DNA from: Emcibacteraceae bacterium
Lineage (GTDB): Bacteria; Pseudomonadota; Alphaproteobacteria; Sphingomonadales; Emcibacteraceae
Direction: 5' to 3'
DNA length: 64,000 nucleotides
NCBI GenBank assembly: GCA_021774795.1
Contig: JAJFIR010000031.1
Coordinates: 186,001 to 250,000 of the forward strand
The translations under genes were made by a program, and so were the position numbers. Below, piece after piece: positions 1 to 64,000 of the stretch (position 1 is the first letter of the stretch; every line of letters begins with the position of its first letter). The notes beneath the pieces were generated by a model. That model made no database searches. It was not told the DNA's origin and saw only the letters and a list, made by a program, of their open reading frames with translations.

Positions 1-1232
1 TTGGCATGCCAAAATAACTCGGTCATGTCGTCATTGAAAATATCAAACGCGTGCTCACCATCCAGTGTATGTGACCAAACCTGTCGCTCTGTCCAGTCCA
101 GTCGGGTAAAGTTCGCTAAATCTTCGGAGTTAGTACTCCCCTGCTGGATCTCAACCTGCTTTTGGCTAGACCGGAGAAGTAACGAGCTATACTTGAACGC
201 ATGATTAGAATTCACCTGCCAACCAAGAGATACAAAGCTATTAAAATCAATATCCCAGGTCGTAACGTCATACCCGCAATCCGCTCCATCAACACCAACG
301 GCTTCACAAGCACGAGGGCTGAAGTCCCGGTCTGCTTCAAGGCCGGAATCTGTTGAGCTCGACGCCGTATAAGAGCTACGCTGTCCGAATTTATTTCTAA
401 ATTTACTGCCGTAATCAATGGCAAAAATGACCCCAATTTCGCCTTCATCACCGATGTCAAAATTAGTACCACCCGATGTATTAAAATCGAAATCAGGCGC
501 ATTATTCTGAAAATCGATTGACCAGACATTAGGAAAAGCCTCACCAGCCTGCTCCAACTGTTCGGCTGACAATCCTTCCAATGTCGGATTTTGCGCTATT
601 ATCGAAGGAAGGTCTCGTGTGCCGTCATCAAACCCGAACACATCCGTATCGCTGCCGAAATAGGTGAGCCCGTCTTTAAACGTGGAGGCCGTATTAAAAC
701 CACTCGCAAAACCAATCTCAAAAAAGCTTTCCTCCGGGACAACTTTTGTGCGGATATCAATAACGCCACCACCAAAAGCACCAGGAAACTCAGCTGAGTA
801 AGTTTTTTGTATAAGAACACTCCCAACCAGCGATGTCGGGAAAATGTCAAGTGGTACCGCTCTTTTTAGAGGATCAGGTGATGGTAATTCGATACCATTA
901 AGAAGTGTTGAAGTATAGCGTTCATTTAGACCGCGAATTACCACAAATTTTCCCGAGACATCAGGTGATACCCCCGGTAATCGTGTTAGTGCAACAGCAA
1001 CATCGCTATCGCCAGCAAGACTAAAGTCGGCAGATCCAACCACATTTGATATTTCTGAAGTTGCGCGTTTTTCGTCGGGGATATATCGCCCTGAAACTAT
1101 GACTGTGTCTATGTTGCTTGGTTCCGCTTGTTGGGTTTCTTGCGAATACACAATCTGCGGCGTTACTATTGTACAGGAAGCGAGTAGCGCGCTTTTTAAA
1201 GTTCTTTGGAACATGTTCATATTTGTCACCAT
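1..1232 (-). CDS. TonB-dependent receptor, N-terminal part (runs off the window start)
   Basis: Outer-membrane beta-barrel transporter that imports a ligand using TonB energy. The reverse-strand frame is open from the start codon at 1232 to the window edge (about 410 residues) without a stop. It begins with a signal peptide ending near IVYSQE, then a plug domain with VALTRLPGVSPD, VVIRGLNERYTSTLLNGIE and the PGAFGGGVIDIRT segment typical of the plug. Most of the barrel lies outside the window. Alternative ATGs at 1220 and 1214 are in frame; no strong ribosome binding site decides between them. It lies 70 bases behind the beta-helix lipoprotein gene on the same strand, so the two probably form an uptake unit. 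The ligand is unknown. Confidence 0.9.
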   Translation of the reverse strand, partial: MVTNMNMFQRTLKSALLASCTIVTPQIVYSQETQQAEPSNIDTVIVSGRYIPDEKRATSEISNVVGSADFSLAGDSDVAVALTRLPGVSPDVSGKFVVIRGLNERYTSTLLNGIELPSPDPLKRAVPLDIFPTSLVGSVLIQKTYSAEFPGAFGGGVIDIRTKVVPEESFFEIGFASGFNTASTFKDGLTYFGSDTDVFGFDDGTRDLPSIIAQNPTLEGLSAEQLEQAGEAFPNVWSIDFQNNAPDFDFNTSGGTNFDIGDEGEIGVIFAIDYGSKFRNKFGQRSSYTASSSTDSGLEADRDFSPRACEAVGVDGADCGYDVTTWDIDFNSFVSLGWQVNSNHAFKYSSLLLRSSQKQVEIQQGSTNSEDLANFTRLDWTERQVWSHTLDGEHAFDIFNDDMTELFWHA

Positions 1233-1244
1233 AATTTTTTTCTA

Positions 1245-1287
1245 TAAAAACAAAACACTGTGACAATGCTTATTCACTGCCACAGTG
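1245..1287 (-). terminator. Rho-independent terminator after the lipoprotein gene
   Basis: Read on the minus strand, a 7-base stem (CACTGTG, 1281-1287, pairing with CACAGTG, 1256-1262) is followed at once by a T-rich run (TTTTGTTTTT). It starts 16 bases after the lipoprotein stop and lies just before the receptor start, so it may lower or attenuate receptor expression relative to the lipoprotein. Confidence 0.7.
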
Positions 1288-1302
1288 CTAGTTATCGTTT
1301 CT

Positions 1303-4032
<2,730 letters not shown>

Positions 4033-4355
4033 TTCGACCCCATTTTGATTAGTTAATTGAACACCTTTGTTCAGCCATAAGTTTCCGCTGGACTCACATG
4101 AGCCCTTTACGCAGTACTTACTTAGGTGGGATTTATGATAGTTTTGTTTCAGAGGTGTGATACTAATATTAAATGTTGATGATGAGAGTATTTTTGAAAT
4201 TTTATCATTTAAGTACAAATACTTAAATATATAATCATATTGATCATGCAAACTACAATAAGTAAATATGACACGCTTTTAACAATAATTACGAACAAAA
4301 ATGCTCCTGCAAATTTGCAAACTTAATCGGAACAGAAGAATCGCTTAAGATGTAT
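4033..4355. other. Gap between prepilin peptidase and lipoprotein gene
   Basis: AT-rich DNA that should hold the lipoprotein promoter. The lipoprotein frame stays open through most of it without a credible start. No FNR-type site, hairpin terminator or RNA gene was seen. Confidence 0.5.
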
Positions 4356-4889
4356 CTATAGGAATAAAAGGATCATTTGATCGCCGTAAAGCCAGGTTGC
4401 CCAAATAGCGATCGACAAAAATGGTCCATACGGTATTTTTTGCATTTTATTATTAGCTGCACTGGCGGTTTTGGAGGCCATAAAATAGAGAATAGCGGTT
4501 AGAGAAGACAGTAGTAAAACAAATGGTAGATGCTCGGGAATAAGCCATACAGCACTCGCCGCAAATAACTTTATGTCTCCACCACCCATACCTTGAACAC
4601 CCCTAATTCTTGCATATAAAACTGACACGATGAATAGGATAAGCGATGCAACGAGAAACGAGATCGCAGGCAGCCACCAAGTTTGATGAATATATATATT
4701 GTACCCGACACCAACCGCCAACAAAGCAGCATTCAGGATATTCGGTATTTTAAAAGAATGAAAATCAACATAGCTCACTGTGAAAAGTAAAAGCCAGAGT
4801 GCTGTTGCAAAATAAATGGGCCTTTCCGACAGAAACAACATCGCAAACGTTGCTAGTGCCAGAAAGACCCACTTTATTTTTTGTTTCAC
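4356..4889 (-). CDS. A24-family prepilin peptidase
   Basis: Integral inner-membrane aspartic protease that would cleave the leader of type IV prepilin-like proteins. At 177 residues it has the short CpaA/TadV-like size, without the N-terminal methylase domain. About six hydrophobic segments are present. The two catalytic aspartates of the family are visible: Asp42 in SYVDFHSFKIPN and Asp105 in the GxGD-type motif GMGGGDIKL. The C-terminal KIPYGPFLSIA segment is also typical. No pilin or secretion genes lie nearby, so the substrate must be encoded elsewhere. It could be co-transcribed with the small exported protein upstream (start 5321). Confidence 0.88.
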   Translation of the reverse strand: MKQKIKWVFLALATFAMLFLSERPIYFATALWLLLFTVSYVDFHSFKIPNILNAALLAVGVGYNIYIHQTWWLPAISFLVASLILFIVSVLYARIRGVQGMGGGDIKLFAASAVWLIPEHLPFVLLLSSLTAILYFMASKTASAANNKMQKIPYGPFLSIAIWATWLYGDQMILLFL

Positions 4890-4949
4890 CGACCCATCCC
4901 AATATTTGTTTTAAACTGATGTCGTTATACTGAATTAAATTATCGGATC

Positions 4950-5321
4950 TTACAAGTTCTCCAGACGTTTAATTCCGTCTTTCGCGATATACTTAACTTT
5001 TCTCGGTGTGCCTGAGAGGGTCATAGCGAAGCTATTGTCACGCCCATCGAGAATTTCTTGGTATAGTGCTTGCGATTGCTCTATCCGCCCTGTGGCACTA
5101 TATAAGAAAGCGAGATTCACTTTTGCAAAAATTTGGTCTTCTAGCCCGAATTCAGTAGAGACCAACTCAGCTTCGGCAGCAGACCAATCACGTGCCGCAA
5201 TCTTATCAGCAGCGATTGAACTTTCCTGCAAAAGGAGGAGGGATGAAGAAATATCTTCAGCGTTAGCGGAACTAAATCCGATACCAATTGATACTATTAA
5301 GCCTATTGCAATTTTCTTCAT
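4950..5321 (-). CDS. Small exported TPR-like protein
   Basis: A 123-residue protein with a clear signal peptide (cleavage near SANAED). The middle (DWSAAEAELVSTEFG, FAKVNLAFLYSATGRIEQS, ALYQEILDG) has the spacing of one or two tetratricopeptide-like helical hairpins, so a periplasmic protein-binding role is possible. It sits 60 bases ahead of the prepilin peptidase on the same strand. It is not recognised as a named family and its function is unknown. Confidence 0.65.
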   Translation of the reverse strand: MKKIAIGLIVSIGIGFSSANAEDISSSLLLLQESSIAADKIAARDWSAAEAELVSTEFGLEDQIFAKVNLAFLYSATGRIEQSQALYQEILDGRDNSFAMTLSGTPRKVKYIAKDGIKRLENL

Positions 5322-5593
5322 TTTTTATTCCTTCGGTTATTAAAAACATTTTTTTCATATTGTCATATAACTGTAACATTTGGATGTTAGGGTTATTTAA
5401 ATATCTATGAATTAAGGCTAGCACTCAAATTGTTAAAAAGTCAACAGTTTGAGCGGTAAGTGCTTGATATTTAACAAAACTGTCATAAATTCTTAACACA
5501 ACTGTAATATTGGCTTAATATCGTTGTCATAATCGTCTGTTTTATTGCTAGGTGAAAAATTCTATTAGCTTTTTGTTTAGGTTTATAAATCGG

Positions 5594-6157
5594 ATGAATA
5601 AGAAAATTACAAGCATATTGTTGAGTCTGTTTATCTCAAACTCTGTTGTGCAGACGGCAGTTGCCGGGAGTGGTGCCGTTGGTAACCTCGATATATCTTT
5701 GCCCTCAACCAGATATCATAATATATTACCAACTCCTTCTTACGGGCAAAATAACGCTTCATATTCGGTCGCTATTCGATTCGTAAGAAACTCAGGCTTA
5801 CATAAAAGTCTTTCACTATTATTACTGGACTCTGTGAAAGCCGAAAAAGTGGTCGAAAGTGCGATTTCGCGCTATGGTTTTTCTAATGTTAAAAGTTCTG
5901 TAGTTTTAAATATTAAAAACACAAGCAGCCAGTATCGAAATGACTGGGATGGTTTACTGGCTTCGATATATAGCAGCCAATTTGGTCCAGAGGTCCTGCA
6001 ATCAATTTTGGATAAAGGTGAAAATTCTCCCTATTTTACAAAATTTATTGCGCAGCAAAGTCGAATGAATACGAGCAACCTTCTTTCAAACAGTACCCTT
6101 TTTAAAGAAGCCCGCGCCAACTTAATTGCAAAGCTCCAAAACAGTTTCTCATCCTAA
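5594..6157 (+). CDS. Exported protein of unknown function
   Basis: About 187 residues beginning with a signal peptide (MNKKITSILLSLFISNS, cleavage near AVAGSG). The frame is also open from a GTG at 5552, but that would put 14 extra residues before the signal, so the ATG at 5594 is preferred. The mature part is Ser/Asn-rich with no recognised domain or catalytic motif. It is divergent from the TPR-like gene across an AT-rich gap of about 270 bases. Confidence 0.55.
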   Translation: MNKKITSILLSLFISNSVVQTAVAGSGAVGNLDISLPSTRYHNILPTPSYGQNNASYSVAIRFVRNSGLHKSLSLLLLDSVKAEKVVESAISRYGFSNVKSSVVLNIKNTSSQYRNDWDGLLASIYSSQFGPEVLQSILDKGENSPYFTKFIAQQSRMNTSNLLSNSTLFKEARANLIAKLQNSFSS

Positions 6158-6283
6158 CGTCCTCTATATAGATAAAAAATTAGTCTATATAGGTTAAGTT
6201 GACTGCCCATTTTGGGTGGTGATCTCAATTGGTCGTTGCAACACATAAATCTGCAAGGGGAAATAACACGAAAGAATTAAATT

Positions 6284-7045
6284 CTATCTTATACCAAATG
6301 TTGGATAAAATTCGCGAAGCTGCTCAATCATATCTGAAAATGATATTTGCCCGTATGCGGCAGTTATTTTGTCAGATGGCGAATAAGTTAACAAGGAACC
6401 AAGAGCTGGAAATGAAACTCTTGTCTCCGTCCCGAGTACGCCCATTCCAACAATAATTTTTGAGATATCTAGGCCCATATCGAATAAAGCCGCTAACCGG
6501 GCGCAATCTGCTTCACTTTCCACCATACAGGCAATTTTTATAACATCTGCGTCCACTTCTATTGCTTGCGTGATTAAAGCGTACAAAAATTGATCATCCG
6601 GTGTTTGATCAAAATTGTGATAGGAAGCTATTAGATCGCAGCTATGGTCGCGTCGAAATTCCTTTAATGCGGCTAATGTTTCTGGTTCGGATAACTCGAT
6701 ATCAACGGCCCCTACGTGAGGTATTATTGATTTGAACAATTCTATCCGGTCTGCTTCAGGTTTATTCCACAACCCACCATCCTCAGTTTTTCTTATGGTC
6801 GCTAAAGTTGGGATCCTGGCGAATTTATCAATTTCTTTTTTTACGTAGTTTGGTGCATGATCCTGAAAAATATCAATGCGGAGTTCAGCTACTCCCATAC
6901 CGCATTTAACATGTCTATCAATTTCTTGCTTCGAAAAGCCATCGTCAACAAGCACCGCTACAACAACACCAGCATTTTCCTTGATGCGCTTTATCTGCGT
7001 TACGAAATTATTGTCTGCCCGCATTATCTTATTCCAGATTTTCAT
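6284..7045 (-). CDS. aroD: Type I 3-dehydroquinate dehydratase
   Basis: Converts 3-dehydroquinate to 3-dehydroshikimate through a Schiff base. The 253 residues match the type I length. Key residues are visible: Glu54 and Arg56 in AELRID, catalytic His143 in ASYHNF, Schiff-base Lys170 in DVIKIAC, and a C-terminal GVLGTETRVSFPALGSLLTY loop matching the family's G..G..SR..P..GS pattern. The start overlaps the stop of the transporter gene, so the two are translationally coupled. That pairing suggests uptake and catabolism of quinate or shikimate rather than, or besides, aromatic amino-acid synthesis. A start at Met8 (7024) is also possible. Confidence 0.9.
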   Translation of the reverse strand: MKIWNKIMRADNNFVTQIKRIKENAGVVVAVLVDDGFSKQEIDRHVKCGMGVAELRIDIFQDHAPNYVKKEIDKFARIPTLATIRKTEDGGLWNKPEADRIELFKSIIPHVGAVDIELSEPETLAALKEFRRDHSCDLIASYHNFDQTPDDQFLYALITQAIEVDADVIKIACMVESEADCARLAALFDMGLDISKIIVGMGVLGTETRVSFPALGSLLTYSPSDKITAAYGQISFSDMIEQLREFYPTFGIR

Positions 7046-8399
7046 TCGGGATCAGAAACGCAACGATACCAGCGAGTAATAGGGGTAATGAAAATATTAT
7101 AAACATGGTTTGAATTGCAATTCCCGCATCATATAAAATTCCAAAAAGTGCTGGACCAATAACGGCACCAAGACGGCCGATACCGATCGCCCAACCAATG
7201 CCAGTAGTACGCATATGTGAACTGTAAACCCTTGCAGCTGCGGGATAAAACCCAGTGATCCCGCCTTGAGCCGAAATCCCGATAAAGAATATTAAACCAA
7301 ACATAACACTGTAAGTCATTTGGAAATTCGCGTAAATAGACATAAAAATGAAACCGCACAGCATATAGATAAATATTAAACGGCTTATTTTGAACCATGT
7401 CGCGAGCCATCCAATGCCCACCGTTCCGATGAACGCACCAACGTTTAACGCCATACCCGCATAAGTCGCTAACGCAAAGGGCATGCCGGATGTAGTGGCG
7501 ATGTTTGGTATCCAGCTGATCAGCGTATAAAGCGTCATAAACGCAAAGAAAACCCCGCTCCAAAGCAAAAAAGTAGCTCGCTTTAACTTATTACTAAAAA
7601 GATCCCGCACAGGCGTTCTGGCTTTCGCTTCAATTGGCTTATTGGGCAGATGGTCGATTTGCTCATGACCCATGCGCTTAAGCAATTCATTAATCTTCTT
7701 CAGGGCATTTCTGGGTTGATTTTTGGCAAGAAAAGAAAGCGTTTCCGGCATAAAACAATAGATAAGCGGCAACATGATGAGTGATATTGATCCCGCAGTC
7801 GCATAAACGATGCGCCACCCATATTGAGGCACCGCCCACGCAACAAAGAAACCAGTAAGTATCGCCCCGATTGACCATCCACCTTGCACAAAACCAACAC
7901 TGAAATTACGGTTTTTTTCATTAGCAAATTCCGAAGCAATCGCCGCCATAGTTGGCAAAATACTGCCAATCCCCACCCCGGTTATAAAACGAAGAACGAG
8001 CATTTGTTCTAACGAATTAATCATGGCGGTCGCCAGCATTCCAAATGCGATTAATGCCGTCGAGATAAACAACAGTTTAAATCGGCCAATTTTGTCGGCA
8101 ATTGGCGCAAGACAAATGCATCCCATCATCATCCCAAATAGGCCAGCACCAAATATATAACCGAGCTGTGTTTTCGATAAACCCCATTCAACCTCAAGCG
8201 ACGAACTGGTGAAGGAAACAATAAGAACATCTATGCCGTCAATCATGTTCAGCACAAAGCACATAATGATCGCCGTAAGTTGCACTGGCTTCATCGGACT
8301 GTTAAGAATTTTATTTTGCAACATATCCAGAACCGCGTCATAGGAATCATTCTCAGTTTCAGATGCTGAAGATGTCGTATTGTTCAATTTTTTTCCCAT
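7029..8399 (-). CDS. MFS transporter, aromatic acid:H+ symporter type
   Basis: Twelve-helix inner-membrane importer of about 456 residues. The first helix carries MIDGIDVLIVSFTS, resembling the DG(I/F)D motif of the AAHS subfamily, and the first cytoplasmic loop has ADKIGRFK, the MFS signature. A central hydrophilic loop and a C-terminal half of six helices follow. The ATG at 8399 is chosen; an in-frame start at 8438 would add 13 residues, and neither has a strong ribosome binding site. Overlap with aroD points to quinate, shikimate or a related acid as substrate, which is inference. Confidence 0.85.
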   Translation of the reverse strand: MGKKLNNTTSSASETENDSYDAVLDMLQNKILNSPMKPVQLTAIIMCFVLNMIDGIDVLIVSFTSSSLEVEWGLSKTQLGYIFGAGLFGMMMGCICLAPIADKIGRFKLLFISTALIAFGMLATAMINSLEQMLVLRFITGVGIGSILPTMAAIASEFANEKNRNFSVGFVQGGWSIGAILTGFFVAWAVPQYGWRIVYATAGSISLIMLPLIYCFMPETLSFLAKNQPRNALKKINELLKRMGHEQIDHLPNKPIEAKARTPVRDLFSNKLKRATFLLWSGVFFAFMTLYTLISWIPNIATTSGMPFALATYAGMALNVGAFIGTVGIGWLATWFKISRLIFIYMLCGFIFMSIYANFQMTYSVMFGLIFFIGISAQGGITGFYPAAARVYSSHMRTTGIGWAIGIGRLGAVIGPALFGILYDAGIAIQTMFIIFSLPLLLAGIVAFLIPNENLE

Positions 8400-8582
8400 T
8401 GTCTCGAGTATGTTGCGACTAGGCACGGACGCTATCATAGCTTGCTGCTAATTTAAAGAAATTACCAGAATTACGCCAAAGTATATGATCATGGTTTTTT
8501 CTCAAAAAGTTTAAGAAACCTGCTCTGCAAAAGAACTTTTTTTTGGATATCTACTTTAGGCCACTAAGACCCACTCAAATAG

Positions 8583-9064
8583 AGTGACGATAGCGAATAT
8601 CAATTATTTGCAAATATACAGAGATCCAGCAAAGTATCGAACATTCTAGAGCTATTGGAAGTAAGAATTGCTATAGAGACAGAGATAGCAGGCTTGGCTG
8701 CTGAACGCAGATCGCCCACCGGAAATGCGGCTATCCAGGAGAATTTAGAGAATATGTCTTCCTTAATTTCGTCGGGAACGCCTGCTTCTGAAGCAGATTA
8801 TCACCTGCACCATTCTATAGCTGTTGCCGCACATAATAAACAATTGATCAATTTGCTGGAAACGCTTGGCCTGCATCATTACCGAGAGTTCAGCTTGATC
8901 AAACAGAATTTGACGGTGATCTTGAAAGCTACCTTAAGCAATTACACCGAGAACATAGTGATATTGTCTTGGCGATTGCAAAATCTGATGAAGATTTAGC
9001 AAGGACGGCGATGCGTAAACACCTTACAAACAGCTATCAAAGGTGCCAGACGTTAATTAAATAA
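8583..9064 (+). pseudogene. GntR/FadR-type regulator remnant (FCD domain only, frameshifted)
   Basis: The reading frame resembles the ligand-binding FCD domain of GntR regulators: NILELLEVRIAIETEIAGLA, then SEADYHLHHSIAVAAHNKQL. Around 8870 the match changes frame and continues as VQLDQTEFDGDLESYLKQLH then MRKHLTNSYQRC to a stop at 9064. The N-terminal winged-helix DNA-binding domain is missing. It would have been the regulator of the following catabolic operon, or of the divergent aroD-transporter pair. No functional product is expected. Confidence 0.75.
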
Positions 9065-9152
9065 ATCTATATGATAAATATTGACGTAACTTGATCATTT
9101 CCTTAAAGCTATAATATAAATACGTGTGTATTTTACGTTGATGGAGTTCAAT

Positions 9153-9341
9153 ATGGAGCTAAATGGGCTTAAGCTTCTGCGGTCTGATGGATTATTGTTT
9201 TGTCCAGTTACACCGTTGGATGAAATATCCGATGTTATTAAAGCTGCAAAATCCATCGCAGGTGATATACCCATAGTCGCTGGTTGCGGATATGGCATCA
9301 AAATGGCAACAGAACCAGCGTGGGAAATGGTTAGTGACTGA
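9153..9341 (+). pseudogene. DapA-family lyase fragment (dehydratase/aldolase type)
   Basis: Sixty-two residues combine the N-terminal segment of a dihydrodipicolinate synthase-family enzyme (MELNGLKLLRSDGLLFCPVTP) with an internal segment (DVIKAAKSIAGDIPIVAGCGYG). The spacing is far too short for the TIM barrel, and the Schiff-base lysine region is absent. The family includes 5-dehydro-4-deoxyglucarate dehydratases, a plausible origin given the sugar-lactone gene downstream. It is a deletion remnant. Confidence 0.65.
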
Positions 9342-10057
9342 AACAAAATTTCCCATAAAAGCCCTCACATTTGATGTTTTCGGGACAGTAGTTGACTGGC
9401 GAAATTCCATCGAACAAGAGCTTAGATCTTTTTTTGAACCTAAAAATATTCGCAGAGATTGGCATCAATTTATCCTCGACTGGAGGGCTCTATATCAGCC
9501 CGCTATGGAAAAAGTGAGGAGAGGACAACGTAAGTTTATAACTTTAGATAAGTTGCATCATGAAAATCTCAATAAGCTTCTGATTGATTATGAGATAAAA
9601 GGGCTTTTAAGTCAGGATATTGATTACTTGAACAGATGCTGGCATCGTTTAAGGCCTTGGCCTGATAGCGTGCAAGGCCTGCTTGAGTTGAAAAAAAAAT
9701 ATTCTCGCTACGCTTTCAAATGGAAATATTGCGTTAATGGTCAATTTGTCAAAATATTCAGGGCTACCTTGGGATGCTATTCTCGGCGCGGAACATGCAA
9801 GGGCCTATAAACCCCAGCCCAAGGCTTATTTATGTACGGCCTCCGCCTTAGATCTTAAACCAAGCGAATGTTTGATGGTTGCGGCTCACAATAAAGATCT
9901 TCACGCTGCGCGAAATTTGGGTTTTCAAACTGCTTATATAAACCGGCCCGTAGAATATGGAGAAAAACAAAAGACAGACCTGTTTGCTGAAGAAGATTGG
10001 GATTATGTATGTAATACGCTCCTCGAGCTGGCACTGATCCTTAAGGGTGAACAATAA
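9334..10057 (+). pseudogene. Type II haloacid dehalogenase-like gene, frameshifted in an A9 tract
   Basis: The first part begins at a GTG overlapping the preceding remnant and has the HAD nucleophile motif in KALTFDVFGTVVDWR, followed by a type II cap (WHRLRPWPDSVQGLLELKKK). At the run of nine A residues (9691-9699) the frame breaks. The next frame restores LATLSNGNIALMVNLSKY, DAILGAEHARAYKPQPKAYL and SECLMVAAHNKDLHAARNLG, the expected HAD motifs II to IV. One shift in the homopolymer explains the damage. A sequencing error is possible, but both neighbours are also decayed. Confidence 0.8.
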
Positions 10058-10058
10058 T

Positions 10059-10419
10059 ATGGCCGTTTGCCGGAAACCATGCAAGACAGTTGAGAAAAGA
10101 CCGTCAGCGAAGTGGAACAATTTACTTTTATCAGCAAAGGAAAGATTAGAACCCGTTGTCTGTAAGACACCGATTTTATCATCACATTTATTAAATGACC
10201 AATTAGGAGGCACTTTAATTGTTAAGGCTGAAAATCTTCAACATACCGGATCTTTTAAATTTCGTGGGGCGTATAATGCAATTACTTACGTGTGTTGCGG
10301 TGGGGCTGGCTGCTGCGCTCAGATATTTGCGTAAAGATACAAAAAGAGTAGCCATCGCAATTATTTCAGGCGGGAACGTAGATTTGGCATGGTTTTATAA
10401 GACAATAAGTGAAAATTGA
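10059..10419 (+). pseudogene. Threonine/serine dehydratase-like gene with internal deletions
   Basis: Starts with a fold-type II PLP enzyme N-terminus: KERLEPVVCKTPILSSHLL and VKAENLQHTGSFKFRGAYNA, where SFKFRGA carries the PLP lysine. It then jumps, in a different frame, to fragments of the C-terminal half (VGLAAALRYL and KDTKRVAIAIISGGNVDLAWF). About 200 residues are missing, including most of the glycine-rich phosphate loop. It follows the dehalogenase remnant by one base, so the two were once one operon. No activity is expected. Confidence 0.75.
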
Positions 10420-10447
10420 AGCGCGGATATTTTATTAAGGAAAGTAT

Positions 10448-11383
10448 ATGCAATCGCATTTAATAGTTCATTCTGATTTTAGGAAGTTCTGTGATCCCGA
10501 AAACCCAGTCAAGATAATGGCCTCCGGTTTTGGGTTCACAGAGGGGCCAATTTGGCATCCAATCAAACAACGTCTATTATTCTCCGATATTGAAGGCAAT
10601 GTTCAGTACTGGATTGATCCAGAACTAGGACAACCCTCACCGACAATTTTCAGAACCCCGTCGAACCAATCAAATGGAAATGCTCTTGATAATAATGGCA
10701 ATGTCATTTCCTGTGAACACGCAACATCCGCTGTGGTTCGTCACGACCATAGCGGTAAGGTCGTCACCCTATTAGCAAATAGTTTTGAAGGTAAATCCCT
10801 GAATAGCCCAAACGATGTAATCGTCGACAGCAAAGGCTGGGTATGGTTTACCGATCCAACATTCGGACGAATTAGAGAAAAATTGGGCATCCTTCGAGAT
10901 CAAGAACTAAACTTTCAGGGTGTTTTTTGTATTGCCGGAGAAGAGTTGAAATTAATCTCCTCTAAATTGCAACAACCCAATGGACTGTGCCTTTCCAGGG
11001 ACGAGAGGCAATTATACGTTAACGACAGCTGGGATCCATCAATTCATTGTTTTGACCTGGATGCCAAAGGTAATGTTCTTAGTGAAAAACGGTGGATCGA
11101 CATCTCCGGTGAAGGAGAAGGGGTGCCAGACGGGTTAAAGATGGATGTTGCCGACCGAATACTTTGCTCCGGGCCGGGGGGCATCCATGTTCTATCCCCT
11201 GAAAGAATTTTGCTTGGAATTATTAGGGTCCCGGAAGCTGTTTCAAACTTTTGTTTCGGTGGCATTGACGGGTCTACTTTATTCATAACAGCGCGCAAGT
11301 CCGTCTATAGCCTAAATACTAGAAGCCGAGGGCCATCAATAAAAGTAACGGATTTTGAAAATTTCACATCTAATTATGAATAA
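10448..11383 (+). CDS. SMP-30/gluconolactonase family hydrolase
   Basis: Probable sugar lactonase, a six-bladed beta-propeller using one divalent metal. The 311 residues fit the family. Expected metal ligands are in place: Glu32 in FTEGPIWH, Asn178 in QQPNGL and Asp228 in GVPDGLKMD; Asn122 in NSPNDV matches the substrate-side asparagine. The start has AAGGAAAGT upstream. It is the only intact gene of a former catabolic operon of four broken genes, so either it is kept for another purpose or its decay has only begun. The exact lactone is unknown. Confidence 0.88.
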   Translation: MQSHLIVHSDFRKFCDPENPVKIMASGFGFTEGPIWHPIKQRLLFSDIEGNVQYWIDPELGQPSPTIFRTPSNQSNGNALDNNGNVISCEHATSAVVRHDHSGKVVTLLANSFEGKSLNSPNDVIVDSKGWVWFTDPTFGRIREKLGILRDQELNFQGVFCIAGEELKLISSKLQQPNGLCLSRDERQLYVNDSWDPSIHCFDLDAKGNVLSEKRWIDISGEGEGVPDGLKMDVADRILCSGPGGIHVLSPERILLGIIRVPEAVSNFCFGGIDGSTLFITARKSVYSLNTRSRGPSIKVTDFENFTSNYE

Positions 11384-11563
11384 TAATTGCGACCGACCGG
11401 TTACCTTAGCAAGGATGAATGATCATCTACGTTAGCAAACATAATATGAATTTTTCATAAAAATTACTGCGCTGGAAAATGTGTCAATTGAAATTACCTT
11501 ATACCTTTTATGCTTTCCAATAAAATTGCCTGAAAGGAAGCTTTTCGGTGAATGTCGCTAATT

Positions 11564-12370
11564 TCAAAACCTCCAGCTTATTCTTGCGTTACCTGTGTGG
11601 ATATTTGTCCCGCTTGCAAAAGATCCATCATATTTAAGATTGAGGACTAAATTTGTGGCGAGATTTGCAGATATGCCCGCTTCAATGGCAAAAATATTAA
11701 GGCCCTCCAGAACACCAATTGTAGTAAGAGCAGCCCCCGGAACACTTGCAAAGGATGAACTGGTCACCGCACGTCTGTCGCCAAATGCACGGTCATAACG
11801 TAGTTCAAGTTGAGGTTTCCATATGGTACCCCCGTTGCTGCTTTCAATCACTTTGCTGAACTGAACACCTGCACCGAGCCATGTGCGGCTATAAGTATTG
11901 CTGGCAACCGACTGGTTTAAGATACCGCCACCGGTTTCCGTGAACCCGTCGCGTTTGACACTGATATGATCAAGACGAACCAACGGGGCAATGCGAATAT
12001 TATTATCGTCCGATATTCCAATCTTAGTTGTAATGTCATAAGACGCAGATGTGGAAAGATCAAAAACATTACCATTTGCTTTGCCGCCCACGATTACTGG
12101 CGCTGCACCAACAATGGGAAGTACTCTGGTCAGTTCATAATCCTGAAATCCGTAACCAATGCCACTTGATAACCGGAACGCACCATTTTGATGACTTGCA
12201 TAGGCACCAATGTTCCAGCTATCGATATCCGCGGATGATACACCGTTGGTCACACTGGTGCGATCAAAACCAAAACCTGCACCAATGCGTGTTATACCAC
12301 TATTTTCACTATCAAAACGCAGCCCAACCCTAGTCGCAAAACCAGCGGCGTTCGCTTTATAACCATTGAT
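11564..12370 (-). pseudogene. Autotransporter beta-barrel remnant without passenger
   Basis: The frame encodes an autotransporter-type outer-membrane barrel: alternating strands such as RIAPLVRLDHISVKRDGF, WKPQLELRYDRAFGDRRAV and a C-terminal ISWRF ending in Phe, the BAM recognition signal. Similarity extends upstream to about 12370 (GFATRVGLRFDSENSG) before an in-frame stop, with no ATG, no signal peptide and no passenger. A GTG at 12253 could start the barrel alone. A strong AAGGAGG followed by ATG lies near 12362-12380 but in another frame. It is most likely the 3' end of a gene truncated on the side of the IS3 remnant. Confidence 0.65.
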
Positions 12371-12525
12371 CCCGCCTCCTTTATTTACACATTATTCGCT
12401 TTATACGGTGCCCGAGTTTTCTTTCAATAAATCCTGATGAATATTCATCCTGATATATCAGGCCCCAACTGATACAAATAATGCCAATATAATCTATTAT
12501 ACCCTATATAAGATGTTGATATTAT

Positions 12526-12714
12526 TTAACAAATAAAATCGTAACCCTTTACTTTCTCCTCCGAAGAGTAAACTTTACGGTTCGCACGGTGAATATCTTT
12601 AACCACTTTTGTGGTTGAGGGTTTGACGGTCAAATATGAGGTTTTAGTGTCTCTTCGGTTGCCGCCTAATGACAATATGTCCCTCAACCATTTAATATCT
12701 AACACTAAGTACAT
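12526..12714 (-). mobile_element. IS3-family transposase OrfA remnant
   Basis: A 62-residue frame contains KPSTTKVVKDIHRANRKVYS followed by SEEKVK, closely resembling the N-terminal region of alphaproteobacterial IS3-type OrfA proteins (pattern VVKDIRRATR..YSAEEKIRIVL). It stops where the helix-turn-helix should continue, and no OrfB follows. The element probably inserted beside the autotransporter gene and then decayed. Identification rests on remembered family pattern, not a search. Confidence 0.6.
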
Positions 12715-12732
12715 AGAGATAAAATATCTTAG

Positions 12733-12757
12733 GTTCGATGAGGAATGAATGGTGGTG
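12733..12757 (+). repeat. Sequence shared with the array at the far end of the window
   Basis: This 25-base stretch matches 63436-63460 at 21 of 25 positions (shared ends GTTCGATGA and ATGGTGGTG). It lies 18 bases outside the start of the IS3 OrfA remnant, where an IS3 terminal region would be expected. At the other locus it forms the first hairpin of the tandem array. Confidence 0.5.
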
Positions 12758-12940
12758 TTTGTAGTCTACTACAACCAGTCTCCAATGGATTTCCCTGTTA
12801 AACAGGGATAATACAGGGGAAATTTATAAAAACACCCGTTTTATTAATTTTATCTCGAAGAAAAAACTAAAAATCAATCAGTTAACAGCTAAATTCCCTA
12901 TATTCGACAACGGGTAGTTTAATAACTACAAAGAGTGTTT
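12758..12940. other. Non-coding stretch with a perfect short palindrome
   Basis: No gene was seen here. A perfect hairpin (CCCTGT, 12793-12798, pairing with ACAGGG, 12802-12807) is followed by a partial second copy of the right arm (ACAGGGG). No T-run follows, so a terminator role is doubtful; it may belong to the decayed insertion element. Confidence 0.45.
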
Positions 12941-14092
12941 TTATGTAGTTTCACTGACGTTCGATTTTTGAAGTAATAATATTGTAATAGAACCAAGCCC
13001 AATTAATAAAACTGTTAAATTAACCAACCAACCGATAACCGGGATGAATTTGATAATAGAGAGAATAATCAATCCACCTCCAATAACAAGCAGCCTTGTG
13101 CTAATATTATTTGAATGTATACCAACAGAATCGGCAATGCGCCAAAATATGGCATAGGTACCAAGCAGGCCACCAAACACACAAAAAATTATAATAGCAA
13201 GTAGAGCAAATGGAATAAAGGGTAGACCGATTATAGTAGTCGCGCTGAGTGGCACCAATCCATATAAGGCCGCCATGCCAACCAAACCGAACAGAAATGA
13301 CTTACCTGGATGTCGAGAAGCCCTGCTTCGTAGATCTTCTACCATCTCCGGCTTAAAGGCGAGGAAAATTGCTGCTACCACAAGAAGAAAAACCAGAATA
13401 ATTAGAAAAACGGCGGCGATAGTAAAAACCACCGCCCAAACAGAAGATTTTTTCCCATTTAATGCTTCATTCAAATCATTAAGTATTCCCGGGGCTGTCA
13501 ACTTAGTAAATTGAACACGATCTGAAGATATCACGTTGGACGGAATATCAATCTCTTCGTCCGATGAATAATTGAGAGTTCCCGATATCTTTGCATCGTT
13601 ACCGAATGAAATATCAGCACCCGTCAACCGAACATTCCCCGTCACTGGCGCGTTCAGAATGATATCTCCCCCTGCGGCTATTAGGCTTCCAGATAAAGGA
13701 GCATCTATAGTGATTCTTCCTGCGGCAATGCGGGTATTGCCCATAACAGATGCATTCTTCTTGAGACGCACGTTAAATCCCGAGACTGTCAAGTCTTCCC
13801 CAATTGGAGCCTCTATCGAAATGGTCGCTCCAGCGGCATAAAGGTCCTTACCTACCGAATTTTCAACTTCGACATCGAACCCGGCAATATGGGCATCTGC
13901 TCCTACTTCCACATCAAGGGTAACTGCAAAACCTGAAACAAAAATATCTCTCGGAACGCGCTCGGAATGTGGCGAGCTTGAACCAGCTAAATAAACATCA
14001 CCGCCGGCAGTGAGATTGCCTTGCGCCACTGCCAGATTAGAAGCAGACAGGAAGGCAGAATAAATTCCCAACAAAAAAAGAATGCGTGTCAT
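12941..14092 (-). CDS. Exported bactofilin-like beta-helix protein with C-terminal membrane domain (DUF8173-like)
   Basis: About 383 residues. The ATG at 14092 follows AAGGAG at good spacing and starts a signal peptide (cleavage near AVAQGN). Residues 25-190 are short repeats such as GKDLYAAGATISIEAPIGED and GSLIAAGGDIILNAPVTGN, the regular pattern of polymer-forming bactofilin-like beta-helices. Four hydrophobic helices follow (from AVVFTIAAVFLIILVFLLV). It may be a membrane-anchored scaffold facing the periplasm. A perfect FNR-type site lies 76 bases upstream, placing it in the window's low-oxygen group. The family name is from memory. Confidence 0.75.
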   Translation of the reverse strand: MTRILFLLGIYSAFLSASNLAVAQGNLTAGGDVYLAGSSSPHSERVPRDIFVSGFAVTLDVEVGADAHIAGFDVEVENSVGKDLYAAGATISIEAPIGEDLTVSGFNVRLKKNASVMGNTRIAAGRITIDAPLSGSLIAAGGDIILNAPVTGNVRLTGADISFGNDAKISGTLNYSSDEEIDIPSNVISSDRVQFTKLTAPGILNDLNEALNGKKSSVWAVVFTIAAVFLIILVFLLVVAAIFLAFKPEMVEDLRSRASRHPGKSFLFGLVGMAALYGLVPLSATTIIGLPFIPFALLAIIIFCVFGGLLGTYAIFWRIADSVGIHSNNISTRLLVIGGGLIILSIIKFIPVIGWLVNLTVLLIGLGSITILLLQKSNVSETT

Positions 14093-14168
14093 CAAAAACT
14101 CCTTATAAATATTTCTAAATAAAATTATTTAATATATATGAAGGATAACAAATCCACGGCAACTGACA

Positions 14169-14182
14169 TTGATTAACATCAA
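14169..14182. promoter_or_regulatory. FNR/FixK-type box TTGATTAACATCAA
   Basis: Perfect TTGAT-N4-ATCAA, 76 bases before the bactofilin-like gene on the minus strand. First site of the island when read from the left. Confidence 0.8.
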
Positions 14183-14195
14183 CTTTAACATAGTT

Positions 14196-14513
14196 TTATT
14201 TATCTTGATAAGACATCAAATTTCCAGCTTCTGATAGAGGTGTAACGACATAATGGATATCACTTGTCACAAAATCGCTTTTTAAAGTTTTCAGGATTAT
14301 CTTTGATAACTCTATGTCCATATGCATCTGGAACATAATTCTGGCAGTTTTTCCGGTTACCTTCTCAGATATGGACATATTTTCTTCGCCCAATCCATAT
14401 CCATTAACCGCCATACTACTAAATCCTGTAAAACCATCCTGTTCTAATAGCCAATCGACAATAACGTCTTCAATCGCTGCCGGGATAATTATGGTCACTA
14501 GACATAATTTCAT
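14196..14513 (-). CDS. DUF3240 PII-like protein of the RND operon
   Basis: A 105-residue protein with alternating strands and helices, as in small PII-like ferredoxin folds (MKLCLVTIIIPAAIEDVIVD, GKTARIMFQMHMDIELSKII). The DUF3240 family is regularly found with CzcA-type efflux pumps and is thought to sense or modulate them. The ATG overlaps the pump stop codon (ATGA), so translation is coupled. It is the last gene of the flavodoxin-TolC-adaptor-pump operon. Confidence 0.8.
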   Translation of the reverse strand: MKLCLVTIIIPAAIEDVIVDWLLEQDGFTGFSSMAVNGYGLGEENMSISEKVTGKTARIMFQMHMDIELSKIILKTLKSDFVTSDIHYVVTPLSEAGNLMSYQDK

Positions 14514-17500
14514 GTGGTTCTCCCTTGACTTATTTTCTCATTATTTCTTTGGCCAAATCTGCGGTACAAAATAGGCAATAAAATTAATGTTAGTAAAGTT
14601 GAGGTCACTAATCCTCCAATAACAACGATCGCTAAAGGTCGCTGGATTTCCGATCCTGGACCCGATGCAAATAGGAGTGGAATTAAACCAAACGCTGCTA
14701 TGCTGGCGGTCATTAGCACCGGTCGCAATCTTCTTATCGCACCTTGAGTGATGACTTCTTCTATCGGTTTACCTAGTTCATAAATTTGGTTGAAATAACT
14801 AACCATAACCACGCCATTAAGTACCGCAATTCCTAATAAAGCAATAAACCCTACTGAGGCTGGCACGGAAAGATACTCGCCCGAAAGCCAAAGAGCTATG
14901 ATACCTCCCGTCATCGCAAAAGGTATATTGCTCAATACAAGCAACGCCTGACGCACGGACTTAAAGGTAATGAATAATAATAAAAATATGAGACCTAAGG
15001 CAACCGGGACTACAATACCCAACCTTTTTGCAGCGCGCTGCTGATTCTCAAACTGCCCTCCCCATTCAAGCGTGTAACCACTTGGTAAATTTAATTTTTG
15101 GGTCGCAAGCTCCTTAGCCTCCTCAACAAACCCAACCAAATCACGTCCTTCAACATTAGCAATTACGACCACCATACGTGAACCTTTTTCACGTTGGACG
15201 GACACAGGACCTTCGACACGTTCAATTTTAGCGACGAACGATAACGGAACTCTTTTCGCATCTGGTAAGGTAATTAAAATATTTTCAAAATCGGCTGGTG
15301 AATTTCGTATATTTTCATTTCCCTTTATAACCAAAGGAGTTCTGCGAGCACCTTCATAAACTAAGCCTATGTTGGTGCCTTCGATTTGCGCACGTAGAAG
15401 CTGGGTAATTTCATCGACTGAAAGTCCAAATCTTCCCGCTGCCATGTGATCCACCGATAGTCGCATATATTGCGCACCTTCATTTGCAGGTTTATAAACG
15501 TTATCCGCCCCGTTGATATCTCCCATAATATCAACTAACATTTCACCAATTTGATTAAGCTGATCCTGATCCTCTCCAAATATCTTAATGGCAATATCTC
15601 CACGCACACCTGTTAACATTTCTGAGACGCGCATTTCTATGGGCTGAGTAAAATTGAAAGATACCCCCGGAATTTCTGCCAAAACATCGTTTATATTATC
15701 CAACAGTGCCTGCTTGCTTTCCACCAACCACTCTTCTGTCGGTTTAAAAACCAGAAACCCATCAGTTTCATTTAACCCCATCGGGTCAAGGCCAATTTCA
15801 TCAGACCCAACCCTTGAAACCATCCCAGCGATCTCAGGAATATTATCCAGCAATATGTTTTGAATACGTGTATCAAGTTCCATTGATTTTTCTAAGGTGA
15901 TGGAAGGTAGCTTTTCCGACTGAATGATGACATCACCTTCGTCCATGGTTGGCATAAACGTTTTGCCGACTTGGGTATAAACAAAGACAGCAACAAGCAA
16001 CAAACCAACTGAGGATAGAATAACAGTGCGCGCATTATTCAATGACCAATCCAATAATGGTATATATTTGCGCTGAAGGAAACTGACAAACTTTGTGTCT
16101 TTATGTTTAATTTTTTCCGGTAGATAAGATGCCATGACCGGAATGGCGGTCAAAGATAATATTAGCGAGGATGTTAATGCAAAAACGATTGTCATTGCTA
16201 CCGGCGAGAATAACTTTCCTTCCAATCCTTGCAAAGAAAGTAACGGTAAGAAAACAATTATGATAATAAGCATACCTGACGTGACGGGGATTGATATTTC
16301 ACACACAGCCCTATAAATTAGGTGCAATCGAGGATGCCCGCCTTTGTTTTGATGAGATAGATGAGAGACAATATTTTCAACAACGACAACTGCTGCGTCC
16401 ACTAAAATTCCGATAGCAATCGCAAGGCCACCGAGACTCATCAAATTGGCCGACATACCAAATCTATTCATCATTATAAATGTTGCCAATGCGGACAATG
16501 GCAAGATAATTGCCACAGTCATCGCAACTCGAATATCACCTAAGAAAATTAACAAAAGAAACAAGACCAAAATAATTGCTTCTCCTAATGCTTTCGATAC
16601 CGAACTAATCGCCTTATCAATCAACAACCCACGATCATAAAAAACATTGATATAAATGTCGTCAGGTAGACTTGCTTTGATCTCAGACAATTTTTCGTTT
16701 ATCCCCTCTACAACCTCCTGTGCATTCGCACCGCGCAAGCTTAAAACCAATCCTTCTGCCGTCTCACCTTTGCCATTGGCCGTAACACCTCCATAACGGG
16801 TAATTGATCCCACTCGAACAGTGGCAATATCGCCTATCCTAACTGGTTCGTGGAGATCATCCCTGACAACAATCTTTGCTAAATCAGATAATTCTACTAT
16901 ACTGCCGCTCGTACGTACTAATAGAACTTCTTCTCCTTCGTTAAGTCGGCCGGCTCCATCATTTTTATTATTTTCTTCAATAGCGCTTATCAGTTCAGAA
17001 ACCGTAATACCTTGCGCAAAAAGAGCAGAATTATTTGGTGTAACTTCAAATGTTCTAACCAATCCTCCAAGCGCGTTTACGTCTGCCACCCCCGGCACAC
17101 CACGTAGAGCAGGCCTTATAACCCAATCAAGCATCGACCTTTTTTCCATTAAGGATAGGCTTTCCCCCTCAATCGTGAACATAAACATTTCACCAAGTGG
17201 TGTTGTCATTGGGGCAATACCACCTGAAATTCCAGCTGGCAGATCTTCCATAATACCGTTAAGCCTTTCAGATACTTGCTGTCGCGCCCAATAAATATCT
17301 GTACCTTCTTCAAAATCAATAGTGATGTCTGTTAATGCGTATTTGGAAATAGACCGCAACATGCTTTGCTTCGGCAACCCTAACATTTCGACCTCTATCA
17401 ATGCCGTAATTCGTTGCTCGATTTCTTCCGGTGTCATGCCGGGTGCTTTGAGAATGATCTTTACCTGTGTGGTCGATACATCTGGATAAGCATCAATTGG

Positions 17501-17602
17501 TGTATTGTCAAAAGACACCCATCCGCCTGCGATGATCAAAACAGACAATAGAATGATAATAAGTCTTTGTGTGAGTGAAAATTGAATGAGTTGCTTGAGC
17601 AT
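14510..17602 (-). CDS. CzcA/CusA-family heavy-metal RND efflux pump
   Basis: Inner-membrane proton-driven pump of 1030 residues, the normal length for HME-RND proteins. Visible features are a first helix near residues 12-28, the periplasmic segment NTPIDAYPDVSTTQVKI, the helix 4 motif GILVDAAVVVVENI with its acidic proton-relay residue, and the late repeats of twelve helices. It assembles with the adaptor and TolC genes upstream to move metal ions from the periplasm or cytoplasm out of the cell. Its start overlaps the adaptor stop (TAATG). The metal cannot be decided from the motifs seen. Confidence 0.92.
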   Translation of the reverse strand: MLKQLIQFSLTQRLIIILLSVLIIAGGWVSFDNTPIDAYPDVSTTQVKIILKAPGMTPEEIEQRITALIEVEMLGLPKQSMLRSISKYALTDITIDFEEGTDIYWARQQVSERLNGIMEDLPAGISGGIAPMTTPLGEMFMFTIEGESLSLMEKRSMLDWVIRPALRGVPGVADVNALGGLVRTFEVTPNNSALFAQGITVSELISAIEENNKNDGAGRLNEGEEVLLVRTSGSIVELSDLAKIVVRDDLHEPVRIGDIATVRVGSITRYGGVTANGKGETAEGLVLSLRGANAQEVVEGINEKLSEIKASLPDDIYINVFYDRGLLIDKAISSVSKALGEAIILVLFLLLIFLGDIRVAMTVAIILPLSALATFIMMNRFGMSANLMSLGGLAIAIGILVDAAVVVVENIVSHLSHQNKGGHPRLHLIYRAVCEISIPVTSGMLIIIIVFLPLLSLQGLEGKLFSPVAMTIVFALTSSLILSLTAIPVMASYLPEKIKHKDTKFVSFLQRKYIPLLDWSLNNARTVILSSVGLLLVAVFVYTQVGKTFMPTMDEGDVIIQSEKLPSITLEKSMELDTRIQNILLDNIPEIAGMVSRVGSDEIGLDPMGLNETDGFLVFKPTEEWLVESKQALLDNINDVLAEIPGVSFNFTQPIEMRVSEMLTGVRGDIAIKIFGEDQDQLNQIGEMLVDIMGDINGADNVYKPANEGAQYMRLSVDHMAAGRFGLSVDEITQLLRAQIEGTNIGLVYEGARRTPLVIKGNENIRNSPADFENILITLPDAKRVPLSFVAKIERVEGPVSVQREKGSRMVVVIANVEGRDLVGFVEEAKELATQKLNLPSGYTLEWGGQFENQQRAAKRLGIVVPVALGLIFLLLFITFKSVRQALLVLSNIPFAMTGGIIALWLSGEYLSVPASVGFIALLGIAVLNGVVMVSYFNQIYELGKPIEEVITQGAIRRLRPVLMTASIAAFGLIPLLFASGPGSEIQRPLAIVVIGGLVTSTLLTLILLPILYRRFGQRNNEKISQGRTT

Positions 17603-18717
17603 TACCTCTCGCTCCCCAATCCTTCAAGCATTCCTTTTAGAGTCGAGACCCCTGTAACAGCAATTTCGGTTCCTAGTTCAATATCAGCACCAATGACGAT
17701 TGACTGCCCTTCATCAGCAATTATTTTTGCAGCTTTGGATGAAAAGCCATCCACTTCTTTGACAAAAATAATAGCCCCCTCTGTTTCACGAATAACAGCT
17801 CCATTTGGAATTCGATAAAAATGACCTTGATCGGTTTTCTGTTCAATATTCACATTAACAAACTGGCCAGGAATATATTTATTTTGGACCGTTTCAACTA
17901 ATCCCCGTACGATGATCCCTTGATCTTCTACATGAACCATTTGGCCGATTGTGATGATAGAACTTTCAATATCCGAATCTTCGAAGTTGATCCTATTGCC
18001 TATTTCAAGCGTGTATCTAAGAGTGAATGGCACATGTATTTCTACCAACAATGGGTCAAGCTGCCCAAGATGATAAAGTGCCGTGGTTTCATCGACATGC
18101 TCTCCTGTCATGGCAATTTGTTTTAACACCGTGCCATCAAAAGGCGCCCTTATAGTCATAAATTTAGCCATAATCCTTGTTGTTTTTAGTTCATCAATCT
18201 GACGTTCACTTATACCTGCAAATAACAGTGTTTGATGGCTTCGAGAAAGAAAGGCTTCCGCAACTTGCAATTCTGACCTACCAACTGCAAAAACTTTTTC
18301 CGAAATAATTCCATCGTTCAAAAGTTCAGTATTTCGGGTATGGTTTCTGGCTATTAAGGCGTGGTTAGACAAAGAATTTAAGTAGTTTTGTTGGGCTTCA
18401 ATATAAGCTGAGCTTGAAATTTCAGCCAGTTTTTGCCCTTTTATGACGTCGTCGCCTTCCGCCAAATATAATACACTCACTAATCCAGGCAAAGCTGGTG
18501 TCAAAACTCTCATTTGTGCATTTGGAATAATAATTTTAGCCGGGTAATTTTTACTCCAAACAGAAGAAACTTTTTGAGGCTCAGCTACTTTAATTCCTAT
18601 GGTATCAATTTGTCTCTGATCAATCTTTAACAAAGTTTGTGCATGTACAGTTGATATTCCTGAAAGTGCTTGGCATATAATTATTCCCATAATTATATTT
18701 TCTATGTACCTCTTCAT
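17602..18717 (-). CDS. RND periplasmic adaptor subunit (CzcB/CusB-like)
   Basis: A 371-residue membrane-fusion protein linking the RND pump to the outer-membrane channel. It has a signal peptide (cleavage near TVHAQT), a lipoyl-like first half (GLVSVLYLAEGDDVIKGQKL), a coiled-coil hairpin (AYIEAQQNYLNSLSNHA) and the matching second lipoyl half (IRAPFDGTVLKQIAMTGEHV). Beta-barrel and membrane-proximal domains follow. ATGA overlap with the TolC gene and TAATG overlap with the pump gene show tight coupling. Confidence 0.9.
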   Translation of the reverse strand: MKRYIENIIMGIIICQALSGISTVHAQTLLKIDQRQIDTIGIKVAEPQKVSSVWSKNYPAKIIIPNAQMRVLTPALPGLVSVLYLAEGDDVIKGQKLAEISSSAYIEAQQNYLNSLSNHALIARNHTRNTELLNDGIISEKVFAVGRSELQVAEAFLSRSHQTLLFAGISERQIDELKTTRIMAKFMTIRAPFDGTVLKQIAMTGEHVDETTALYHLGQLDPLLVEIHVPFTLRYTLEIGNRINFEDSDIESSIITIGQMVHVEDQGIIVRGLVETVQNKYIPGQFVNVNIEQKTDQGHFYRIPNGAVIRETEGAIIFVKEVDGFSSKAAKIIADEGQSIVIGADIELGTEIAVTGVSTLKGMLEGLGSER

Positions 18718-19988
18718 GGTAACAAGACTCCTCGAATTTGATTGTTACGCGCGATAGCCCGTTTACATTCAATGATTTTTTTGTTGTTCTGACTGGACGA
18801 AATAAAGTATTGTTCCTGTGCTTTTAAAAGTTCCAACAAATCACTTTCGCCCATATCAAACGCTTTTTGACTAAGCCGTAAATTTTCTTTTGACAATTCA
18901 AAATGCGATTGCGCAAAGGGTAGTTGTACCTCGCAAATTTCCAACTCATGCTCCGCTTCGTGCAATGCTAACCTAACTTCTCTTTTAATAAGTTCTCGGT
19001 CTCGCTCCGCTTCTGCTAATGTCTTCGCAACGGCCGCTCTTTTGGAAGTCATGTGAACATCAGCACCCAAGGGAATAGACAATCCGAAACTAACAGAATC
19101 TATATTACGGTCCATAAATGAACCTCTTTCTCTCTTCAACCCAAGCGACAATTTAGGTGCTGAACTCCAACTATTATTACTTTCACTAAACTCCGCGCGC
19201 ATAAACCCTACTTTTGCATTTGCGAGTTCCACAATTGGAGATTTTTCAACATGTAATTCCTGTGGTTGGTTTTTATCACCATGTTCTAAAATTTCTTCAA
19301 TAAATTCAGGCATCTGATTAAGCCCGGTTATGCTCTCATACCGTTTGGCGACATGAATATATTCTGCTTCAACATTAATCAGGTCCATTTTGCGAGCCAT
19401 TATTTCTTTACTGCTTAAAATTGCGTCTTGCTTAGGAAGATTGCCAGCGGCAATACGCTTTAAAACATCATTTTCCAGTGCCCTTGCTATCACCAAATTT
19501 TGACGGCTTTCAGTAAGCACTGCATCAGCAAGCTTAAGTTTCCACAATAATTCTCGAACCTGACCAATTATTTGCAAGGTGATTAGCTTTTGATAAGCCG
19601 CCGTTTCCTGTTCAGACATGCGCGCCTTTTGCCTACTGGCGGATTTTTGACCGGGCATCCATAAGGGCATATCCAAGGATGTCTCCCATTCCCTTAACCC
19701 TTGATCTGAAATCAAGCCGTCATTTTGATGTTTAAATGATAATTCAGGTGTGCCTGAAAATAAGCTGGATGCACGGCTTGATAAAGCATCACTGAATTTT
19801 TCGTTGGATTGAGCCACAATCTTATCTGGTGAATGTGCCATTGCGGCTTGAACCACATCGCTCACAGTAAGCGCCGGGCTGATTTCAACTTCGACAACGC
19901 CTTCGTCCGTGTTATTGCTGATTTGAGTATTAGCCAACATAGGCCAAAGCGTTAGCAGCAAAATAAACTGAACCACTTTAAATAACAT
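18714..19988 (-). CDS. TolC-family outer-membrane efflux protein (CzcC-like)
   Basis: About 424 residues forming the outer-membrane exit duct. The ATG at 19988 has AGGAAAA upstream and starts a signal peptide; a TTG at 20027 in the same frame overlaps the flavodoxin stop but is less likely. Long helical segments (LLWKLKLADAVLTESRQNLV, REVRLALHEAEHELEICEVQ, GESDLLELLKAQEQY) match the two TolC repeats. Second gene of the efflux operon. Confidence 0.87.
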   Translation of the reverse strand: MLFKVVQFILLLTLWPMLANTQISNNTDEGVVEVEISPALTVSDVVQAAMAHSPDKIVAQSNEKFSDALSSRASSLFSGTPELSFKHQNDGLISDQGLREWETSLDMPLWMPGQKSASRQKARMSEQETAAYQKLITLQIIGQVRELLWKLKLADAVLTESRQNLVIARALENDVLKRIAAGNLPKQDAILSSKEIMARKMDLINVEAEYIHVAKRYESITGLNQMPEFIEEILEHGDKNQPQELHVEKSPIVELANAKVGFMRAEFSESNNSWSSAPKLSLGLKRERGSFMDRNIDSVSFGLSIPLGADVHMTSKRAAVAKTLAEAERDRELIKREVRLALHEAEHELEICEVQLPFAQSHFELSKENLRLSQKAFDMGESDLLELLKAQEQYFISSSQNNKKIIECKRAIARNNQIRGVLLP

Positions 19989-20023
19989 TCTAATTTTCCT
20001 AATTCTAATCACGTTAACGAATA

Positions 20024-20500
20024 TCAATTACCTATACTTGCGACGTAACTAGCCATCTTTGAAATATCCTGCTTACCTTTAAAGTCACTTTCGGTAATCT
20101 CGAGTTCTGCAATTGGAATTAAACCGGATATTTCCTGCATATCTCGCAAGGCACCTTTACTTCCACTTCCACCCAAAGTTACAAAAAAGGCAACTTGCGA
20201 TATTTTTCTCGAATACTCCGTGAGATAGCTGCGTATGGGATTTGCGACATGACCCGCCCATACGGGTGCGCCCACAATAACCAGATCAAATTGTGATGGA
20301 TCATTAATAACAGGGTTAATTGGAATTATTTCTTTACGGAGAGAACACCATGCTCTTTTCAAGTAATTCCAAATTCCTGTACCAAAAACCTCTGTCTCTA
20401 TTGACTCTACAACTGCACCTGTAGAATTTGCAATATACTCAGCAACCTTTTTTGTGTGGCCACTGTCCGAATAATAGATAATAAGAATCGTTTTCAGCAT
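20024..20500 (-). CDS. Flavodoxin-family protein leading the efflux operon
   Basis: A 158-residue FMN-binding electron carrier or quinone-type reductase. The phosphate loop is YYSDSGHTKKVA (residues 9-20) and the second loop is VGAPVWAGHVANPIRSYL. It lies first in a five-gene operon with an RND efflux system, an unusual partner for such pumps. A perfect FNR-type site 50 bases upstream suggests low-oxygen induction of the whole operon. It could keep a metal or a redox cofactor reduced before export, which is inference. Confidence 0.85.
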   Translation of the reverse strand: MLKTILIIYYSDSGHTKKVAEYIANSTGAVVESIETEVFGTGIWNYLKRAWCSLRKEIIPINPVINDPSQFDLVIVGAPVWAGHVANPIRSYLTEYSRKISQVAFFVTLGGSGSKGALRDMQEISGLIPIAELEITESDFKGKQDISKMASYVASIGN

Positions 20501-20550
20501 TTCCTTGTCCTTTCAACAATCCAAACTTATCAAAAACAAAGTTAAAACCA

Positions 20551-20564
20551 TTGATTAAGATCAA
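20551..20564. promoter_or_regulatory. FNR/FixK-type box TTGATTAAGATCAA
   Basis: Perfect site, 50 bases before the flavodoxin gene, the first of the RND efflux operon. Confidence 0.8.
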
Positions 20565-20595
20565 TTTATGTCGATTGATTTCGGCTTATTATTTT

Positions 20596-21405
20596 TCAGA
20601 GAGTTGCATTATGCAGCATGAAACTCTCATCAATAAAAAAGAGGCTCTGATCTGGAATTTCTCTCCAGTGATCGCGTGTGATGGGTTCTGAGGCAATATC
20701 GATAGCATTATAACTTACTGAAGGAGCATGATGGATATGTGGAAATCCGCAGATTTCACAATTATAAACGCCTTTATGTTGTGCATAATAAAGGCTGCGT
20801 CCAATTCTACTGCCATAAATCTTCTGGCCGTCGGACAAAATAATATTAAGACCCATTTTTCCATCTGGTTCATAGGCCTTCGACCATTCGCCAACTTTTC
20901 GAATGGTTTCTTGAAGATTTTCAAAAACTGTTCGTTGTGGAAATCGATGATTCAACGTAAGAAAAAGAAAGAAGATATGCTCGCTATCGGTTTCTCCAGT
21001 AATTTTGGACCTGAAGTTTTCGTCGACCTCCCCAATCATTTTGGCTCTAATTTTTTTAAAGCCGGGTACAGTTCCATTGTGAGCAAATACCCAATGTCCA
21101 GATGTGAACGGATGTGTATTTCTTATGGCAGGTTCCCCCATTGTCGCCCGACGCACGTGAGCGATAACCGTGGTCGAATATATTTTTGCAACCGCGTTCT
21201 CAAAGCACTCTCCTTGATAAGCAGCCCAGGCCTGGCGTTCAACTTTAGGAACGCCGTCTTCATAAGTCGCGATGCCCCAGCCATGCGTATGGCTCACACC
21301 ACTCTTATCCTCAGCACTTTGCATCATCAAAGCATTCTGGGAATATATCAAAGGACATTCAACTTTTGTCGGTTCATTTGCATGAAAAGCATAAAGGCGG
21401 CACAT
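20596..21405 (-). CDS. Class II glutamine amidotransferase (YafJ-like)
   Basis: The start is placed at 21405 because it follows AAGGAAT and puts Cys directly after the initiator Met (MCRLYAF), making Cys the N-terminal nucleophile as in Ntn glutamine amidotransferases. Other family features are HTHGWGIATY, IAHVRRATMGEP, NTHPFTSGHWVFAHNGTVPG and GETDSEHIF. About 269 residues. It lacks any synthetase domain, like the YafJ/GAT-II stand-alone proteins whose ammonia acceptor is unknown. It is divergent from the hemerythrin gene across a 52-base gap. Confidence 0.88.
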   Translation of the reverse strand: MCRLYAFHANEPTKVECPLIYSQNALMMQSAEDKSGVSHTHGWGIATYEDGVPKVERQAWAAYQGECFENAVAKIYSTTVIAHVRRATMGEPAIRNTHPFTSGHWVFAHNGTVPGFKKIRAKMIGEVDENFRSKITGETDSEHIFFLFLTLNHRFPQRTVFENLQETIRKVGEWSKAYEPDGKMGLNIILSDGQKIYGSRIGRSLYYAQHKGVYNCEICGFPHIHHAPSVSYNAIDIASEPITRDHWREIPDQSLFFIDESFMLHNATL

Positions 21406-21457
21406 TTTATATTCCTTACTTTTAGAACATACCTTATCAAATTTCAGGAATGTCAAT

Positions 21458-21952
21458 ATGATCGAAATCAAGAAAGAATTATTTAGTGCGTTTGGTGAAG
21501 ATCACGCCACTTTGGGTAACGGATTTCACATATTAGCCGCTCAATTGCGCGAAGGAAACATCGCCACAATAAAACTTGCGGCTCATAAGCTTGACCAGGA
21601 TGCAGGTGCTCATATTGCTTTTGAGGAATTCGATTTTTACCCGCAACTAAAATTATCAGACCCCACAATCGACATAGATAAAATGTATGCAAGTCATGAG
21701 GTAGGGCTTTCAGTAATAAAAAATATTTTTGAGCTTCGTGAAACATCTAACAACAGTTTAATCGCAGAAAAATTTAAACAAGAACAGCTTCTCAAGATCA
21801 ACCGTATGGATAATCATGTTGCCGAATGTGGAGAACTTTTTTCAATTATGGACAATCTGAATCCTGAGGATATCAAAAAGTTATATAGAGGATTGCTCGA
21901 ATGGCGCGGTAGAAAGCCAAAATGGACGAAACTGTCGGATTACAAAATATAA
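21458..21952 (+). CDS. Hemerythrin-like protein
   Basis: A 164-residue four-helix protein with the histidine/carboxylate pattern of HHE hemerythrin domains: His16 (EDHATLG), His52 with Glu56 (AHIAFEEFDFYP), His80 (ASHEVG) and His120 (DNHVAEC). Such di-iron proteins bind oxygen or respond to nitric oxide, which fits a locus devoted to oxygen limitation. No FNR-type site was seen in the short shared promoter. The next gene starts 29 bases after its stop. Confidence 0.82.
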   Translation: MIEIKKELFSAFGEDHATLGNGFHILAAQLREGNIATIKLAAHKLDQDAGAHIAFEEFDFYPQLKLSDPTIDIDKMYASHEVGLSVIKNIFELRETSNNSLIAEKFKQEQLLKINRMDNHVAECGELFSIMDNLNPEDIKKLYRGLLEWRGRKPKWTKLSDYKI

Positions 21953-21981
21953 AAACAAACATTTTTCAAGAATGGGCAATC

Positions 21982-23484
21982 ATGACAAACAAAACGCAAC
22001 TTCCATTCCTTCTATCAGATAATCTCGCTTTGAAGCTTAACAAAAAGGATCGGGTACAAATTAATAAAATTGCGAATAAGCTAAAAGAAGAAGATCCTAA
22101 ACTGAAAAAAACACACAATTTTGGCCCTAACGTTCATCAAGGATATAAGCCCGGACCGGTTCTATTTTATGAAGACCATCGCTCGATCGCTTTATCAACT
22201 GCTAAATCTTATGGGCATTATCAATACAGGTTTCTGTTGCTCGCACGTGAAGAAGATATTTTACTTGTGGAAAATAAGCGTGCGTTAAGATATGAAAAAT
22301 ACTGCCGTGAAGTTCTACAACTACCCTCTCCCAAAATTATCTGCCTAAACACTGAAGAAAATAACTTACCTCTTGCTCAAAGATGCGCAGAGGATGCTGA
22401 AAGTATAAAACAGCTTGCAGAAATAGCTAAGTTAAATGGTTGCATAAATATTATGCCTTATATTTCGACTGGTTGGACATGGGTTTTAGCGCAAAAAATC
22501 TCCAAAATGGCGCAAGTCCCAGTTTATGTAATGGCATCATCACCTTGGCTTACGCAAAAAACCAATGACAAACTCTGGTTTTCTGAACGACTTACAGAAT
22601 GTCTAGGTCCCAACGCTTTACCTAAAACCTTTTATGCATTTGGCCCATCAGCATTAGCGATAAAAGTATTTCGCCTAACCAAAACACATTCTCAGATTGT
22701 TGTTAAAATCCCGTCGAGTGCCAGTTCCATGGGAAATATAATGATTGATACCTCTCGAATCAAGAATATGGTTTTATCTGACTTAACTAAATATCTTCAA
22801 TCTCTTATACCCTTTATTGAAAACTACAAAACATACCCCCTAGCCGTATCAGTATGGGATAGCGAAGTTTCAACCAGTCCGTCATTGCAAGTTTGGATTC
22901 CTCTTCCAGAGCAAGGACACCCTGTAGTGGAAGGTATATTTGAGCAAGCCCTCGATCCAATTACACATGCATTTATTGGGGCAAAACCCGCTGAAATTAA
23001 TGCGAAATTAAAAACACGTTTAATACATGAAGTAAGCATTATCAGCACTTTTTTTCAGCAATTAGGATATTACGGAAGATGCAGCATAGATGCAGTTATT
23101 ACCGGCAACCATGAGAAGGAAGGAATACATTGGATAGACTGCAATGCCCGTTGGGGCGGCGTCTCCATACCAATGACTACAGCCAATCGCTTAACTGGAA
23201 ATTGGCAGAATAATTTAAAAACTATAGTTCAAAGTTTTGTGAATGAACAAGCGTTACCCAAAAAAGATTTCTTAAATGTCACAACCTCTTTTCAGTTTAA
23301 TCCATCATCAAAAAGGGAAGGCGTAGTGATTATGAACCCGCCACAATATGAATATGCCTCCTATCATGATTATATGATTTTTTCGGATAACCCATCCACT
23401 GCCAAATCTATATTTCATAGCGTGAATGAAATCTCCAGTAATTGCTATAAAAGTAAGTCGATCGGGTGTGACAAAAAAAAATAA
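21982..23484 (+). CDS. ATP-grasp-like protein of unknown substrate
   Basis: About 500 residues. The ATG at 21982 is chosen; an in-frame start at 21922 would overlap the hemerythrin gene. The C-terminal half has ATP-grasp character: a lysine strand THSQIVVKIPSSASSMGN, then YYGRCSIDAVITG and the metal-binding IDCNARWGG. The N-terminal half resembles a pre-ATP-grasp Rossmann domain. The family joins a carboxylate to an amine or thiol, but the substrate cannot be read here. It is downstream of hemerythrin and convergent with a stress-protein gene. Confidence 0.65.
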   Translation: MTNKTQLPFLLSDNLALKLNKKDRVQINKIANKLKEEDPKLKKTHNFGPNVHQGYKPGPVLFYEDHRSIALSTAKSYGHYQYRFLLLAREEDILLVENKRALRYEKYCREVLQLPSPKIICLNTEENNLPLAQRCAEDAESIKQLAEIAKLNGCINIMPYISTGWTWVLAQKISKMAQVPVYVMASSPWLTQKTNDKLWFSERLTECLGPNALPKTFYAFGPSALAIKVFRLTKTHSQIVVKIPSSASSMGNIMIDTSRIKNMVLSDLTKYLQSLIPFIENYKTYPLAVSVWDSEVSTSPSLQVWIPLPEQGHPVVEGIFEQALDPITHAFIGAKPAEINAKLKTRLIHEVSIISTFFQQLGYYGRCSIDAVITGNHEKEGIHWIDCNARWGGVSIPMTTANRLTGNWQNNLKTIVQSFVNEQALPKKDFLNVTTSFQFNPSSKREGVVIMNPPQYEYASYHDYMIFSDNPSTAKSIFHSVNEISSNCYKSKSIGCDKKK

Positions 23485-23523
23485 CTGCAATTCTATGTTG
23501 GCAATGATTTTCAATGGCGATCA

Positions 23524-24342
23524 TTAGTGGGCAATAAATACGGCTTTTTCCTGATTACTAATGAGATTTCTTGTGACGCCTCCAAAAATTATCTCTGTTA
23601 AGCGTCTATGTCCCCATGCGCCAGCAACTATCAGGTCAGCATCGACGCTTATAGCTGTATCTAATATTCTTTTTTCCGCCTGAATTGCGTCAGTTAAAGT
23701 GAGGGCTTCTGCATTTACACCGTGCCGCGAAAGATGTACACATATATCAGCTTCCGGCACTTGAAATTTTATATCTTCTGAAATCGTGGCTACAGTAACT
23801 TTATCCGCCATTTTAAGAAATGGAAGTGCATCGTGTGTTGCTTTGGCGCATTCACGACCACCATCCCAAGCAACAAGAATGTTTTTGCCCGTAAACATGG
23901 GGGCTCCTTCTTTAGGAATAACGATAACAGGCATTCCATTTCCAATGATAAAATCATTCATGCGATCAAACAGATCATCTGCGCTATCATTTCTCTGAGT
24001 AATTATTGTGAGGTCCGCTGCCCTAGCGTGAGCATACATGACGTTAACAAGTTCACCCTTCTCTTGACACCAATCGAACCGAACACCCGCTTTGGTTAGT
24101 TTATTTTCGTATTTTTCTTTTAATCTATCGGCTTTTTCTTCTGCATTCTTTTCGAAGTCTTCATAGGTTGAAATCATATATGCGGATTCCATTGGCATCG
24201 AACCTCCAATAATTACAGGAGGAGTTATAACGTGCAGTACTTTAATATGTGCATCAAAATTATTAGCAAGTTGAACCGCAAAATCAATACGCATGTCCGA
24301 ACTTTGTTCATGGTAAACTGGAACCAGTATTGTTTTTATCAT
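23524..24342 (-). CDS. Tandem universal stress protein
   Basis: A 272-residue protein of two UspA domains. The first starts KTILVPVYHEQSS; the second starts NILVAWDGGRECAKATHDAL and ends with the nucleotide-loop pattern GAWGHRRLTEIIFGGVTRNL, close to the G2xG9xG(S/T) signature, so it may bind ATP. GGAGAATACAA precedes the start. An FNR-type site with one mismatch lies 71 bases upstream. It is divergent from the glycosyltransferase operon, and each side has its own site. Confidence 0.88.
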   Translation of the reverse strand: MIKTILVPVYHEQSSDMRIDFAVQLANNFDAHIKVLHVITPPVIIGGSMPMESAYMISTYEDFEKNAEEKADRLKEKYENKLTKAGVRFDWCQEKGELVNVMYAHARAADLTIITQRNDSADDLFDRMNDFIIGNGMPVIVIPKEGAPMFTGKNILVAWDGGRECAKATHDALPFLKMADKVTVATISEDIKFQVPEADICVHLSRHGVNAEALTLTDAIQAEKRILDTAISVDADLIVAGAWGHRRLTEIIFGGVTRNLISNQEKAVFIAH

Positions 24343-24413
24343 TTGTATTCTCCGTTAATCACCTGTTTATCTTTATATCCATCCAAACATAGCGAGGAGA
24401 CATCCTCTCATAG

Positions 24414-24427
24414 TTGATTCAAGTCAA
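24414..24427. promoter_or_regulatory. FNR/FixK-type box TTGATTCAAGTCAA (one mismatch)
   Basis: One mismatch in the right arm. It lies 71 bases before the tandem universal stress protein gene. Confidence 0.6.
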
Positions 24428-24462
24428 TCTATTAACAGTTTTGTTTTCAAACCGCCCCTTTA

Positions 24463-24476
24463 TTGATCGAAATCAT
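24463..24476. promoter_or_regulatory. FNR/FixK-type box TTGATCGAAATCAT (one mismatch)
   Basis: One mismatch in the last base. It lies 98 bases before the glycosyltransferase gene, so the divergent promoter region carries one site per direction. Confidence 0.6.
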
Positions 24477-24574
24477 AAAATAACTTTATGGCAAATATAT
24501 AATCGTAAAGCACATGGGAAAATACCTATCCAAATCTTGGAATTCATCTATGAAAAAGACAAAGTGAGAACAAT

Positions 24575-26917
24575 ATGCGATTAGAAAAAAAACAAAGAAA
24601 TACTCCCGTTGCTGCGAACAATCAAGAAACCAACATTAAGAGGTTCGAAAAAATAGCAGTAATCGGTAACTACTTGCCACGTCAGTGTGGAATTGCCACT
24701 TTTACCACAGACTTATCAGAGGCATTAGCACTAAGCCAACCAGAGTTAGAAATAATTACAATACCCGTTAATGACACACCCGAAGGTTATGATTATTCTG
24801 ATCGCGCCAGATTTGAAATATATGAAAATGATCTCTCATCTTACCGCCATGCTGCAAACTTTCTAAACATTAACCAAGTCAATGCAGTTTGCCTCCAGCA
24901 TGAATTTGGAATTTACGGAGGGCCCGCTGGAAGCAATATCCTCACTTTGCTACAAAAATTGCAAATGCCTATCATAACAGTCTTACATACTATCCTTCGC
25001 GAACCTAGCATAGACCAAAGAAAAGTAATGGAGGGCCTCGTGCAATATTCTGACCGTCTTGTTGTTATGAGTGAAATGGGGGCAGAAATTTTAATCAAAA
25101 CATATGGTGTGCCAAAAAATAAAATTGACTTTATTCCCCACGGCATTCCTGACTTTACCTTTATTGATCCTCATTTCCACAAACATAAATTTGGTTTGGA
25201 AGGCAAAGAAATATTGTTAACTTTCGGTTTAATGTCCGAAAGTAAGGGTATTGATCATGTGATCAACGCAATGCCAGAAATCGTAGCAAAACATCCAAAC
25301 TTTGTATTCATTGTGTTAGGCGCAACTCACCCACATATAATCAAAAACGAAGGCGAAAGTTATCGATTATCTTTGGAAAGGTTAGTCTCAGATTTAAATC
25401 TCGATGAAAACGTAATTTTTTACAACCGGTTCGTTGAATTGACGGAATTATTAAGGTTCATCGAAGCTGCTGATATTTATGTCACACCATATTTAAATGA
25501 GGCGCAAATTACTTCTGGCACTTTAGCCTATGCAGTAGGGGCAGGTAAGGCGGTCATATCGACACCATATTGGTACGCGCAGGAATTATTGGACGAAGAA
25601 AGAGGCGTTTTATTCCCTTTTAATGATTCAGAAAAAATCACAGAAACAATTCTTGATCTTTTAGATGATAGTTCAAAACGCCAAAGAATAAGACGAAATG
25701 CCCATCAATATGGCCGTGAAATGATTTGGTCGAAAGTTGCGGAGAAATATTTTCATTCTTTTCATAAATCGTGTAAAGCTCGTAAGAATAAGCCGCGATT
25801 AACACTTGCTAAATCAAATCCAAATCTTAATCCTAAAGAGCTATTAAAAATTGACCTACGCCACCTCAGACGGCTCACCGATTCCACGGGTTTATTCCAG
25901 CATGCAACATTTACGTCGCCGAATTATGACGATGGATACACAACCGACGACAACGCAAGAGGTCTCTTATTCTTAACTCTGATGGAGGAAGAAAGTCAGT
26001 TAGAAAATCATGATCAAGATTTAAGAGCCCGTTATTTTTCCTTTTTAGCACACGCATTTAATTCGGATCATGGGCGTTTCAGAAATTTTATGTCCTATGA
26101 TAGAAGATGGCTGGAAAATATTGGATCACAAGATTCGCACGGAAGGTCTATTTTAGCATTAGGGACAGTTATCGGCCGCTCTAAAGATGTCCCCTTGCGT
26201 AATGCAGCAACACGCCTCTTTCATGACGCATTACCCGCATTATTACATACGACCAGTTGCCGCACCTGGGCATTTTCATTGTTGGGCCTCCATGAATATT
26301 TAAAAAGATATGCCGGTGACAGATTAGTAAAAAAAATACGTAATATCCTCTGTAAAAAGCTTGTAACCCTTTATGAAACATATTCTGACGAAGAATGGCC
26401 TTGGTTTGAAGATAGCCTTACTTACGCCAATGCCGTTCTTCCTCATGCATTATTAATTTCTGCCGATAGTATGAATAAGCCTACATTATGTCAGATGGCG
26501 TTGCGTTCATTAGAGTGGTTGGTAGAAATACAAAAAATCGATAAATGTTTTTCACCAATTGGATCTGATGGATTCTATCATCGTTCCGGTAACCGGGCGC
26601 GTTTTGACCAGCAACCAACGGAAGCACAAGCCATGATTTCAGCGTGTCTCGAAGCATTTAATTTTACAAAGGATACTAAATGGTGGATTCATTCAAAATG
26701 GGTTTTTGAATGGTATCTTGGCCAGAATGATTTATCCGTACAATTGTATGATCCTGCAACGGGAGCTTGCCGCGACGGACTACACGCGGACCGGCCAAAT
26801 GAAAATCGCGGCGCGGAATCAACACTTGCTTTTTTGCAATCCTTAATAGAAATGCACTCAATAGAAAGTATGATCAATGTCTCAGACATACGATACGAAA
26901 CAAAATCTTCAGCATGA
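24575..26917 (+). CDS. GT4 glycosyltransferase fused to an alpha/alpha-toroid domain
   Basis: A 780-residue cytoplasmic protein. Residues 25-400 form a GT-B glycosyltransferase of family GT4: IGNYLPRQCGIATFTTDLSE at the acceptor side, LTFGLMSESKGIDHVINAMP and the EX7E-like donor region (YLNEAQITSGTLAYAVGAGK). Residues 440-770 resemble a helical (alpha/alpha) toroid domain (FTSPNYDDGYTTDDNARGLL, WPWFEDSLTYANAVLPHALL), as seen in glycoside-processing enzymes. Its stop overlaps the GH130 phosphorylase start by 41 bases, so synthesis and phosphorolysis of the same glycoside are likely coupled. Product unknown; mannose-based is suggested by neighbours. Confidence 0.78.
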   Translation: MRLEKKQRNTPVAANNQETNIKRFEKIAVIGNYLPRQCGIATFTTDLSEALALSQPELEIITIPVNDTPEGYDYSDRARFEIYENDLSSYRHAANFLNINQVNAVCLQHEFGIYGGPAGSNILTLLQKLQMPIITVLHTILREPSIDQRKVMEGLVQYSDRLVVMSEMGAEILIKTYGVPKNKIDFIPHGIPDFTFIDPHFHKHKFGLEGKEILLTFGLMSESKGIDHVINAMPEIVAKHPNFVFIVLGATHPHIIKNEGESYRLSLERLVSDLNLDENVIFYNRFVELTELLRFIEAADIYVTPYLNEAQITSGTLAYAVGAGKAVISTPYWYAQELLDEERGVLFPFNDSEKITETILDLLDDSSKRQRIRRNAHQYGREMIWSKVAEKYFHSFHKSCKARKNKPRLTLAKSNPNLNPKELLKIDLRHLRRLTDSTGLFQHATFTSPNYDDGYTTDDNARGLLFLTLMEEESQLENHDQDLRARYFSFLAHAFNSDHGRFRNFMSYDRRWLENIGSQDSHGRSILALGTVIGRSKDVPLRNAATRLFHDALPALLHTTSCRTWAFSLLGLHEYLKRYAGDRLVKKIRNILCKKLVTLYETYSDEEWPWFEDSLTYANAVLPHALLISADSMNKPTLCQMALRSLEWLVEIQKIDKCFSPIGSDGFYHRSGNRARFDQQPTEAQAMISACLEAFNFTKDTKWWIHSKWVFEWYLGQNDLSVQLYDPATGACRDGLHADRPNENRGAESTLAFLQSLIEMHSIESMINVSDIRYETKSSA

Positions 26918-27890
26918 AGTGTTGTTTAAACGTGAACATACCAACCCAATTTTAACGGCAGCCGATTGGCCTTACCCGGTGAATACGGTATTTAATCCCG
27001 GGGCTGTTATTCTCGAAGATGGGACAACCCTTCTTTTGTGTCGTGTAGAAGACAGAAGCGGATTATCCCATTTATGCGCCGCACGATCGAAAAACGGTGT
27101 TACCAATTGGGTAATTGATAAAACGCCTACCCTTCTACCCGATCCTACTAATTATCCAGAAGAATATTGGGGAATTGAAGATCCAAGGATAACTTACTTA
27201 CCCGAAAAAGGAGAATACGCAGTTGCCTACACTTCTTATTCCATGAGTGGTCCCGCGGTCTCAATCGCTATGACCAAGGATTTCAGAGAATTCGATCGTG
27301 TTGGAATGGTTTTACCGCCTATCAATAAAGACGCCGCACTTTTATCCCATAAAATAGGCGATAAATGGGCCATGATCCACCGCCCGACAACATCAAAATA
27401 CTCTCATATCTGGATATCATTTTCGCCAGATTTAAATCATTGGGGTGATCATGAATTGATCTTGTGCGCTCGCAGAGGACCGTGGTGGGATTCTGATAAA
27501 GTTGGCTTATCTTGTCCCGTAATTAAAACTCCAGAAGGCTGGTTAATGATTTACCACAGTGTTCGCCAAACCGCATCCGGATCAATATATAGAATTGGCT
27601 TGGCACTATATGATTTAGGTTGCCATCTTACATGTTTACGTCGCTCAAATACATGGGTTTTAAGCCCAGAGGAGGATTACGAACGCAAGGGCGATGTTGG
27701 AAATGTTGTTTTTCCTTGTGGTTACACGGTGGCAGAAGATGGCGATACAATTCGCCTTTATTATGGTGGTGCAGATACATGTGTTGCAATGGCGACGGGT
27801 AGCATTAGTCAACTACTTCGTTGGCTGCATGAAAATGGTCATCATCCGGAGCCAAATGAATTCTCGCTTAAGGAAAGCAACTATGTCTAA
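26877..27890 (+). CDS. GH130-family mannoside phosphorylase-like protein
   Basis: A 337-residue five-bladed propeller of GH130 type. Characteristic segments are NTVFNPGAVILEDGTTLLLC, WGIEDPRITYLPEKGEY (the conserved EDPR near residues 101-104), MIHRPTT and GDVGNVVFPCG. Members phosphorolyse beta-mannosides to mannose 1-phosphate, saving ATP compared with hydrolysis. It is nested between the glycosyltransferase (41-base overlap) and PEP synthase (8-base overlap), so all three are co-translated. Linkage specificity cannot be read from the sequence. Confidence 0.85.
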   Translation: MSQTYDTKQNLQHEVLFKREHTNPILTAADWPYPVNTVFNPGAVILEDGTTLLLCRVEDRSGLSHLCAARSKNGVTNWVIDKTPTLLPDPTNYPEEYWGIEDPRITYLPEKGEYAVAYTSYSMSGPAVSIAMTKDFREFDRVGMVLPPINKDAALLSHKIGDKWAMIHRPTTSKYSHIWISFSPDLNHWGDHELILCARRGPWWDSDKVGLSCPVIKTPEGWLMIYHSVRQTASGSIYRIGLALYDLGCHLTCLRRSNTWVLSPEEDYERKGDVGNVVFPCGYTVAEDGDTIRLYYGGADTCVAMATGSISQLLRWLHENGHHPEPNEFSLKESNYV

Positions 27891-30273
27891 TCCTACTTAC
27901 ACACTTAATTTCAAAGACGTAGGAATAAAAGATGTCCCATCGGTAGGTGGCAAGAATGCTTCCTTAGGCGAAATGATCCAGCACCTCTCGAATTTAAATG
28001 TTCATGTCCCCCAAGGCTTTGCTGCAACAACAAACGCCTACTGGTTATTTTGGCAAGAAAATAATCTGGCAGCCCCTGTCTTAAAGCTACTTAAAAGTTT
28101 TGAAAATAGTGACATTACTCTACAGGAATCTGGGATAGCAATTAGAGAACTTTTTCTTAATGGTAAAATGCCAGAAGAACTTACTGCACAAATCAAAAAG
28201 TCCTACATAGATCTTTGTGCTGAAACTAAAATTGAAAATGTTACCGTCGCGGTAAGAAGCAGTGCGACAGCAGAAGACCTTCCGGAGGCCAGTTTCGCGG
28301 GACAACATGAAAGCTATCTTAATGTCAGCGGATCTGAAGCAGTGCTTAAAGCGTGCCAGAAATGTTTTGCATCGCTGTTTACCGATCGGGCGATAACCTA
28401 TAGAAATCTTAATAATATTGCGCACGAAAAAGTTGCCTTATCCGTCGGTATCCAGATGATGGTACGGTCTGATAAGGCTTGTTCAGGCGTCATGTTTTCA
28501 ATTGATACTGAAACCGGTTTTCCTGACGCCGTTATTATAAATGCTGCTTGGGGTCTAGGCGAAGGTATTGTTCTCGGCATAGTCGATCCCGATGAATACA
28601 AGGTCTTTAAACCATTCCTTGATGACCCCAACCTAACACCAATTATACAGCGAAATTTAGGCTCAAAACTGGTAAAAGTAGTCTATAAAAAATCCCGTGA
28701 GGCCGGAACAGAGGTAGTCGTAACCTCAAAGGTTGAGCAAAGTCGCTTTGCATTAAATGAAGAAGAGATTATTACATTAGCAAGATCGGCTAAGCTCATA
28801 GAACAACATTACGGCATCCCCATGGATATGGAATGGGCGAAAGATTATAGTACAAATCAATTATATATTCTGCAAGCTCGTCCGGAAACCATTCAAACCA
28901 AAAGGATTGAAGATGGCATTTGGTCCTATAAGTTAAATGAGACCGGTCAGATTTTAACACACGGATTAAGTATTGGAGAAGCAATTGCCTCGGGAGATGT
29001 GTGTATTTTATCAAATATTGCTGAAGCTGCGCACTTTCCTGACGGAGCTGTTTTGGTGACATCAAAAACCGATCCCGACTGGTTACCTCTTATGCGCAAG
29101 GCAAGCGCACTTATAACCGATCATGGAGGGCGCACATCACACGCAGCTATTGTTAGCCGCGAACTTGGGTTACCAGCTGTTATTGGAACGGGCAATGCCA
29201 GCAATATATTAAGCAACAAACAACCTGTAACTGTATCTTGTGCAGAGGGGGACCAAGGTTTTATCTACGCCGGAAAAATCGCCTATGAAAAAGAGCTATT
29301 ATCTTATGAAAACATTCCTGAAACTAAAACAAAAATAATGCTGAACATTGCTAACCCTTCGGTTGCACTGCGTTGGTGGCGATTACCCGCTGACGGGATT
29401 GGCCTCGCCCGCATGGAATTTATTATCAGTAACAACATTAAAATACATCCGATGGCCTTGATTGATATTGATAAAGTAAGAGGAAGAGACATCCGAGGAC
29501 AAATTGTTGCAATGACGAAGCATTATAAATCCGGGGAAGCATATTTTGTAGAAAAATTAGCACTCGATATAGCCCTTATTGCCGCAGGCAGTTATCCGAA
29601 CTCAGTCATTGTTCGCCTCAGTGATTTCAAAACCAACGAATATGCAAATCTTATCGGTGGAGAGGCGTTCGAGCCGCACGAAGACAACCCAATGATAGGG
29701 TGGCGCGGTGCCAGCCGCTATTATGATGAAAATTACAAGGCTGCCTTTGCACTTGAATGTCAGGCACTTAAACGAGTGCGCGAATTCATCGGTTTTAAGA
29801 ACGTCATTATCATGGTTCCTTTTTGTCGCACGCTGGGGGAAGCAGATGCCGTGCTAGAAAAAATGGCAAAGCATGGATTGGTAAGCGGTGAAAACGAACT
29901 TGAAGTTTATGTTATGGCTGAAATCCCATCCAATATTATTCTCGCAGAAGACTTTGCAGATCGTTTTGATGGTTTTTCTATTGGTAGCAATGATCTAACC
30001 CAGTTAACACTCGGAATCGACAGAGATTCAGATAAATTATCTGATCTATTTGATGCAAACGACCCTGCTGTGACTTCTCTTATAAAAAATCTAATCGAAC
30101 GGGCCCATAACAAGGACGTAAAAGTTGGTCTTTGCGGTCAAGCCCCAAGTGATGACGCGGAATATGCAAGAATGTTGGTCGAAGCCGGCATTGATTCAAT
30201 CTCTGTAACACCAGACAGCTTTATATCCGTGAAAAACAAAGTGGTTTCAGCTGAGGCAGAACTCAAAAACTGA
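27883..30273 (+). CDS. ppsA: Phosphoenolpyruvate synthase
   Basis: About 796 residues with the standard layout. The N-terminal nucleotide-binding domain has VPSVGGKNASLGEM and VAVRSSATAEDLPEASFAGQ. The swivelling phosphohistidine domain has ITDHGGRTSHAAIVSRELG (His near residue 420). The C-terminal PEP/pyruvate TIM barrel has the catalytic VGLCGQAPSDD. The ATG at 27883 follows AAGGAAAG and overlaps the GH130 stop; the upstream frame extension is not used. It interconverts pyruvate plus ATP with PEP, AMP and phosphate. Under low oxygen it could route carbon to gluconeogenesis, or run toward ATP if AMP and PEP are high. Confidence 0.93.
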   Translation: MSNPTYTLNFKDVGIKDVPSVGGKNASLGEMIQHLSNLNVHVPQGFAATTNAYWLFWQENNLAAPVLKLLKSFENSDITLQESGIAIRELFLNGKMPEELTAQIKKSYIDLCAETKIENVTVAVRSSATAEDLPEASFAGQHESYLNVSGSEAVLKACQKCFASLFTDRAITYRNLNNIAHEKVALSVGIQMMVRSDKACSGVMFSIDTETGFPDAVIINAAWGLGEGIVLGIVDPDEYKVFKPFLDDPNLTPIIQRNLGSKLVKVVYKKSREAGTEVVVTSKVEQSRFALNEEEIITLARSAKLIEQHYGIPMDMEWAKDYSTNQLYILQARPETIQTKRIEDGIWSYKLNETGQILTHGLSIGEAIASGDVCILSNIAEAAHFPDGAVLVTSKTDPDWLPLMRKASALITDHGGRTSHAAIVSRELGLPAVIGTGNASNILSNKQPVTVSCAEGDQGFIYAGKIAYEKELLSYENIPETKTKIMLNIANPSVALRWWRLPADGIGLARMEFIISNNIKIHPMALIDIDKVRGRDIRGQIVAMTKHYKSGEAYFVEKLALDIALIAAGSYPNSVIVRLSDFKTNEYANLIGGEAFEPHEDNPMIGWRGASRYYDENYKAAFALECQALKRVREFIGFKNVIIMVPFCRTLGEADAVLEKMAKHGLVSGENELEVYVMAEIPSNIILAEDFADRFDGFSIGSNDLTQLTLGIDRDSDKLSDLFDANDPAVTSLIKNLIERAHNKDVKVGLCGQAPSDDAEYARMLVEAGIDSISVTPDSFISVKNKVVSAEAELKN

Positions 30274-30301
30274 GCGTTAATATAGATAAAGAGCCATCAT
30301 A

Positions 30302-30315
30302 TTGATTACAATCAA
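30302..30315. promoter_or_regulatory. FNR/FixK-type box TTGATTACAATCAA
   Basis: Perfect site, 102 bases before the mannose cupin gene and 29 bases after the PEP synthase stop. It would start a separate unit of cupin, CBS and universal stress genes. Confidence 0.8.
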
Positions 30316-30417
30316 AGAATATGTTCTATTTTTTTCATCTAATATCTGTAAGGGGGAACTTATATCTATCCGAAACCTCTAAACGCGATAATGCCCAGTT
30401 CTTAGAAAGTCGAAACG

Positions 30418-30858
30418 ATGATTAGGACAACAGATATTATGCTTATAACCGTTAAAGAGATTCTTCAGATTCCGATTAATTACTCTTCAAAATTATACCG
30501 GAAAGTAAAAAATATATGGGAAAGTCATCGGCCGTGGGGACATTACAAAATTCTCGAAGACACGGCGGAGAGAAAAGTTAAAACCATTTTTGTCGAACCC
30601 GGCCAACGGTTGAGCTTACAGAAACACCTTCACCGGTCAGAATATTGGCTGGTCGCAAGTGGCGCCGGATTGGTTCAGATTGGTGAAAAAGAAATTTATT
30701 TAAAAGCGGGTAACAGTGTCATAATCCCTAAAAATACAATCCACCGAGTGACAAATTCAGGAAAAAAAACTCTCATTTTCGTAGAAATTCAGGTCGGCGA
30801 TTATCTGGAAGAGGATGATATTATTCGATTGGATGACGACTACGGCCGTCTGGAATAA
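30418..30858 (+). CDS. Cupin of the type II mannose-6-phosphate isomerase kind
   Basis: A 146-residue single cupin resembling the C-terminal isomerase half of bifunctional mannose-1-phosphate guanylyltransferase/isomerase proteins: WGHYKILEDTAERKVKTIFV, PGQRLSLQKHLHRSEYWLVA (metal-binding His/Glu), and NSVIIPKNTIHRVTNSG. It would interconvert mannose 6-phosphate and fructose 6-phosphate, feeding or draining the GH130 branch just upstream. A start at Met8 (30439) is possible, because no ribosome binding site supports the first ATG. Confidence 0.8.
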   Translation: MIRTTDIMLITVKEILQIPINYSSKLYRKVKNIWESHRPWGHYKILEDTAERKVKTIFVEPGQRLSLQKHLHRSEYWLVASGAGLVQIGEKEIYLKAGNSVIIPKNTIHRVTNSGKKTLIFVEIQVGDYLEEDDIIRLDDDYGRLE

Positions 30859-30887
30859 ATTCACTCAAATCCAAGGAGAAAAAAAAG

Positions 30888-31334
30888 ATGCAAGTGAAAG
30901 AAATAATGTCGCCGTATGTCATAACGGTAGAGGAAGACGAAACGTTAAAAGAAGCCGCACAGCGTATGCGAGACCTGGATATAGGGTGCTTGCTCGTCAG
31001 CAGTGGCGGCGAAGTTGCTGGAATTATCACTGACCGTGATATTACATGCAAAGGTGTAGCAGACGGTCTGGATTTTGAGTCTCTCGTCGTCAGCGACGTA
31101 ATGTCAAAAGGCATCATCTGGTGTAGTGAAGACCAGGATATTGAAGACGCTATCCGCTTAATGGAAAACGAACAAATAAGACGCTTACCTGTGTTGGATG
31201 AGGAAAGAAATTTGGTCGGACTTATATCACTGGGAGATGTATCCCTTAACCTACCCTACGACCTATCAGGTCAAGTTATCAAAGCGGTATCGATGTCGGT
31301 CAAGAAAATATATCCCGCTGTAATACTTAAATAA
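30888..31334 (+). CDS. Two-CBS-domain protein
   Basis: A 148-residue protein made of a CBS pair: VKEIMSPYVITVEEDETLKE with GIITDRDITCKGVADG, then VSDVMSKGIIWCSEDQDIED with LVGLISLGDVSLNL. Such pairs bind adenine nucleotides and report energy state. The start follows AAGGAG. It is in line with the cupin (29-base gap) and the universal stress gene (15-base gap). Similar stand-alone CBS proteins occur in hypoxia regulons such as mycobacterial Hrp1; that parallel is by class only. Confidence 0.88.
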   Translation: MQVKEIMSPYVITVEEDETLKEAAQRMRDLDIGCLLVSSGGEVAGIITDRDITCKGVADGLDFESLVVSDVMSKGIIWCSEDQDIEDAIRLMENEQIRRLPVLDEERNLVGLISLGDVSLNLPYDLSGQVIKAVSMSVKKIYPAVILK

Positions 31335-31349
31335 AAAAGGAAGATGTAA

Positions 31350-31754
31350 ATGACAAAAAAAATCTACTTGGTGGCTGTCGATGGCAGCGAATGGAGTGAC
31401 CGGGCCGCAAAACGCGCCGTCACCCTGGCGCAACAAACCGGAGCTGAAGTTCATTTTATTAACGCCATTCCGCTTACCAGTTCTGTTCTAAATGAGAAAA
31501 TAATAGAACAAAACGAAAGAGATATGATCCTAACTCCCTTGCTGAGACGATTTGCTGACACTGGGGTAGCAATGGAAGATATCCTGGAGTGGGGCGATCC
31601 CGCGGAAGTGATTCATGAACAGGCAAAACAAGAACATGTGAATATGATTTTTATGGGCCGAAGAGGCCGTTCAAAAATTGCTGATATTCTTTTAGGAAGC
31701 GTCGCAGACTCAGTAGCTCACCATGCCGGTGTGCCTATTGTACTTGTGCCCTAA
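31350..31754 (+). CDS. Single-domain universal stress protein
   Basis: A 134-residue UspA domain. The N-terminal strand is KIYLVAVDGSEWSDRAAKRA and the ATP loop MGRRGRSKIADILLGSVADS fits G2xG9xG(S/T), so ATP binding is likely. AAGGAAGATGTAA precedes the start. It ends the cupin-CBS-Usp unit; a hairpin terminator follows. Confidence 0.9.
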   Translation: MTKKIYLVAVDGSEWSDRAAKRAVTLAQQTGAEVHFINAIPLTSSVLNEKIIEQNERDMILTPLLRRFADTGVAMEDILEWGDPAEVIHEQAKQEHVNMIFMGRRGRSKIADILLGSVADSVAHHAGVPIVLVP

Positions 31755-31760
31755 GAAAAA

Positions 31761-31790
31761 AACTGGTGCTCACAATGAACTGCACCAGTT
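31761..31790. terminator. Bidirectional terminator between convergent stress genes
   Basis: A 9-base perfect stem (AACTGGTGC with GCACCAGTT) lies between the universal stress gene and the convergent hsp20 gene. An A-run precedes it and a T-rich stretch follows, so it can act in both directions. Confidence 0.75.
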
Positions 31791-31823
31791 AGAGTTTTCT
31801 GGAAAGATATAAGCTGATAAAAA

Positions 31824-32312
31824 TTACGCGCTCTTGATCTTGATCTTACGTTCCTTAGTAATCGCTTTTTCAGATTTCGGTATTGTCAGGCTTAAAACAC
31901 CTTTCTTCACAATAGCATCTACCTTTTTCTCATCAATATCAGTCGGTAACTCAAGCCGGCGTACGAAAGAACCAAAAGAACGCTCCATGCGTCGGAAGTT
32001 ATCGTTTTCTTCTTCGGAAGATGTTTCACGTTTACCTCTAATCGTAAGAATATTGTCATTTATTTTTACTTCAATATCTTTCTCGTCAACGCCCGGAACA
32101 TCCATCTTAATTTCGATTGCTTTATCGGTATCCGATACATCCATCGTTGCAAAATAATTTTTATCATCGTCGTCTGAAAATAAGTGTGTAAGCTTATCAG
32201 GCACATAACGATCAAAAAGGCGGTTCATATCATCATGCAAAGCACTAAAAGGGTGAGCTATAAACGAACTACGTTGGCCGTTATTATTAGTAGAAAGTAT
32301 TTCCTTGGTCAT
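31824..32312 (-). CDS. Small heat-shock protein, Hsp20/alpha-crystallin family
   Basis: A 162-residue ATP-independent holdase chaperone. The alpha-crystallin domain starts at KNYFATMDVSDTDKAIEIKM and includes DVPGVDEKDIEVKINDNILT, FGSFVRRLELPTDID and the closing GVLSLTIPKSEK. The ATG at 32312 is chosen because AGGAG lies six bases before it; the ATG at 32318 is too close to that AGGAG. A perfect FNR-type palindrome lies 66 bases upstream. Confidence 0.93.
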   Translation of the reverse strand: MTKEILSTNNNGQRSSFIAHPFSALHDDMNRLFDRYVPDKLTHLFSDDDDKNYFATMDVSDTDKAIEIKMDVPGVDEKDIEVKINDNILTIRGKRETSSEEENDNFRRMERSFGSFVRRLELPTDIDEKKVDAIVKKGVLSLTIPKSEKAITKERKIKIKSA

Positions 32313-32378
32313 TTTCATCTCCTGTTTATGTAATAAATTAGCGATGAACCAATTATAGAGAAGAAGCAGAAAAACATG

Positions 32379-32392
32379 TTGATTGCAATCAA
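32379..32392. promoter_or_regulatory. FNR/FixK-type box TTGATTGCAATCAA
   Basis: Perfect and fully palindromic, including the spacer. It lies 66 bases before hsp20. It is 193 bases before the Crp/FNR gene on the other strand, so autoregulation from it is possible but distant. Confidence 0.85.
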
Positions 32393-32585
32393 CGTATTGG
32401 CACTTTCACACATTTTTTAGTTCGAAATAAAATTCAATTAATGACATTAATATTCGTAAAAATCTTTTTGTAACAATTTGTCACAAAACGATTCACAGAT
32501 TGCCATCAAGCAGTAACCTTAATAGGTCAAATTGATATCCACTCAATAATCAGCATGAAATCAATAAACCAAGAGGGATATAAAA

Positions 32586-33389
32586 ATGAACCACACAGCT
32601 GTAAATATTCAACGCCCATCAACAATAAATATGCCAATCTATAGCGAGGAAATTCAAGTAGCTAAACGATCAGTACCTAAATCACGGTACATGCATAATT
32701 ATAGCAATAATAACTTTAAATCTGCACTGGAGCCGAATGTTCAATCGCTATTTGATTTTGAGGCAACCCAGACTGCTTCTACAATTCGCGAGTTAAAAAA
32801 GAATGATATGTTAATTCATGAAGGAGACGACACAGAATATTTTTATGAAATCCTTTTTGGTTATATTAAAACCTATACCCACTTATGTGATGGCAGATGT
32901 CTGGTTACTAATTTTTTGAGAAAAGGTGATTTCATCAGTCTGCCCTTTGCTGACAAATATACCGTCTCCGCGCAGGCTATTACAAGAACTAATGTGCGCC
33001 GTTATTCATTAAGTCAAATGAATAACTTGCTTGAAACATCTCCTATTTTCACCAACAAAATATTAAACATTGCCCAAAAGGAGATATCACAAGCCACTAA
33101 TCAAATGATTTTATTAGGACGTAAAAATACAGAAGAAAGAATTGCATCATTTCTGCTAACCTGTGAACATACACCGACGATCAAAGAAGGTTTTCAATCT
33201 GTTGTTTATATGCCAATGTCACTGACCGATATTGCCGATCATCTTGGCCTTACCCAGGAAACGGTGTGTCGAACATTCAAAAAATTAAGAAACCGTGGAT
33301 TGTTAAAAACCAAAATGCCGCGCCAGCAACGTGAAATATATGTCCGTGATTTGAACTCTCTTCGTCAGATGGCGGAACTGGCAGCATAA
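32586..33389 (+). CDS. Crp/FNR-family transcription regulator, FixK-like, likely reader of the TTGAT boxes
   Basis: A 267-residue regulator. A cyclic-nucleotide-like beta-barrel spans about residues 55-150 (LIHEGDDTEYFYEILFGYIK), then a long dimer helix and a winged helix. The recognition helix reads SLTDIADHLGLTQETVCRTF; the E-x-x-x-R pattern (Glu225, Arg229) is that of FNR and FixK proteins that read TTGAT-N4-ATCAA. Where FNR has Ser, this protein has Cys228. The N-terminal cysteine cluster of oxygen-sensing FNR is absent, so it probably does not hold a 4Fe-4S cluster. It is convergent with the FixL-like kinase gene, the likely upstream sensor. Confidence 0.87.
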   Translation: MNHTAVNIQRPSTINMPIYSEEIQVAKRSVPKSRYMHNYSNNNFKSALEPNVQSLFDFEATQTASTIRELKKNDMLIHEGDDTEYFYEILFGYIKTYTHLCDGRCLVTNFLRKGDFISLPFADKYTVSAQAITRTNVRRYSLSQMNNLLETSPIFTNKILNIAQKEISQATNQMILLGRKNTEERIASFLLTCEHTPTIKEGFQSVVYMPMSLTDIADHLGLTQETVCRTFKKLRNRGLLKTKMPRQQREIYVRDLNSLRQMAELAA

Positions 33390-33403
33390 ATGGAGAATAA
33401 TAA

Positions 33404-35311
33404 TCATAAGTCGTGAGAAATTTCCCACAACTTGTGTGCAAGTTCTTCTCTGGTAAAGGGTTTCCTTAAGATACTATTTTCCCCCCCTTTCCCAGCTACA
33501 ATCTCCCTGGAGTAGCCTGTTGTCAGCAAAATCTGGATTTTCGGATAATGAGTTCTTATCTCGGCAGCGAGCTCTACGCCTGACATGCTGCCGGGCATGA
33601 CAATGTCACTAAAGACAATATCCACATCATCATGCTCCGATAATATGTTTAAGGCTGTGGGTGCATCCTTCGCGGTCAAAACCTCATATCCCATTCCAAT
33701 CAACCTGCGTGTGTTAATTTGCCGCACCCGTGCGTCATCTTCAACATGTAAAATTTTCTTTCGGTGCCCATCAAGAGAATGTGCTACGTCTTTCTTTTGA
33801 AGACGGGTATTACCAACAGTATCTTTTGCCTGTGGCAGATATATTGATACCGTTGTTCCTTTACCATTTTCACTTTCAATATTGATCCCGCCCGAGGATT
33901 GCTGCACAAAACCATGCACCATACTGAGCCCAAGGCCCGTTCCCAACCCAACTCTTTTTGTTGTAAAAAATGGATCGAAGGCCTTCGCCAGCACATCGTC
34001 AGCCATGCCAACACCTGTGTCTGAAACGCTTAACTCTACATATTCTCCTGCAGGTATTGAAAGACTATTTAGAACATTTTTGGCCGTAATGTTTACATTC
34101 GCGGTTTTAACAATAATTGTGCCACCATCTAACATGGCATCACGCGCATTAATCATAATATTCAACAGCGCATTTTCAATTTGAGTAACGTCGGCGTAAG
34201 TTTTCCACACATCAGGCAGCAATTTTTTTTCAAATTCGATATTTTCACGAAACGTCCGCTTCAATAATTTTATCAGTTGCCTAAGGGTAGCATTGACGTC
34301 AATGATTTCAGGATCAAGAGATTGCCGCTTACCAAACGCAAGTAGTTGAGAAACAAGTTGTGTACCCTGCCCAATAACCTCATACACTTCATTCAAAATT
34401 TCTACCGCATCCGGGTTCAGGTTTTTAGCTTCAATAATCTCAAGATTTCCCAGAATAATCGTCAAAAGATTATTAAAATCATGTGCTATTCCACCTGTAA
34501 GTTGTCCAAGTGCTTCGATCTTATGTGCTCGGCGCAGCTTTTCTTCTTGTTCTTTCATTTTGGTTAGGTCACGAATTATGCCGGTAAATAAATTCTTGCC
34601 TCCCAACCAGATTTCACTGACCGAAAGATAAATTGGGAAAATATTGCCGTCTTTATGCATAGCCATTAATTCCCGGCCGATACCAATTATCTTTTTTTCA
34701 CCCGTCTTCGCATAATTGTGTAGATAACTGTCGTGCTCCCTGCGGAATGGTTCCGGCATTAAAATACTGATATTTTGCCCGATCAATTCTTCGGACTCAT
34801 ATCCAAAAACATCCTCCACTGCCGGGTTCACCTCTATTATGATACCTTTTTCATCTATAATAATAATACTATCGGGTGCCGTCCTAATAATAGACTGGAA
34901 TTTCGCTTCGCGAGCCTCCAGCTCCACTTGATCTGCCCTCTGATCGGTGATATCAATACCTGTGGCTACAATATATACCATATTGCCACCATCATCTTTC
35001 AAACAGGTATTTGAAAACGAGACCAGTCTTTTATCACCCGTATTTGTTTTCCAGTAATTGATGTGACGGTTATCCTCCTGAAACGTAACAAGTGCAGAGA
35101 ACACCGCTTTTGTGTCAGCAATGTCTTCCTCTGCGACGTAAACATCCCATACGGTTTTATCTTTAACTTCTTGCAGTTTAAAGCCAGATAGTTTTTCACA
35201 CGCTGTGTTTACAAAGACTATATTTCCCTGAAGATCAAGCACCACAATGAGCGCATCGACAGCATTCATAACATTTGACGAGAAAAGTTTTACGGATGCA
35301 GTATTACACAT
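33404..35311 (-). CDS. Hybrid histidine kinase with FixL-like haem PAS domain
   Basis: A 635-residue soluble sensor. Order: PAS 1 (about 10-125), PAS 2 (135-255), HisKA with His277 in GGIAHDFNN, HATPase (375-495, DTGVGM and GLGTGLGLSM), and a C-terminal receiver with Asp569 in VFSDIVMPG. PAS 2 closely follows FixL: LMPEPFRREHDSYLHNYAKT then GEKKIIGIGREL. His193 aligns with the haem-ligand His200 and Arg213 with the oxygen-responsive Arg220 of Bradyrhizobium FixL; FixL Arg206 is Asn199 here. It should therefore sense oxygen by haem. A perfect FNR-type site 48 bases upstream suggests feedback. No membrane segment is seen. Confidence 0.88.
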   Translation of the reverse strand: MCNTASVKLFSSNVMNAVDALIVVLDLQGNIVFVNTACEKLSGFKLQEVKDKTVWDVYVAEEDIADTKAVFSALVTFQEDNRHINYWKTNTGDKRLVSFSNTCLKDDGGNMVYIVATGIDITDQRADQVELEAREAKFQSIIRTAPDSIIIIDEKGIIIEVNPAVEDVFGYESEELIGQNISILMPEPFRREHDSYLHNYAKTGEKKIIGIGRELMAMHKDGNIFPIYLSVSEIWLGGKNLFTGIIRDLTKMKEQEEKLRRAHKIEALGQLTGGIAHDFNNLLTIILGNLEIIEAKNLNPDAVEILNEVYEVIGQGTQLVSQLLAFGKRQSLDPEIIDVNATLRQLIKLLKRTFRENIEFEKKLLPDVWKTYADVTQIENALLNIMINARDAMLDGGTIIVKTANVNITAKNVLNSLSIPAGEYVELSVSDTGVGMADDVLAKAFDPFFTTKRVGLGTGLGLSMVHGFVQQSSGGINIESENGKGTTVSIYLPQAKDTVGNTRLQKKDVAHSLDGHRKKILHVEDDARVRQINTRRLIGMGYEVLTAKDAPTALNILSEHDDVDIVFSDIVMPGSMSGVELAAEIRTHYPKIQILLTTGYSREIVAGKGGENSILRKPFTREELAHKLWEISHDL

Positions 35312-35359
35312 ATCAACTCCCTAGCCACAGAATAATAAACGAACAATCCATCACACATT

Positions 35360-35373
35360 TTGATTTCAATCAA
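35360..35373. promoter_or_regulatory. FNR/FixK-type box TTGATTTCAATCAA
   Basis: Perfect site, 48 bases before the FixL-like kinase gene, suggesting that the sensor belongs to its own regulon. Confidence 0.8.
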
Positions 35374-35416
35374 CAATATTGCATTTTAAATAGATGTGTA
35401 ATTTGGCGGATAAGCA

Positions 35417-36133
35417 TTACACTGACTTGCTGACTTTTTCTGTAAAAACATACCCACTGCCTCGTATGGTTTTTATCAACGTCGGGTTGTCCGGCGATTT
35501 TTCCAGTTTGAGCCTTAAGCGACGAACCTGCGTATCAATTGTCCGATCAAAGGGTTCGTATTTACCGCCCGTGGTCATACTAAGTAATTGGTCGCGGCTT
35601 AATACTTTTTGTGGGTGGGAAATAAATGCTTCCAGTAACTTAAATTCCGCAGCTGTTAAATTACACTCATTCCCCTGATCATCTTTAAGTGATTGGCACC
35701 CCAAATCTACCGTCCATTTCGCAAAATCAGCCACAGAATTTTCAGGACTTCCAATAGCATTTTCGCTCGGCTCAAATCGCTTGAGAACAATTTTTATTCG
35801 CGCATGAAGCTCCCTCAAGTGGAAAGGTTTTGTGACATAATCATCAGCACCCAGCTCTAAGCCGACAATTTTATCAACCACTTCTGTTTTACCCGATAAA
35901 ATGATAACGCCCGTACTTTTCTTAACGACACGAATTTCCCGCAGCAAGTCTAATCCGTCTTCTTCCCCTAGACGCAGATCCAATAGTACAAGATTAATCG
36001 GAAATTGTTTTAGAACAAGTAGTGCCTGCTTGGCGTTCGAAACCATTTGAACGACGTAGCCTTCGCCCTCCAAATAGCGTTGCAGCATGCTTCTCATCTT
36101 AGGATCATCATCTACAACCAATATTTGTGTCAT
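35417..36133 (-). CDS. OmpR/PhoB-family response regulator
   Basis: A 238-residue regulator: receiver domain with acidic pocket VVDDD, phospho-acceptor Asp52 in VLLDLRLGEEDG and the YVTKPFHL lysine, then a winged-helix DNA-binding domain (LTAAEFKLLEAFISHPQKVL, DTQVRRLRLKLE, IKTIRGSGYVF). The start follows AGGAAAAAA. It is transcribed in the same direction as, and ahead of, the FixL-like kinase across a 105-base gap that has its own FNR-type site. This is not a FixJ (LuxR-type) partner, so the pairing with a FixL-like sensor is unusual. Confidence 0.9.
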   Translation of the reverse strand: MTQILVVDDDPKMRSMLQRYLEGEGYVVQMVSNAKQALLVLKQFPINLVLLDLRLGEEDGLDLLREIRVVKKSTGVIILSGKTEVVDKIVGLELGADDYVTKPFHLRELHARIKIVLKRFEPSENAIGSPENSVADFAKWTVDLGCQSLKDDQGNECNLTAAEFKLLEAFISHPQKVLSRDQLLSMTTGGKYEPFDRTIDTQVRRLRLKLEKSPDNPTLIKTIRGSGYVFTEKVSKSV

Positions 36134-36262
36134 TTTTTTCCTCCCAAATATATGACGAATAATCTTTTAGACATATCGTCTTACCGTGTGGGACACACGG
36201 TATTTAGCCCTGAGCTTGCAACTAATGAATAAATTACTGATTGTTAATTACTAACCTTGCTC

Positions 36263-36276
36263 TTGATTGAAATCAA
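36263..36276. promoter_or_regulatory. FNR/FixK-type box TTGATTGAAATCAA
   Basis: Perfect site between divergent units: 129 bases before the response regulator and 70 bases before the D-lactate dehydrogenase remnant. The shorter distance matches the other sites, so the lactate dehydrogenase was probably the target. Confidence 0.78.
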
Positions 36277-36346
36277 AGTGCTGTTTGTCGTCCCTGTTAT
36301 TATTTGAAAACACTAGCATAAACTAACCGCGTTATGGAGATTTTTA

Positions 36347-36722
36347 TTGAGAATTTATATTTTTGAAGCTGAAAGAGAGAGAGAGAGAGAGAGAGAGAAA
36401 AAAAAAGAGTTTAATGCAATTGATACTGGTCACGAAATAGTTATTTCCCGTCTGCCTCTTAAGGTAGAAAACCCTATAGATTGCTATGACGCCGATATTA
36501 TCTCAACCTTTATACGCTCAGAACTAAGCGAAGAAACGTTGAAAAACTTCCTTAATCTCAAATTGATTGCTACACGGTCAACAGGAAATATTAGAAGCAA
36601 TAGAGCAGCTATTTCATATGCCCAATGTTATCATTACTACGCACAACGCATTTAACACGGTAGAAGCGACGGGGCGAATAACTGATACAGCAATCAATAA
36701 TATCAATCGGTTTGGTTTTTAG
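36347..36722 (+). pseudogene. D-lactate dehydrogenase remnant (N- and C-terminal ends only)
   Basis: The first part is the N-terminal end of a fermentative D-lactate dehydrogenase: IYIFEAE, then HEIVISRLPLKVENPIDCYD and LNLKLIATRSTG. It then jumps to the C-terminal end in another frame: EQLFHMPNVIITTHNAFNTV and TDTAINNINRFGF, stop at 36722. About 200 residues, including the NAD-binding fold and catalytic Arg/Glu, are missing. A (AG)n microsatellite inside codes for an Arg-Glu run not expected in the enzyme, and no ATG opens the frame (TTG at 36347). Confidence 0.8.
36374..36398 (+). repeat. (AG)n microsatellite followed by an A-run
   Basis: About 12 AG dinucleotides followed by nine A residues within the lactate dehydrogenase remnant. 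Dinucleotide slippage shifts frame, so it could be the cause or a marker of inactivation, or once a phase-variable switch. Confidence 0.85.
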
Positions 36723-36842
36723 CGGGGTCCCCTGTAAATATTGTTTCATAATTTGTCCTTAAAATGAAGGCCTGCGAAAATAAAAGCCCGCGGCCATCAC
36801 GCATTTTACTCAAAGCCTAAGCTTCTTTCTCATATCGAACGG
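36723..36842. other. Gap holding a GC-rich hairpin
   Basis: A hairpin (GGCCTGCG near 36767 with CGCGGCC near 36790, one bulge) sits downstream of the small minus-strand frame at 36843-36929. It could be its transcription end, although the following T-tract is weak. Nothing else was recognised. Confidence 0.4.
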
Positions 36843-36929
36843 TCACGGGCCCTGGTTCAATTTATCTTCACAAAACATGACCAACAATTTTGGCAAGTTC
36901 CTAAGAATCATTCCAGTAAGAGCTATCAT
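36843..36929 (-). CDS. Candidate 28-residue peptide behind an FNR-type box
   Basis: A short frame starts with ATG at 36929, preceded at ideal spacing by AAGGAG (36935-36940) and, 51 bases upstream, by a perfect FNR-type site. The peptide begins MIALTGMILRNLPKLLVMF, hydrophobic with a few positive residues, and ends EDKLNQGP. In the next frame translation would continue as GPVTVRYEKEA and stop, so this may instead be the 5' stub of a decayed gene. Promoter-site spacing like that of the real targets is the main support. Confidence 0.4.
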   Translation of the reverse strand: MIALTGMILRNLPKLLVMFCEDKLNQGP

Positions 36930-36980
36930 GATTGCTCCTTATTGAACAGTTCCATTATAGCTTAACTTGAAAATCACATA

Positions 36981-36994
36981 TTGATTTGAATCAA
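36981..36994. promoter_or_regulatory. FNR/FixK-type box TTGATTTGAATCAA
   Basis: Perfect site, 51 bases before the small minus-strand frame. It is one of two sites in this 422-base gap; the other points to the plus strand. Confidence 0.78.
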
Positions 36995-37059
36995 CAAAAT
37001 GTTACTTTTTTCGGATTTAAAAAAAACATTTCGCGCTCTATATTAATACGCACAATAAA

Positions 37060-37073
37060 TTGATTTTGATCAA
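37060..37073. promoter_or_regulatory. FNR/FixK-type box TTGATTTTGATCAA
   Basis: Perfect site, 71 bases before the host-attachment family gene. Confidence 0.8.
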
Positions 37074-37144
37074 AGTATAATTTCCCCGAACTCCTAAAAT
37101 GACACTATATCGAATTATATATCTAACATGAAATAGGTTTCACA

Positions 37145-37597
37145 ATGCGGAGTAAAAATAAGACGTGGATTTTAGTGGCCGATAGTGCGAAAGCGAAAAT
37201 TTTTGAATGGTATCCTTTAGAAAAGCACATTAAGGAAATTATCCAATTGCATGAAAATGACGCCAGAAAACCAGAACGCGAGCTTAAATCCGATCGCCCC
37301 GGTCACGGTCATGCCTCAAGCACAACAGCCCGCTATGCCGTCGAGGATCACGCAAACTTCAAAGAGCAGGCAAGTCAGGCATTTCTAAAAAAAGTAGCAG
37401 ACCTTCTATGCGTAAAAGAAAATTTAACAGAATATGATGACCTTGTAATCATCGTATCTGAAAAAGTATATCACCTTATCTATGAAAACATGTCTGTTTT
37501 GGGTCAGAAAAAAATCATCCGTCACTATGCGAAGAATCTGACCAATATGCCAATTCTGGATTTACAAAAATATTATGTGAACCTGTCACAAAATTAA
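37145..37597 (+). CDS. Host-attachment family protein (baeRF-like)
   Basis: A 150-residue protein of the family annotated as required for attachment to host cells: TWILVADSAKAKIFEWYPLE, the RPGHGHAS segment, HANFKEQASQAFLKKVADLL and a C-terminal HYAKNLTNMP. The family is related to bacterial eRF1-like proteins, so a ribosome-linked role in resting cells is possible and the family name may mislead. A perfect FNR-type site lies 71 bases upstream. It is followed by ftsH, which has its own site. Confidence 0.8.
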   Translation: MRSKNKTWILVADSAKAKIFEWYPLEKHIKEIIQLHENDARKPERELKSDRPGHGHASSTTARYAVEDHANFKEQASQAFLKKVADLLCVKENLTEYDDLVIIVSEKVYHLIYENMSVLGQKKIIRHYAKNLTNMPILDLQKYYVNLSQN

Positions 37598-37614
37598 TCG
37601 AAAAATAGACTAGA

Positions 37615-37628
37615 TTGATTGAAATCAA
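37615..37628. promoter_or_regulatory. FNR/FixK-type box TTGATTGAAATCAA
   Basis: Perfect site, 148 bases before ftsH, the longest distance among clear targets, so a long leader or a second promoter is likely. Confidence 0.72.
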
Positions 37629-37776
37629 GGTTTATCCACGTCTCTAGAATATATTCAAGTCATCATTAAATATTCGAGAATTGGAAACCGTCATGACAAA
37701 GTATTCCCCCGCCAATATGACGCATTAAATGAATAGGATCCTCAGATGATCGTTAATTACTTGAAGGAAAATCCAC

Positions 37777-39654
37777 ATGAAGCAATTACCTAATTGGATA
37801 TGGTTTCTCGCTATGGGCTTTCTTCTGTTTATGATGTTTCAAGGCACACAACTGGCCAACCAACCTGTTACGGTGCCCATCGCCTATAGTGAATTTAATA
37901 AATTAATCGCTGCTGGTTCCATAAAAGAAGTCAATCTTAAGGGAGGAGTAGCAACTGCCGAACTTATTACACCAACAATATTAAATGATAATACGGTAGA
38001 AGCAAGTTACGTAACCGCTGTCTTACCAGTCGGTCTTGATCCCGAGGTCATGAAAGTCCTTCAAGACAAAGGTGTCGTTGTTTGGAGCGAACCTATTGAA
38101 GAAGCGGGTTGGTTAGGTGCTATCCTTCCTTGGATAGTCCTTATGGGTATTTATCTTTTCTTCATGAGAAGAATGATGGGAAACCCTCTTGATCGGCTTG
38201 GAGGAAAAAGTCCAGGAAACTTTCTGACGGGATCAGCAACAGAAAATAATAAAAGTGACACCCCAAAAGTGACGTTTGCCGATGTCGCCGGTCAAGAATC
38301 CGCTAAGCAGGAAGTTGCCGAACTTGTAGAGTTTCTGAAATATCCTGAAATTTACGAAAAACTCGGTGCGAAACCGCCGCGTGGCATACTACTTGTCGGG
38401 CCACCGGGAACCGGCAAAACTTTGCTTGCCCGTGCTTTGGCCGGGGAAGCGGCCGTCAATTTTTTTGATATTTCCGCATCAGAATTCATTGAAATGTTTG
38501 TCGGGGTCGGTGCATCCCGGGTTCGAAAAATGTTTAATGAAGCCAAAAAAAGAGCCCCGAGCATCATTTTTATCGATGAACTGGATGCCGTTGGTCGTGT
38601 CCGCGGAACCGGGCTTGGAGGTGGAAATGACGAACGAGAGCAAACTTTAAACCAGATTTTATCTGAAATGGACGGATTTTCCGGACACGAGACCGTCATC
38701 GTGTTGGCGGCGACAAATCGACCCGATGTTTTGGATCCCGCTTTACTGCGCCCGGGGCGTTTTGATCGCCATGTCACATTGGAATTGCCCGATAAACCTG
38801 CAAGAAAAGAAATTTTACAGGTACACATACGTAAGGTACCATTATCAAACGATGTTGACTTGGATATTGTTGCTGCGAACTGCCCGGGGTTTTCAGGCGC
38901 GGATCTCAAAAATCTGGTGAATGAAGCAGCGATTGCTGCGGCTCGCGAAGGTGAAACGGAAGTTTCCATGCATCATTTTGACGAAATGCGAGATAAAATA
39001 GTTATGGGCACGACGCGTACTCTCGCTATTCAACCCGACGAGCATCGAAGATTAGCCGTCCACGAAGCAGGACATACGGCTGTTGCTTATTTCCTGCCAA
39101 ATGCGGACCCTCTTTACAAAGTCACTATTATTCCTCGTGGACGAGCATTAGGCAGCACCCACATGCTGCCAACAGAAGAGCGTCATACTTTCGCGGAAGA
39201 ATATTTGCGTGATCGCCTTGCGGTATCATTAGCCGGAAGATGTGCCGAGCAAATATTTTTGGGGAGCGTAAGCTCCGGTGCCGACGATGATATCAAGAAT
39301 GCAACTCAACTTGCTCGTTCAATGGTTTCAAGGTGGGGAATGTCAGAAAAAATAGGACCCATTGATTTACGACAAAGCGAAGAACATCCTTTTTTAGGGC
39401 GGGAGATCGCTCAACCCAGTCATTTTAGTGAAGAGATGCTAAACAAAGTGGATCAGGAAGTGGCAAAATTACTTCATGAGGCCGAAGAAAGCGGTCGCCA
39501 AATTATAAGTTCTCATAAAAAGAAAGTTGAAAAACTGATCGACAAACTTGAGGAGGAAGAAACAATCAACTTAGATGGAATTGAAGCGATATTAGGAACT
39601 AAGGCCTCTAAACACTTTGCGGATCAAAAAACGGCTTTTGTCAAGCCAATCTAG
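37777..39654 (+). CDS. ftsH: ATP-dependent zinc metalloprotease FtsH
   Basis: Membrane AAA+ protease of 625 residues. Two membrane helices (about 8-24 and 112-130) flank a periplasmic domain. The AAA module has Walker A GPPGTGKT (208-215), Walker [11 protein letters not shown] and the second-region [18 protein letters not shown]; the protease has HEAGH at 429-433. It is somewhat shorter at the C-terminus than housekeeping FtsH. An FNR-type site upstream and the stress neighbours suggest an extra, low-oxygen-specific copy for membrane protein quality control. A housekeeping copy would be expected elsewhere but cannot be seen here. Confidence 0.94.
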
Positions 39655-39684
39655 GCAGTACGGCTTATCTTAAAGCACGAAGGA

Positions 39685-39798
39685 ATGACTTTGACCATAG
39701 ATATTACCGTCAACGAAATCGGCCATCCAACAATAGTTAGATTTGAAAAATGGTCTAATGCCAACCCCGATGAAGTTTTTCCCAACGGCCATAATTAA
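39685..39798 (+). CDS. Possible 37-residue small protein after ftsH
   Basis: A short frame starts with ATG after GAAGGA and ends in the first codons downstream of the convergent atpG stop. The product begins MTLTIDITVNEIGHPTIVRF and ends NPDEVFPNGHN, two likely beta strands and a polar tail. No family was recognised. A good ribosome binding site and its place 30 bases after ftsH support it; the short length counts against it. Confidence 0.35.
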   Translation: MTLTIDITVNEIGHPTIVRFEKWSNANPDEVFPNGHN

Positions 39799-40637
39799 AT
39801 TCTGTTCTGAGCAGCAAACCCTGTTATAATATCAAGCAGTTCAGTCGTAATTTCTTCTTGCCATTGTTGACGGGATAAATGTTCAAGTTGTTCGTATTTT
39901 TTTTGGATATTTTGATAAGCCTGATCCATCGCATTCAATCGGCCATGATTTTCCGCATGCAGACTTTCCATAACAGCACAACCAAGCGACGCCATTAGAT
40001 ATTCTTGAGTCAAATAACTTAAAAGCTCACCCGGTGGCATGTTAAGCAGTGGTAAGTCGTCTTTTTTGGCTCGTTCAGGAAAGGTTTCCATCTCAACAGG
40101 AAAAAGTGATTGATATATAATTTGGGCGTCTTCTGTCCCTCGCTGTTTGGTATAAATTAATTTTACAGAAGATACTCCCCCCTCCACCGCTTGAAATAAA
40201 CGCGCGGCGATCTCTTTGACAGTTTTTTGAACCGAGGTATGTTCACCGCTCATTGATAATGTCCAAACCGACTTAATATCATATTCCCCGGCAAGCAAAT
40301 TCCCGCGCGAACCAATGAGCGCGATATCTGTTTCACTCTCTGCTTTCTGTCTAACCATTTCAAAAAGCGGTCTATTAAATCCGCCAACAAAGCCATATTC
40401 TGAACAAAAAACGATCAAAAGACGTTTTGGGATGCTGTCTGTTTTTTCAATTATATTATCCTGATAATCCTTAAAGCGAGCGATGGAACCGGCGACAATT
40501 TCACTATAATGACGCATGCCCATGACCGGTTTCTGGGTTTGTCGCACACGAACGGCTGCCATAGACCGCAAAGCCGATATGATATCTTTAAGCTTTCCTA
40601 TGCTTTCTTTACGTTTATCAAGATCACGGCACCTCAT
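39795..40637 (-). CDS. atpG: N-type ATPase gamma subunit
   Basis: Central-stalk subunit of about 280 residues. The start at 40637 follows GGAGGGG at good spacing and lies inside the end of atpA; the longer frame to 40760 is a shadow. The N-terminal coiled coil (DKRKESIGKLKDIISALRSM) and the C-terminal coil (EYLMASLGCAVMESLHAENH, MDQAYQNIQKKYEQL) match gamma. As in other N-ATPase operons, it is the last gene and the operon has no delta subunit gene. Confidence 0.87.
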   Translation of the reverse strand: MRCRDLDKRKESIGKLKDIISALRSMAAVRVRQTQKPVMGMRHYSEIVAGSIARFKDYQDNIIEKTDSIPKRLLIVFCSEYGFVGGFNRPLFEMVRQKAESETDIALIGSRGNLLAGEYDIKSVWTLSMSGEHTSVQKTVKEIAARLFQAVEGGVSSVKLIYTKQRGTEDAQIIYQSLFPVEMETFPERAKKDDLPLLNMPPGELLSYLTQEYLMASLGCAVMESLHAENHGRLNAMDQAYQNIQKKYEQLEHLSRQQWQEEITTELLDIITGFAAQNRI

Positions 40638-42177
40638 CATCATCCCCTCCATAAGATGGAAACTGTTCGCCGTAACCGCATAGCATTTGATAAAATGTAT
40701 CGCGATCCTGCAGTAGCATCTCATCTCTCTCAATAATCCGATTAATAACCACCTCTGCATGTATGGTTATCCATTCATTAATACCGCTTTTAAAGTGCAC
40801 TACGTCATCCAAGTCTAACCGGTCCAAAATCCCTTCTTTAAGTGCGAAAAGCAGCGCGAATTGTTCGCCAAGCGTCAATGGTTTATATTGCTGCTGACCA
40901 AGTACAGCACGAATACGCCTGCCGTGTTTAATGATTTTTATAGTGTGCTCATCTGTTGTTGTTGAAAAACGAGTGAAAATTTCCAGTTCCTGAAATTGGG
41001 CGTAATCAATTTTTAAACTATTTACCAGATGTCGAATAACACTCGTTTGGGTTTTTCCGCCCACACGCGATACACTGCGCCCAACATTCACCGCCGGCTT
41101 TAATCCCTCATTAAATAATTTTGGCTCCAAATAAATTTGACCATCGGTAATTGAAATCAGATTTGTCGGGATATAGGCGGACAAGTTACCCGCCTGTGTT
41201 TCGACAATCGGTAAGACAGTTAATGACCCCCCACCCTTTGAGGAGTTCAGCCGTGCTGATCGTTCAAGAAGACGAGCATGAATATAAAATATGTCACTTG
41301 GATAAGCCTCGCGCCCGGGAGGATAACCTAACAGCAATGCCAGTTCCCGATAAGTGGCTGCATGTTTGGTCATGTCATCAATAACGAGAAGCACGTCCCG
41401 TCCTTGGTCCATAAAATATTCGGCTATGCTGCATGCGCTGTAGGGGGCAATCCACTGGGTTCCTGGACTGCTATCTGCAAATGCTGCAACAAAAATACAA
41501 TTTTCCATTTTCCCGTAGCGCTTCACTGCTTCAATCACCCCATTTATGGTCGAGCTTTTCTGTCCAACTGCTGCATAAATTGAGATCACACCGGTTTCTC
41601 GTTGATTAATAATGGTATCCACCGCGATAGCGGTTTTTCCGGTACCCCGATCTCCGATGATCAATTCCCTTTGCCCGCGCCCTAAAGGAAGCATTGCGTC
41701 GATAACCGTTATGCCCGTTAAGAGTGGCTCTGTGACAAGCTCCCGATCTACTATGGCCGGGGCGGGTCTTTCAATATCTCTATAACCCATTGGGACGAAT
41801 GATGCCCCGCCATCAAGAGCCAAGCCCAAAGGATCCATGATACGCCCTAATAAATTTTCCCCTACTATTGTGCGGGCTACTGCGCCACTGCCGGTGACTT
41901 CAGAACCTGCTATAATACCTTCTTCAGAACCCAGAAGAATGCATCCCAACAAATTCTCGGTGATACTCAGAACCATGCCTTGTACGCCCGTATTAAATAT
42001 AACCAGCTCATTTAAGTAAGTTTTTGAAAGGCCGGAAATCATAGCCACGCCGTCGCCCACTTTCTCAACCTGACCTTTACGTTGAAGCCGTGGGCCTACC
42101 GGAATGTTATTGGTTACATCCTGTATCTTGTATAGCCAATCATTAATATCCGCTGAAAAATTTCGTGAAATATTCAT
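40624..42177 (-). CDS. atpA: N-type ATPase alpha subunit
   Basis: A 517-residue non-catalytic nucleotide-binding subunit. Visible are the beta-barrel start (GQVEKVGDGVAMISGLSKTY), the P-loop GDRGTGKT (175-182), VIDDMTKHAATYRELALLLG and the VGRSVSRVGGKTQ segment. ATG at 42177 overlaps the atpF stop (ATGA). It forms the alpha3-beta3 headpiece with atpD. Confidence 0.93.
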   Translation of the reverse strand: MNISRNFSADINDWLYKIQDVTNNIPVGPRLQRKGQVEKVGDGVAMISGLSKTYLNELVIFNTGVQGMVLSITENLLGCILLGSEEGIIAGSEVTGSGAVARTIVGENLLGRIMDPLGLALDGGASFVPMGYRDIERPAPAIVDRELVTEPLLTGITVIDAMLPLGRGQRELIIGDRGTGKTAIAVDTIINQRETGVISIYAAVGQKSSTINGVIEAVKRYGKMENCIFVAAFADSSPGTQWIAPYSACSIAEYFMDQGRDVLLVIDDMTKHAATYRELALLLGYPPGREAYPSDIFYIHARLLERSARLNSSKGGGSLTVLPIVETQAGNLSAYIPTNLISITDGQIYLEPKLFNEGLKPAVNVGRSVSRVGGKTQTSVIRHLVNSLKIDYAQFQELEIFTRFSTTTDEHTIKIIKHGRRIRAVLGQQQYKPLTLGEQFALLFALKEGILDRLDLDDVVHFKSGINEWITIHAEVVINRIIERDEMLLQDRDTFYQMLCGYGEQFPSYGGDDDEVP

Positions 42178-42926
42178 CAACTATCCACCCGCGCGTAAAG
42201 TGCTAATTTCACCTCATCGAGAGTATCACGCCAATTAAAGCTGATAAGACTATTTGGAAAGTGAATGCTGGCACCGGCAATCAGTGATTTGTCAACTGTA
42301 TAGGTAAAGCTTACCTTTTTGTCAAAAACCGCTCCGATGGATTTACCCCATTTCTTCTGTGCTTGCACGTCTAGCTTTTCAGCCGTTTTAACGCCAACCG
42401 CTCCATCTCCTAATTGATTACGGATATTATTAAATTCTGTAGGAGGCATTGATTTTAAATGAGTTACAATTTTTTCAAGAAACAATTCGTTTAAATTAAC
42501 TGAATGACTTTCTTGCAATATATGACGTGCCAAAGTAACGGCAAGATCCGCAGCTCCTTGCCGCATTTCAATTTGAGCTTTATGGTGCTCACGATTAATT
42601 TCCTTCTGGGCCTGAGTACGCAATTTGCTAACTTCGACTTGACCTTCCTGTATCAATTTATCATAAGCACGCGATTCAGCGATCCGGACATCTGCTAAAA
42701 TCTGTTTTCGGGACGCTTCAATTTCTACACATTTGGTATTGAATTTTGCAATTTCGCTTTGCGCGAGTTTTTCTGCTTCCTGCGCTCTTTCTAATGTAGA
42801 CGAATTTTCTTCCTGACGACGAGCAATTGCTTCTAGCACCGGTCCATATAAGAAAACCTTCAGCAACCACACCAATATGATGAAGTTGACGATTTGAAGT
42901 CCGAATGTCCACCAGTCAAATGTCAT
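42177..42926 (-). CDS. atpF: N-type ATPase b subunit, long form
   Basis: A 249-residue peripheral stalk subunit, longer than the usual 156-180 residues. The membrane anchor is TFGLQIVNFIILVWLLKVFL; a long charged coiled coil follows (QEENSSTLERAQEAEKLAQ, AQIEMRQGAADLAVTLARH). The C-terminal extension (PNSLISFNWRDTLDEVKLAL) resembles a delta-like end, consistent with the absence of a separate delta gene. The start at 42926 follows the atpE stop by a few bases. Confidence 0.87.
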   Translation of the reverse strand: MTFDWWTFGLQIVNFIILVWLLKVFLYGPVLEAIARRQEENSSTLERAQEAEKLAQSEIAKFNTKCVEIEASRKQILADVRIAESRAYDKLIQEGQVEVSKLRTQAQKEINREHHKAQIEMRQGAADLAVTLARHILQESHSVNLNELFLEKIVTHLKSMPPTEFNNIRNQLGDGAVGVKTAEKLDVQAQKKWGKSIGAVFDKKVSFTYTVDKSLIAGASIHFPNSLISFNWRDTLDEVKLALYARVDS

Positions 42927-42930
42927 TGGA

Positions 42931-43176
42931 TTATTGCTGTATGAATGGGTTTGCGTACAGAAGCAGCAACGCCAGCACGAGGCAATAAATCGCTGTTGTC
43001 TCAATCATCGCAAGCCCGACAAATAGCGTTCGCGCCAATGGCCCTGCCGCCTCCGGCTGACGAGCAATAGCCTCCATCGCTCGAGCCACTGCGTATCCTT
43101 CACTTATAGCAGGGCCAATAGCCCCCGCCGATACCGTAAAGGCTGCGGCAATAATACTAATATATTCTAGTTCCAT
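42931..43176 (-). CDS. atpE: N-type ATPase c subunit (rotor ring)
   Basis: An 81-residue helical hairpin that multimerises into the membrane rotor. AAGGAG precedes the start. Helix 1 has GAIGPAISEGYAVARAMEA with Glu26 at the place of Gln32 in Na+-type rotors; the loop has ARQPE; helix 2 has GLAMIETTAIYCLV with Glu59, Thr60 and Tyr64, the E-(S/T)-T-x-I-Y pattern seen in Na+-binding rings. Two carboxylates per hairpin are typical of N-ATPases. Coupling ion is uncertain because an N-ATPase ring with this layout has been reported as proton-specific. Confidence 0.92.
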   Translation of the reverse strand: MELEYISIIAAAFTVSAGAIGPAISEGYAVARAMEAIARQPEAAGPLARTLFVGLAMIETTAIYCLVLALLLLYANPFIQQ

Positions 43177-43186
43177 TATAGTCTCC

Positions 43187-43849
43187 TTAAGTTTCATCCG
43201 CCATAGCGGCGGCAATAAATACTGTGGCAAGAATAGCAAAAATATAAGCCTGTATCAGGCTAATCAATATATGAAGCACCATCAATGGGACGGGAACCAA
43301 CAGACCTGCAAAAGCCAGTAAAAGTCCAATCAGAAACTGCCCACTCATAATATTGCCAAACAGGCGTATCATCATGGAAAATGTTCGCGTGATCTGTGAA
43401 AGAAGGGTAAAGGGCATCATGATGATATTGGGCCTCGTATAACTTTTAAGGTACCCCCAAACACCTTGCGATCTAATTCCCACATAATGCACGCTAAAAA
43501 AAACGATCACGGCGAGGGCCGCAGGCGTTTCCAATACCGCTGTAGGCGCAGATAGCCCCGGCATCAAATCGATTAAATTCGCAAGCGCAATAAAAATGAA
43601 CAAAGTACCGATCAGGGGCAGAAAATATAGGTTCTTATCCTGAATTATGTCCCCAATCTGTTCGTCGATAGTTGTGACCAGAAGCTCTATAGCAGTCTGC
43701 CAACGTCTAGGAAACGTTTTAAAATTACGACAAGAAAGCCAGACTATAAAAGTGAGTACCGCCATAATTCCCCAAGTAACTACGACGGCATAGCTTATGG
43801 GTACGGGACCCAACATAAACGCAATATGAGTAACAAATGGACTTTCCAT
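43187..43849 (-). CDS. atpB: N-type ATPase a subunit
   Basis: A 220-residue inner-membrane stator protein lining the ion half-channels. The essential arginine is Arg162 in FSMMIRLFGNIMSG. Further landmarks are FIFIALANLIDLMPG and a C-terminal pair of helices (LISLIQAYIFAILATVFIAA). The ATG at 43849 shares a base with the atpR stop (TAATG), so it is preferred over the in-frame ATG at 43861. Confidence 0.93.
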   Translation of the reverse strand: MESPFVTHIAFMLGPVPISYAVVVTWGIMAVLTFIVWLSCRNFKTFPRRWQTAIELLVTTIDEQIGDIIQDKNLYFLPLIGTLFIFIALANLIDLMPGLSAPTAVLETPAALAVIVFFSVHYVGIRSQGVWGYLKSYTRPNIIMMPFTLLSQITRTFSMMIRLFGNIMSGQFLIGLLLAFAGLLVPVPLMVLHILISLIQAYIFAILATVFIAAAMADET

Positions 43850-44121
43850 TATTCTTTCCATTTAGTTAGAAATTTCATAAAGGTAAAACGTCCGAGCAAA
43901 AAACCGCCAAAGCTGCATAGCAATGGCAATGCACCAAAACCCGATATGATCCAGAATATAAGTATCGTCGCGGCAAAACGTGAAGTATGCAGCATTAATC
44001 CGGTCCAACTCATCCCATCAATAATATAAATTTCGCTATTCATTTTAAGCATAGTAAAAAAAACAATCCCGAGGCCTAATCCAACTACAAAACAAATAAT
44101 ATTAACTATAGAGGGGGTCAT
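43849..44121 (-). CDS. atpR: AtpR, small membrane subunit specific to N-ATPases
   Basis: A 90-residue protein with three hydrophobic stretches (IVNIICFVVGLGLGIVFFTM, FAATILIFWIISGFGALPLL, FGGFLLGRF). It is placed between atpQ and atpB, exactly where atpR lies in N-ATPase operons, and is thought to help assemble or stabilise the c-ring. ATG at 44121 overlaps the atpQ stop (ATGA). The longer frame to 44199 is read-through of the atpQ region. Confidence 0.82.
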   Translation of the reverse strand: MTPSIVNIICFVVGLGLGIVFFTMLKMNSEIYIIDGMSWTGLMLHTSRFAATILIFWIISGFGALPLLCSFGGFLLGRFTFMKFLTKWKE

Positions 44122-44391
44122 TTTTCTTCCCTTTTCATCCGTTTCCAGGCAAACATAGATCCAAGAGAAACTCCAATAATAATACAGCCGCCCGTCCAAA
44201 ATATGCCGCCTTCAGTTCGCCCATCAAGCCATCTGCCAAAAAAAATACCGACTACAGTCGGCATCGCGATCAACCACCCCAAGGAGCCGATCAGCGCAAG
44301 ATTCTGTCCCACCGAGCGCTCCCCTTCTTTGTCGGCAATTTTGACTTGACGTTCAGTACGTTTGACCGTTTCATGAAGGTCATTAAATTCT

Positions 44392-44408
<17 letters not shown>
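44118..44408 (-). CDS. atpQ: AtpQ (AtpI-like) membrane subunit of the N-ATPase
   Basis: A 96-residue protein with a charged N-terminus (LHETVKRTERQVKIADKEGE) and two membrane helices (NLALIGSLGWLIAMPTVVGI, IFWTGGCIIIGVSLGSMFAW), as in the AtpI/Gene1 family. Its place between atpC and atpR identifies it as AtpQ. It overlaps the atpC end by 17 bases. Confidence 0.82.
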
Positions 44409-46250
<1,842 letters not shown>

Positions 46251-46301
46251 CTAACCTTTGAATTAATCAAATCACTATAGAAATCTCTAGAATTAATTTC
46301 C

Positions 46302-46315
46302 TTGATCAAAATCAA
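46302..46315. promoter_or_regulatory. FNR/FixK-type box TTGATCAAAATCAA shared by two divergent operons
   Basis: Perfect site in a 117-base gap, 54 bases before atpD on one strand and 49 bases before the AMP phosphorylase gene on the other. One symmetric site could serve both promoters. Confidence 0.85.
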
Positions 46316-46364
46316 TAACTGTTGCGCATCAATTGGCTATGTTTATTCACGCCACAAATAATGT

Positions 46365-47873
46365 GTGAGTAATATTATGTTGAAACTAAAAAATATCGGA
46401 ATAGATACCTACCGCGACACAGTCGCCTTTCTAGCACGCGATTGCAGCCTATATCGCCCGGAAGAATTTCAAGCGTTTAAAAAAATTGATGTAATCAGCG
46501 GTGACAAACATTTGCTCGCCACCCTGATGATCGTTGACAATAAGTCCATTATTAATGCTGATGAACTAGGCCTTTCTGAACAGGCTTTTAAACGTATGGG
46601 GCTTACGGAGGGAACTCCGGTTACCATTGCCCCTGCCGAACCACCCACAAGTCTCGATCATTTGAAAAGAAAAATTCACGGGCATACACTTGAACCGCGT
46701 CAGATCGAAGAAATTATTGGTGATGTCGCCAACCATCTATATTCAGAAATGGAAATTGCCGCATTTCTTGTTTCCTGTGCAGGTTTTATGACGACTGATG
46801 AAGTGCTTGCGATGACAAAGGCAATGGCCTTTGCGGGAAATCAGCTTCAATGGAACGCGCCGATTGTTGTGGATAAACACTGTATCGGCGGCATTCCTGG
46901 AAACCGCACATCAATGATCATTGTACCGATTGTCGCCGCTCATGGCTTACTTATTCCAAAAACGTCCTCACGCGCAATCACATCGCCCGCAGGCACGGCG
47001 GATACCATGGAAGTCCTCGCCAAGGTCGACCTGTCCATGCATGAAATGCAGTCAGTCGTTGAAACCTGTAAAGGGTGCATCGTCTGGGGTGGTCATGTCA
47101 ATTTATCGCCCGCGGATGATATTCTAATTTCGGTCGAAAGACCGCTTGGTATTGATACGCGTGAACAAATGGTTGCCTCAATCATGTCCAAAAAGCTCGC
47201 CGCTGGCTCCACGCATTTGTTAATCGATATTCCAGTAGGTTCCTCCGCAAAAGTGCACAACTCAGCAGGGGACGCCATGCGATTAAGAAAGCTTTTTGAA
47301 TATGTAGGTAGTGAAACAGGACTGCATGTGGATGTTGTCATAACAGACGGTCAACAACCTATCGGTAATGGCATTGGTCCAGTTCTTGAGGCCCGTGACG
47401 TGATGGCGGTGTTGCGCAATGAATACGGCGCGCCAAAGGATCTAAGAGAAAAATCATTGCAAATTGCTGGCTCATTGCTCGAAGCTGATCCAGCACTTCG
47501 CGGCGGATCAGGTTACGCAAGAGCCCAACAACTGTTAGATTCAGGGGCCGCTTTAAGCACTATGGAGCAAATCATTAACGCTCAGGGGCGAAACACCACA
47601 CCTTTCTGTGTTGGCGAGTTGACCCACGAAATTCTAGCGCCAATTGACGGCGTTATTGATGCAATTGATTGTTACCATCTGGCACGTATCGCCCGTCTCG
47701 CAGGTGCCCCACTTGATAAAGGTGCCGGCATTGACCTTTTCAAAAAAGTTGGTGACACCGTCACAAAGGGCGAACCTCTATACCGAATTCACGCGTGTTT
47801 TCAAACTGACTATGGTTTCACAACCAAATTTGCTGATGAAGGAAGCGGTTATGGTATCAGGAGCAAAATATGA
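46365..47873 (+). CDS. AMP phosphorylase-like (archaeal-type thymidine phosphorylase family)
   Basis: A 502-residue member of the thymidine phosphorylase superfamily with the extra N-terminal domain of about 80 residues found in archaeal-type AMP phosphorylases. Conserved core segments are [40 protein letters not shown] and [19 protein letters not shown]. The archaeal enzyme phosphorolyses AMP to adenine and ribose 1,5-bisphosphate. Start is GTG at 46365 or ATG at 46377. Its stop overlaps the next start by four bases, coupling it to a PRPP synthetase homologue. No ribose-1,5-bisphosphate isomerase or RuBisCO gene is in the window. Confidence 0.85.
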
Positions 47874-48760
47874 AAAATATTTCTCTGCACTATTTAATCA
47901 ATGACTTTGAACCCGCGAATAGACTGGCAATCCAAATGGATATACCGGCTTACAGTATTCATATTCATACATTTCCCGATAATGAGAGCAAAGTGAGTGT
48001 CAATCCGGTTCAGGGGACTGCGATCATTTACATCAGTTTGAACAATCCTAACGAAAAGCTTATTCAACTCGCATTCGCCGCCAATGCATTAAAAGAAAAC
48101 GGCGCAAGCCGACTTGTTCTGGTTGCACCGTACCTATGTTATATGCGTCAGGATAAGGCATTCTTTCCCGGGGAAGCGATCAGTCAACATATTATAGGTG
48201 CATTTTTAGCATCCTATTTTGACAAGATCATCAGTGTCGATCCGCATTTACATCGCATCAATGATTTGCGGGAGGCATTCCCCGAATGTGAAGCAACCAG
48301 CTTGACAGCAGCTGAACCTATTTCAAACACGATTAATGATGAAATAACAAAAGAAAGAAGACTTCTGATCGGACCTGATAGTGAGTCCAAACAATGGGTG
48401 AGTTCGATTGCAGAAAAGACCAATATTTCTTTTATTACAGGAAATAAAACCCGCCATGGCGATAGGGATGTGGGTATTGAATTTCCTGATCATTCTGATA
48501 TCAATGGCGTAAATGCTATTATAGTTGATGATGTCATATCGAGTGGTAAAACCATTATCCGTTGTGCCGAAGCTATAAAATCTGCCGGTGCCTTAAAGAT
48601 AGAAGTTATTACTACTCATATTCTAAGTAACGACAAAGATTTGTCATTAATTCACAAAGCAGGTATATCGCGGGTTCGCTCAACAGATAGCGTTCAACAT
48701 CCAACAAATTCAGTATATCTATCTACCTTATTGGCAAACGAGTTGCAGAAGGAGTTTTAA
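47870..48760 (+). CDS. Ribose-phosphate pyrophosphokinase-like protein
   Basis: A 296-residue PRPP synthetase homologue, slightly shorter than the usual 310-320. Motifs present are PYLCYMRQD (87-95), VDPHLHR (124-130) and the PRPP loop [13 protein letters not shown] (about 218-230). It is translationally coupled to the AMP phosphorylase, so it is probably an accessory enzyme for nucleotide salvage. It could make PRPP from ribose phosphate, or run backward to regenerate ATP from AMP and PRPP; the direction is inference. Confidence 0.86.
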
Positions 48761-48761
48761 T

Positions 48762-50360
48762 GTGTCTATCAAGATAAAGTTTTGCGGCGCAGCAGGTACT
48801 GTTACTGGGTCTTGTTTCCTGATAAAGGCTGAGAATTGTCAGTTTCTGGTGGACTGCGGTCTTTTTCAGGGATCCAAAACCATTAAGGAACTGAATTATC
48901 GCTCCTTCCCGTTTGATCCCAGGCAAATTGATTTCGTACTCCTCACACACGCCCACACCGATCATGCAGCTTTGGTACCAAAATTGATCAAAGGAGGTTT
49001 TAAAGGACCAGTTTACGCAACACCCGCAACTCGTGATTTACTAAATTATATGTTACCTGACAGCGGTTATATTCAAGAAATGGAAGTCAAAAGGCTAAAT
49101 CAGCGAAACCGCCAACGTGGTCGACCAAGCGTTGTCCCAATATATACGCGCGACGAAGCTGAAATGGCCATAAACCGAATTAAAACAAATGACTATGAAG
49201 AATGGTACGAACCATTTGATGGTTTTCGTGCGCGTTTCTGGAATGCTGGTCATATATTGGGATCTGCTTCGATCGAAATTGAAATTCAGCAGGAAAACAA
49301 ATGGCTGCGATTGCTTTTTTCCGGTGACCTAGGGCATGGGCAAAAAGTTCTACATGATGCGCCAGAAGCACCAACCAACTTCGACTATGTTATTTGCGAA
49401 GCAACATACGGGGGGCGAACACGCAATGATGTATCCGTTAAAAAAAGAAGGGGCATTCTCGCGCGTGAAATAAAAGACGCAATGAAAGCTGGAGGTAATT
49501 TGGTTATCCCATCATTTGCCGTGGAACGATCACAAGAACTTCTCCTTGACATAGCTTACCTTCTACGCGCAGAAATAATCCCGTGCTCTGCAGTTTTTCT
49601 AGATTCCCCACTTGCTATACGTATAACGTCTGTTTTTTCCCATTACGCGGCCCAACTAAACAATACTGGTGACGGAGTAACGGCCTTTACACATCCTAAT
49701 TTTCATTTCACCGAAACCGTTGAAGAAAGCAAGTCCATAAACGCTTTTAATGGTGGCGCAATTATTATGGCTGCTAGCGGAATGTGCGACGCCGGAAGGA
49801 TAAGGCACCATCTTAAAAATCATCTTTGGGATCCAAAATCAACCATATTACTTGTGGGGTATCAGGCGACTGGCACATTAGGTTCTCTTATGGAGAGAGG
49901 TGCAAAAAATGTTAAAATTCAGGGTGAAGACATTCATGTACGAGCGCGCATTCGCACACTCGATATTTATTCAGGTCATGCCGACAATGATGGATTGATA
50001 AATTGGATGAAGAACCGCCAACCAATAAATCAGGGCGTATTCTTAATACACGGCTCGGAACAATCATTACATGACATGCGAGAGGGTCTGATTAAGGAAA
50101 ACTTTAATGCCAAAAATATATTCATTCCTGCAATTGACGATGAATTTGAACTTAATGTGTCTGGTAAAGCATTAAGAGCGCCCGAAGTAGATCGCCGCCT
50201 CGACCCTAATGTAATTGACAAGCCTGATTGGCATAATGAACTTGCCCAATTAACTCTTGATATTCGCAGAGAACTTGAAGAAGCACCTGATAACGAGGCC
50301 AAGGTTAGAATTCTAAAACACCTAAAGCGTATCGTGAGACCGGATTCTAATAAGAATTAG
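48762..50360 (+). CDS. Metallo-beta-lactamase/beta-CASP RNA-processing nuclease
   Basis: A 532-residue nuclease of the CPSF/Ysh1-like group. The zinc motif is LTHAHTDHAAL (His63, His65, Asp67, His68); others are WNAGHILGSASIEIE, LFSGDLGHG, the beta-CASP insert (SFAVERSQELLLDIAYLLR, MAASGMCDAGRIRHHLK) and SGHADNDGL. GTG start at 48762 follows AAGGAG. The third gene of the operon, it would supply ribonucleotides from RNA to the AMP phosphorylase. That pathway link is inference. Confidence 0.9.
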   Translation: MSIKIKFCGAAGTVTGSCFLIKAENCQFLVDCGLFQGSKTIKELNYRSFPFDPRQIDFVLLTHAHTDHAALVPKLIKGGFKGPVYATPATRDLLNYMLPDSGYIQEMEVKRLNQRNRQRGRPSVVPIYTRDEAEMAINRIKTNDYEEWYEPFDGFRARFWNAGHILGSASIEIEIQQENKWLRLLFSGDLGHGQKVLHDAPEAPTNFDYVICEATYGGRTRNDVSVKKRRGILAREIKDAMKAGGNLVIPSFAVERSQELLLDIAYLLRAEIIPCSAVFLDSPLAIRITSVFSHYAAQLNNTGDGVTAFTHPNFHFTETVEESKSINAFNGGAIIMAASGMCDAGRIRHHLKNHLWDPKSTILLVGYQATGTLGSLMERGAKNVKIQGEDIHVRARIRTLDIYSGHADNDGLINWMKNRQPINQGVFLIHGSEQSLHDMREGLIKENFNAKNIFIPAIDDEFELNVSGKALRAPEVDRRLDPNVIDKPDWHNELAQLTLDIRRELEEAPDNEAKVRILKHLKRIVRPDSNKN

Positions 50361-50385
50361 AAAATAAGAATATCTATTCCTGTTC

Positions 50386-50399
50386 TTGATTAGAATCAA
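50386..50399. promoter_or_regulatory. FNR/FixK-type box TTGATTAGAATCAA
   Basis: Perfect site, 54 bases before the PPOX-family flavoprotein gene. Confidence 0.8.
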
Positions 50400-50453
50400 G
50401 GTCAAATCCGCCACTTTATGTTTTATTGATTATCAACTAAATGAGAAAGCATT

Positions 50454-50906
50454 ATGAACAAAAAACTACTTAATCAGATTATTTCAATTATTAATGATGT
50501 GGATGATATGACCATTGCCACCGTTCGCGCCGATGGTTACCCCCAAGCGACGACGGTCAGCTATATGAATGAAGGACTTACGATTTACTTCATGACGACA
50601 TCAAACGCGCAGAAAGCAAAAAACATCGCTTTAAATAACAAAGTTTCCCTAACCATAAACCGCGACTACGAGAACTGGAGTAATATAGAGGGCCTATCTA
50701 TGGGTGGTTTGGCAATTTTGGTTTCTGATCCCGAAGAAAAGCAAAAGATTGGCGACCTTCTGCTTAAGAAATTCCCTGAAGCGGTCCAATATGAGCCAGC
50801 CGAAGGTGCTGACATCGATCTTGCATTCTTCCGTATAGAACCAAAAGTCATTTCACTTCTCGATTATGAACAGAGCTTCGGGCACACAGAATTAATAAAA
50901 TTGTAA
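50454..50906 (+). CDS. Pyridoxamine 5'-phosphate oxidase-like (PPOX) flavoprotein
   Basis: A 150-residue split-barrel protein: MTIATVRADGYPQATTVSYM near the N-terminus, IYFMTTSNAQKAKNIALNNK and a C-terminal VISLLDYEQSFGHTE. The family binds FMN or F420 and acts as a small reductase or flavin store. It is probably not true PdxH, which is longer. The FNR-type site upstream suggests induction at low oxygen. It converges with the cytochrome lipoprotein gene, with only seven bases between the stops. Confidence 0.82.
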   Translation: MNKKLLNQIISIINDVDDMTIATVRADGYPQATTVSYMNEGLTIYFMTTSNAQKAKNIALNNKVSLTINRDYENWSNIEGLSMGGLAILVSDPEEKQKIGDLLLKKFPEAVQYEPAEGADIDLAFFRIEPKVISLLDYEQSFGHTELIKL

Positions 50907-50913
50907 TCTATCA

Positions 50914-51372
50914 TTAATAGGCCATATATCGAGATTGAGTATACGGTTGTAATTCATATTGATCTTGCAAGAAGGCTACAATATCAATCAACTCGTCCAC
51001 GGTCATGATCGAATTGTAATTTCTCATTATCGATTGCCCGTCTTCAATAACTGGTGTGACCTGATATTTATCTGAAACTTTATGCGAAGGATTGATGATC
51101 GAAGTCACTAGCTGTCCATATGTTGCTATTTTGGCTGTTCTTCCACCCAAAGGAAAGTCCATTACGGGATCAATTTGATCCAGAATTAAGACCTGGGCTA
51201 ATTCTTCTTTGCCGATAATAGTATGGCAATCGATACATCTAAAATCTACAAAATATTGTTGTCCATATTCAACATTACCGTCAGGCAAAGTGAAACCGTA
51301 TGACGATTTGGGACCCATATCGCAGCCGCTCAAACAAATAAGAAGCAAACTTCCTATAAACATCTTTTTCAT
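50914..51372 (-). CDS. Mono-haem c-type cytochrome lipoprotein
   Basis: A 152-residue lipoprotein with lipobox LSGC (Cys17), one haem motif CIDCH (46-50) and candidate distal methionines in the C-terminal MRNYNSIMTVDELIDIVAFL. It would carry electrons in the periplasm, anchored to a membrane. An FNR-type site with one mismatch lies 71 bases upstream. It resembles diverse class I cytochromes; the partner reductase is not in the window. Confidence 0.87.
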   Translation of the reverse strand: MKKMFIGSLLLICLSGCDMGPKSSYGFTLPDGNVEYGQQYFVDFRCIDCHTIIGKEELAQVLILDQIDPVMDFPLGGRTAKIATYGQLVTSIINPSHKVSDKYQVTPVIEDGQSIMRNYNSIMTVDELIDIVAFLQDQYELQPYTQSRYMAY

Positions 51373-51443
51373 TACAAATCCTTTCAGGATGGTTGTGAAA
51401 TATGCATAGAAATTCGAGTATACCTATTGGACGGCACAAAAAG

Positions 51444-51457
51444 TTGACAGAAATCAA
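51444..51457. promoter_or_regulatory. FNR/FixK-type box TTGACAGAAATCAA (one mismatch)
   Basis: One mismatch in the left arm. It lies 71 bases before the cytochrome c lipoprotein gene. Confidence 0.6.
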
Positions 51458-51568
51458 TTGAATATCTGAATATCCGCAGTCATTAGTTAGCAATCGGTAA
51501 AACATCAACGAAATCGATGTGGATTAGCTACTAATTTTCCACATAATATAAGGGAAAGCTTCCTTTTA

Positions 51569-52507
51569 TTATTTGTCTGGATGGAAGGGATCGTCTATTT
51601 CAATCCAATGCGCTTCTGCGTCAGATACTCCGACGTACAATATAGCCTTGCCATTATCGCGAACCAGCCCAGATGAAAACACGACATTAGCTATATCATC
51701 TCGTTTCGCAGGCCCGTCTCTAAATTGACCTCTACAAGCTATAATCCTATAATTTTTGACTTGCCTCCTTTTAGGATCAAAGATAAAAGATTTTGCGTAA
51801 TAATGCCTTTCCTTCATAATTTTATCATCGCAGAAACAAGCTGCGTGCGCTAAAACACCAATCTCGCCATTGTTTAGTAGGTGGGCCTCATTTACACCGC
51901 CCCAATCCATAGGATGATACATGTTATTCAGCAACTCAGCTGACTCGATACCCTCAACTGACAAATTTTCAAGGTCATCAATTTCAAAATACCCAATAGT
52001 ACCACGGCCTCCTATATTGCCTTGCGGTCTTGTAAAGACAGCAATATTGCCGTTTTCTAGATCACATAATCTAATATCCTTCATTCCTAAGGGGCCGTGA
52101 AAAAACTCAACCAAATCGAAAATATTTGGCCCGCGGAAGAAAATCGTCTTCCAAACTAAACTGTCACCAACCTCCTTTATCTGTACACCACCAAAAATTA
52201 ATTCATTTCTGACAAAAGTTACAAAAGGATCTTGCAATTCAAACACCGGAGCTCCAGTAACCGGGACCCAAACATTATCTCGTTCTTCGAAAAATATGGT
52301 TTTAGATTTTTCATGATGTCGCGGCTCAACACGTCCCGCAATAACGGTTTTATTCGCTGAATAAAAAGGTGCCGTGATATTATAGACGTCATGGCCGTTA
52401 ACTCTGTCAAAGCGGAGTTTATCGGTATTGAATGAGCTTTCATTCAACTCTCGTTGAAATTCAACAAACATCTCCCGAACACGTTTCATGTTCTTCCTCA
52501 TCTTCAA
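51569..52507 (-). CDS. DUF1861-type beta-propeller protein, glycosidase-like
   Basis: A 312-residue protein with propeller-like strands and DUF1861 landmarks: YNITAPFYSANKTVIAGRVE, LGMKDIRLCDLENGNIAVFT followed by RPQG and GGRGTIGY, and MDWGGVNEAHLLNNGEIGVL. DUF1861 is related in fold to the GH43/GH130 propellers, so it may process or bind a mannoside made by the gene set at 24-28 kb. Several in-frame ATGs (Met1, Met3, Met7) are possible. The perfect FNR-type site at 52653 is 145 bases upstream, shared with the divergent ompA-like gene. Confidence 0.7.
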   Translation of the reverse strand: MKMRKNMKRVREMFVEFQRELNESSFNTDKLRFDRVNGHDVYNITAPFYSANKTVIAGRVEPRHHEKSKTIFFEERDNVWVPVTGAPVFELQDPFVTFVRNELIFGGVQIKEVGDSLVWKTIFFRGPNIFDLVEFFHGPLGMKDIRLCDLENGNIAVFTRPQGNIGGRGTIGYFEIDDLENLSVEGIESAELLNNMYHPMDWGGVNEAHLLNNGEIGVLAHAACFCDDKIMKERHYYAKSFIFDPKRRQVKNYRIIACRGQFRDGPAKRDDIANVVFSSGLVRDNGKAILYVGVSDAEAHWIEIDDPFHPDK

Positions 52508-52652
52508 TATGTCAACCCTGTACCTGAATAAGCGTCTGCGTCTTAACCTTGCACATTTTGATGATAGGCTTGAATTGATTAATTTATTCTAAATGATGAC
52601 TTCGCCATTGGTATTAATCCAAAAGTGAAATCTAATTAGATCGCCCCACATC

Positions 52653-52666
52653 TTGATTGAAATCAA
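52653..52666. promoter_or_regulatory. FNR/FixK-type box TTGATTGAAATCAA
   Basis: Perfect site, 73 bases before the OmpA-like gene and 145 bases before the divergent DUF1861 gene. Confidence 0.8.
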
Positions 52667-52739
52667 ATTAACTCAAAAATTAATCTCATATAATCGAAGC
52701 AACAAAAATTAATCTAAGTCCAAATAGGATTTAAAAATT

Positions 52740-53849
52740 ATGAGTAAATTAATTCTAAGCAGTGTCTGTTGGTTGCTATTTCTTATCAATATTGGAGAGA
52801 CCCAGGAAAATAACTGGTATGTCGGAATTGAGGGTGGTTATAGCCTTTTGGGCAGAGAAAAATCCGTCGGCAACATACTTGATCTGAACGTTAATTTTAA
52901 GGATAGTGTCGTTTTTGGTGGTATTCTAGGTTATGATTATGGAGATTATCGAATTGAAGGCGAAATAGGAAAACATCTTCATAGCGTCGACCGTTTTAAT
53001 ATCATTAATGATGGCGGTCTTGGTTTGGGTGGTTTGGGCGATCAGGCAGCAACTAGCGGCAAGGCAAATCATTCGCGGTTCATGCTCAATATTGTTTACG
53101 ATCTTCAAAAAATTCCTAACTTTCAAAACATCGAACCATTTGTTGGTACCGGAGTGGGGTATTCAAATATTAAATGGAATAACTTCAGCACATCTACAGC
53201 TACTTTTGCCAATGATTCAGATAATGTTTTTAGTTATCATATCTTCGCTGGCGCACGCCGTTCGGTAACAAAAAGAATAGAGATGCAACTAAAATATCGC
53301 TATTTTCGATCAATCGGCGTTGATATGGTGGATCGTCTTAATAATAAATTTGACACCTCTTACGGTACACATGACTTTATGTTCAGCCTGATTTATAGAT
53401 TTGGCGAAACCCACAGCAACTCTCCGAAAAGAACGCCCGAAAGTAAGTCAACTTCCCTCGCAGCTCCTAATTCAGCAATACCCCCTATTACTACGCCAAC
53501 CAAGCCCGTTATCAAAAAAGACATCACGTATAAGATTTACTACGAATGGGATAGTAGTGAAATTGACGAGGAAGGACAGGTTACAATTGAAAACGCTGCA
53601 TCTGATGTAAAAAAAGGGGAATACGCAATTATTGAACTTGATGGACATGCTGATAGATCTGGCCCAGACAAATATAATGAAGATTTGTCAATGGAAAGAG
53701 CATTGATAGTCGAACGCGCATTAATTGCGGAAGGAATTAGCGCCTCAATGATTTCAGTGGAAGCACATGGCGAAAGAGACCCCGAATTGGACACTCTCGA
53801 TGGTATGAGAGAACGAAGAAATCGCAGAGTAGTAATATTGATAAAATAA
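52740..53849 (+). CDS. OmpA-family outer-membrane protein
   Basis: A 369-residue protein: signal peptide (cleavage near GETQEN), an eight-strand barrel opening NWYVGIEGGYSLLG, a proline-rich linker (PNSAIPPITTPTKP) and a C-terminal peptidoglycan-binding OmpA domain (YYEWDSSEIDEEG, ELDGHADRSGPDKYNEDLSM, AHGERDPELD, RRNRRVVI). It tethers the outer membrane to the wall. An FNR-type site 73 bases upstream places it in the low-oxygen set. Confidence 0.9.
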   Translation: MSKLILSSVCWLLFLINIGETQENNWYVGIEGGYSLLGREKSVGNILDLNVNFKDSVVFGGILGYDYGDYRIEGEIGKHLHSVDRFNIINDGGLGLGGLGDQAATSGKANHSRFMLNIVYDLQKIPNFQNIEPFVGTGVGYSNIKWNNFSTSTATFANDSDNVFSYHIFAGARRSVTKRIEMQLKYRYFRSIGVDMVDRLNNKFDTSYGTHDFMFSLIYRFGETHSNSPKRTPESKSTSLAAPNSAIPPITTPTKPVIKKDITYKIYYEWDSSEIDEEGQVTIENAASDVKKGEYAIIELDGHADRSGPDKYNEDLSMERALIVERALIAEGISASMISVEAHGERDPELDTLDGMRERRNRRVVILIK

Positions 53850-53878
53850 AACTTTAACCCCAATCGATCGGAATTATC

Positions 53879-54127
53879 ATGAGCAAGAGAAATAGGGAAA
53901 GTACCGGTAAAAAAGCTGCAACTGCCGCTGCCAAAACTTTAAGGAATCCTGAAGCCAACAAAGACGCGAAATCCGCAGCAGGCTCTGCATTAACACAAAG
54001 AAAAAGTACCGAAATTACCGGTAAGAAAGCTGCTAGTGCGGCAGCCAAAACATTGCGTAACCCAAAAGCCAGCAAGTCGGCCAAATCTGCCGCAGGATCT
54101 GCGCTAACGCAACGCCCCAACAAATAG
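53879..54127 (+). CDS. Small basic two-repeat protein
   Basis: An 82-residue protein made of two nearly identical units: (T/S)GKKAA(T/S)AAAKTLRNP followed by A(N/S)K(D/S)AKSAAGSALTQR. It is rich in Lys and Ala with few hydrophobic residues, suggesting a helical nucleic-acid-binding or dry-state protein rather than an enzyme. It starts 30 bases after ompA-like and probably shares its promoter. No family was recognised with certainty. The DNA repeat (about 105 bases) is a whole number of codons. Confidence 0.65.
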   Translation: MSKRNRESTGKKAATAAAKTLRNPEANKDAKSAAGSALTQRKSTEITGKKAASAAAKTLRNPKASKSAKSAAGSALTQRPNK

Positions 54128-54162
54128 TATCTATCCTACTGATTAAATATATCGATAGGAAA

Positions 54163-54176
54163 TTAATCTGGATCAA
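54163..54176. promoter_or_regulatory. FNR/FixK-type box TTAATCTGGATCAA (one mismatch)
   Basis: One mismatch in the left arm. It lies 78 bases before a universal stress gene; weaker evidence than the perfect sites. Confidence 0.5.
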
Positions 54177-54254
54177 TTGTTTGTTCTCCAAACTCGATAC
54201 CATGAGACTAATGATATTTGTTATCAATCACGTAAAATTCAAAGGAGTAATAAC

Positions 54255-55088
54255 ATGACAGTAGAAAATCAGCTAAATAAGGTCCTGGTCGCGATCGATC
54301 CAACAGAGAAAGAGCATTATGCTCTAAAACGGGCACTAATGATGAATGAATTCATTGAGGATGGAGTAAAAATTCACCTATTCATTGCTCTGGATCCGGA
54401 GAAATTACATAAAATTCACGACGCTAATGATTTTTCTTGCAACAGCAACTGGTTCACAGAACTGTTTAAGCCAATGGACGTAGAAAAAATCGAATATACT
54501 GCAGAAGTGATTTGGACAGAAAATTGGCATCTTTCCATGTTGGATGCTTCAAAACGCCATGAGGCGGACATCGTAATATTGTCTGATTATAGAAGAAAAG
54601 AAGGCCAGACCGTTTTATCATCTTCAAAATGGGCATTATTGCGGGATTCAAAATGCCCAATATTGATCGTTGATCCGTCATCCAAACTGCAGCGAAATAA
54701 CGTGTTAGCGGCATTAAATATGCAAACTGACGACCCCCGTTACGCACAGCTCAATAGAAATATTGCTGGAGTTAGTAGCCTGATTGCCAACAGTTACGGC
54801 GCAGAAAAACATATCGTCAATGCATATGAAAGTTCAGAAGATTTTCCAGACCGTGCGAAACTTATTCGCGATGGCGACGCCAGGCAGGAAAATATTCATG
54901 TCAAAATAGGCGATCCGACTGAGATTATCGCAGAAGTCGCTGACAAGATTAATGCAGATGTAGTCGTAATTGGAACGTTAGCCCGAAAAGGGGTGATCGC
55001 GGCTATGCGTGGTAACAAAAGTGAAGATATTATCCGCAAACTTAACCGGGATGTCATGGTCATAAATAGCACTACGCATCGAGAATGA
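54255..55088 (+). CDS. Tandem universal stress protein, second copy
   Basis: About 277 residues with two Usp-like halves: VLVAIDPTEKEHYALKRALM at the start and VLAALNMQTDDPRYAQLNRN at the second. The second half ends VVIGTLARKGVIAAMRGNKS, a loose match to the ATP loop. The ATG at 54255 is chosen since AAAGGAG precedes it; the longer frame from 54177 is not supported. It is similar in layout, not in sequence detail, to the gene at 23524. Confidence 0.85.
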   Translation: MTVENQLNKVLVAIDPTEKEHYALKRALMMNEFIEDGVKIHLFIALDPEKLHKIHDANDFSCNSNWFTELFKPMDVEKIEYTAEVIWTENWHLSMLDASKRHEADIVILSDYRRKEGQTVLSSSKWALLRDSKCPILIVDPSSKLQRNNVLAALNMQTDDPRYAQLNRNIAGVSSLIANSYGAEKHIVNAYESSEDFPDRAKLIRDGDARQENIHVKIGDPTEIIAEVADKINADVVVIGTLARKGVIAAMRGNKSEDIIRKLNRDVMVINSTTHRE

Positions 55089-55133
55089 TTCAAGAAGGAA
55101 AAAATAATTGTGGATTGTCCGAGGTAGTAGAGT

Positions 55134-55210
55134 ATGAAGAAAAACCCTTATGAAATATTGGGCGTTAAAAATCAGCCGTCGAAAAGGAGATTAAATCTCA
55201 TTTGTAAGCT
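55134..55210 (+). pseudogene. J-domain (DnaJ/CbpA-like) remnant
   Basis: The frame starts MKKNPYEILGVKNQPS, the classic start of a J-domain, then shifts frame to VEKEIKSHL and stops. The HPD tripeptide and the rest are gone. It lies just after a stress gene, where a co-chaperone would fit. Confidence 0.6.
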
Positions 55211-55295
55211 TCGATACTCTTCAGAAAACTACTGCCACCCCTTGCCAATAAAATGAATGAAATAATTGCAGACAAAATTATTCTTTTCATTTCTT

Positions 55296-55715
55296 TTATT
55301 TGCGACCCATAGTAATTTGATAAATACCCATGCCCGAAAGCATTGCAAGTACGAAAATAAAAGCACTAGTCGGCACTAGGACCAATCCTATAAGCGCTGG
55401 TCCGGGACAAAGGCCGGCCAGTGCCCATCCTATTCCAAAAATAATCGCTCCCGCGACCAACGGGACATCAAGGGTTGCTGTCTCCGGTAACGAGAATTCT
55501 TCTCTTAAAAGGGGTGCCGACATTTTACCTTGGATAACCCAAGCTACGGCCATGACAACAACCGCGCCACCCATAACAAAAACCAAAGTAGAATCCCAGT
55601 TTCCGAAAATGTCCAAGAACCCGCGCACACGAACTGGATCAGCCATTCCTGAAATCGCAAGCCCTGCCCCAAACAATAGCCCTGAAAGAATAGCCGCTAG
55701 TAACTCACGGTTCAT
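55296..55715 (-). CDS. YeeE/YedE-family half transporter (second half)
   Basis: A 139-residue membrane protein with about four helices ([40 protein letters not shown]) and the cysteine motif GLCPGPAL of YeeE-type sulfur-compound transporters. The ATG at 55715 overlaps the preceding gene end by four bases; the longer frame is a shadow. With the gene upstream it makes a two-protein version of YeeE (PmpA/PmpB-like). Confidence 0.85.
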
Positions 55716-56152
55716 TGTCCTATTCCTGCAAAATTCATCAGTGCCACGGTTAGCGTCCCGGAGCCAATAAATATTGGCGTTGCGATTAGAGAGCGCCTTG
55801 ATAAACGAGACATCCCACAAACTCCGTGTCCGCTGGTGCAGCCGCTTCCGAGGCGTGTTCCAAAACCAACGAGCAGGCCACCCGCAACAAGTAAGACTTC
55901 ACTTGGATAACGAGTGACAACGCCTTCATTCGAGGCCACTTGAACAATCCATGCCCCAACTAACAATGAAACGATAAAACCCGCCGCAACTTTCCATGGT
56001 GTATCGGTTCGGGTCAATCCAGAAGCTCGGCCGAACAATCCGCTAATTCCAGCAATTCTTCCTACACCTATTAACAATATAGCTGAGGCGATACCGATCA
56101 TTATTCCACCAATAAATCCTTGTATCGGCATTGCATTTGAAATTTCCCACAT
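55712..56152 (-). CDS. YeeE/YedE-family half transporter (first half)
   Basis: About 146 residues with helices [20 protein letters not shown] and [17 protein letters not shown], and the family motif [20 protein letters not shown] with two conserved cysteines that pass on a thiosulfate or persulfide-type sulfur. Start ATG at 56152 is preferred to the TTG at 56167. It would import a sulfur compound. An FNR-type site lies 249 bases upstream, too far to call it a target. Confidence 0.85.
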
Positions 56153-56401
56153 GATAAGTTTTCCCAATTAGTTAAATTTTAGTTTTATTCATATTGTAAA
56201 ACAAATGCTAACGAATAACTATAAACAAAGAGCCTCCGCTGCGGTCGACTCGAAATAAAAGACAAAATTTTCTGCTCATTTTTATATTTTTTGTGACAAA
56301 AATAGCATCTTATAAATTATAAGGCTCATGGAAATAATTCGTTTATAAAATTGACGCTTTTTTCAATTCAGTAAGTATAAACAAGCAAATAATATCAAAC
56401 A

Positions 56402-56415
56402 TTGATTATAATCAA
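56402..56415. promoter_or_regulatory. FNR/FixK-type box TTGATTATAATCAA without an obvious gene
   Basis: Perfect site, 228 bases before the cytochrome gene and 249 bases before the YeeE pair. Neither distance fits a normal target. Confidence 0.75.
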
Positions 56416-56554
56416 TTGCGTGTTAAATGTTCTCGAAAACTAACCCGCGCCAAATTATCGGGCCTCTGTTGGTTCAGTTGTTAAAATGATAAACCGTGGA
56501 GGCCAGCCTTGGATGTGTAAAGTTGACACGAGTTACAACACTTTTAATCGATGA

Positions 56555-56568
56555 TTGATCCAAATCAT
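56555..56568. promoter_or_regulatory. FNR/FixK-type box TTGATCCAAATCAT (one mismatch)
   Basis: One mismatch in the last base. It lies 74 bases before the cytochrome c'-like gene. Confidence 0.6.
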
Positions 56569-56642
56569 TATATTAATTCCTTATGGCGGTATAATAAGTT
56601 CACGATAATTCTTGGTATACTTTGCAAAAGGAACGATTTGAA

Positions 56643-57071
56643 ATGAAATATTTATCTATATTTGTAGGTATTTTGTTGTGCCTGTTATTAACAAACTGCA
56701 CCAGTAATGAGGGTGCCTTTCCTCAGATGGCTGATGCACCTCCTTTCGATTATGTCGACGGAGAGGAATTACGATCTCGCATGCACCAACTTGCTTTCGA
56801 GTTACAAAGGCTCGACAACGCTCTTGCATCCGAATATGGTGAGAATCCGCCTTCTCAGCGATCTGTCGTCGATAGCCTTCGCGATATAGAGCGTATTGGG
56901 GAGAGCCTTCAATCTGGTGATCTAAGTTCCAAACATCCTTTTTTGTTGGATGATATGAATAGTTTCCTTGCGGACGTAAGTAGGGCTCAATGGGGTGCCT
57001 CGAGAAACCGATACTACATGGCTGGCCGCGTAGCTGGTGCCTGTGTCACTTGCCACAGATCGACTTACTAA
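56643..57071 (+). CDS. Cytochrome c'-like lipoprotein
   Basis: A 142-residue lipoprotein: lipobox LLTNC (Cys19), then a mostly helical body and the haem motif CVTCH at residues 134-138, a few residues from the C-terminus. A C-terminal CxxCH in a four-helix protein is the class II (cytochrome c'/c556) layout, often binding nitric oxide or carrying electrons. ATG at 56643 follows AAAGGAA. An FNR-type site with one mismatch lies 74 bases upstream. Confidence 0.8.
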   Translation: MKYLSIFVGILLCLLLTNCTSNEGAFPQMADAPPFDYVDGEELRSRMHQLAFELQRLDNALASEYGENPPSQRSVVDSLRDIERIGESLQSGDLSSKHPFLLDDMNSFLADVSRAQWGASRNRYYMAGRVAGACVTCHRSTY

Positions 57072-57170
57072 CGCGTACACAAAGCCTTAATCATGAGAAT
57101 TATAACGCGTAAGTTTTTCTACTTGAAAAGCGATTCTCAGGCTATTTCACAAGGCTACCGCGTTAATTGA

Positions 57171-57184
57171 TTTATTTTTATCAA
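57171..57184. promoter_or_regulatory. Possible FNR/FixK-type box TTTATTTTTATCAA (one mismatch)
   Basis: One mismatch in the left arm and a T-only spacer, so this is the weakest of the sites. It lies 58 bases before the NAD(P)H-dependent reductase-like gene. Confidence 0.35.
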
Positions 57185-57242
57185 GGTCGAATTCAATTCA
57201 ATCCTGTAAGACGATATCGTTTCCATCGAAAGGAGTTGATCA

Positions 57243-57848
57243 ATGAACGAAAACAAAAAAGTACTTATTATAAATGGTTCTTACCGTGATAACGGAATAA
57301 CGGATCAGTCTGTTCACGCAGTAAGCAACGCTCTTGAAGACCTAGGGGTGGATATAGAAATTATCCAGCTTCGCGATCGGGAAATCCATTTTTGCCTTAA
57401 TTGTCGAGAGTGTATGCAAAAATCAGGAATAACCCCTGAACCCTGTGTTCAGCGTGACGCTATGGAAGCCATCGTCGCAAAAATCGAAGCTGCGGATACG
57501 TATGTCCTAGCCGCTCCGACTAATTTAGGCTCAGCAACAGCGATATTTAAGCGCTTCATGGAACGACTCGCTGTTTATGTTTATTGGCCCTGGGGTGTCA
57601 TGGTGCCAAAATACCGTAAGGAAAATGAAGCACGTAAAAAAGCGATACTCATTACCTCCTCAGCGGCACCCGGTTTGCTAGGTAGGTGGTTATATGGAAC
57701 AACCAGGCAGCTTAAATATACTGCCAAAATCATCGGTGCTGATCCTGTTGGAACTCTTTATAGCGGATTTATCGCTGGTGATGCTCACTCAGCACTCCCT
57801 GCAAGCACACAGAAGAAGGCTCTCTCACTGGTTAAAAAGCTAATTTGA
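57243..57848 (+). CDS. Flavodoxin-like NAD(P)H-dependent oxidoreductase
   Basis: A 201-residue FMN-reductase fold: phosphate loop INGSYRDNGITDQSV, a cysteine cluster CLNCRECM (Cys51, 54, 57) typical of iron-sulfur flavoproteins and their relatives, and LAAPTNLGSATAIFKRFMER. AAAGGAG precedes the start. It may reduce quinones or small electrophiles at low oxygen. The next gene begins directly after its stop. Confidence 0.85.
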   Translation: MNENKKVLIINGSYRDNGITDQSVHAVSNALEDLGVDIEIIQLRDREIHFCLNCRECMQKSGITPEPCVQRDAMEAIVAKIEAADTYVLAAPTNLGSATAIFKRFMERLAVYVYWPWGVMVPKYRKENEARKKAILITSSAAPGLLGRWLYGTTRQLKYTAKIIGADPVGTLYSGFIAGDAHSALPASTQKKALSLVKKLI

Positions 57849-58583
57849 ATGTTAAAAAATGATCGTACGATAAAAATACTGGACAACCTAATCCCAGCGG
57901 CTAGTCCAGGCATTCAATATGTTGTTGTGGACAGGAATTTCATTGTATTTGAACATAGTAATGGGTTTGCGGATATTAAGAATAGTATTCCTTTAGGAGC
58001 GCATCATTTGATGGCAGCATTTTCCATGACAAAAACACTTACGGCGATTGCTATATTGCAGCTGGTGGAGCGGGAAGTACTAAAATTAGATAATCAAGTA
58101 TCCCAATATATCAAACATCCCTACAATTCAAAAATTAACATAAGACAGCTGGTGAGCCACACGTCAGGAATCCCAAACCCAATTCCATTACAATGGACTC
58201 ATCTTGCAATTCACCATGAAAAATTTAATGAAAACGAGGTCCTCTCTCAAGTTCTTAGGACTAATTCCAAAACGGATGATTTACCAGGAAAGAAATACAA
58301 ATATTCCAACATTGGTTACTGGTTACTTGGAAAAGATATAAAACAGTTTCTTTATCAGAAACAAAAAATAAATTCGAACCAGTATATTCAGATGAGCCTT
58401 GGGTGGCATATAGATGAAATGGATGGTTCTTATTATTATAAAGAAGGTGGCGGCGCAGGATTTCACTGTGAAATGAGAATTTATCCTGATCACGGGTTGG
58501 CGTCGGTGGTGATGGTAAATAGAACCTCTTTTAATACAAGAGAGCAACTAACTGAACTCGATAAAAGTATATTAAACGCGTGA
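57849..58583 (+). CDS. Shortened beta-lactamase-family serine hydrolase
   Basis: A 244-residue class C beta-lactamase/esterase-like protein with nucleophile motif SMTK (Ser59, Lys62), the SHTSGIPNP segment, KYSNIGYWLLGK with the Tyr-Ser-Asn motif, and a C-terminal GGGAGFHCEMRIYP replacing the usual HTG. It is about 80-100 residues shorter than typical relatives; the jump from GYWLLGK to SLGWHI suggests an internal deletion. It abuts the flavin reductase gene. Activity is uncertain. Confidence 0.7.
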   Translation: MLKNDRTIKILDNLIPAASPGIQYVVVDRNFIVFEHSNGFADIKNSIPLGAHHLMAAFSMTKTLTAIAILQLVEREVLKLDNQVSQYIKHPYNSKINIRQLVSHTSGIPNPIPLQWTHLAIHHEKFNENEVLSQVLRTNSKTDDLPGKKYKYSNIGYWLLGKDIKQFLYQKQKINSNQYIQMSLGWHIDEMDGSYYYKEGGGAGFHCEMRIYPDHGLASVVMVNRTSFNTREQLTELDKSILNA

Positions 58584-58679
58584 AGCTAGTAAATTCGCGT
58601 TTATTAATTCTGATAATATTGCCATAATTTTCAAACGCAACAAAACTACTATATAATCAGACGAAAAATATTATTAATT

Positions 58680-59660
58680 TCACTTGTTATGATTCACCGT
58701 GATCACGACATTGCCTGTTTTTTGGCCTGTTTCAACGTATTTATATGCTGCCACGATTTTCTCTAGTGGAAATTTTCTATCTATCACCGCTTTAAATTTA
58801 TCTTGCTCTATAACGGACTTTATCAGCAGTAAACTTCTCTTTATATTTACTGGCATCGGAAATATAGTTTTTTTGTTTTCAAAAATAAATTTTAAAATTG
58901 GTGTAATGAAAGGCAAGAAAATATTTTGAGCCATATATCCCAAGTCTGTAGAAATATATATACCTCCAGGCTTTAGAAGATGCTTGCATTTAAAAAAAGA
59001 ACTTTTACCGACGGCATCAAAAACGAATTCATATTTATCTTCACTTTTTGTAAAATCTTCTTCGGTATAATCAATAACTTTGTTCGCACCAAGTGATTTG
59101 ACCAACCCGGTATTTTTCGTACCACATACCGCCGTAATATTGACATCCAAATTTTTTAAAAGTTGAATAGCGGCCGAACCAATCGCGCCTGTCGCTCCGT
59201 TGACAAGAACATGTTGCCCTTTCTTGAGGTTCACCTTATTGATGATATTGTACGCATAATGCGCCCCTTCGGGACTGGCAGCGGCTTGTTCGAATGAGAT
59301 ATTATTCGGCATTGTTACGGCGTTGTCTTCTTCTGCCGTCAAATATTGAGCATGCGATTCCGCACCTGAATCATCAAATCCAAAAACTTTATCGCCTACT
59401 TTTAGAGACAGGATATTTTTACCAATCGCTTCTACTTCTCCCGCAAAATCAGTGCCGGTAATTTGTTTTTTGGGTTTCAATAACCCTGTTGCTATTCTCA
59501 TAAAAAAAGGAATTGCCCTGATAGTTGCGCAGTCAGTCCTGTTTACGGTGGTGGCATGTACTTTGATCAAGACTTCATTATCTTTAGCAGTTGGCTTTTG
59601 AACTTCCCTTAATTCAAGAACATCAGGCGGTCCATACTTTGTAAAAATAATTGCTTTCAT
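58680..59660 (-). CDS. Zinc-independent medium-chain dehydrogenase (quinone oxidoreductase-like), copy 1
   Basis: A 326-residue MDR enzyme. The catalytic N-terminal domain has KYGPPDVLELREVQKPTAKD and GTDFAGEVEAIGKNILSLKV; the NADPH-binding motif is VNGATGAIGSAAIQLLKNL. It lacks the structural zinc cysteines, as in quinone oxidoreductases. It would reduce an activated double bond or quinone with NADPH. The next gene upstream is a diverged paralogue, 10 bases away. Confidence 0.85.
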   Translation of the reverse strand: MKAIIFTKYGPPDVLELREVQKPTAKDNEVLIKVHATTVNRTDCATIRAIPFFMRIATGLLKPKKQITGTDFAGEVEAIGKNILSLKVGDKVFGFDDSGAESHAQYLTAEEDNAVTMPNNISFEQAAASPEGAHYAYNIINKVNLKKGQHVLVNGATGAIGSAAIQLLKNLDVNITAVCGTKNTGLVKSLGANKVIDYTEEDFTKSEDKYEFVFDAVGKSSFFKCKHLLKPGGIYISTDLGYMAQNIFLPFITPILKFIFENKKTIFPMPVNIKRSLLLIKSVIEQDKFKAVIDRKFPLEKIVAAYKYVETGQKTGNVVITVNHNK

Positions 59661-59670
59661 CGATGAGCCT

Positions 59671-60642
59671 TTAATTTAAAACAGAAATCACAATTTTTCC
59701 TTTATGAAGTCCCTGCCCGAAATAGCGCATTGCATTAGGCACTTCGTGTAATTGAAAAACTTTGTCGATGGCAGGTACCAATTTATCTGCTTCGATAAGC
59801 TCCTTCAAATAATCTAATCCCTTATTCGGCCCCTCCATCACAATGCAAAACTTCCTGCTCTCGCGAGTAAACATTGAGAGGAAATTTTGAAACATTATCG
59901 GCAGTATACCTGATCCCCCAATCATCACGTAGGTTCCACTCGGCCTTAAGGTCCTTTTATAATCGGAAATAGAACAATTAGATTGACAATCAATAATCAG
60001 ATCAAATTGTTCACCAGTATTCGTATAATCCGTCTGAGCGAAATCTATGACATGGTCCGCACCAAGCGCGCGAATGGTATCCAGTTTGTGCAAAGCGTCT
60101 ACTCCAGTAACTTCTGTTTTGAATAGCTTGGCAAGTTGAACTGCAAAGGTGCCTACGCCGCCGCCAGCCCCATTAACCAGAACCTTCTGCCCTGGTTCAA
60201 GTTGTCTGCATTTTCGCAGCCCGTGCAAGGCGAGAACACCCGCTTGCGGTACCGCAGCGGCTTCTTCAAAAGCCGCATTTTCCGGCATCCATTCAAGTGC
60301 CGTTTCTGAAACGCAGGTAAACTCTGCAAATCCGCCCCAGTTATCCCAAAGATCACCAAAAACTTTATCACCCGGTTGGAAACGCTTAACGCGGGCACCA
60401 ATAGCTTCAACAGTCCCCGCGATGTCGGCACCTAAAATCTGTTTTTCTGGCTTTGGTTTTAAAAGTCCAAACATGAGGCGGTTTATAAACGGTGTACCAT
60501 TCAAATATTCCCAGTCCCAGGAATTGATGGATGATGCATGTACTTTTACAAGCACCTCATCATCTCTTGGAGTAGGTTTTGATACTTCTCTAAGATGCAG
60601 ACTATCTGCTGATCCATATTGGTTAAATAAAATCGCTTTCAT
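59671..60642 (-). CDS. Quinone oxidoreductase-like MDR protein, copy 2
   Basis: A 323-residue paralogue: QYGSADSLHLREVSKPTPRD, GADIAGTVEAIGARVKRFQP and NADPH motif VNGAGGGVGTFAVQLAKLF. The two copies share order and length and arose by tandem duplication. The copy differs in the substrate loop, so the two may use different substrates. Its DNA is richer in G+C than copy 1. Confidence 0.85.
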   Translation of the reverse strand: MKAILFNQYGSADSLHLREVSKPTPRDDEVLVKVHASSINSWDWEYLNGTPFINRLMFGLLKPKPEKQILGADIAGTVEAIGARVKRFQPGDKVFGDLWDNWGGFAEFTCVSETALEWMPENAAFEEAAAVPQAGVLALHGLRKCRQLEPGQKVLVNGAGGGVGTFAVQLAKLFKTEVTGVDALHKLDTIRALGADHVIDFAQTDYTNTGEQFDLIIDCQSNCSISDYKRTLRPSGTYVMIGGSGILPIMFQNFLSMFTRESRKFCIVMEGPNKGLDYLKELIEADKLVPAIDKVFQLHEVPNAMRYFGQGLHKGKIVISVLN

Positions 60643-60663
60643 AGCCGCCTCTCTGAATATTGC

Positions 60664-61587
60664 CTATTTCTCGGAGCCACTTCCCAAGTTCCCTTGCGTA
60701 GCCTGCTCGATTGCTTCGGTAGCACCGAAATCATGCGAGGGCAGGATAACGAGGCCCGGGAGCTTCTCTTTCAAGCTTCTCACCTTCGCATAGGACAAAC
60801 GTAACTCCATCTCATCTCCTGTCCCCGGTACTACATCCTGATCGATCAGGCTCGCTTCGTAGGTTAGGTCACTAACGAGCAATATTGGTGCTCAACCTTT
60901 GTTACGTATTAGCATTGAGAGCGATCCCGGCGTATGCCCTGGTGTCGGTAACAAAATCATCGAGCTGTCACCAGCAACATCAAAAATCCCTTCGAACCCA
61001 TCAGAGAGCGGATCGTCGGTGGACTCAAACGTTATTGGCTGCCATTTCGCCCTCGGAATTTCGATATGGTCCCGAAGAATCCATTCGTGTTCAGGGTGAG
61101 GTTTTGACAATTGCGCCCATTCTCTTGCGCCCACGATTAGCGTAGCCTGCGGGATGTGAGCGATACCACCGACATGATCAAAGTGAAGATGTGAAATCAC
61201 AGCTGTGCGGATGTCGCTGACAGATAGGCCGTTAGTCGCCAATACTCGGTCGAGACGATCCTTCTCCGTAATGTGGAAACGGAATATCCACCGCAAAAGA
61301 AATTGGCCGATTTGGCTCGAAATATAACCCTTGTCAGCCGCAATCGCCGGGTCCAGCCCTGTGTCGAATAATAGGGAGCCCTCGCGGTGGTCAATCAGGA
61401 AGTAATTTATTGGCAGTTTCACCCATCTTCTCGACATGAAAATCCACCATAGCTTTGGCAACCAACTGCCATATCGATGTTCTCTGTGTTGCTCGGCCCA
61501 ACCTGAACTTAAAACATGTAAAGACCTAATCGCTTGTCCCGTCTCAGTTGCCTTCTTTGGTGTTATCATTTCTTCGGTTATCACCAT
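60664..61587 (-). pseudogene. Metallo-beta-lactamase-fold lactonase-like gene with an in-frame TGA
   Basis: The reading frame of about 308 codons has HLHFDHVGG, LLPTPGHTPGSLSMLI, and after the stop LLVSDLTYEASL and VILPSHD, all in one frame. The TGA at 60892-60894 falls between RNKG and APILL where relatives usually have Gly (GGA), so a single base change explains it. The family includes acyl-homoserine lactonases. Sequencing error, recent inactivation or readthrough are all possible; two separate proteins are unlikely as both metal sites are needed. Confidence 0.75.
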
Positions 61588-61693
61588 TAACGGTCCTCCA
61601 CTACCTTTAAAAAGGGAGCGTCACAGCGGTCTTTGCCTCCCAATCAGGCCATCTTATCGTCTCAAGATATAGCATTTAGTGAAAAACTAAACA

Positions 61694-61707
61694 TTGATTG
61701 GGATCAA
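61694..61707. promoter_or_regulatory. FNR/FixK-type box TTGATTGGGATCAA
   Basis: Perfect site in the gap between the broken lactonase-like gene (106 bases) and the flavodoxin-domain gene (212 bases). It is the last site of the island. Confidence 0.72.
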
Positions 61708-61919
61708 TGTGGTCGCAAATGACTTCAATTATAAGATGAGAGAAACATCCCGTTCCGTTTCTTTGCAGCGGTTTGGAACACGCTGCTTCGGCACAATACT
61801 TGTAAGATTGTGTTGGAGGAAAATGCGCTTCTGATCGAGCTATCCCAGTCGAAGCAGGCTTGACACCGAGCAAAGCGATACGTTTCGTGGATGCTTTAAG
61901 ATAAGGACGTGATATTACA

Positions 61920-62441
61920 ATGAACGGCGCGATATTCTTTTCAAGCAGGTATGGTAGCACCGCCCAATATGCCGGGTGGATCAGCGACGCGACTGCCTTA
62001 CCGGTGTTCGATGTGAACGATGCCAATGCCGATCCAACATATTACGATTTCTTGGTCCTTGGAAGCCCGGTGATCTACCACAAGCTACTGATCCACAAGT
62101 GGGTAAAGCGAAACCTGATCCGCATAAAGGCCAAACCAATAATCATGTTTACTGTATCCGGGGCTCCGGCCGGCCAAAAGCTGGATGGCTGGATTGCTGC
62201 CAGCCTGCCGGGAGACTTCATCGCGCGGATGACCCATGTTGCGTTGCGCGGGAGACAAAACCCAAAGGATCTCCATTTCTACGACCGGATGATGCTGATC
62301 ATCGGTGGATTGATAAACCCCGATCCCGTGGCACGTCGGGAAGAAATGGAGGGCTTTGACTTCATGGACAAAGCCAGCATCGCGCCAGTTGTGAAACTGG
62401 TTCAGCAGTTCCAATCCACCGAACAGGACCCTCCGACATAG
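61920..62441 (+). CDS. Flavodoxin-domain protein (HemG-like)
   Basis: A 173-residue flavodoxin-fold protein with a HemG-like start MNGAIFFSSRYGSTAQYAGW and the second loop FLVLGSPVIYHKLLIHKWVK. HemG proteins oxidise protoporphyrinogen with quinone as acceptor, useful without oxygen, but other flavodoxin-domain proteins fit too. Its DNA is visibly richer in G+C than most of the window, as is the region from 60 kb, suggesting recent transfer or a different source. Confidence 0.75.
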   Translation: MNGAIFFSSRYGSTAQYAGWISDATALPVFDVNDANADPTYYDFLVLGSPVIYHKLLIHKWVKRNLIRIKAKPIIMFTVSGAPAGQKLDGWIAASLPGDFIARMTHVALRGRQNPKDLHFYDRMMLIIGGLINPDPVARREEMEGFDFMDKASIAPVVKLVQQFQSTEQDPPT

Positions 62442-62636
62442 GTCAGCTATTTTCATTAAGTTGGCTCGTGGAGTAACACCAAAGTGAACAAAACTCATCA
62501 CCGCTAAATTTGCGCACACAAACCCGCCTTGCGTATTTAACATCAGACATCGTCACTACCATCCACGAAGGACGTCAACCTCTAAAATTAAATGCAGCCA
62601 ATCTTCAAAAAAACAACAGCCCTACCTACAGACTGG

Positions 62637-63180
62637 ATGAGACAGCGTCAGATGTATAATTTTATATTGCATCGATCTATCGGAAGTAAAATTTCTTCAA
62701 ACCTGGTTAGTTCAGAATGGTGAGACCGACAATCCTGTAATTCTAAATTTACTCGATAAAATCTCCGCATTGCTGTTAGATGGTGTCCTCGATGATGAAG
62801 AAGCAGGCAATCTATTTTCTATACTTCATCATATATCAAGAGAGAAAACGGAACTTGGAGAAATTGCAAAAACCACAAACCTTCCAATTTGTAAGCCTGC
62901 TCCTCAAATAATTGTTAGTGAAAACTCTTTTTTGTTTACCGGCACATGTTTGTTCGGAACACGAAAAGATTGCCAAGAAGCAATATTGTCTCTGGGTGGA
63001 GTAAATGCGTCCAGTGTCACGAAAAAATTAGACTAACTGGTTTTGGGTACGTACGTTACAGAAAGTTGAGCGCATGAGAATTTCGGGCGAAAGATAGAGA
63101 AAGCGATGAAATATAGGGATGCTGGATCATCAATTTCAATAATCACTGAAGAGCACTGGCTTAAAGAATGTGGGCTATAA
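62637..63180 (+). pseudogene. BRCT-domain protein gene with two in-frame stops
   Basis: A first short part (MRQRQMYNFILHRSIGSK) is followed after a frame change by EVKFLQTWLVQNGETDNP, LDKISALLLDGVLDDEEAGN and a BRCT core (SENSFLFTGTCLFGTRKDCQ, LSLGGVNASSVTKKLD). TAA at 63034 replaces the expected Tyr of DYLV; reading on gives LVLGTYVTES, then TGA at 63067 where Trp is expected, then HENFGRKIEKAMKYRDAG and EEHWLKECGL to TAA at 63178. Three defects in one gene mean it is dead. Confidence 0.75.
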
Positions 63181-63435
63181 TCTGAAGAAATTCTAATACA
63201 ATGAGCCGCCTATTTACTTTTAGCTGTCCTTTATAAGAAAATCAGATATCCGTAGTTTTTTTGATCTCTCACGTTAGCCAATACGTAATTTGTATACAGG
63301 AAAACTAGCCGAGACTTTGGGTGAAATTGCCTCAAAACATGCAAATAATATGTTCTCTATCCGCTACTTCGCTGATATTAACTCCCTAGCTCTTTGATAG
63401 TTAAACACTATACTGATGGTCGTAAAATTGACCTG
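63181..63435. other. Non-coding gap before the tandem array
   Basis: AT-rich sequence between the BRCT remnant and the repeat array. No gene, FNR-type site or hairpin terminator was recognised. Confidence 0.5.
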
Positions 63436-64000
63436 GTTCGATGAAGAGTAGATGGTGGTGTAGCAAGGTACCACCGGCATAGTCTCAGTTGATCAAAAGT
63501 AGGTTTGAGAAGTTTGTGTAGTTTTTCCTTAGTTGACCTTGACGAGGTGTGAGAAGGCATCCCCGGCAAAATCTCAGATGAACATTAGTAGGTATGTGAA
63601 GTTTGTGTAACTTTTCCTCAACAAAACTTGACGAGGTGTGGGAAGGCACCTCCGGCACGGTCTCAGTTGATCAAGGGTAGGATTAGTAAGTTTGTGTAGT
63701 TTTTCCTTAGGTGACCTTGACGAGGTGTGGCAAGGCACCTCCGGCAGGGTCTCAGTTAACTAAGAATAGGTAGAGTCTGTTCCTTAGATGAACTTGACGA
63801 GGTGTGGAAAGGCACCTCCGGCAGGGTCTTAGGTGCTCAAGAACTGACAGGAGGTTATTAGTGTGGTTTTTCCTTAGGTGACCTTGACGGGGTGTAGCAA
63901 GGCACTTCCGGCAAGGTCTCAGTTGACTAAGAGTAGGTGAGGGTTTGTGGTAGCTTTTTCCTTAGGTAAACTTGACGAGGTGTAGCAAGGCACCTCCGGC
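63436..64000 (+). repeat. Tandem array of about 89-base units with a conserved hairpin, running off the window
   Basis: Seven units are visible; hairpins begin at 63454, 63544, 63633, 63722, 63799, 63889 and 63977, giving steps of 90, 89, 89, 77, 90 and 88 bases. Each unit holds TTGACGAGGTGTrGCAAGG, then GGCACCTCCGGCA, GGTCTCAGTTGA and TTTTTCCTTAGGT. The hairpin stem GAGGTG/CACCTC becomes GGTGGT/ACCACC in the first unit, a paired change that keeps pairing. Unit length is not a multiple of three, so it is not a coding repeat. Unlike CRISPR, no unique spacers separate the copies. Confidence 0.85.

Follow-up and report, generated by a model that had tools for sequence, protein, structure and literature searches.

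Genes under a global low-oxygen regulator are usually dispersed. Clusters similar in kind to the one described here are already known, namely the Burkholderia lxa locus and the rhizobial fxkR-fixK-hfixL genes. In R. leguminosarum the cascade, its K-box and its anaerobox are experimentally known, and in rhizobia the anaerobox is common to FnrN and FixK, according to the available text of PMC7888657. The FixK2 regulon of B. diazoefficiens is put at 970 genes in the accessible part of PMC9104804. For the Burkholderia lxa locus, low-oxygen induction and anoxic persistence have been shown, as far as excerpts of four reports describe it (PMC6127331, PMC4505428, PMC9733578, PMC9104464), and the first of these quotes the mycobacterial DosR regulon as 48 genes with 10 Usps, hypoxia-induced and linked to dormancy.

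Here we analysed a window of 64 kb (the whole stretch of DNA studied, to which all plain coordinates refer) from an Emcibacteraceae genome of 3,925,786 bp. A 50-kb stretch of it is very probably a micro-oxic regulon packed around its own controllers, acting in the order hFixL, FxkR, FixK:

32470-32485, plus strand: K-box GTAACA-N4-GTCACA upstream of fixK, predicted FxkR site
32586-33389, plus strand: FixK, Crp/Fnr-family activator (Pfam HTH_Crp_2, cNMP_binding)
33404-35311, minus strand: hFixL hybrid kinase (Pfam PAS twice, HisKA, HATPase_c, Response_reg)
35417-36133, minus strand: FxkR-type OmpR/PhoB-family response regulator (Response_reg and Trans_reg_C)

These names are justified because the kinase matches heme-PAS FixL, the regulator is OmpR-type, and a K-box precedes fixK both here and in relatives. 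hFixL is laid out as PAS, heme-type PAS, histidine kinase and C-terminal receiver (Response_reg at 520-627). Its second PAS best matches the FixL heme PAS structures 8js5, 1d06 and 1dp6 (E 1e-35 to 1e-32), the heme-PAS FixL signature is present with its HDSY and IIGIGR stretches kept, and the protein is presumed from its sequence to sense O2. FixL-type heme also binds NO and CO, and a Cys in the recognition helix of FixK could sense oxidants; the kit might thus answer NO, CO or redox state instead of O2 shortage. We consider that improbable, since the best PAS matches are O2-sensing FixL structures and the arrangement of K-box and fixK equals that of the O2 cascade of R. leguminosarum. Relatives of hFixL occur on plasmids (41-43% identity over 92-98% among the best 25 of 730 plasmid records). 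The OmpR-type regulator adjoins fixK and hfixL, as FxkR does, and is 44-46% identical to its counterpart next to fixK-hfixL on a Rhizobium plasmid and on an Agrobacterium plasmid, where the K-box lies between regulator and fixK and the fxkR-fixK-hfixL genes have Hsp20, Usp and PNPOx neighbours. The pattern GTNACA-N4-GTNACA occurs at six places in the whole genome. A K-box precedes fixK in all seven fetched relatives of the order that have the regulator within ~3 kb, and in none of the three without it. Ours differs at the third base of each half-site from the consensus given in the available text of PMC7888657 and PMC4999443.

The best solved structure for FixK is FixK2 (4i2o, E 6e-23). Its only Cys residues are at 101, 105, 193 and 228, so that the N-terminal Fe-S Cys cluster of FNR is missing. 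The best curated NCBIfam model, NF050806 (Caulobacter FixK), gave 98.6 bits against a cut-off of 300; the protein is therefore FixK-type but not an NF050806 equivalog. Its recognition helix reads ETVCR, as in all eight kit FixKs of the order (this one and seven relatives) and in one Parvibaculum protein, with Ser in the other 11 of 20 proteins compared; the E-T-V/I-S-R helix of the compared rhizobial FixKs and FNRs is absent from it. In a class search restricted to the 30 best loci from the 157 genomes with a match among 385, own genome included, all 29 non-own loci had Ser in this helix and 27 scored as Cys-cluster FNRs. The idea that ETVCR marks every FixK driven by FxkR was considered and rejected, because locus L262 (regulator and K-box present), Rhizobium and Agrobacterium have ETVSR.

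The locus resembles the R. etli and R. leguminosarum cascade in its hybrid FixL, OmpR-type FxkR, K-box before fixK, clustering of the three genes and anaerobox TTGAT-N4-ATCAA at the targets. Unlike there, the trio sits beside an N-ATPase, AMP/thymidine phosphorylase, GH130 and PEP synthase and not fixNOQP, boxes precede both hFixL and FxkR, and the FixK helix is ETVCR where the rhizobial one is ETVSR. With the FixLJ-FixK2 system of B. diazoefficiens it shares the FixL heme PAS, and FixK2 is the nearest solved structure; an OmpR-type regulator stands in place of FixJ, however, and the redox C183 of FixK2 is Ser by alignment, the Cys lying instead in the recognition helix. DosR is a NarL-type regulator with a different site. 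Available descriptions of the 50-gene lxa locus show a likewise contiguous cluster of similar gene number with Usps, a heat shock protein and its own FNR-family gene, but in another bacterial class; its regulator BCAM0287 is described there among Cys-cluster FNRs, and these excerpts, on which the comparison is based, do not mention an hFixL/FxkR trio. Given the lxa and rhizobial precedents, the preliminary description went too far in calling such a regulon apparently undescribed. What is new is the site density, the cargo and the Cys (ETVCR) in the kit-FixK recognition helix of the order. A search of the open-access literature found no paper on this alphaproteobacterial kit, although one may exist.

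An exact motif scan for TTGAT-N4-ATCAA gave 14 sites in the window, starting at 14169 to 61694, and none in its first 14 kb. They are listed as predicted FixK boxes:

14169-14182: TTGATTAACATCAA, the only box not Y-NN-R, upstream of 12941-14095
20551-20564: upstream of the flavodoxin, metal-efflux and DUF3240 gene run
30302-30315: upstream of cupin-CBS-Usp
32379-32392: upstream of Hsp20, TATAAT at +21; also 200 bp before fixK
35360-35373: 55 bp before the hFixL start, TATTAT at +22; predicted feedback
36263-36276: 136 bp before the FxkR-type regulator
36981-36994: the farther of two boxes ahead of the baeRF12-like gene
37060-37073: the nearer of these two
37615-37628: before FtsH
46302-46315: single box for the N-ATPase and phosphorylase operons, which diverge here; a -10-like hexamer at +22 in each direction
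50386-50399: before the PNPOx-like gene
52653-52666: before the OmpA-like gene, TATAAT at +22
56402-56415: between the YeeE-like genes and the small CxxCH protein, TATACT at +22 towards YeeE
61694-61707: before the MBL-fold hydrolase

The genome holds 40 exact sites, 14 inside the window and 26 outside (binomial P 1.5e-15 for at least 14 of 40 falling in the window); by arithmetic on these counts, density in the 47.5-kb span is ~44 times that outside. Markov models of the genome's own sequence predict 0.27-0.44 exact sites per 64 kb. All 14 are intergenic, where intergenic bases make up 4,622 of the 48,000 between 14 and 62 kb (9.6% of the DNA). Of the 25 perfect sites that the genome has between genes, 14 lie in the 48 kb surrounding the activator gene. 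The motif could be favoured by the AT richness of the gaps, but the composition of flanking gaps predicts ~0.02 exact sites in the 4.6 kb of cluster gaps, the flanking 100 kb (9.1 kb of gaps) contains no intergenic exact site, and promoter spacing is conserved; it is hardly credible that base composition or a repeated intergenic element, and not regulation, explains the density. The 14 perfect boxes are real, not chance. One-mismatch sites number 12 in the window, three of them in the first 14 kb, and we rejected them as weak evidence, with six intergenic ones in the 4.6 kb of cluster gaps against six in 12.3 kb of flanking gaps. Box centres lie 55-110 bp before the nearer gene start in nine cases and 113-235 bp in the other five.

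The preliminary description had counted twenty sites. Its 14 perfect ones were all re-found in their intergenic positions, but its six one-mismatch sites do not stand as evidence, and its empty first 14 kb holds for exact sites only. Its chance expectation of 0.06 was too low, although the excess beyond chance is upheld, as is, by the genome-wide count, the greater density inside the island. The spacing of mostly 48-105 bases before starts fits the nine nearer boxes and not the five others. The span 14169-61707 falls short of the full extent, since the first target gene, 12941-14095, behind the box at 14169, lies outside it. FNR/FixK-type boxes in a clustered regulon with its own sensors are supported, as is low oxygen, also proposed there, as the likely signal.

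The window boxes form a class of their own: 13 of 14 fit the longer palindrome TTGATY-NN-RATCAA, against 4 of the 26 outside (Fisher P 2.4e-6). In six relatives the Y-NN-R class accounts for 11 of 15 boxes in kit regions, here the fetched regions only, against 12 of 56 elsewhere (P 3e-4). Scored with a hand-written matrix, -10-like hexamers peak 21 nt from the box end (21-22 nt on). Of 1000 dinucleotide-preserving shuffles, none did as well as the 14 window boxes and none as well as 18 boxes of relatives, which are partly non-independent (sites common to G347/G375 and to G371/G379), but 406 did as well as the 26 outside sites and 253 as well as the intergenic 11 among them; base-composition shuffles gave 6, 0 and 459 of 1000 for window, relatives and the 26 outside sites. 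In the window, 7 of 14 boxes have their best -10 facing the listed gene at 21-22 nt, and 12 of 14 reach a score of 3 there with either direction counted. As a group, and by predicted -10s, the window boxes show the class II geometry of FNR/FixK (box at ~-41.5, fixed spacing to the -10), and the outside sites as a group do not.

The total of 26 exact sites in the other 3.86 Mb is within chance (17-27 by Markov models), and from it we had read no excess outside. We withdrew this, because 15 of them fall within ORFs of 100 aa or more, leaving 11 intergenic where 1.7-2.0 are expected; the rest of the genome is therefore not free of plausible sites, and some binder of the motif probably acts there. 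That binder could be the genome's own FNR (C25:445536; CENC...C cluster, helix ETVSR). This [4Fe-4S]-type protein could use the cluster's boxes too, given the anaerobox shared by FnrN and FixK in rhizobia, leaving FixK minor or redundant and making the cluster the place where a general anaerobic regulon is densest; the intergenic excess, one site of which lies 196 bp before a coxB-like gene, fits such a regulon. We nevertheless judge FNR unlikely to be the main binder of the window boxes, as only 3 of the 11 intergenic outside sites are Y-NN-R, these sites as a group lack promoter spacing, and in relatives cluster-class boxes occur mostly in regions with the fixK trio. The regulon is probably not confined to the 48 kb: C7:35074 and C7:53256 are intergenic, of the Y-NN-R class and have a -10 score above 4 at 21-22 nt. 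A third intergenic outside site, L010, also scores above 4 and is not of this class. The C7 sites flank a P-type ATPase, HypD, HypE, a NiFe-hydrogenase subunit, PDH E1 and acetate-CoA ligase, and this satellite region probably belongs to the regulon; of 47 window proteins searched against contig C7 (E 1e-6), only the metal pump and response regulator had matches. The flank examined of ccoN (high-affinity oxidase, C25:393069) holds no exact box, only sites with one mismatch (~1.4 kb before the match) and with two (~0.4 kb before it), and this classic FixK target is thus not visibly under this site class.

The predicted cargo is as follows:

14196-20500, minus strand: flavodoxin, outer-membrane factor (called CzcC-like by position), HlyD/CusB-type adaptor, CusA/CzcA-family RND pump, DUF3240
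24575-30273, plus strand: glycosyltransferase, GH130-like phosphorylase, phosphoenolpyruvate synthase
30418-32318: cupin, CBS and Usp genes (plus strand), Hsp20 (minus strand); CBS, Usp and HSP20 by Pfam, cupin by reading
37145-39654, plus strand: baeRF family 12/Host_attach protein, FtsH (profile matches)
39795-46247, minus strand: N-type rotary ATPase, order beta-epsilon-X-X-a-c-b-alpha-gamma
46365-50360, plus strand: archaeal-type AMP/thymidine phosphorylase family, ribose-phosphate diphosphokinase, beta-CASP MBL protein
50454-53849: PNPOx-like (plus), cytochrome c (minus), DUF1861 (minus), OmpA-like (plus); PNPOx and OmpA by reading, rest by profile
54255-61587: UspE-like, YeeE-like pair, small CxxCH protein, reductase, beta-lactamase-like (profiles, some by reading)
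within 54255-61587: two Zn-ADH-like proteins, MBL hydrolase (profiles, some by reading)

The ATPase has the N-type gene order, as stated in the available text of PMC11738941, together with AtpR (PF12966); ATPase_gene1, c, epsilon, alpha and beta were also found by profile, and a, b and gamma by reading, while the NCBIfam alternate-F1F0 alpha and beta models stayed below cut-off. GH130 models were likewise below curated cut-offs. The PEP synthase exceeded its own; an earlier PPDK label for 27880-30273 was wrong by profile, and a pyrophosphate-economy idea was dropped with it. Only one-mismatch sites (24414, 24463) precede the glycosyltransferase-GH130-PEP synthase run. Regulon membership is weakest for the genes at 54255-61587.

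The kit recurs piecemeal in other families, and congeners of this bacterium lack hFixL and GH130. Most of the cupin-CBS-Usp-Hsp20 set stands beside hFixL or fixK in G014 and G371, and baeRF12 and FtsH lie near the controller trio in G347 and G375. G357 has trio and K-box with no exact box in 40 kb. The phosphorylase, ribose-phosphate diphosphokinase and beta-CASP genes stay together in other orders. Three congeners share 85-87% identity in MetK, genomes of the family 77-78% (one fragment 83%) and those of the order 69-74%; the phosphorylase reaches 80% in G025 (MetK 69%) and 78% in Sneathiella litorea, and of 12 congeners ten have no match at E 1e-50 and two match at 45-47%. Identity above MetK together with near-absence in congeners favours horizontal transfer of the phosphorylase module. 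For the glycosyltransferase-GH130-PEP synthase block (68-81% in the same-family genomes G014 and G379), loss in the genus and transfer are equally possible. The window contains no tRNA that might point to tRNA-borne integration, and one tRNA-Val lies ~31 kb downstream.

In the mechanism we propose, hFixL would lose O2 at low oxygen and autophosphorylate, and its phosphate would pass to FxkR, which would bind the K-box at 32470-32485 and switch on fixK. FixK would then bind TTGATY-NN-RATCAA boxes (predicted bound sequence TTGATYNNRATCAA) centred ~41 bp before the transcription start, as in class II activation, and activate about a dozen nearby transcription units, with chaperone, protease, Usp, CBS, N-type ATPase, nucleotide enzymes, metal efflux and cytochromes as targets. 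The boxes at hFixL and the regulator suggest positive feedback, by which FixK would activate both genes and close the loop; in G375, too, hFixL is preceded by a box with a TATAAT at +21. The gene names suggest a role in survival and dormancy. A bolder reading, possible but doubtful, is a portable O2 kit: sensor, relay, activator and the majority of its perfect sites travel together, FixK reads the longer palindrome via its ETVCR helix, and the Cys perhaps both separates FixK from the host FNR and gives an oxidation switch at a DNA-contact residue.

The cluster lends itself to asking how a regulon comes together and is moved as one piece, and whether its activator and sites evolve jointly to keep crosstalk with the resident FNR low. 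It also places the archaeal-type AMP/thymidine phosphorylase, the beta-CASP protein, the N-type ATPase, GH130 and baeRF12 under one predicted O2 signal, which may hint at when these poorly understood proteins act.

A pattern search found 14 exact TTGAT-N4-ATCAA boxes in the window, spanning 14169 to 61694, against 0.27-0.44 expected per 64 kb under Markov models (order 1-5) trained on own-genome sequence. All 14 are intergenic; with intergenic bases making up 4,622 of the 48,000 nt between 14 and 62 kb, the probability of this under uniform placement is about 6e-15. The preliminary description counted 20 sites, of which the perfect ones are real, but the one-mismatch sites, though present, were overstated, since sites of this type are no more than mildly enriched when the gaps of the cluster are compared with flanking gaps. 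The first predicted target of the boxes (a 384-aa gene, 12941-14095) lies outside the 48-kb interval proposed there. The ATPase and phosphorylase operons diverge from a single box at 46302-46315; a -10-like hexamer stands 22 nt away from it in each direction, so one dimer may serve two promoters here.

The controllers of this cluster, with the predicted FxkR site (K-box), are as follows:

32470-32485: predicted K-box GTAACAATTTGTCACA, 101-116 bp ahead of the fixK start
32586-33389: FixK-like Crp/Fnr protein; nearest solved structure FixK2 4i2o, E 6e-23
33404-35311: hFixL, with two PAS domains, a histidine kinase and a receiver (domain search)
35417-36133: FxkR-type regulator, OmpR-type (domain/family search)

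Judged by these assignments, the genes at 32586-36133 have the make-up of the hFixL-FxkR-FixK cascade. In that cascade, as two papers describe it, FxkR recognises a K-box, GTTACA-N4-GTTACA, ahead of fixK, and the sites of FixK are TTGAT-N4-ATCAA (PMC7888657, PMC4999443). Among solved structures, the second PAS of hFixL is closest to the FixL heme PAS (8js5, 1d06, 1dp6; E 1e-35 to 1e-32) and keeps its HDSYLHNY and IIGIGR stretches, and examination of the Cys positions in the 32586-33389 protein found no FNR cysteine cluster. GTNACA-N4-GTNACA occurs at six places in the whole genome. Among ten genomes of the order for which a fixK-like region was fetched (out of 55 others matching), the motif lay upstream of fixK in all seven with an FxkR-like regulator within about 3 kb and in none of the three without one nearby. 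Boxes also stand 55 bp ahead of hFixL and 136 bp ahead of the FxkR-type regulator, and in one relative (G375) hFixL is likewise preceded by a box, with TATAAT 21 nt from it, so a feedback loop from FixK to hFixL and FxkR and back to FixK is likely. The gap between the regulator and the baeRF12 gene holds a perfect (AG)12.5 tract (36374-36398) within a 102-aa ORF (36347-36655); tracts of the (AG)n type are able to slip, giving phase variation.

Two properties set the window boxes apart. Y at position 6 with R at position 9 (TTGATY-NN-RATCAA, Y-NN-R) is found in 13 of the 14, the sole exception being 14169, versus 4 of the 26 exact sites outside (Fisher P 2.4e-6); TTGATYNNRATCAA is a candidate FixK site of the cluster type, and other centres such as A-NN-T occur outside. 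In six relatives the class accounts for 11/15 boxes of the fetched kit regions versus 12/56 elsewhere (P 3e-4). A -10-like hexamer lies 21-22 nt past the boxes of Hsp20 and OmpA (both TATAAT), hFixL (TATTAT), the ATPase (TATAGT) and YeeE (TATACT), and the best hexamer falls at this distance, reading toward the gene assigned to the box, in 7 of the 14. When a hexamer was sought 15-30 nt past the box in dinucleotide-preserving shuffles (1000 each), none was as good as the 14 window boxes, nor as 18 boxes of relatives (peak at 21), some of which are common by descent. Spacing was unexceptional for the 11 intergenic outside boxes (253/1000 as good) and for all 26 outside (406/1000). Composition-only shuffles as good numbered 6/1000 for the window, 0/1000 for the relatives and 459/1000 for the 26 outside.

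Genome-wide (3,925,786 bp, 58 contigs) there are 40 exact sites, 14 within the window and 26 outside, where Markov models predict 17-27. This total misleads: 15 of the 26 fall within ORFs of 100 aa or more, whereas the remaining 11 compare with 1.7-2.0 intergenic sites expected, so plausible sites exist elsewhere. The window thus stands out with 14/40 sites, and the cluster with 14 of the genome's 25 intergenic perfect sites, yet the rest of the genome is not free of plausible intergenic ones; the regulon is centred on, and probably not limited to, these 48 kb. Three of the 11 intergenic outside sites are Y-NN-R, and two of these also score >4 at 21-22 nt. These two, C7:35074 and C7:53256, lie on either side of the 18 kb that end contig C7 (loci L268 and L269) and are the best candidate FixK targets beyond the window:

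C7:35074-53509, genes: cation P-type ATPase, HypE and HypD (over cut-off), 4Fe-4S protein, PDH E1, acetate-CoA ligase
C7:35074-53509, hydrogenase: NiFe-hydrogenase large subunit with a 20-kDa-type partner

Box C7:53256 lies about 300 bp ahead of the acetate-CoA ligase. A low-oxygen role of this region is plausible, and it is likely a second, smaller low-oxygen site. A further outside box (C25:314950; L099 1501-1514) stands 196 bp ahead of a coxB-like gene (cytochrome oxidase subunit II), a plausible FNR target.

The recognition helix of FixK reads ETVCR in all eight kit FixKs of the order that were compared (the window and seven others), and also in a Parvibaculum FixK-like protein adjoining an hFixL-like match. 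Ser occupies the Cys position in the other 11 of the 20 compared, including both rhizobial FixKs, the organism's own FNR and three FixK-like proteins encoded next to hFixL-like genes, and in 29/29 other loci examined in a class-wide search, one of which has the regulator and a K-box. In E. coli FNR the Ser at this position touches the DNA, and the helix Cys may alter specificity or sense oxidation. At the residue equivalent to the redox C183 of FixK2 (alignment with 4i2o, read by eye) this FixK has Ser.

Among the cargo, Pfam detected AtpR and its partner gene in an N-type ATPase, whose order beta-epsilon-X-X-a-c-b-alpha-gamma is that given for N-ATPases in an excerpt of PMC11738941; its genes stayed below the cut-offs of the curated alternate-F1F0 models. 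In the c subunit (42931-43239) each of the two helices carries a Glu (ISEG and MIETTAIY), a feature relevant to whether Na+ or H+ is transported. The phosphorylase, over the cut-off for TIGR02645/PRK04350 and below it for TIGR03327 (AMP phosphorylase), is accompanied by a ribose-phosphate diphosphokinase that passes its cut-off and by a beta-CASP MBL protein (48762-50360). The latter finds its best NCBIfam match in the type VII CRISPR nuclease Cas14, but at 336 bits, far below the 800-bit cut-off, we reject membership and regard it as a relative of the fold. One run holds a GT, a GH130-like phosphorylase (below curated cut-offs) and a PEP synthase (over cut-off), and the remainder comprises Hsp20, Usps, CBS, FtsH, baeRF12, a metal-efflux run with flavodoxin, small cytochromes and DUF1861. 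Together these genes would protect and refold proteins, recycle nucleotides and glycans and keep ion gradients. Elsewhere in the window, 1303-4251 encodes a secreted-looking 982-aa protein with two similar halves and a glycine tract, and 8655-10334 appears, by reading, to hold several genes in decay: part of a GntR/FCD-like gene, a haloacid-dehalogenase-like one broken across two frames, and a short opening stretch that resembles threonine dehydratase. An exopolysaccharide/ketoacyl-synthase-like region, also named by reading, follows directly downstream (C25:250001-263616; L097 1-13616).

In the 12 other genomes of the genus we found no clear hFixL orthologue (best 36%; own paralogue 34%) and no GH130 at E 1e-40, and the phosphorylase in only two, at 45-47%. 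Across 147 genomes drawn from the order, the phosphorylase occurs in 30 (E 1e-50) and GH130 in five, with close copies in two besides our own. The controller trio occurs together with some of the kit genes, in differing gene order, in three genomes of the same family (G014, G371, G379) and three of another (G347, G375, G357); fetched regions of seven relatives hold 0-5 exact boxes each. The best 80 of 583 phosphorylase loci in named genomes include Sneathiella, Parvibaculum, Bradyrhizobium, Rhodopseudomonas and sphingomonads. Within the flanks examined, these 80 have the MBL protein at 64, the diphosphokinase at 63, an hFixL-like match at 10 and a FixK-like match at six, with 21 exact boxes in total versus 1.4 expected. 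The nucleotide module is broad and its link to the trio occasional. A Parvibaculum sp. MAG (L144) is a further kit relative, in which 21 kb hold hFixL-like, FixK-like (ETVCR), Hsp20 and Usp genes, an exact box and the phosphorylase trio, in an order differing from the window.

The suggestion that such a regulon is undescribed is not borne out. Plasmids of Rhizobium ruizarguesonis and Agrobacterium tumefaciens carry the same three controllers (hFixL 42-43% and regulator 44-46% identical to those of the window) with Hsp20, Usp and PNPOx neighbours, a K-box between regulator and fixK, and, in 32-kb stretches, one and two exact boxes versus 0.01 and 0.05 expected. Closest in kind, as far as the published descriptions allow comparison, is the lxa locus of Burkholderia cenocepacia, which excerpts of the papers describe as 50 genes with six Usps, a heat shock protein and its own FNR, BCAM0287, induced at low oxygen and linked to anoxic persistence (PMC6127331, PMC4505428, PMC9733578, PMC9104464); it has already been likened to DosR in print (PMC6127331). 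With these precedents, the cluster is a variation on a known type, distinctive in the number and density of its perfect sites, its cargo and its helix Cys. The reading as a low-oxygen regulon was right in kind, but its limits of 48 kb were probably too narrow. A function of the cluster at low oxygen is likely.
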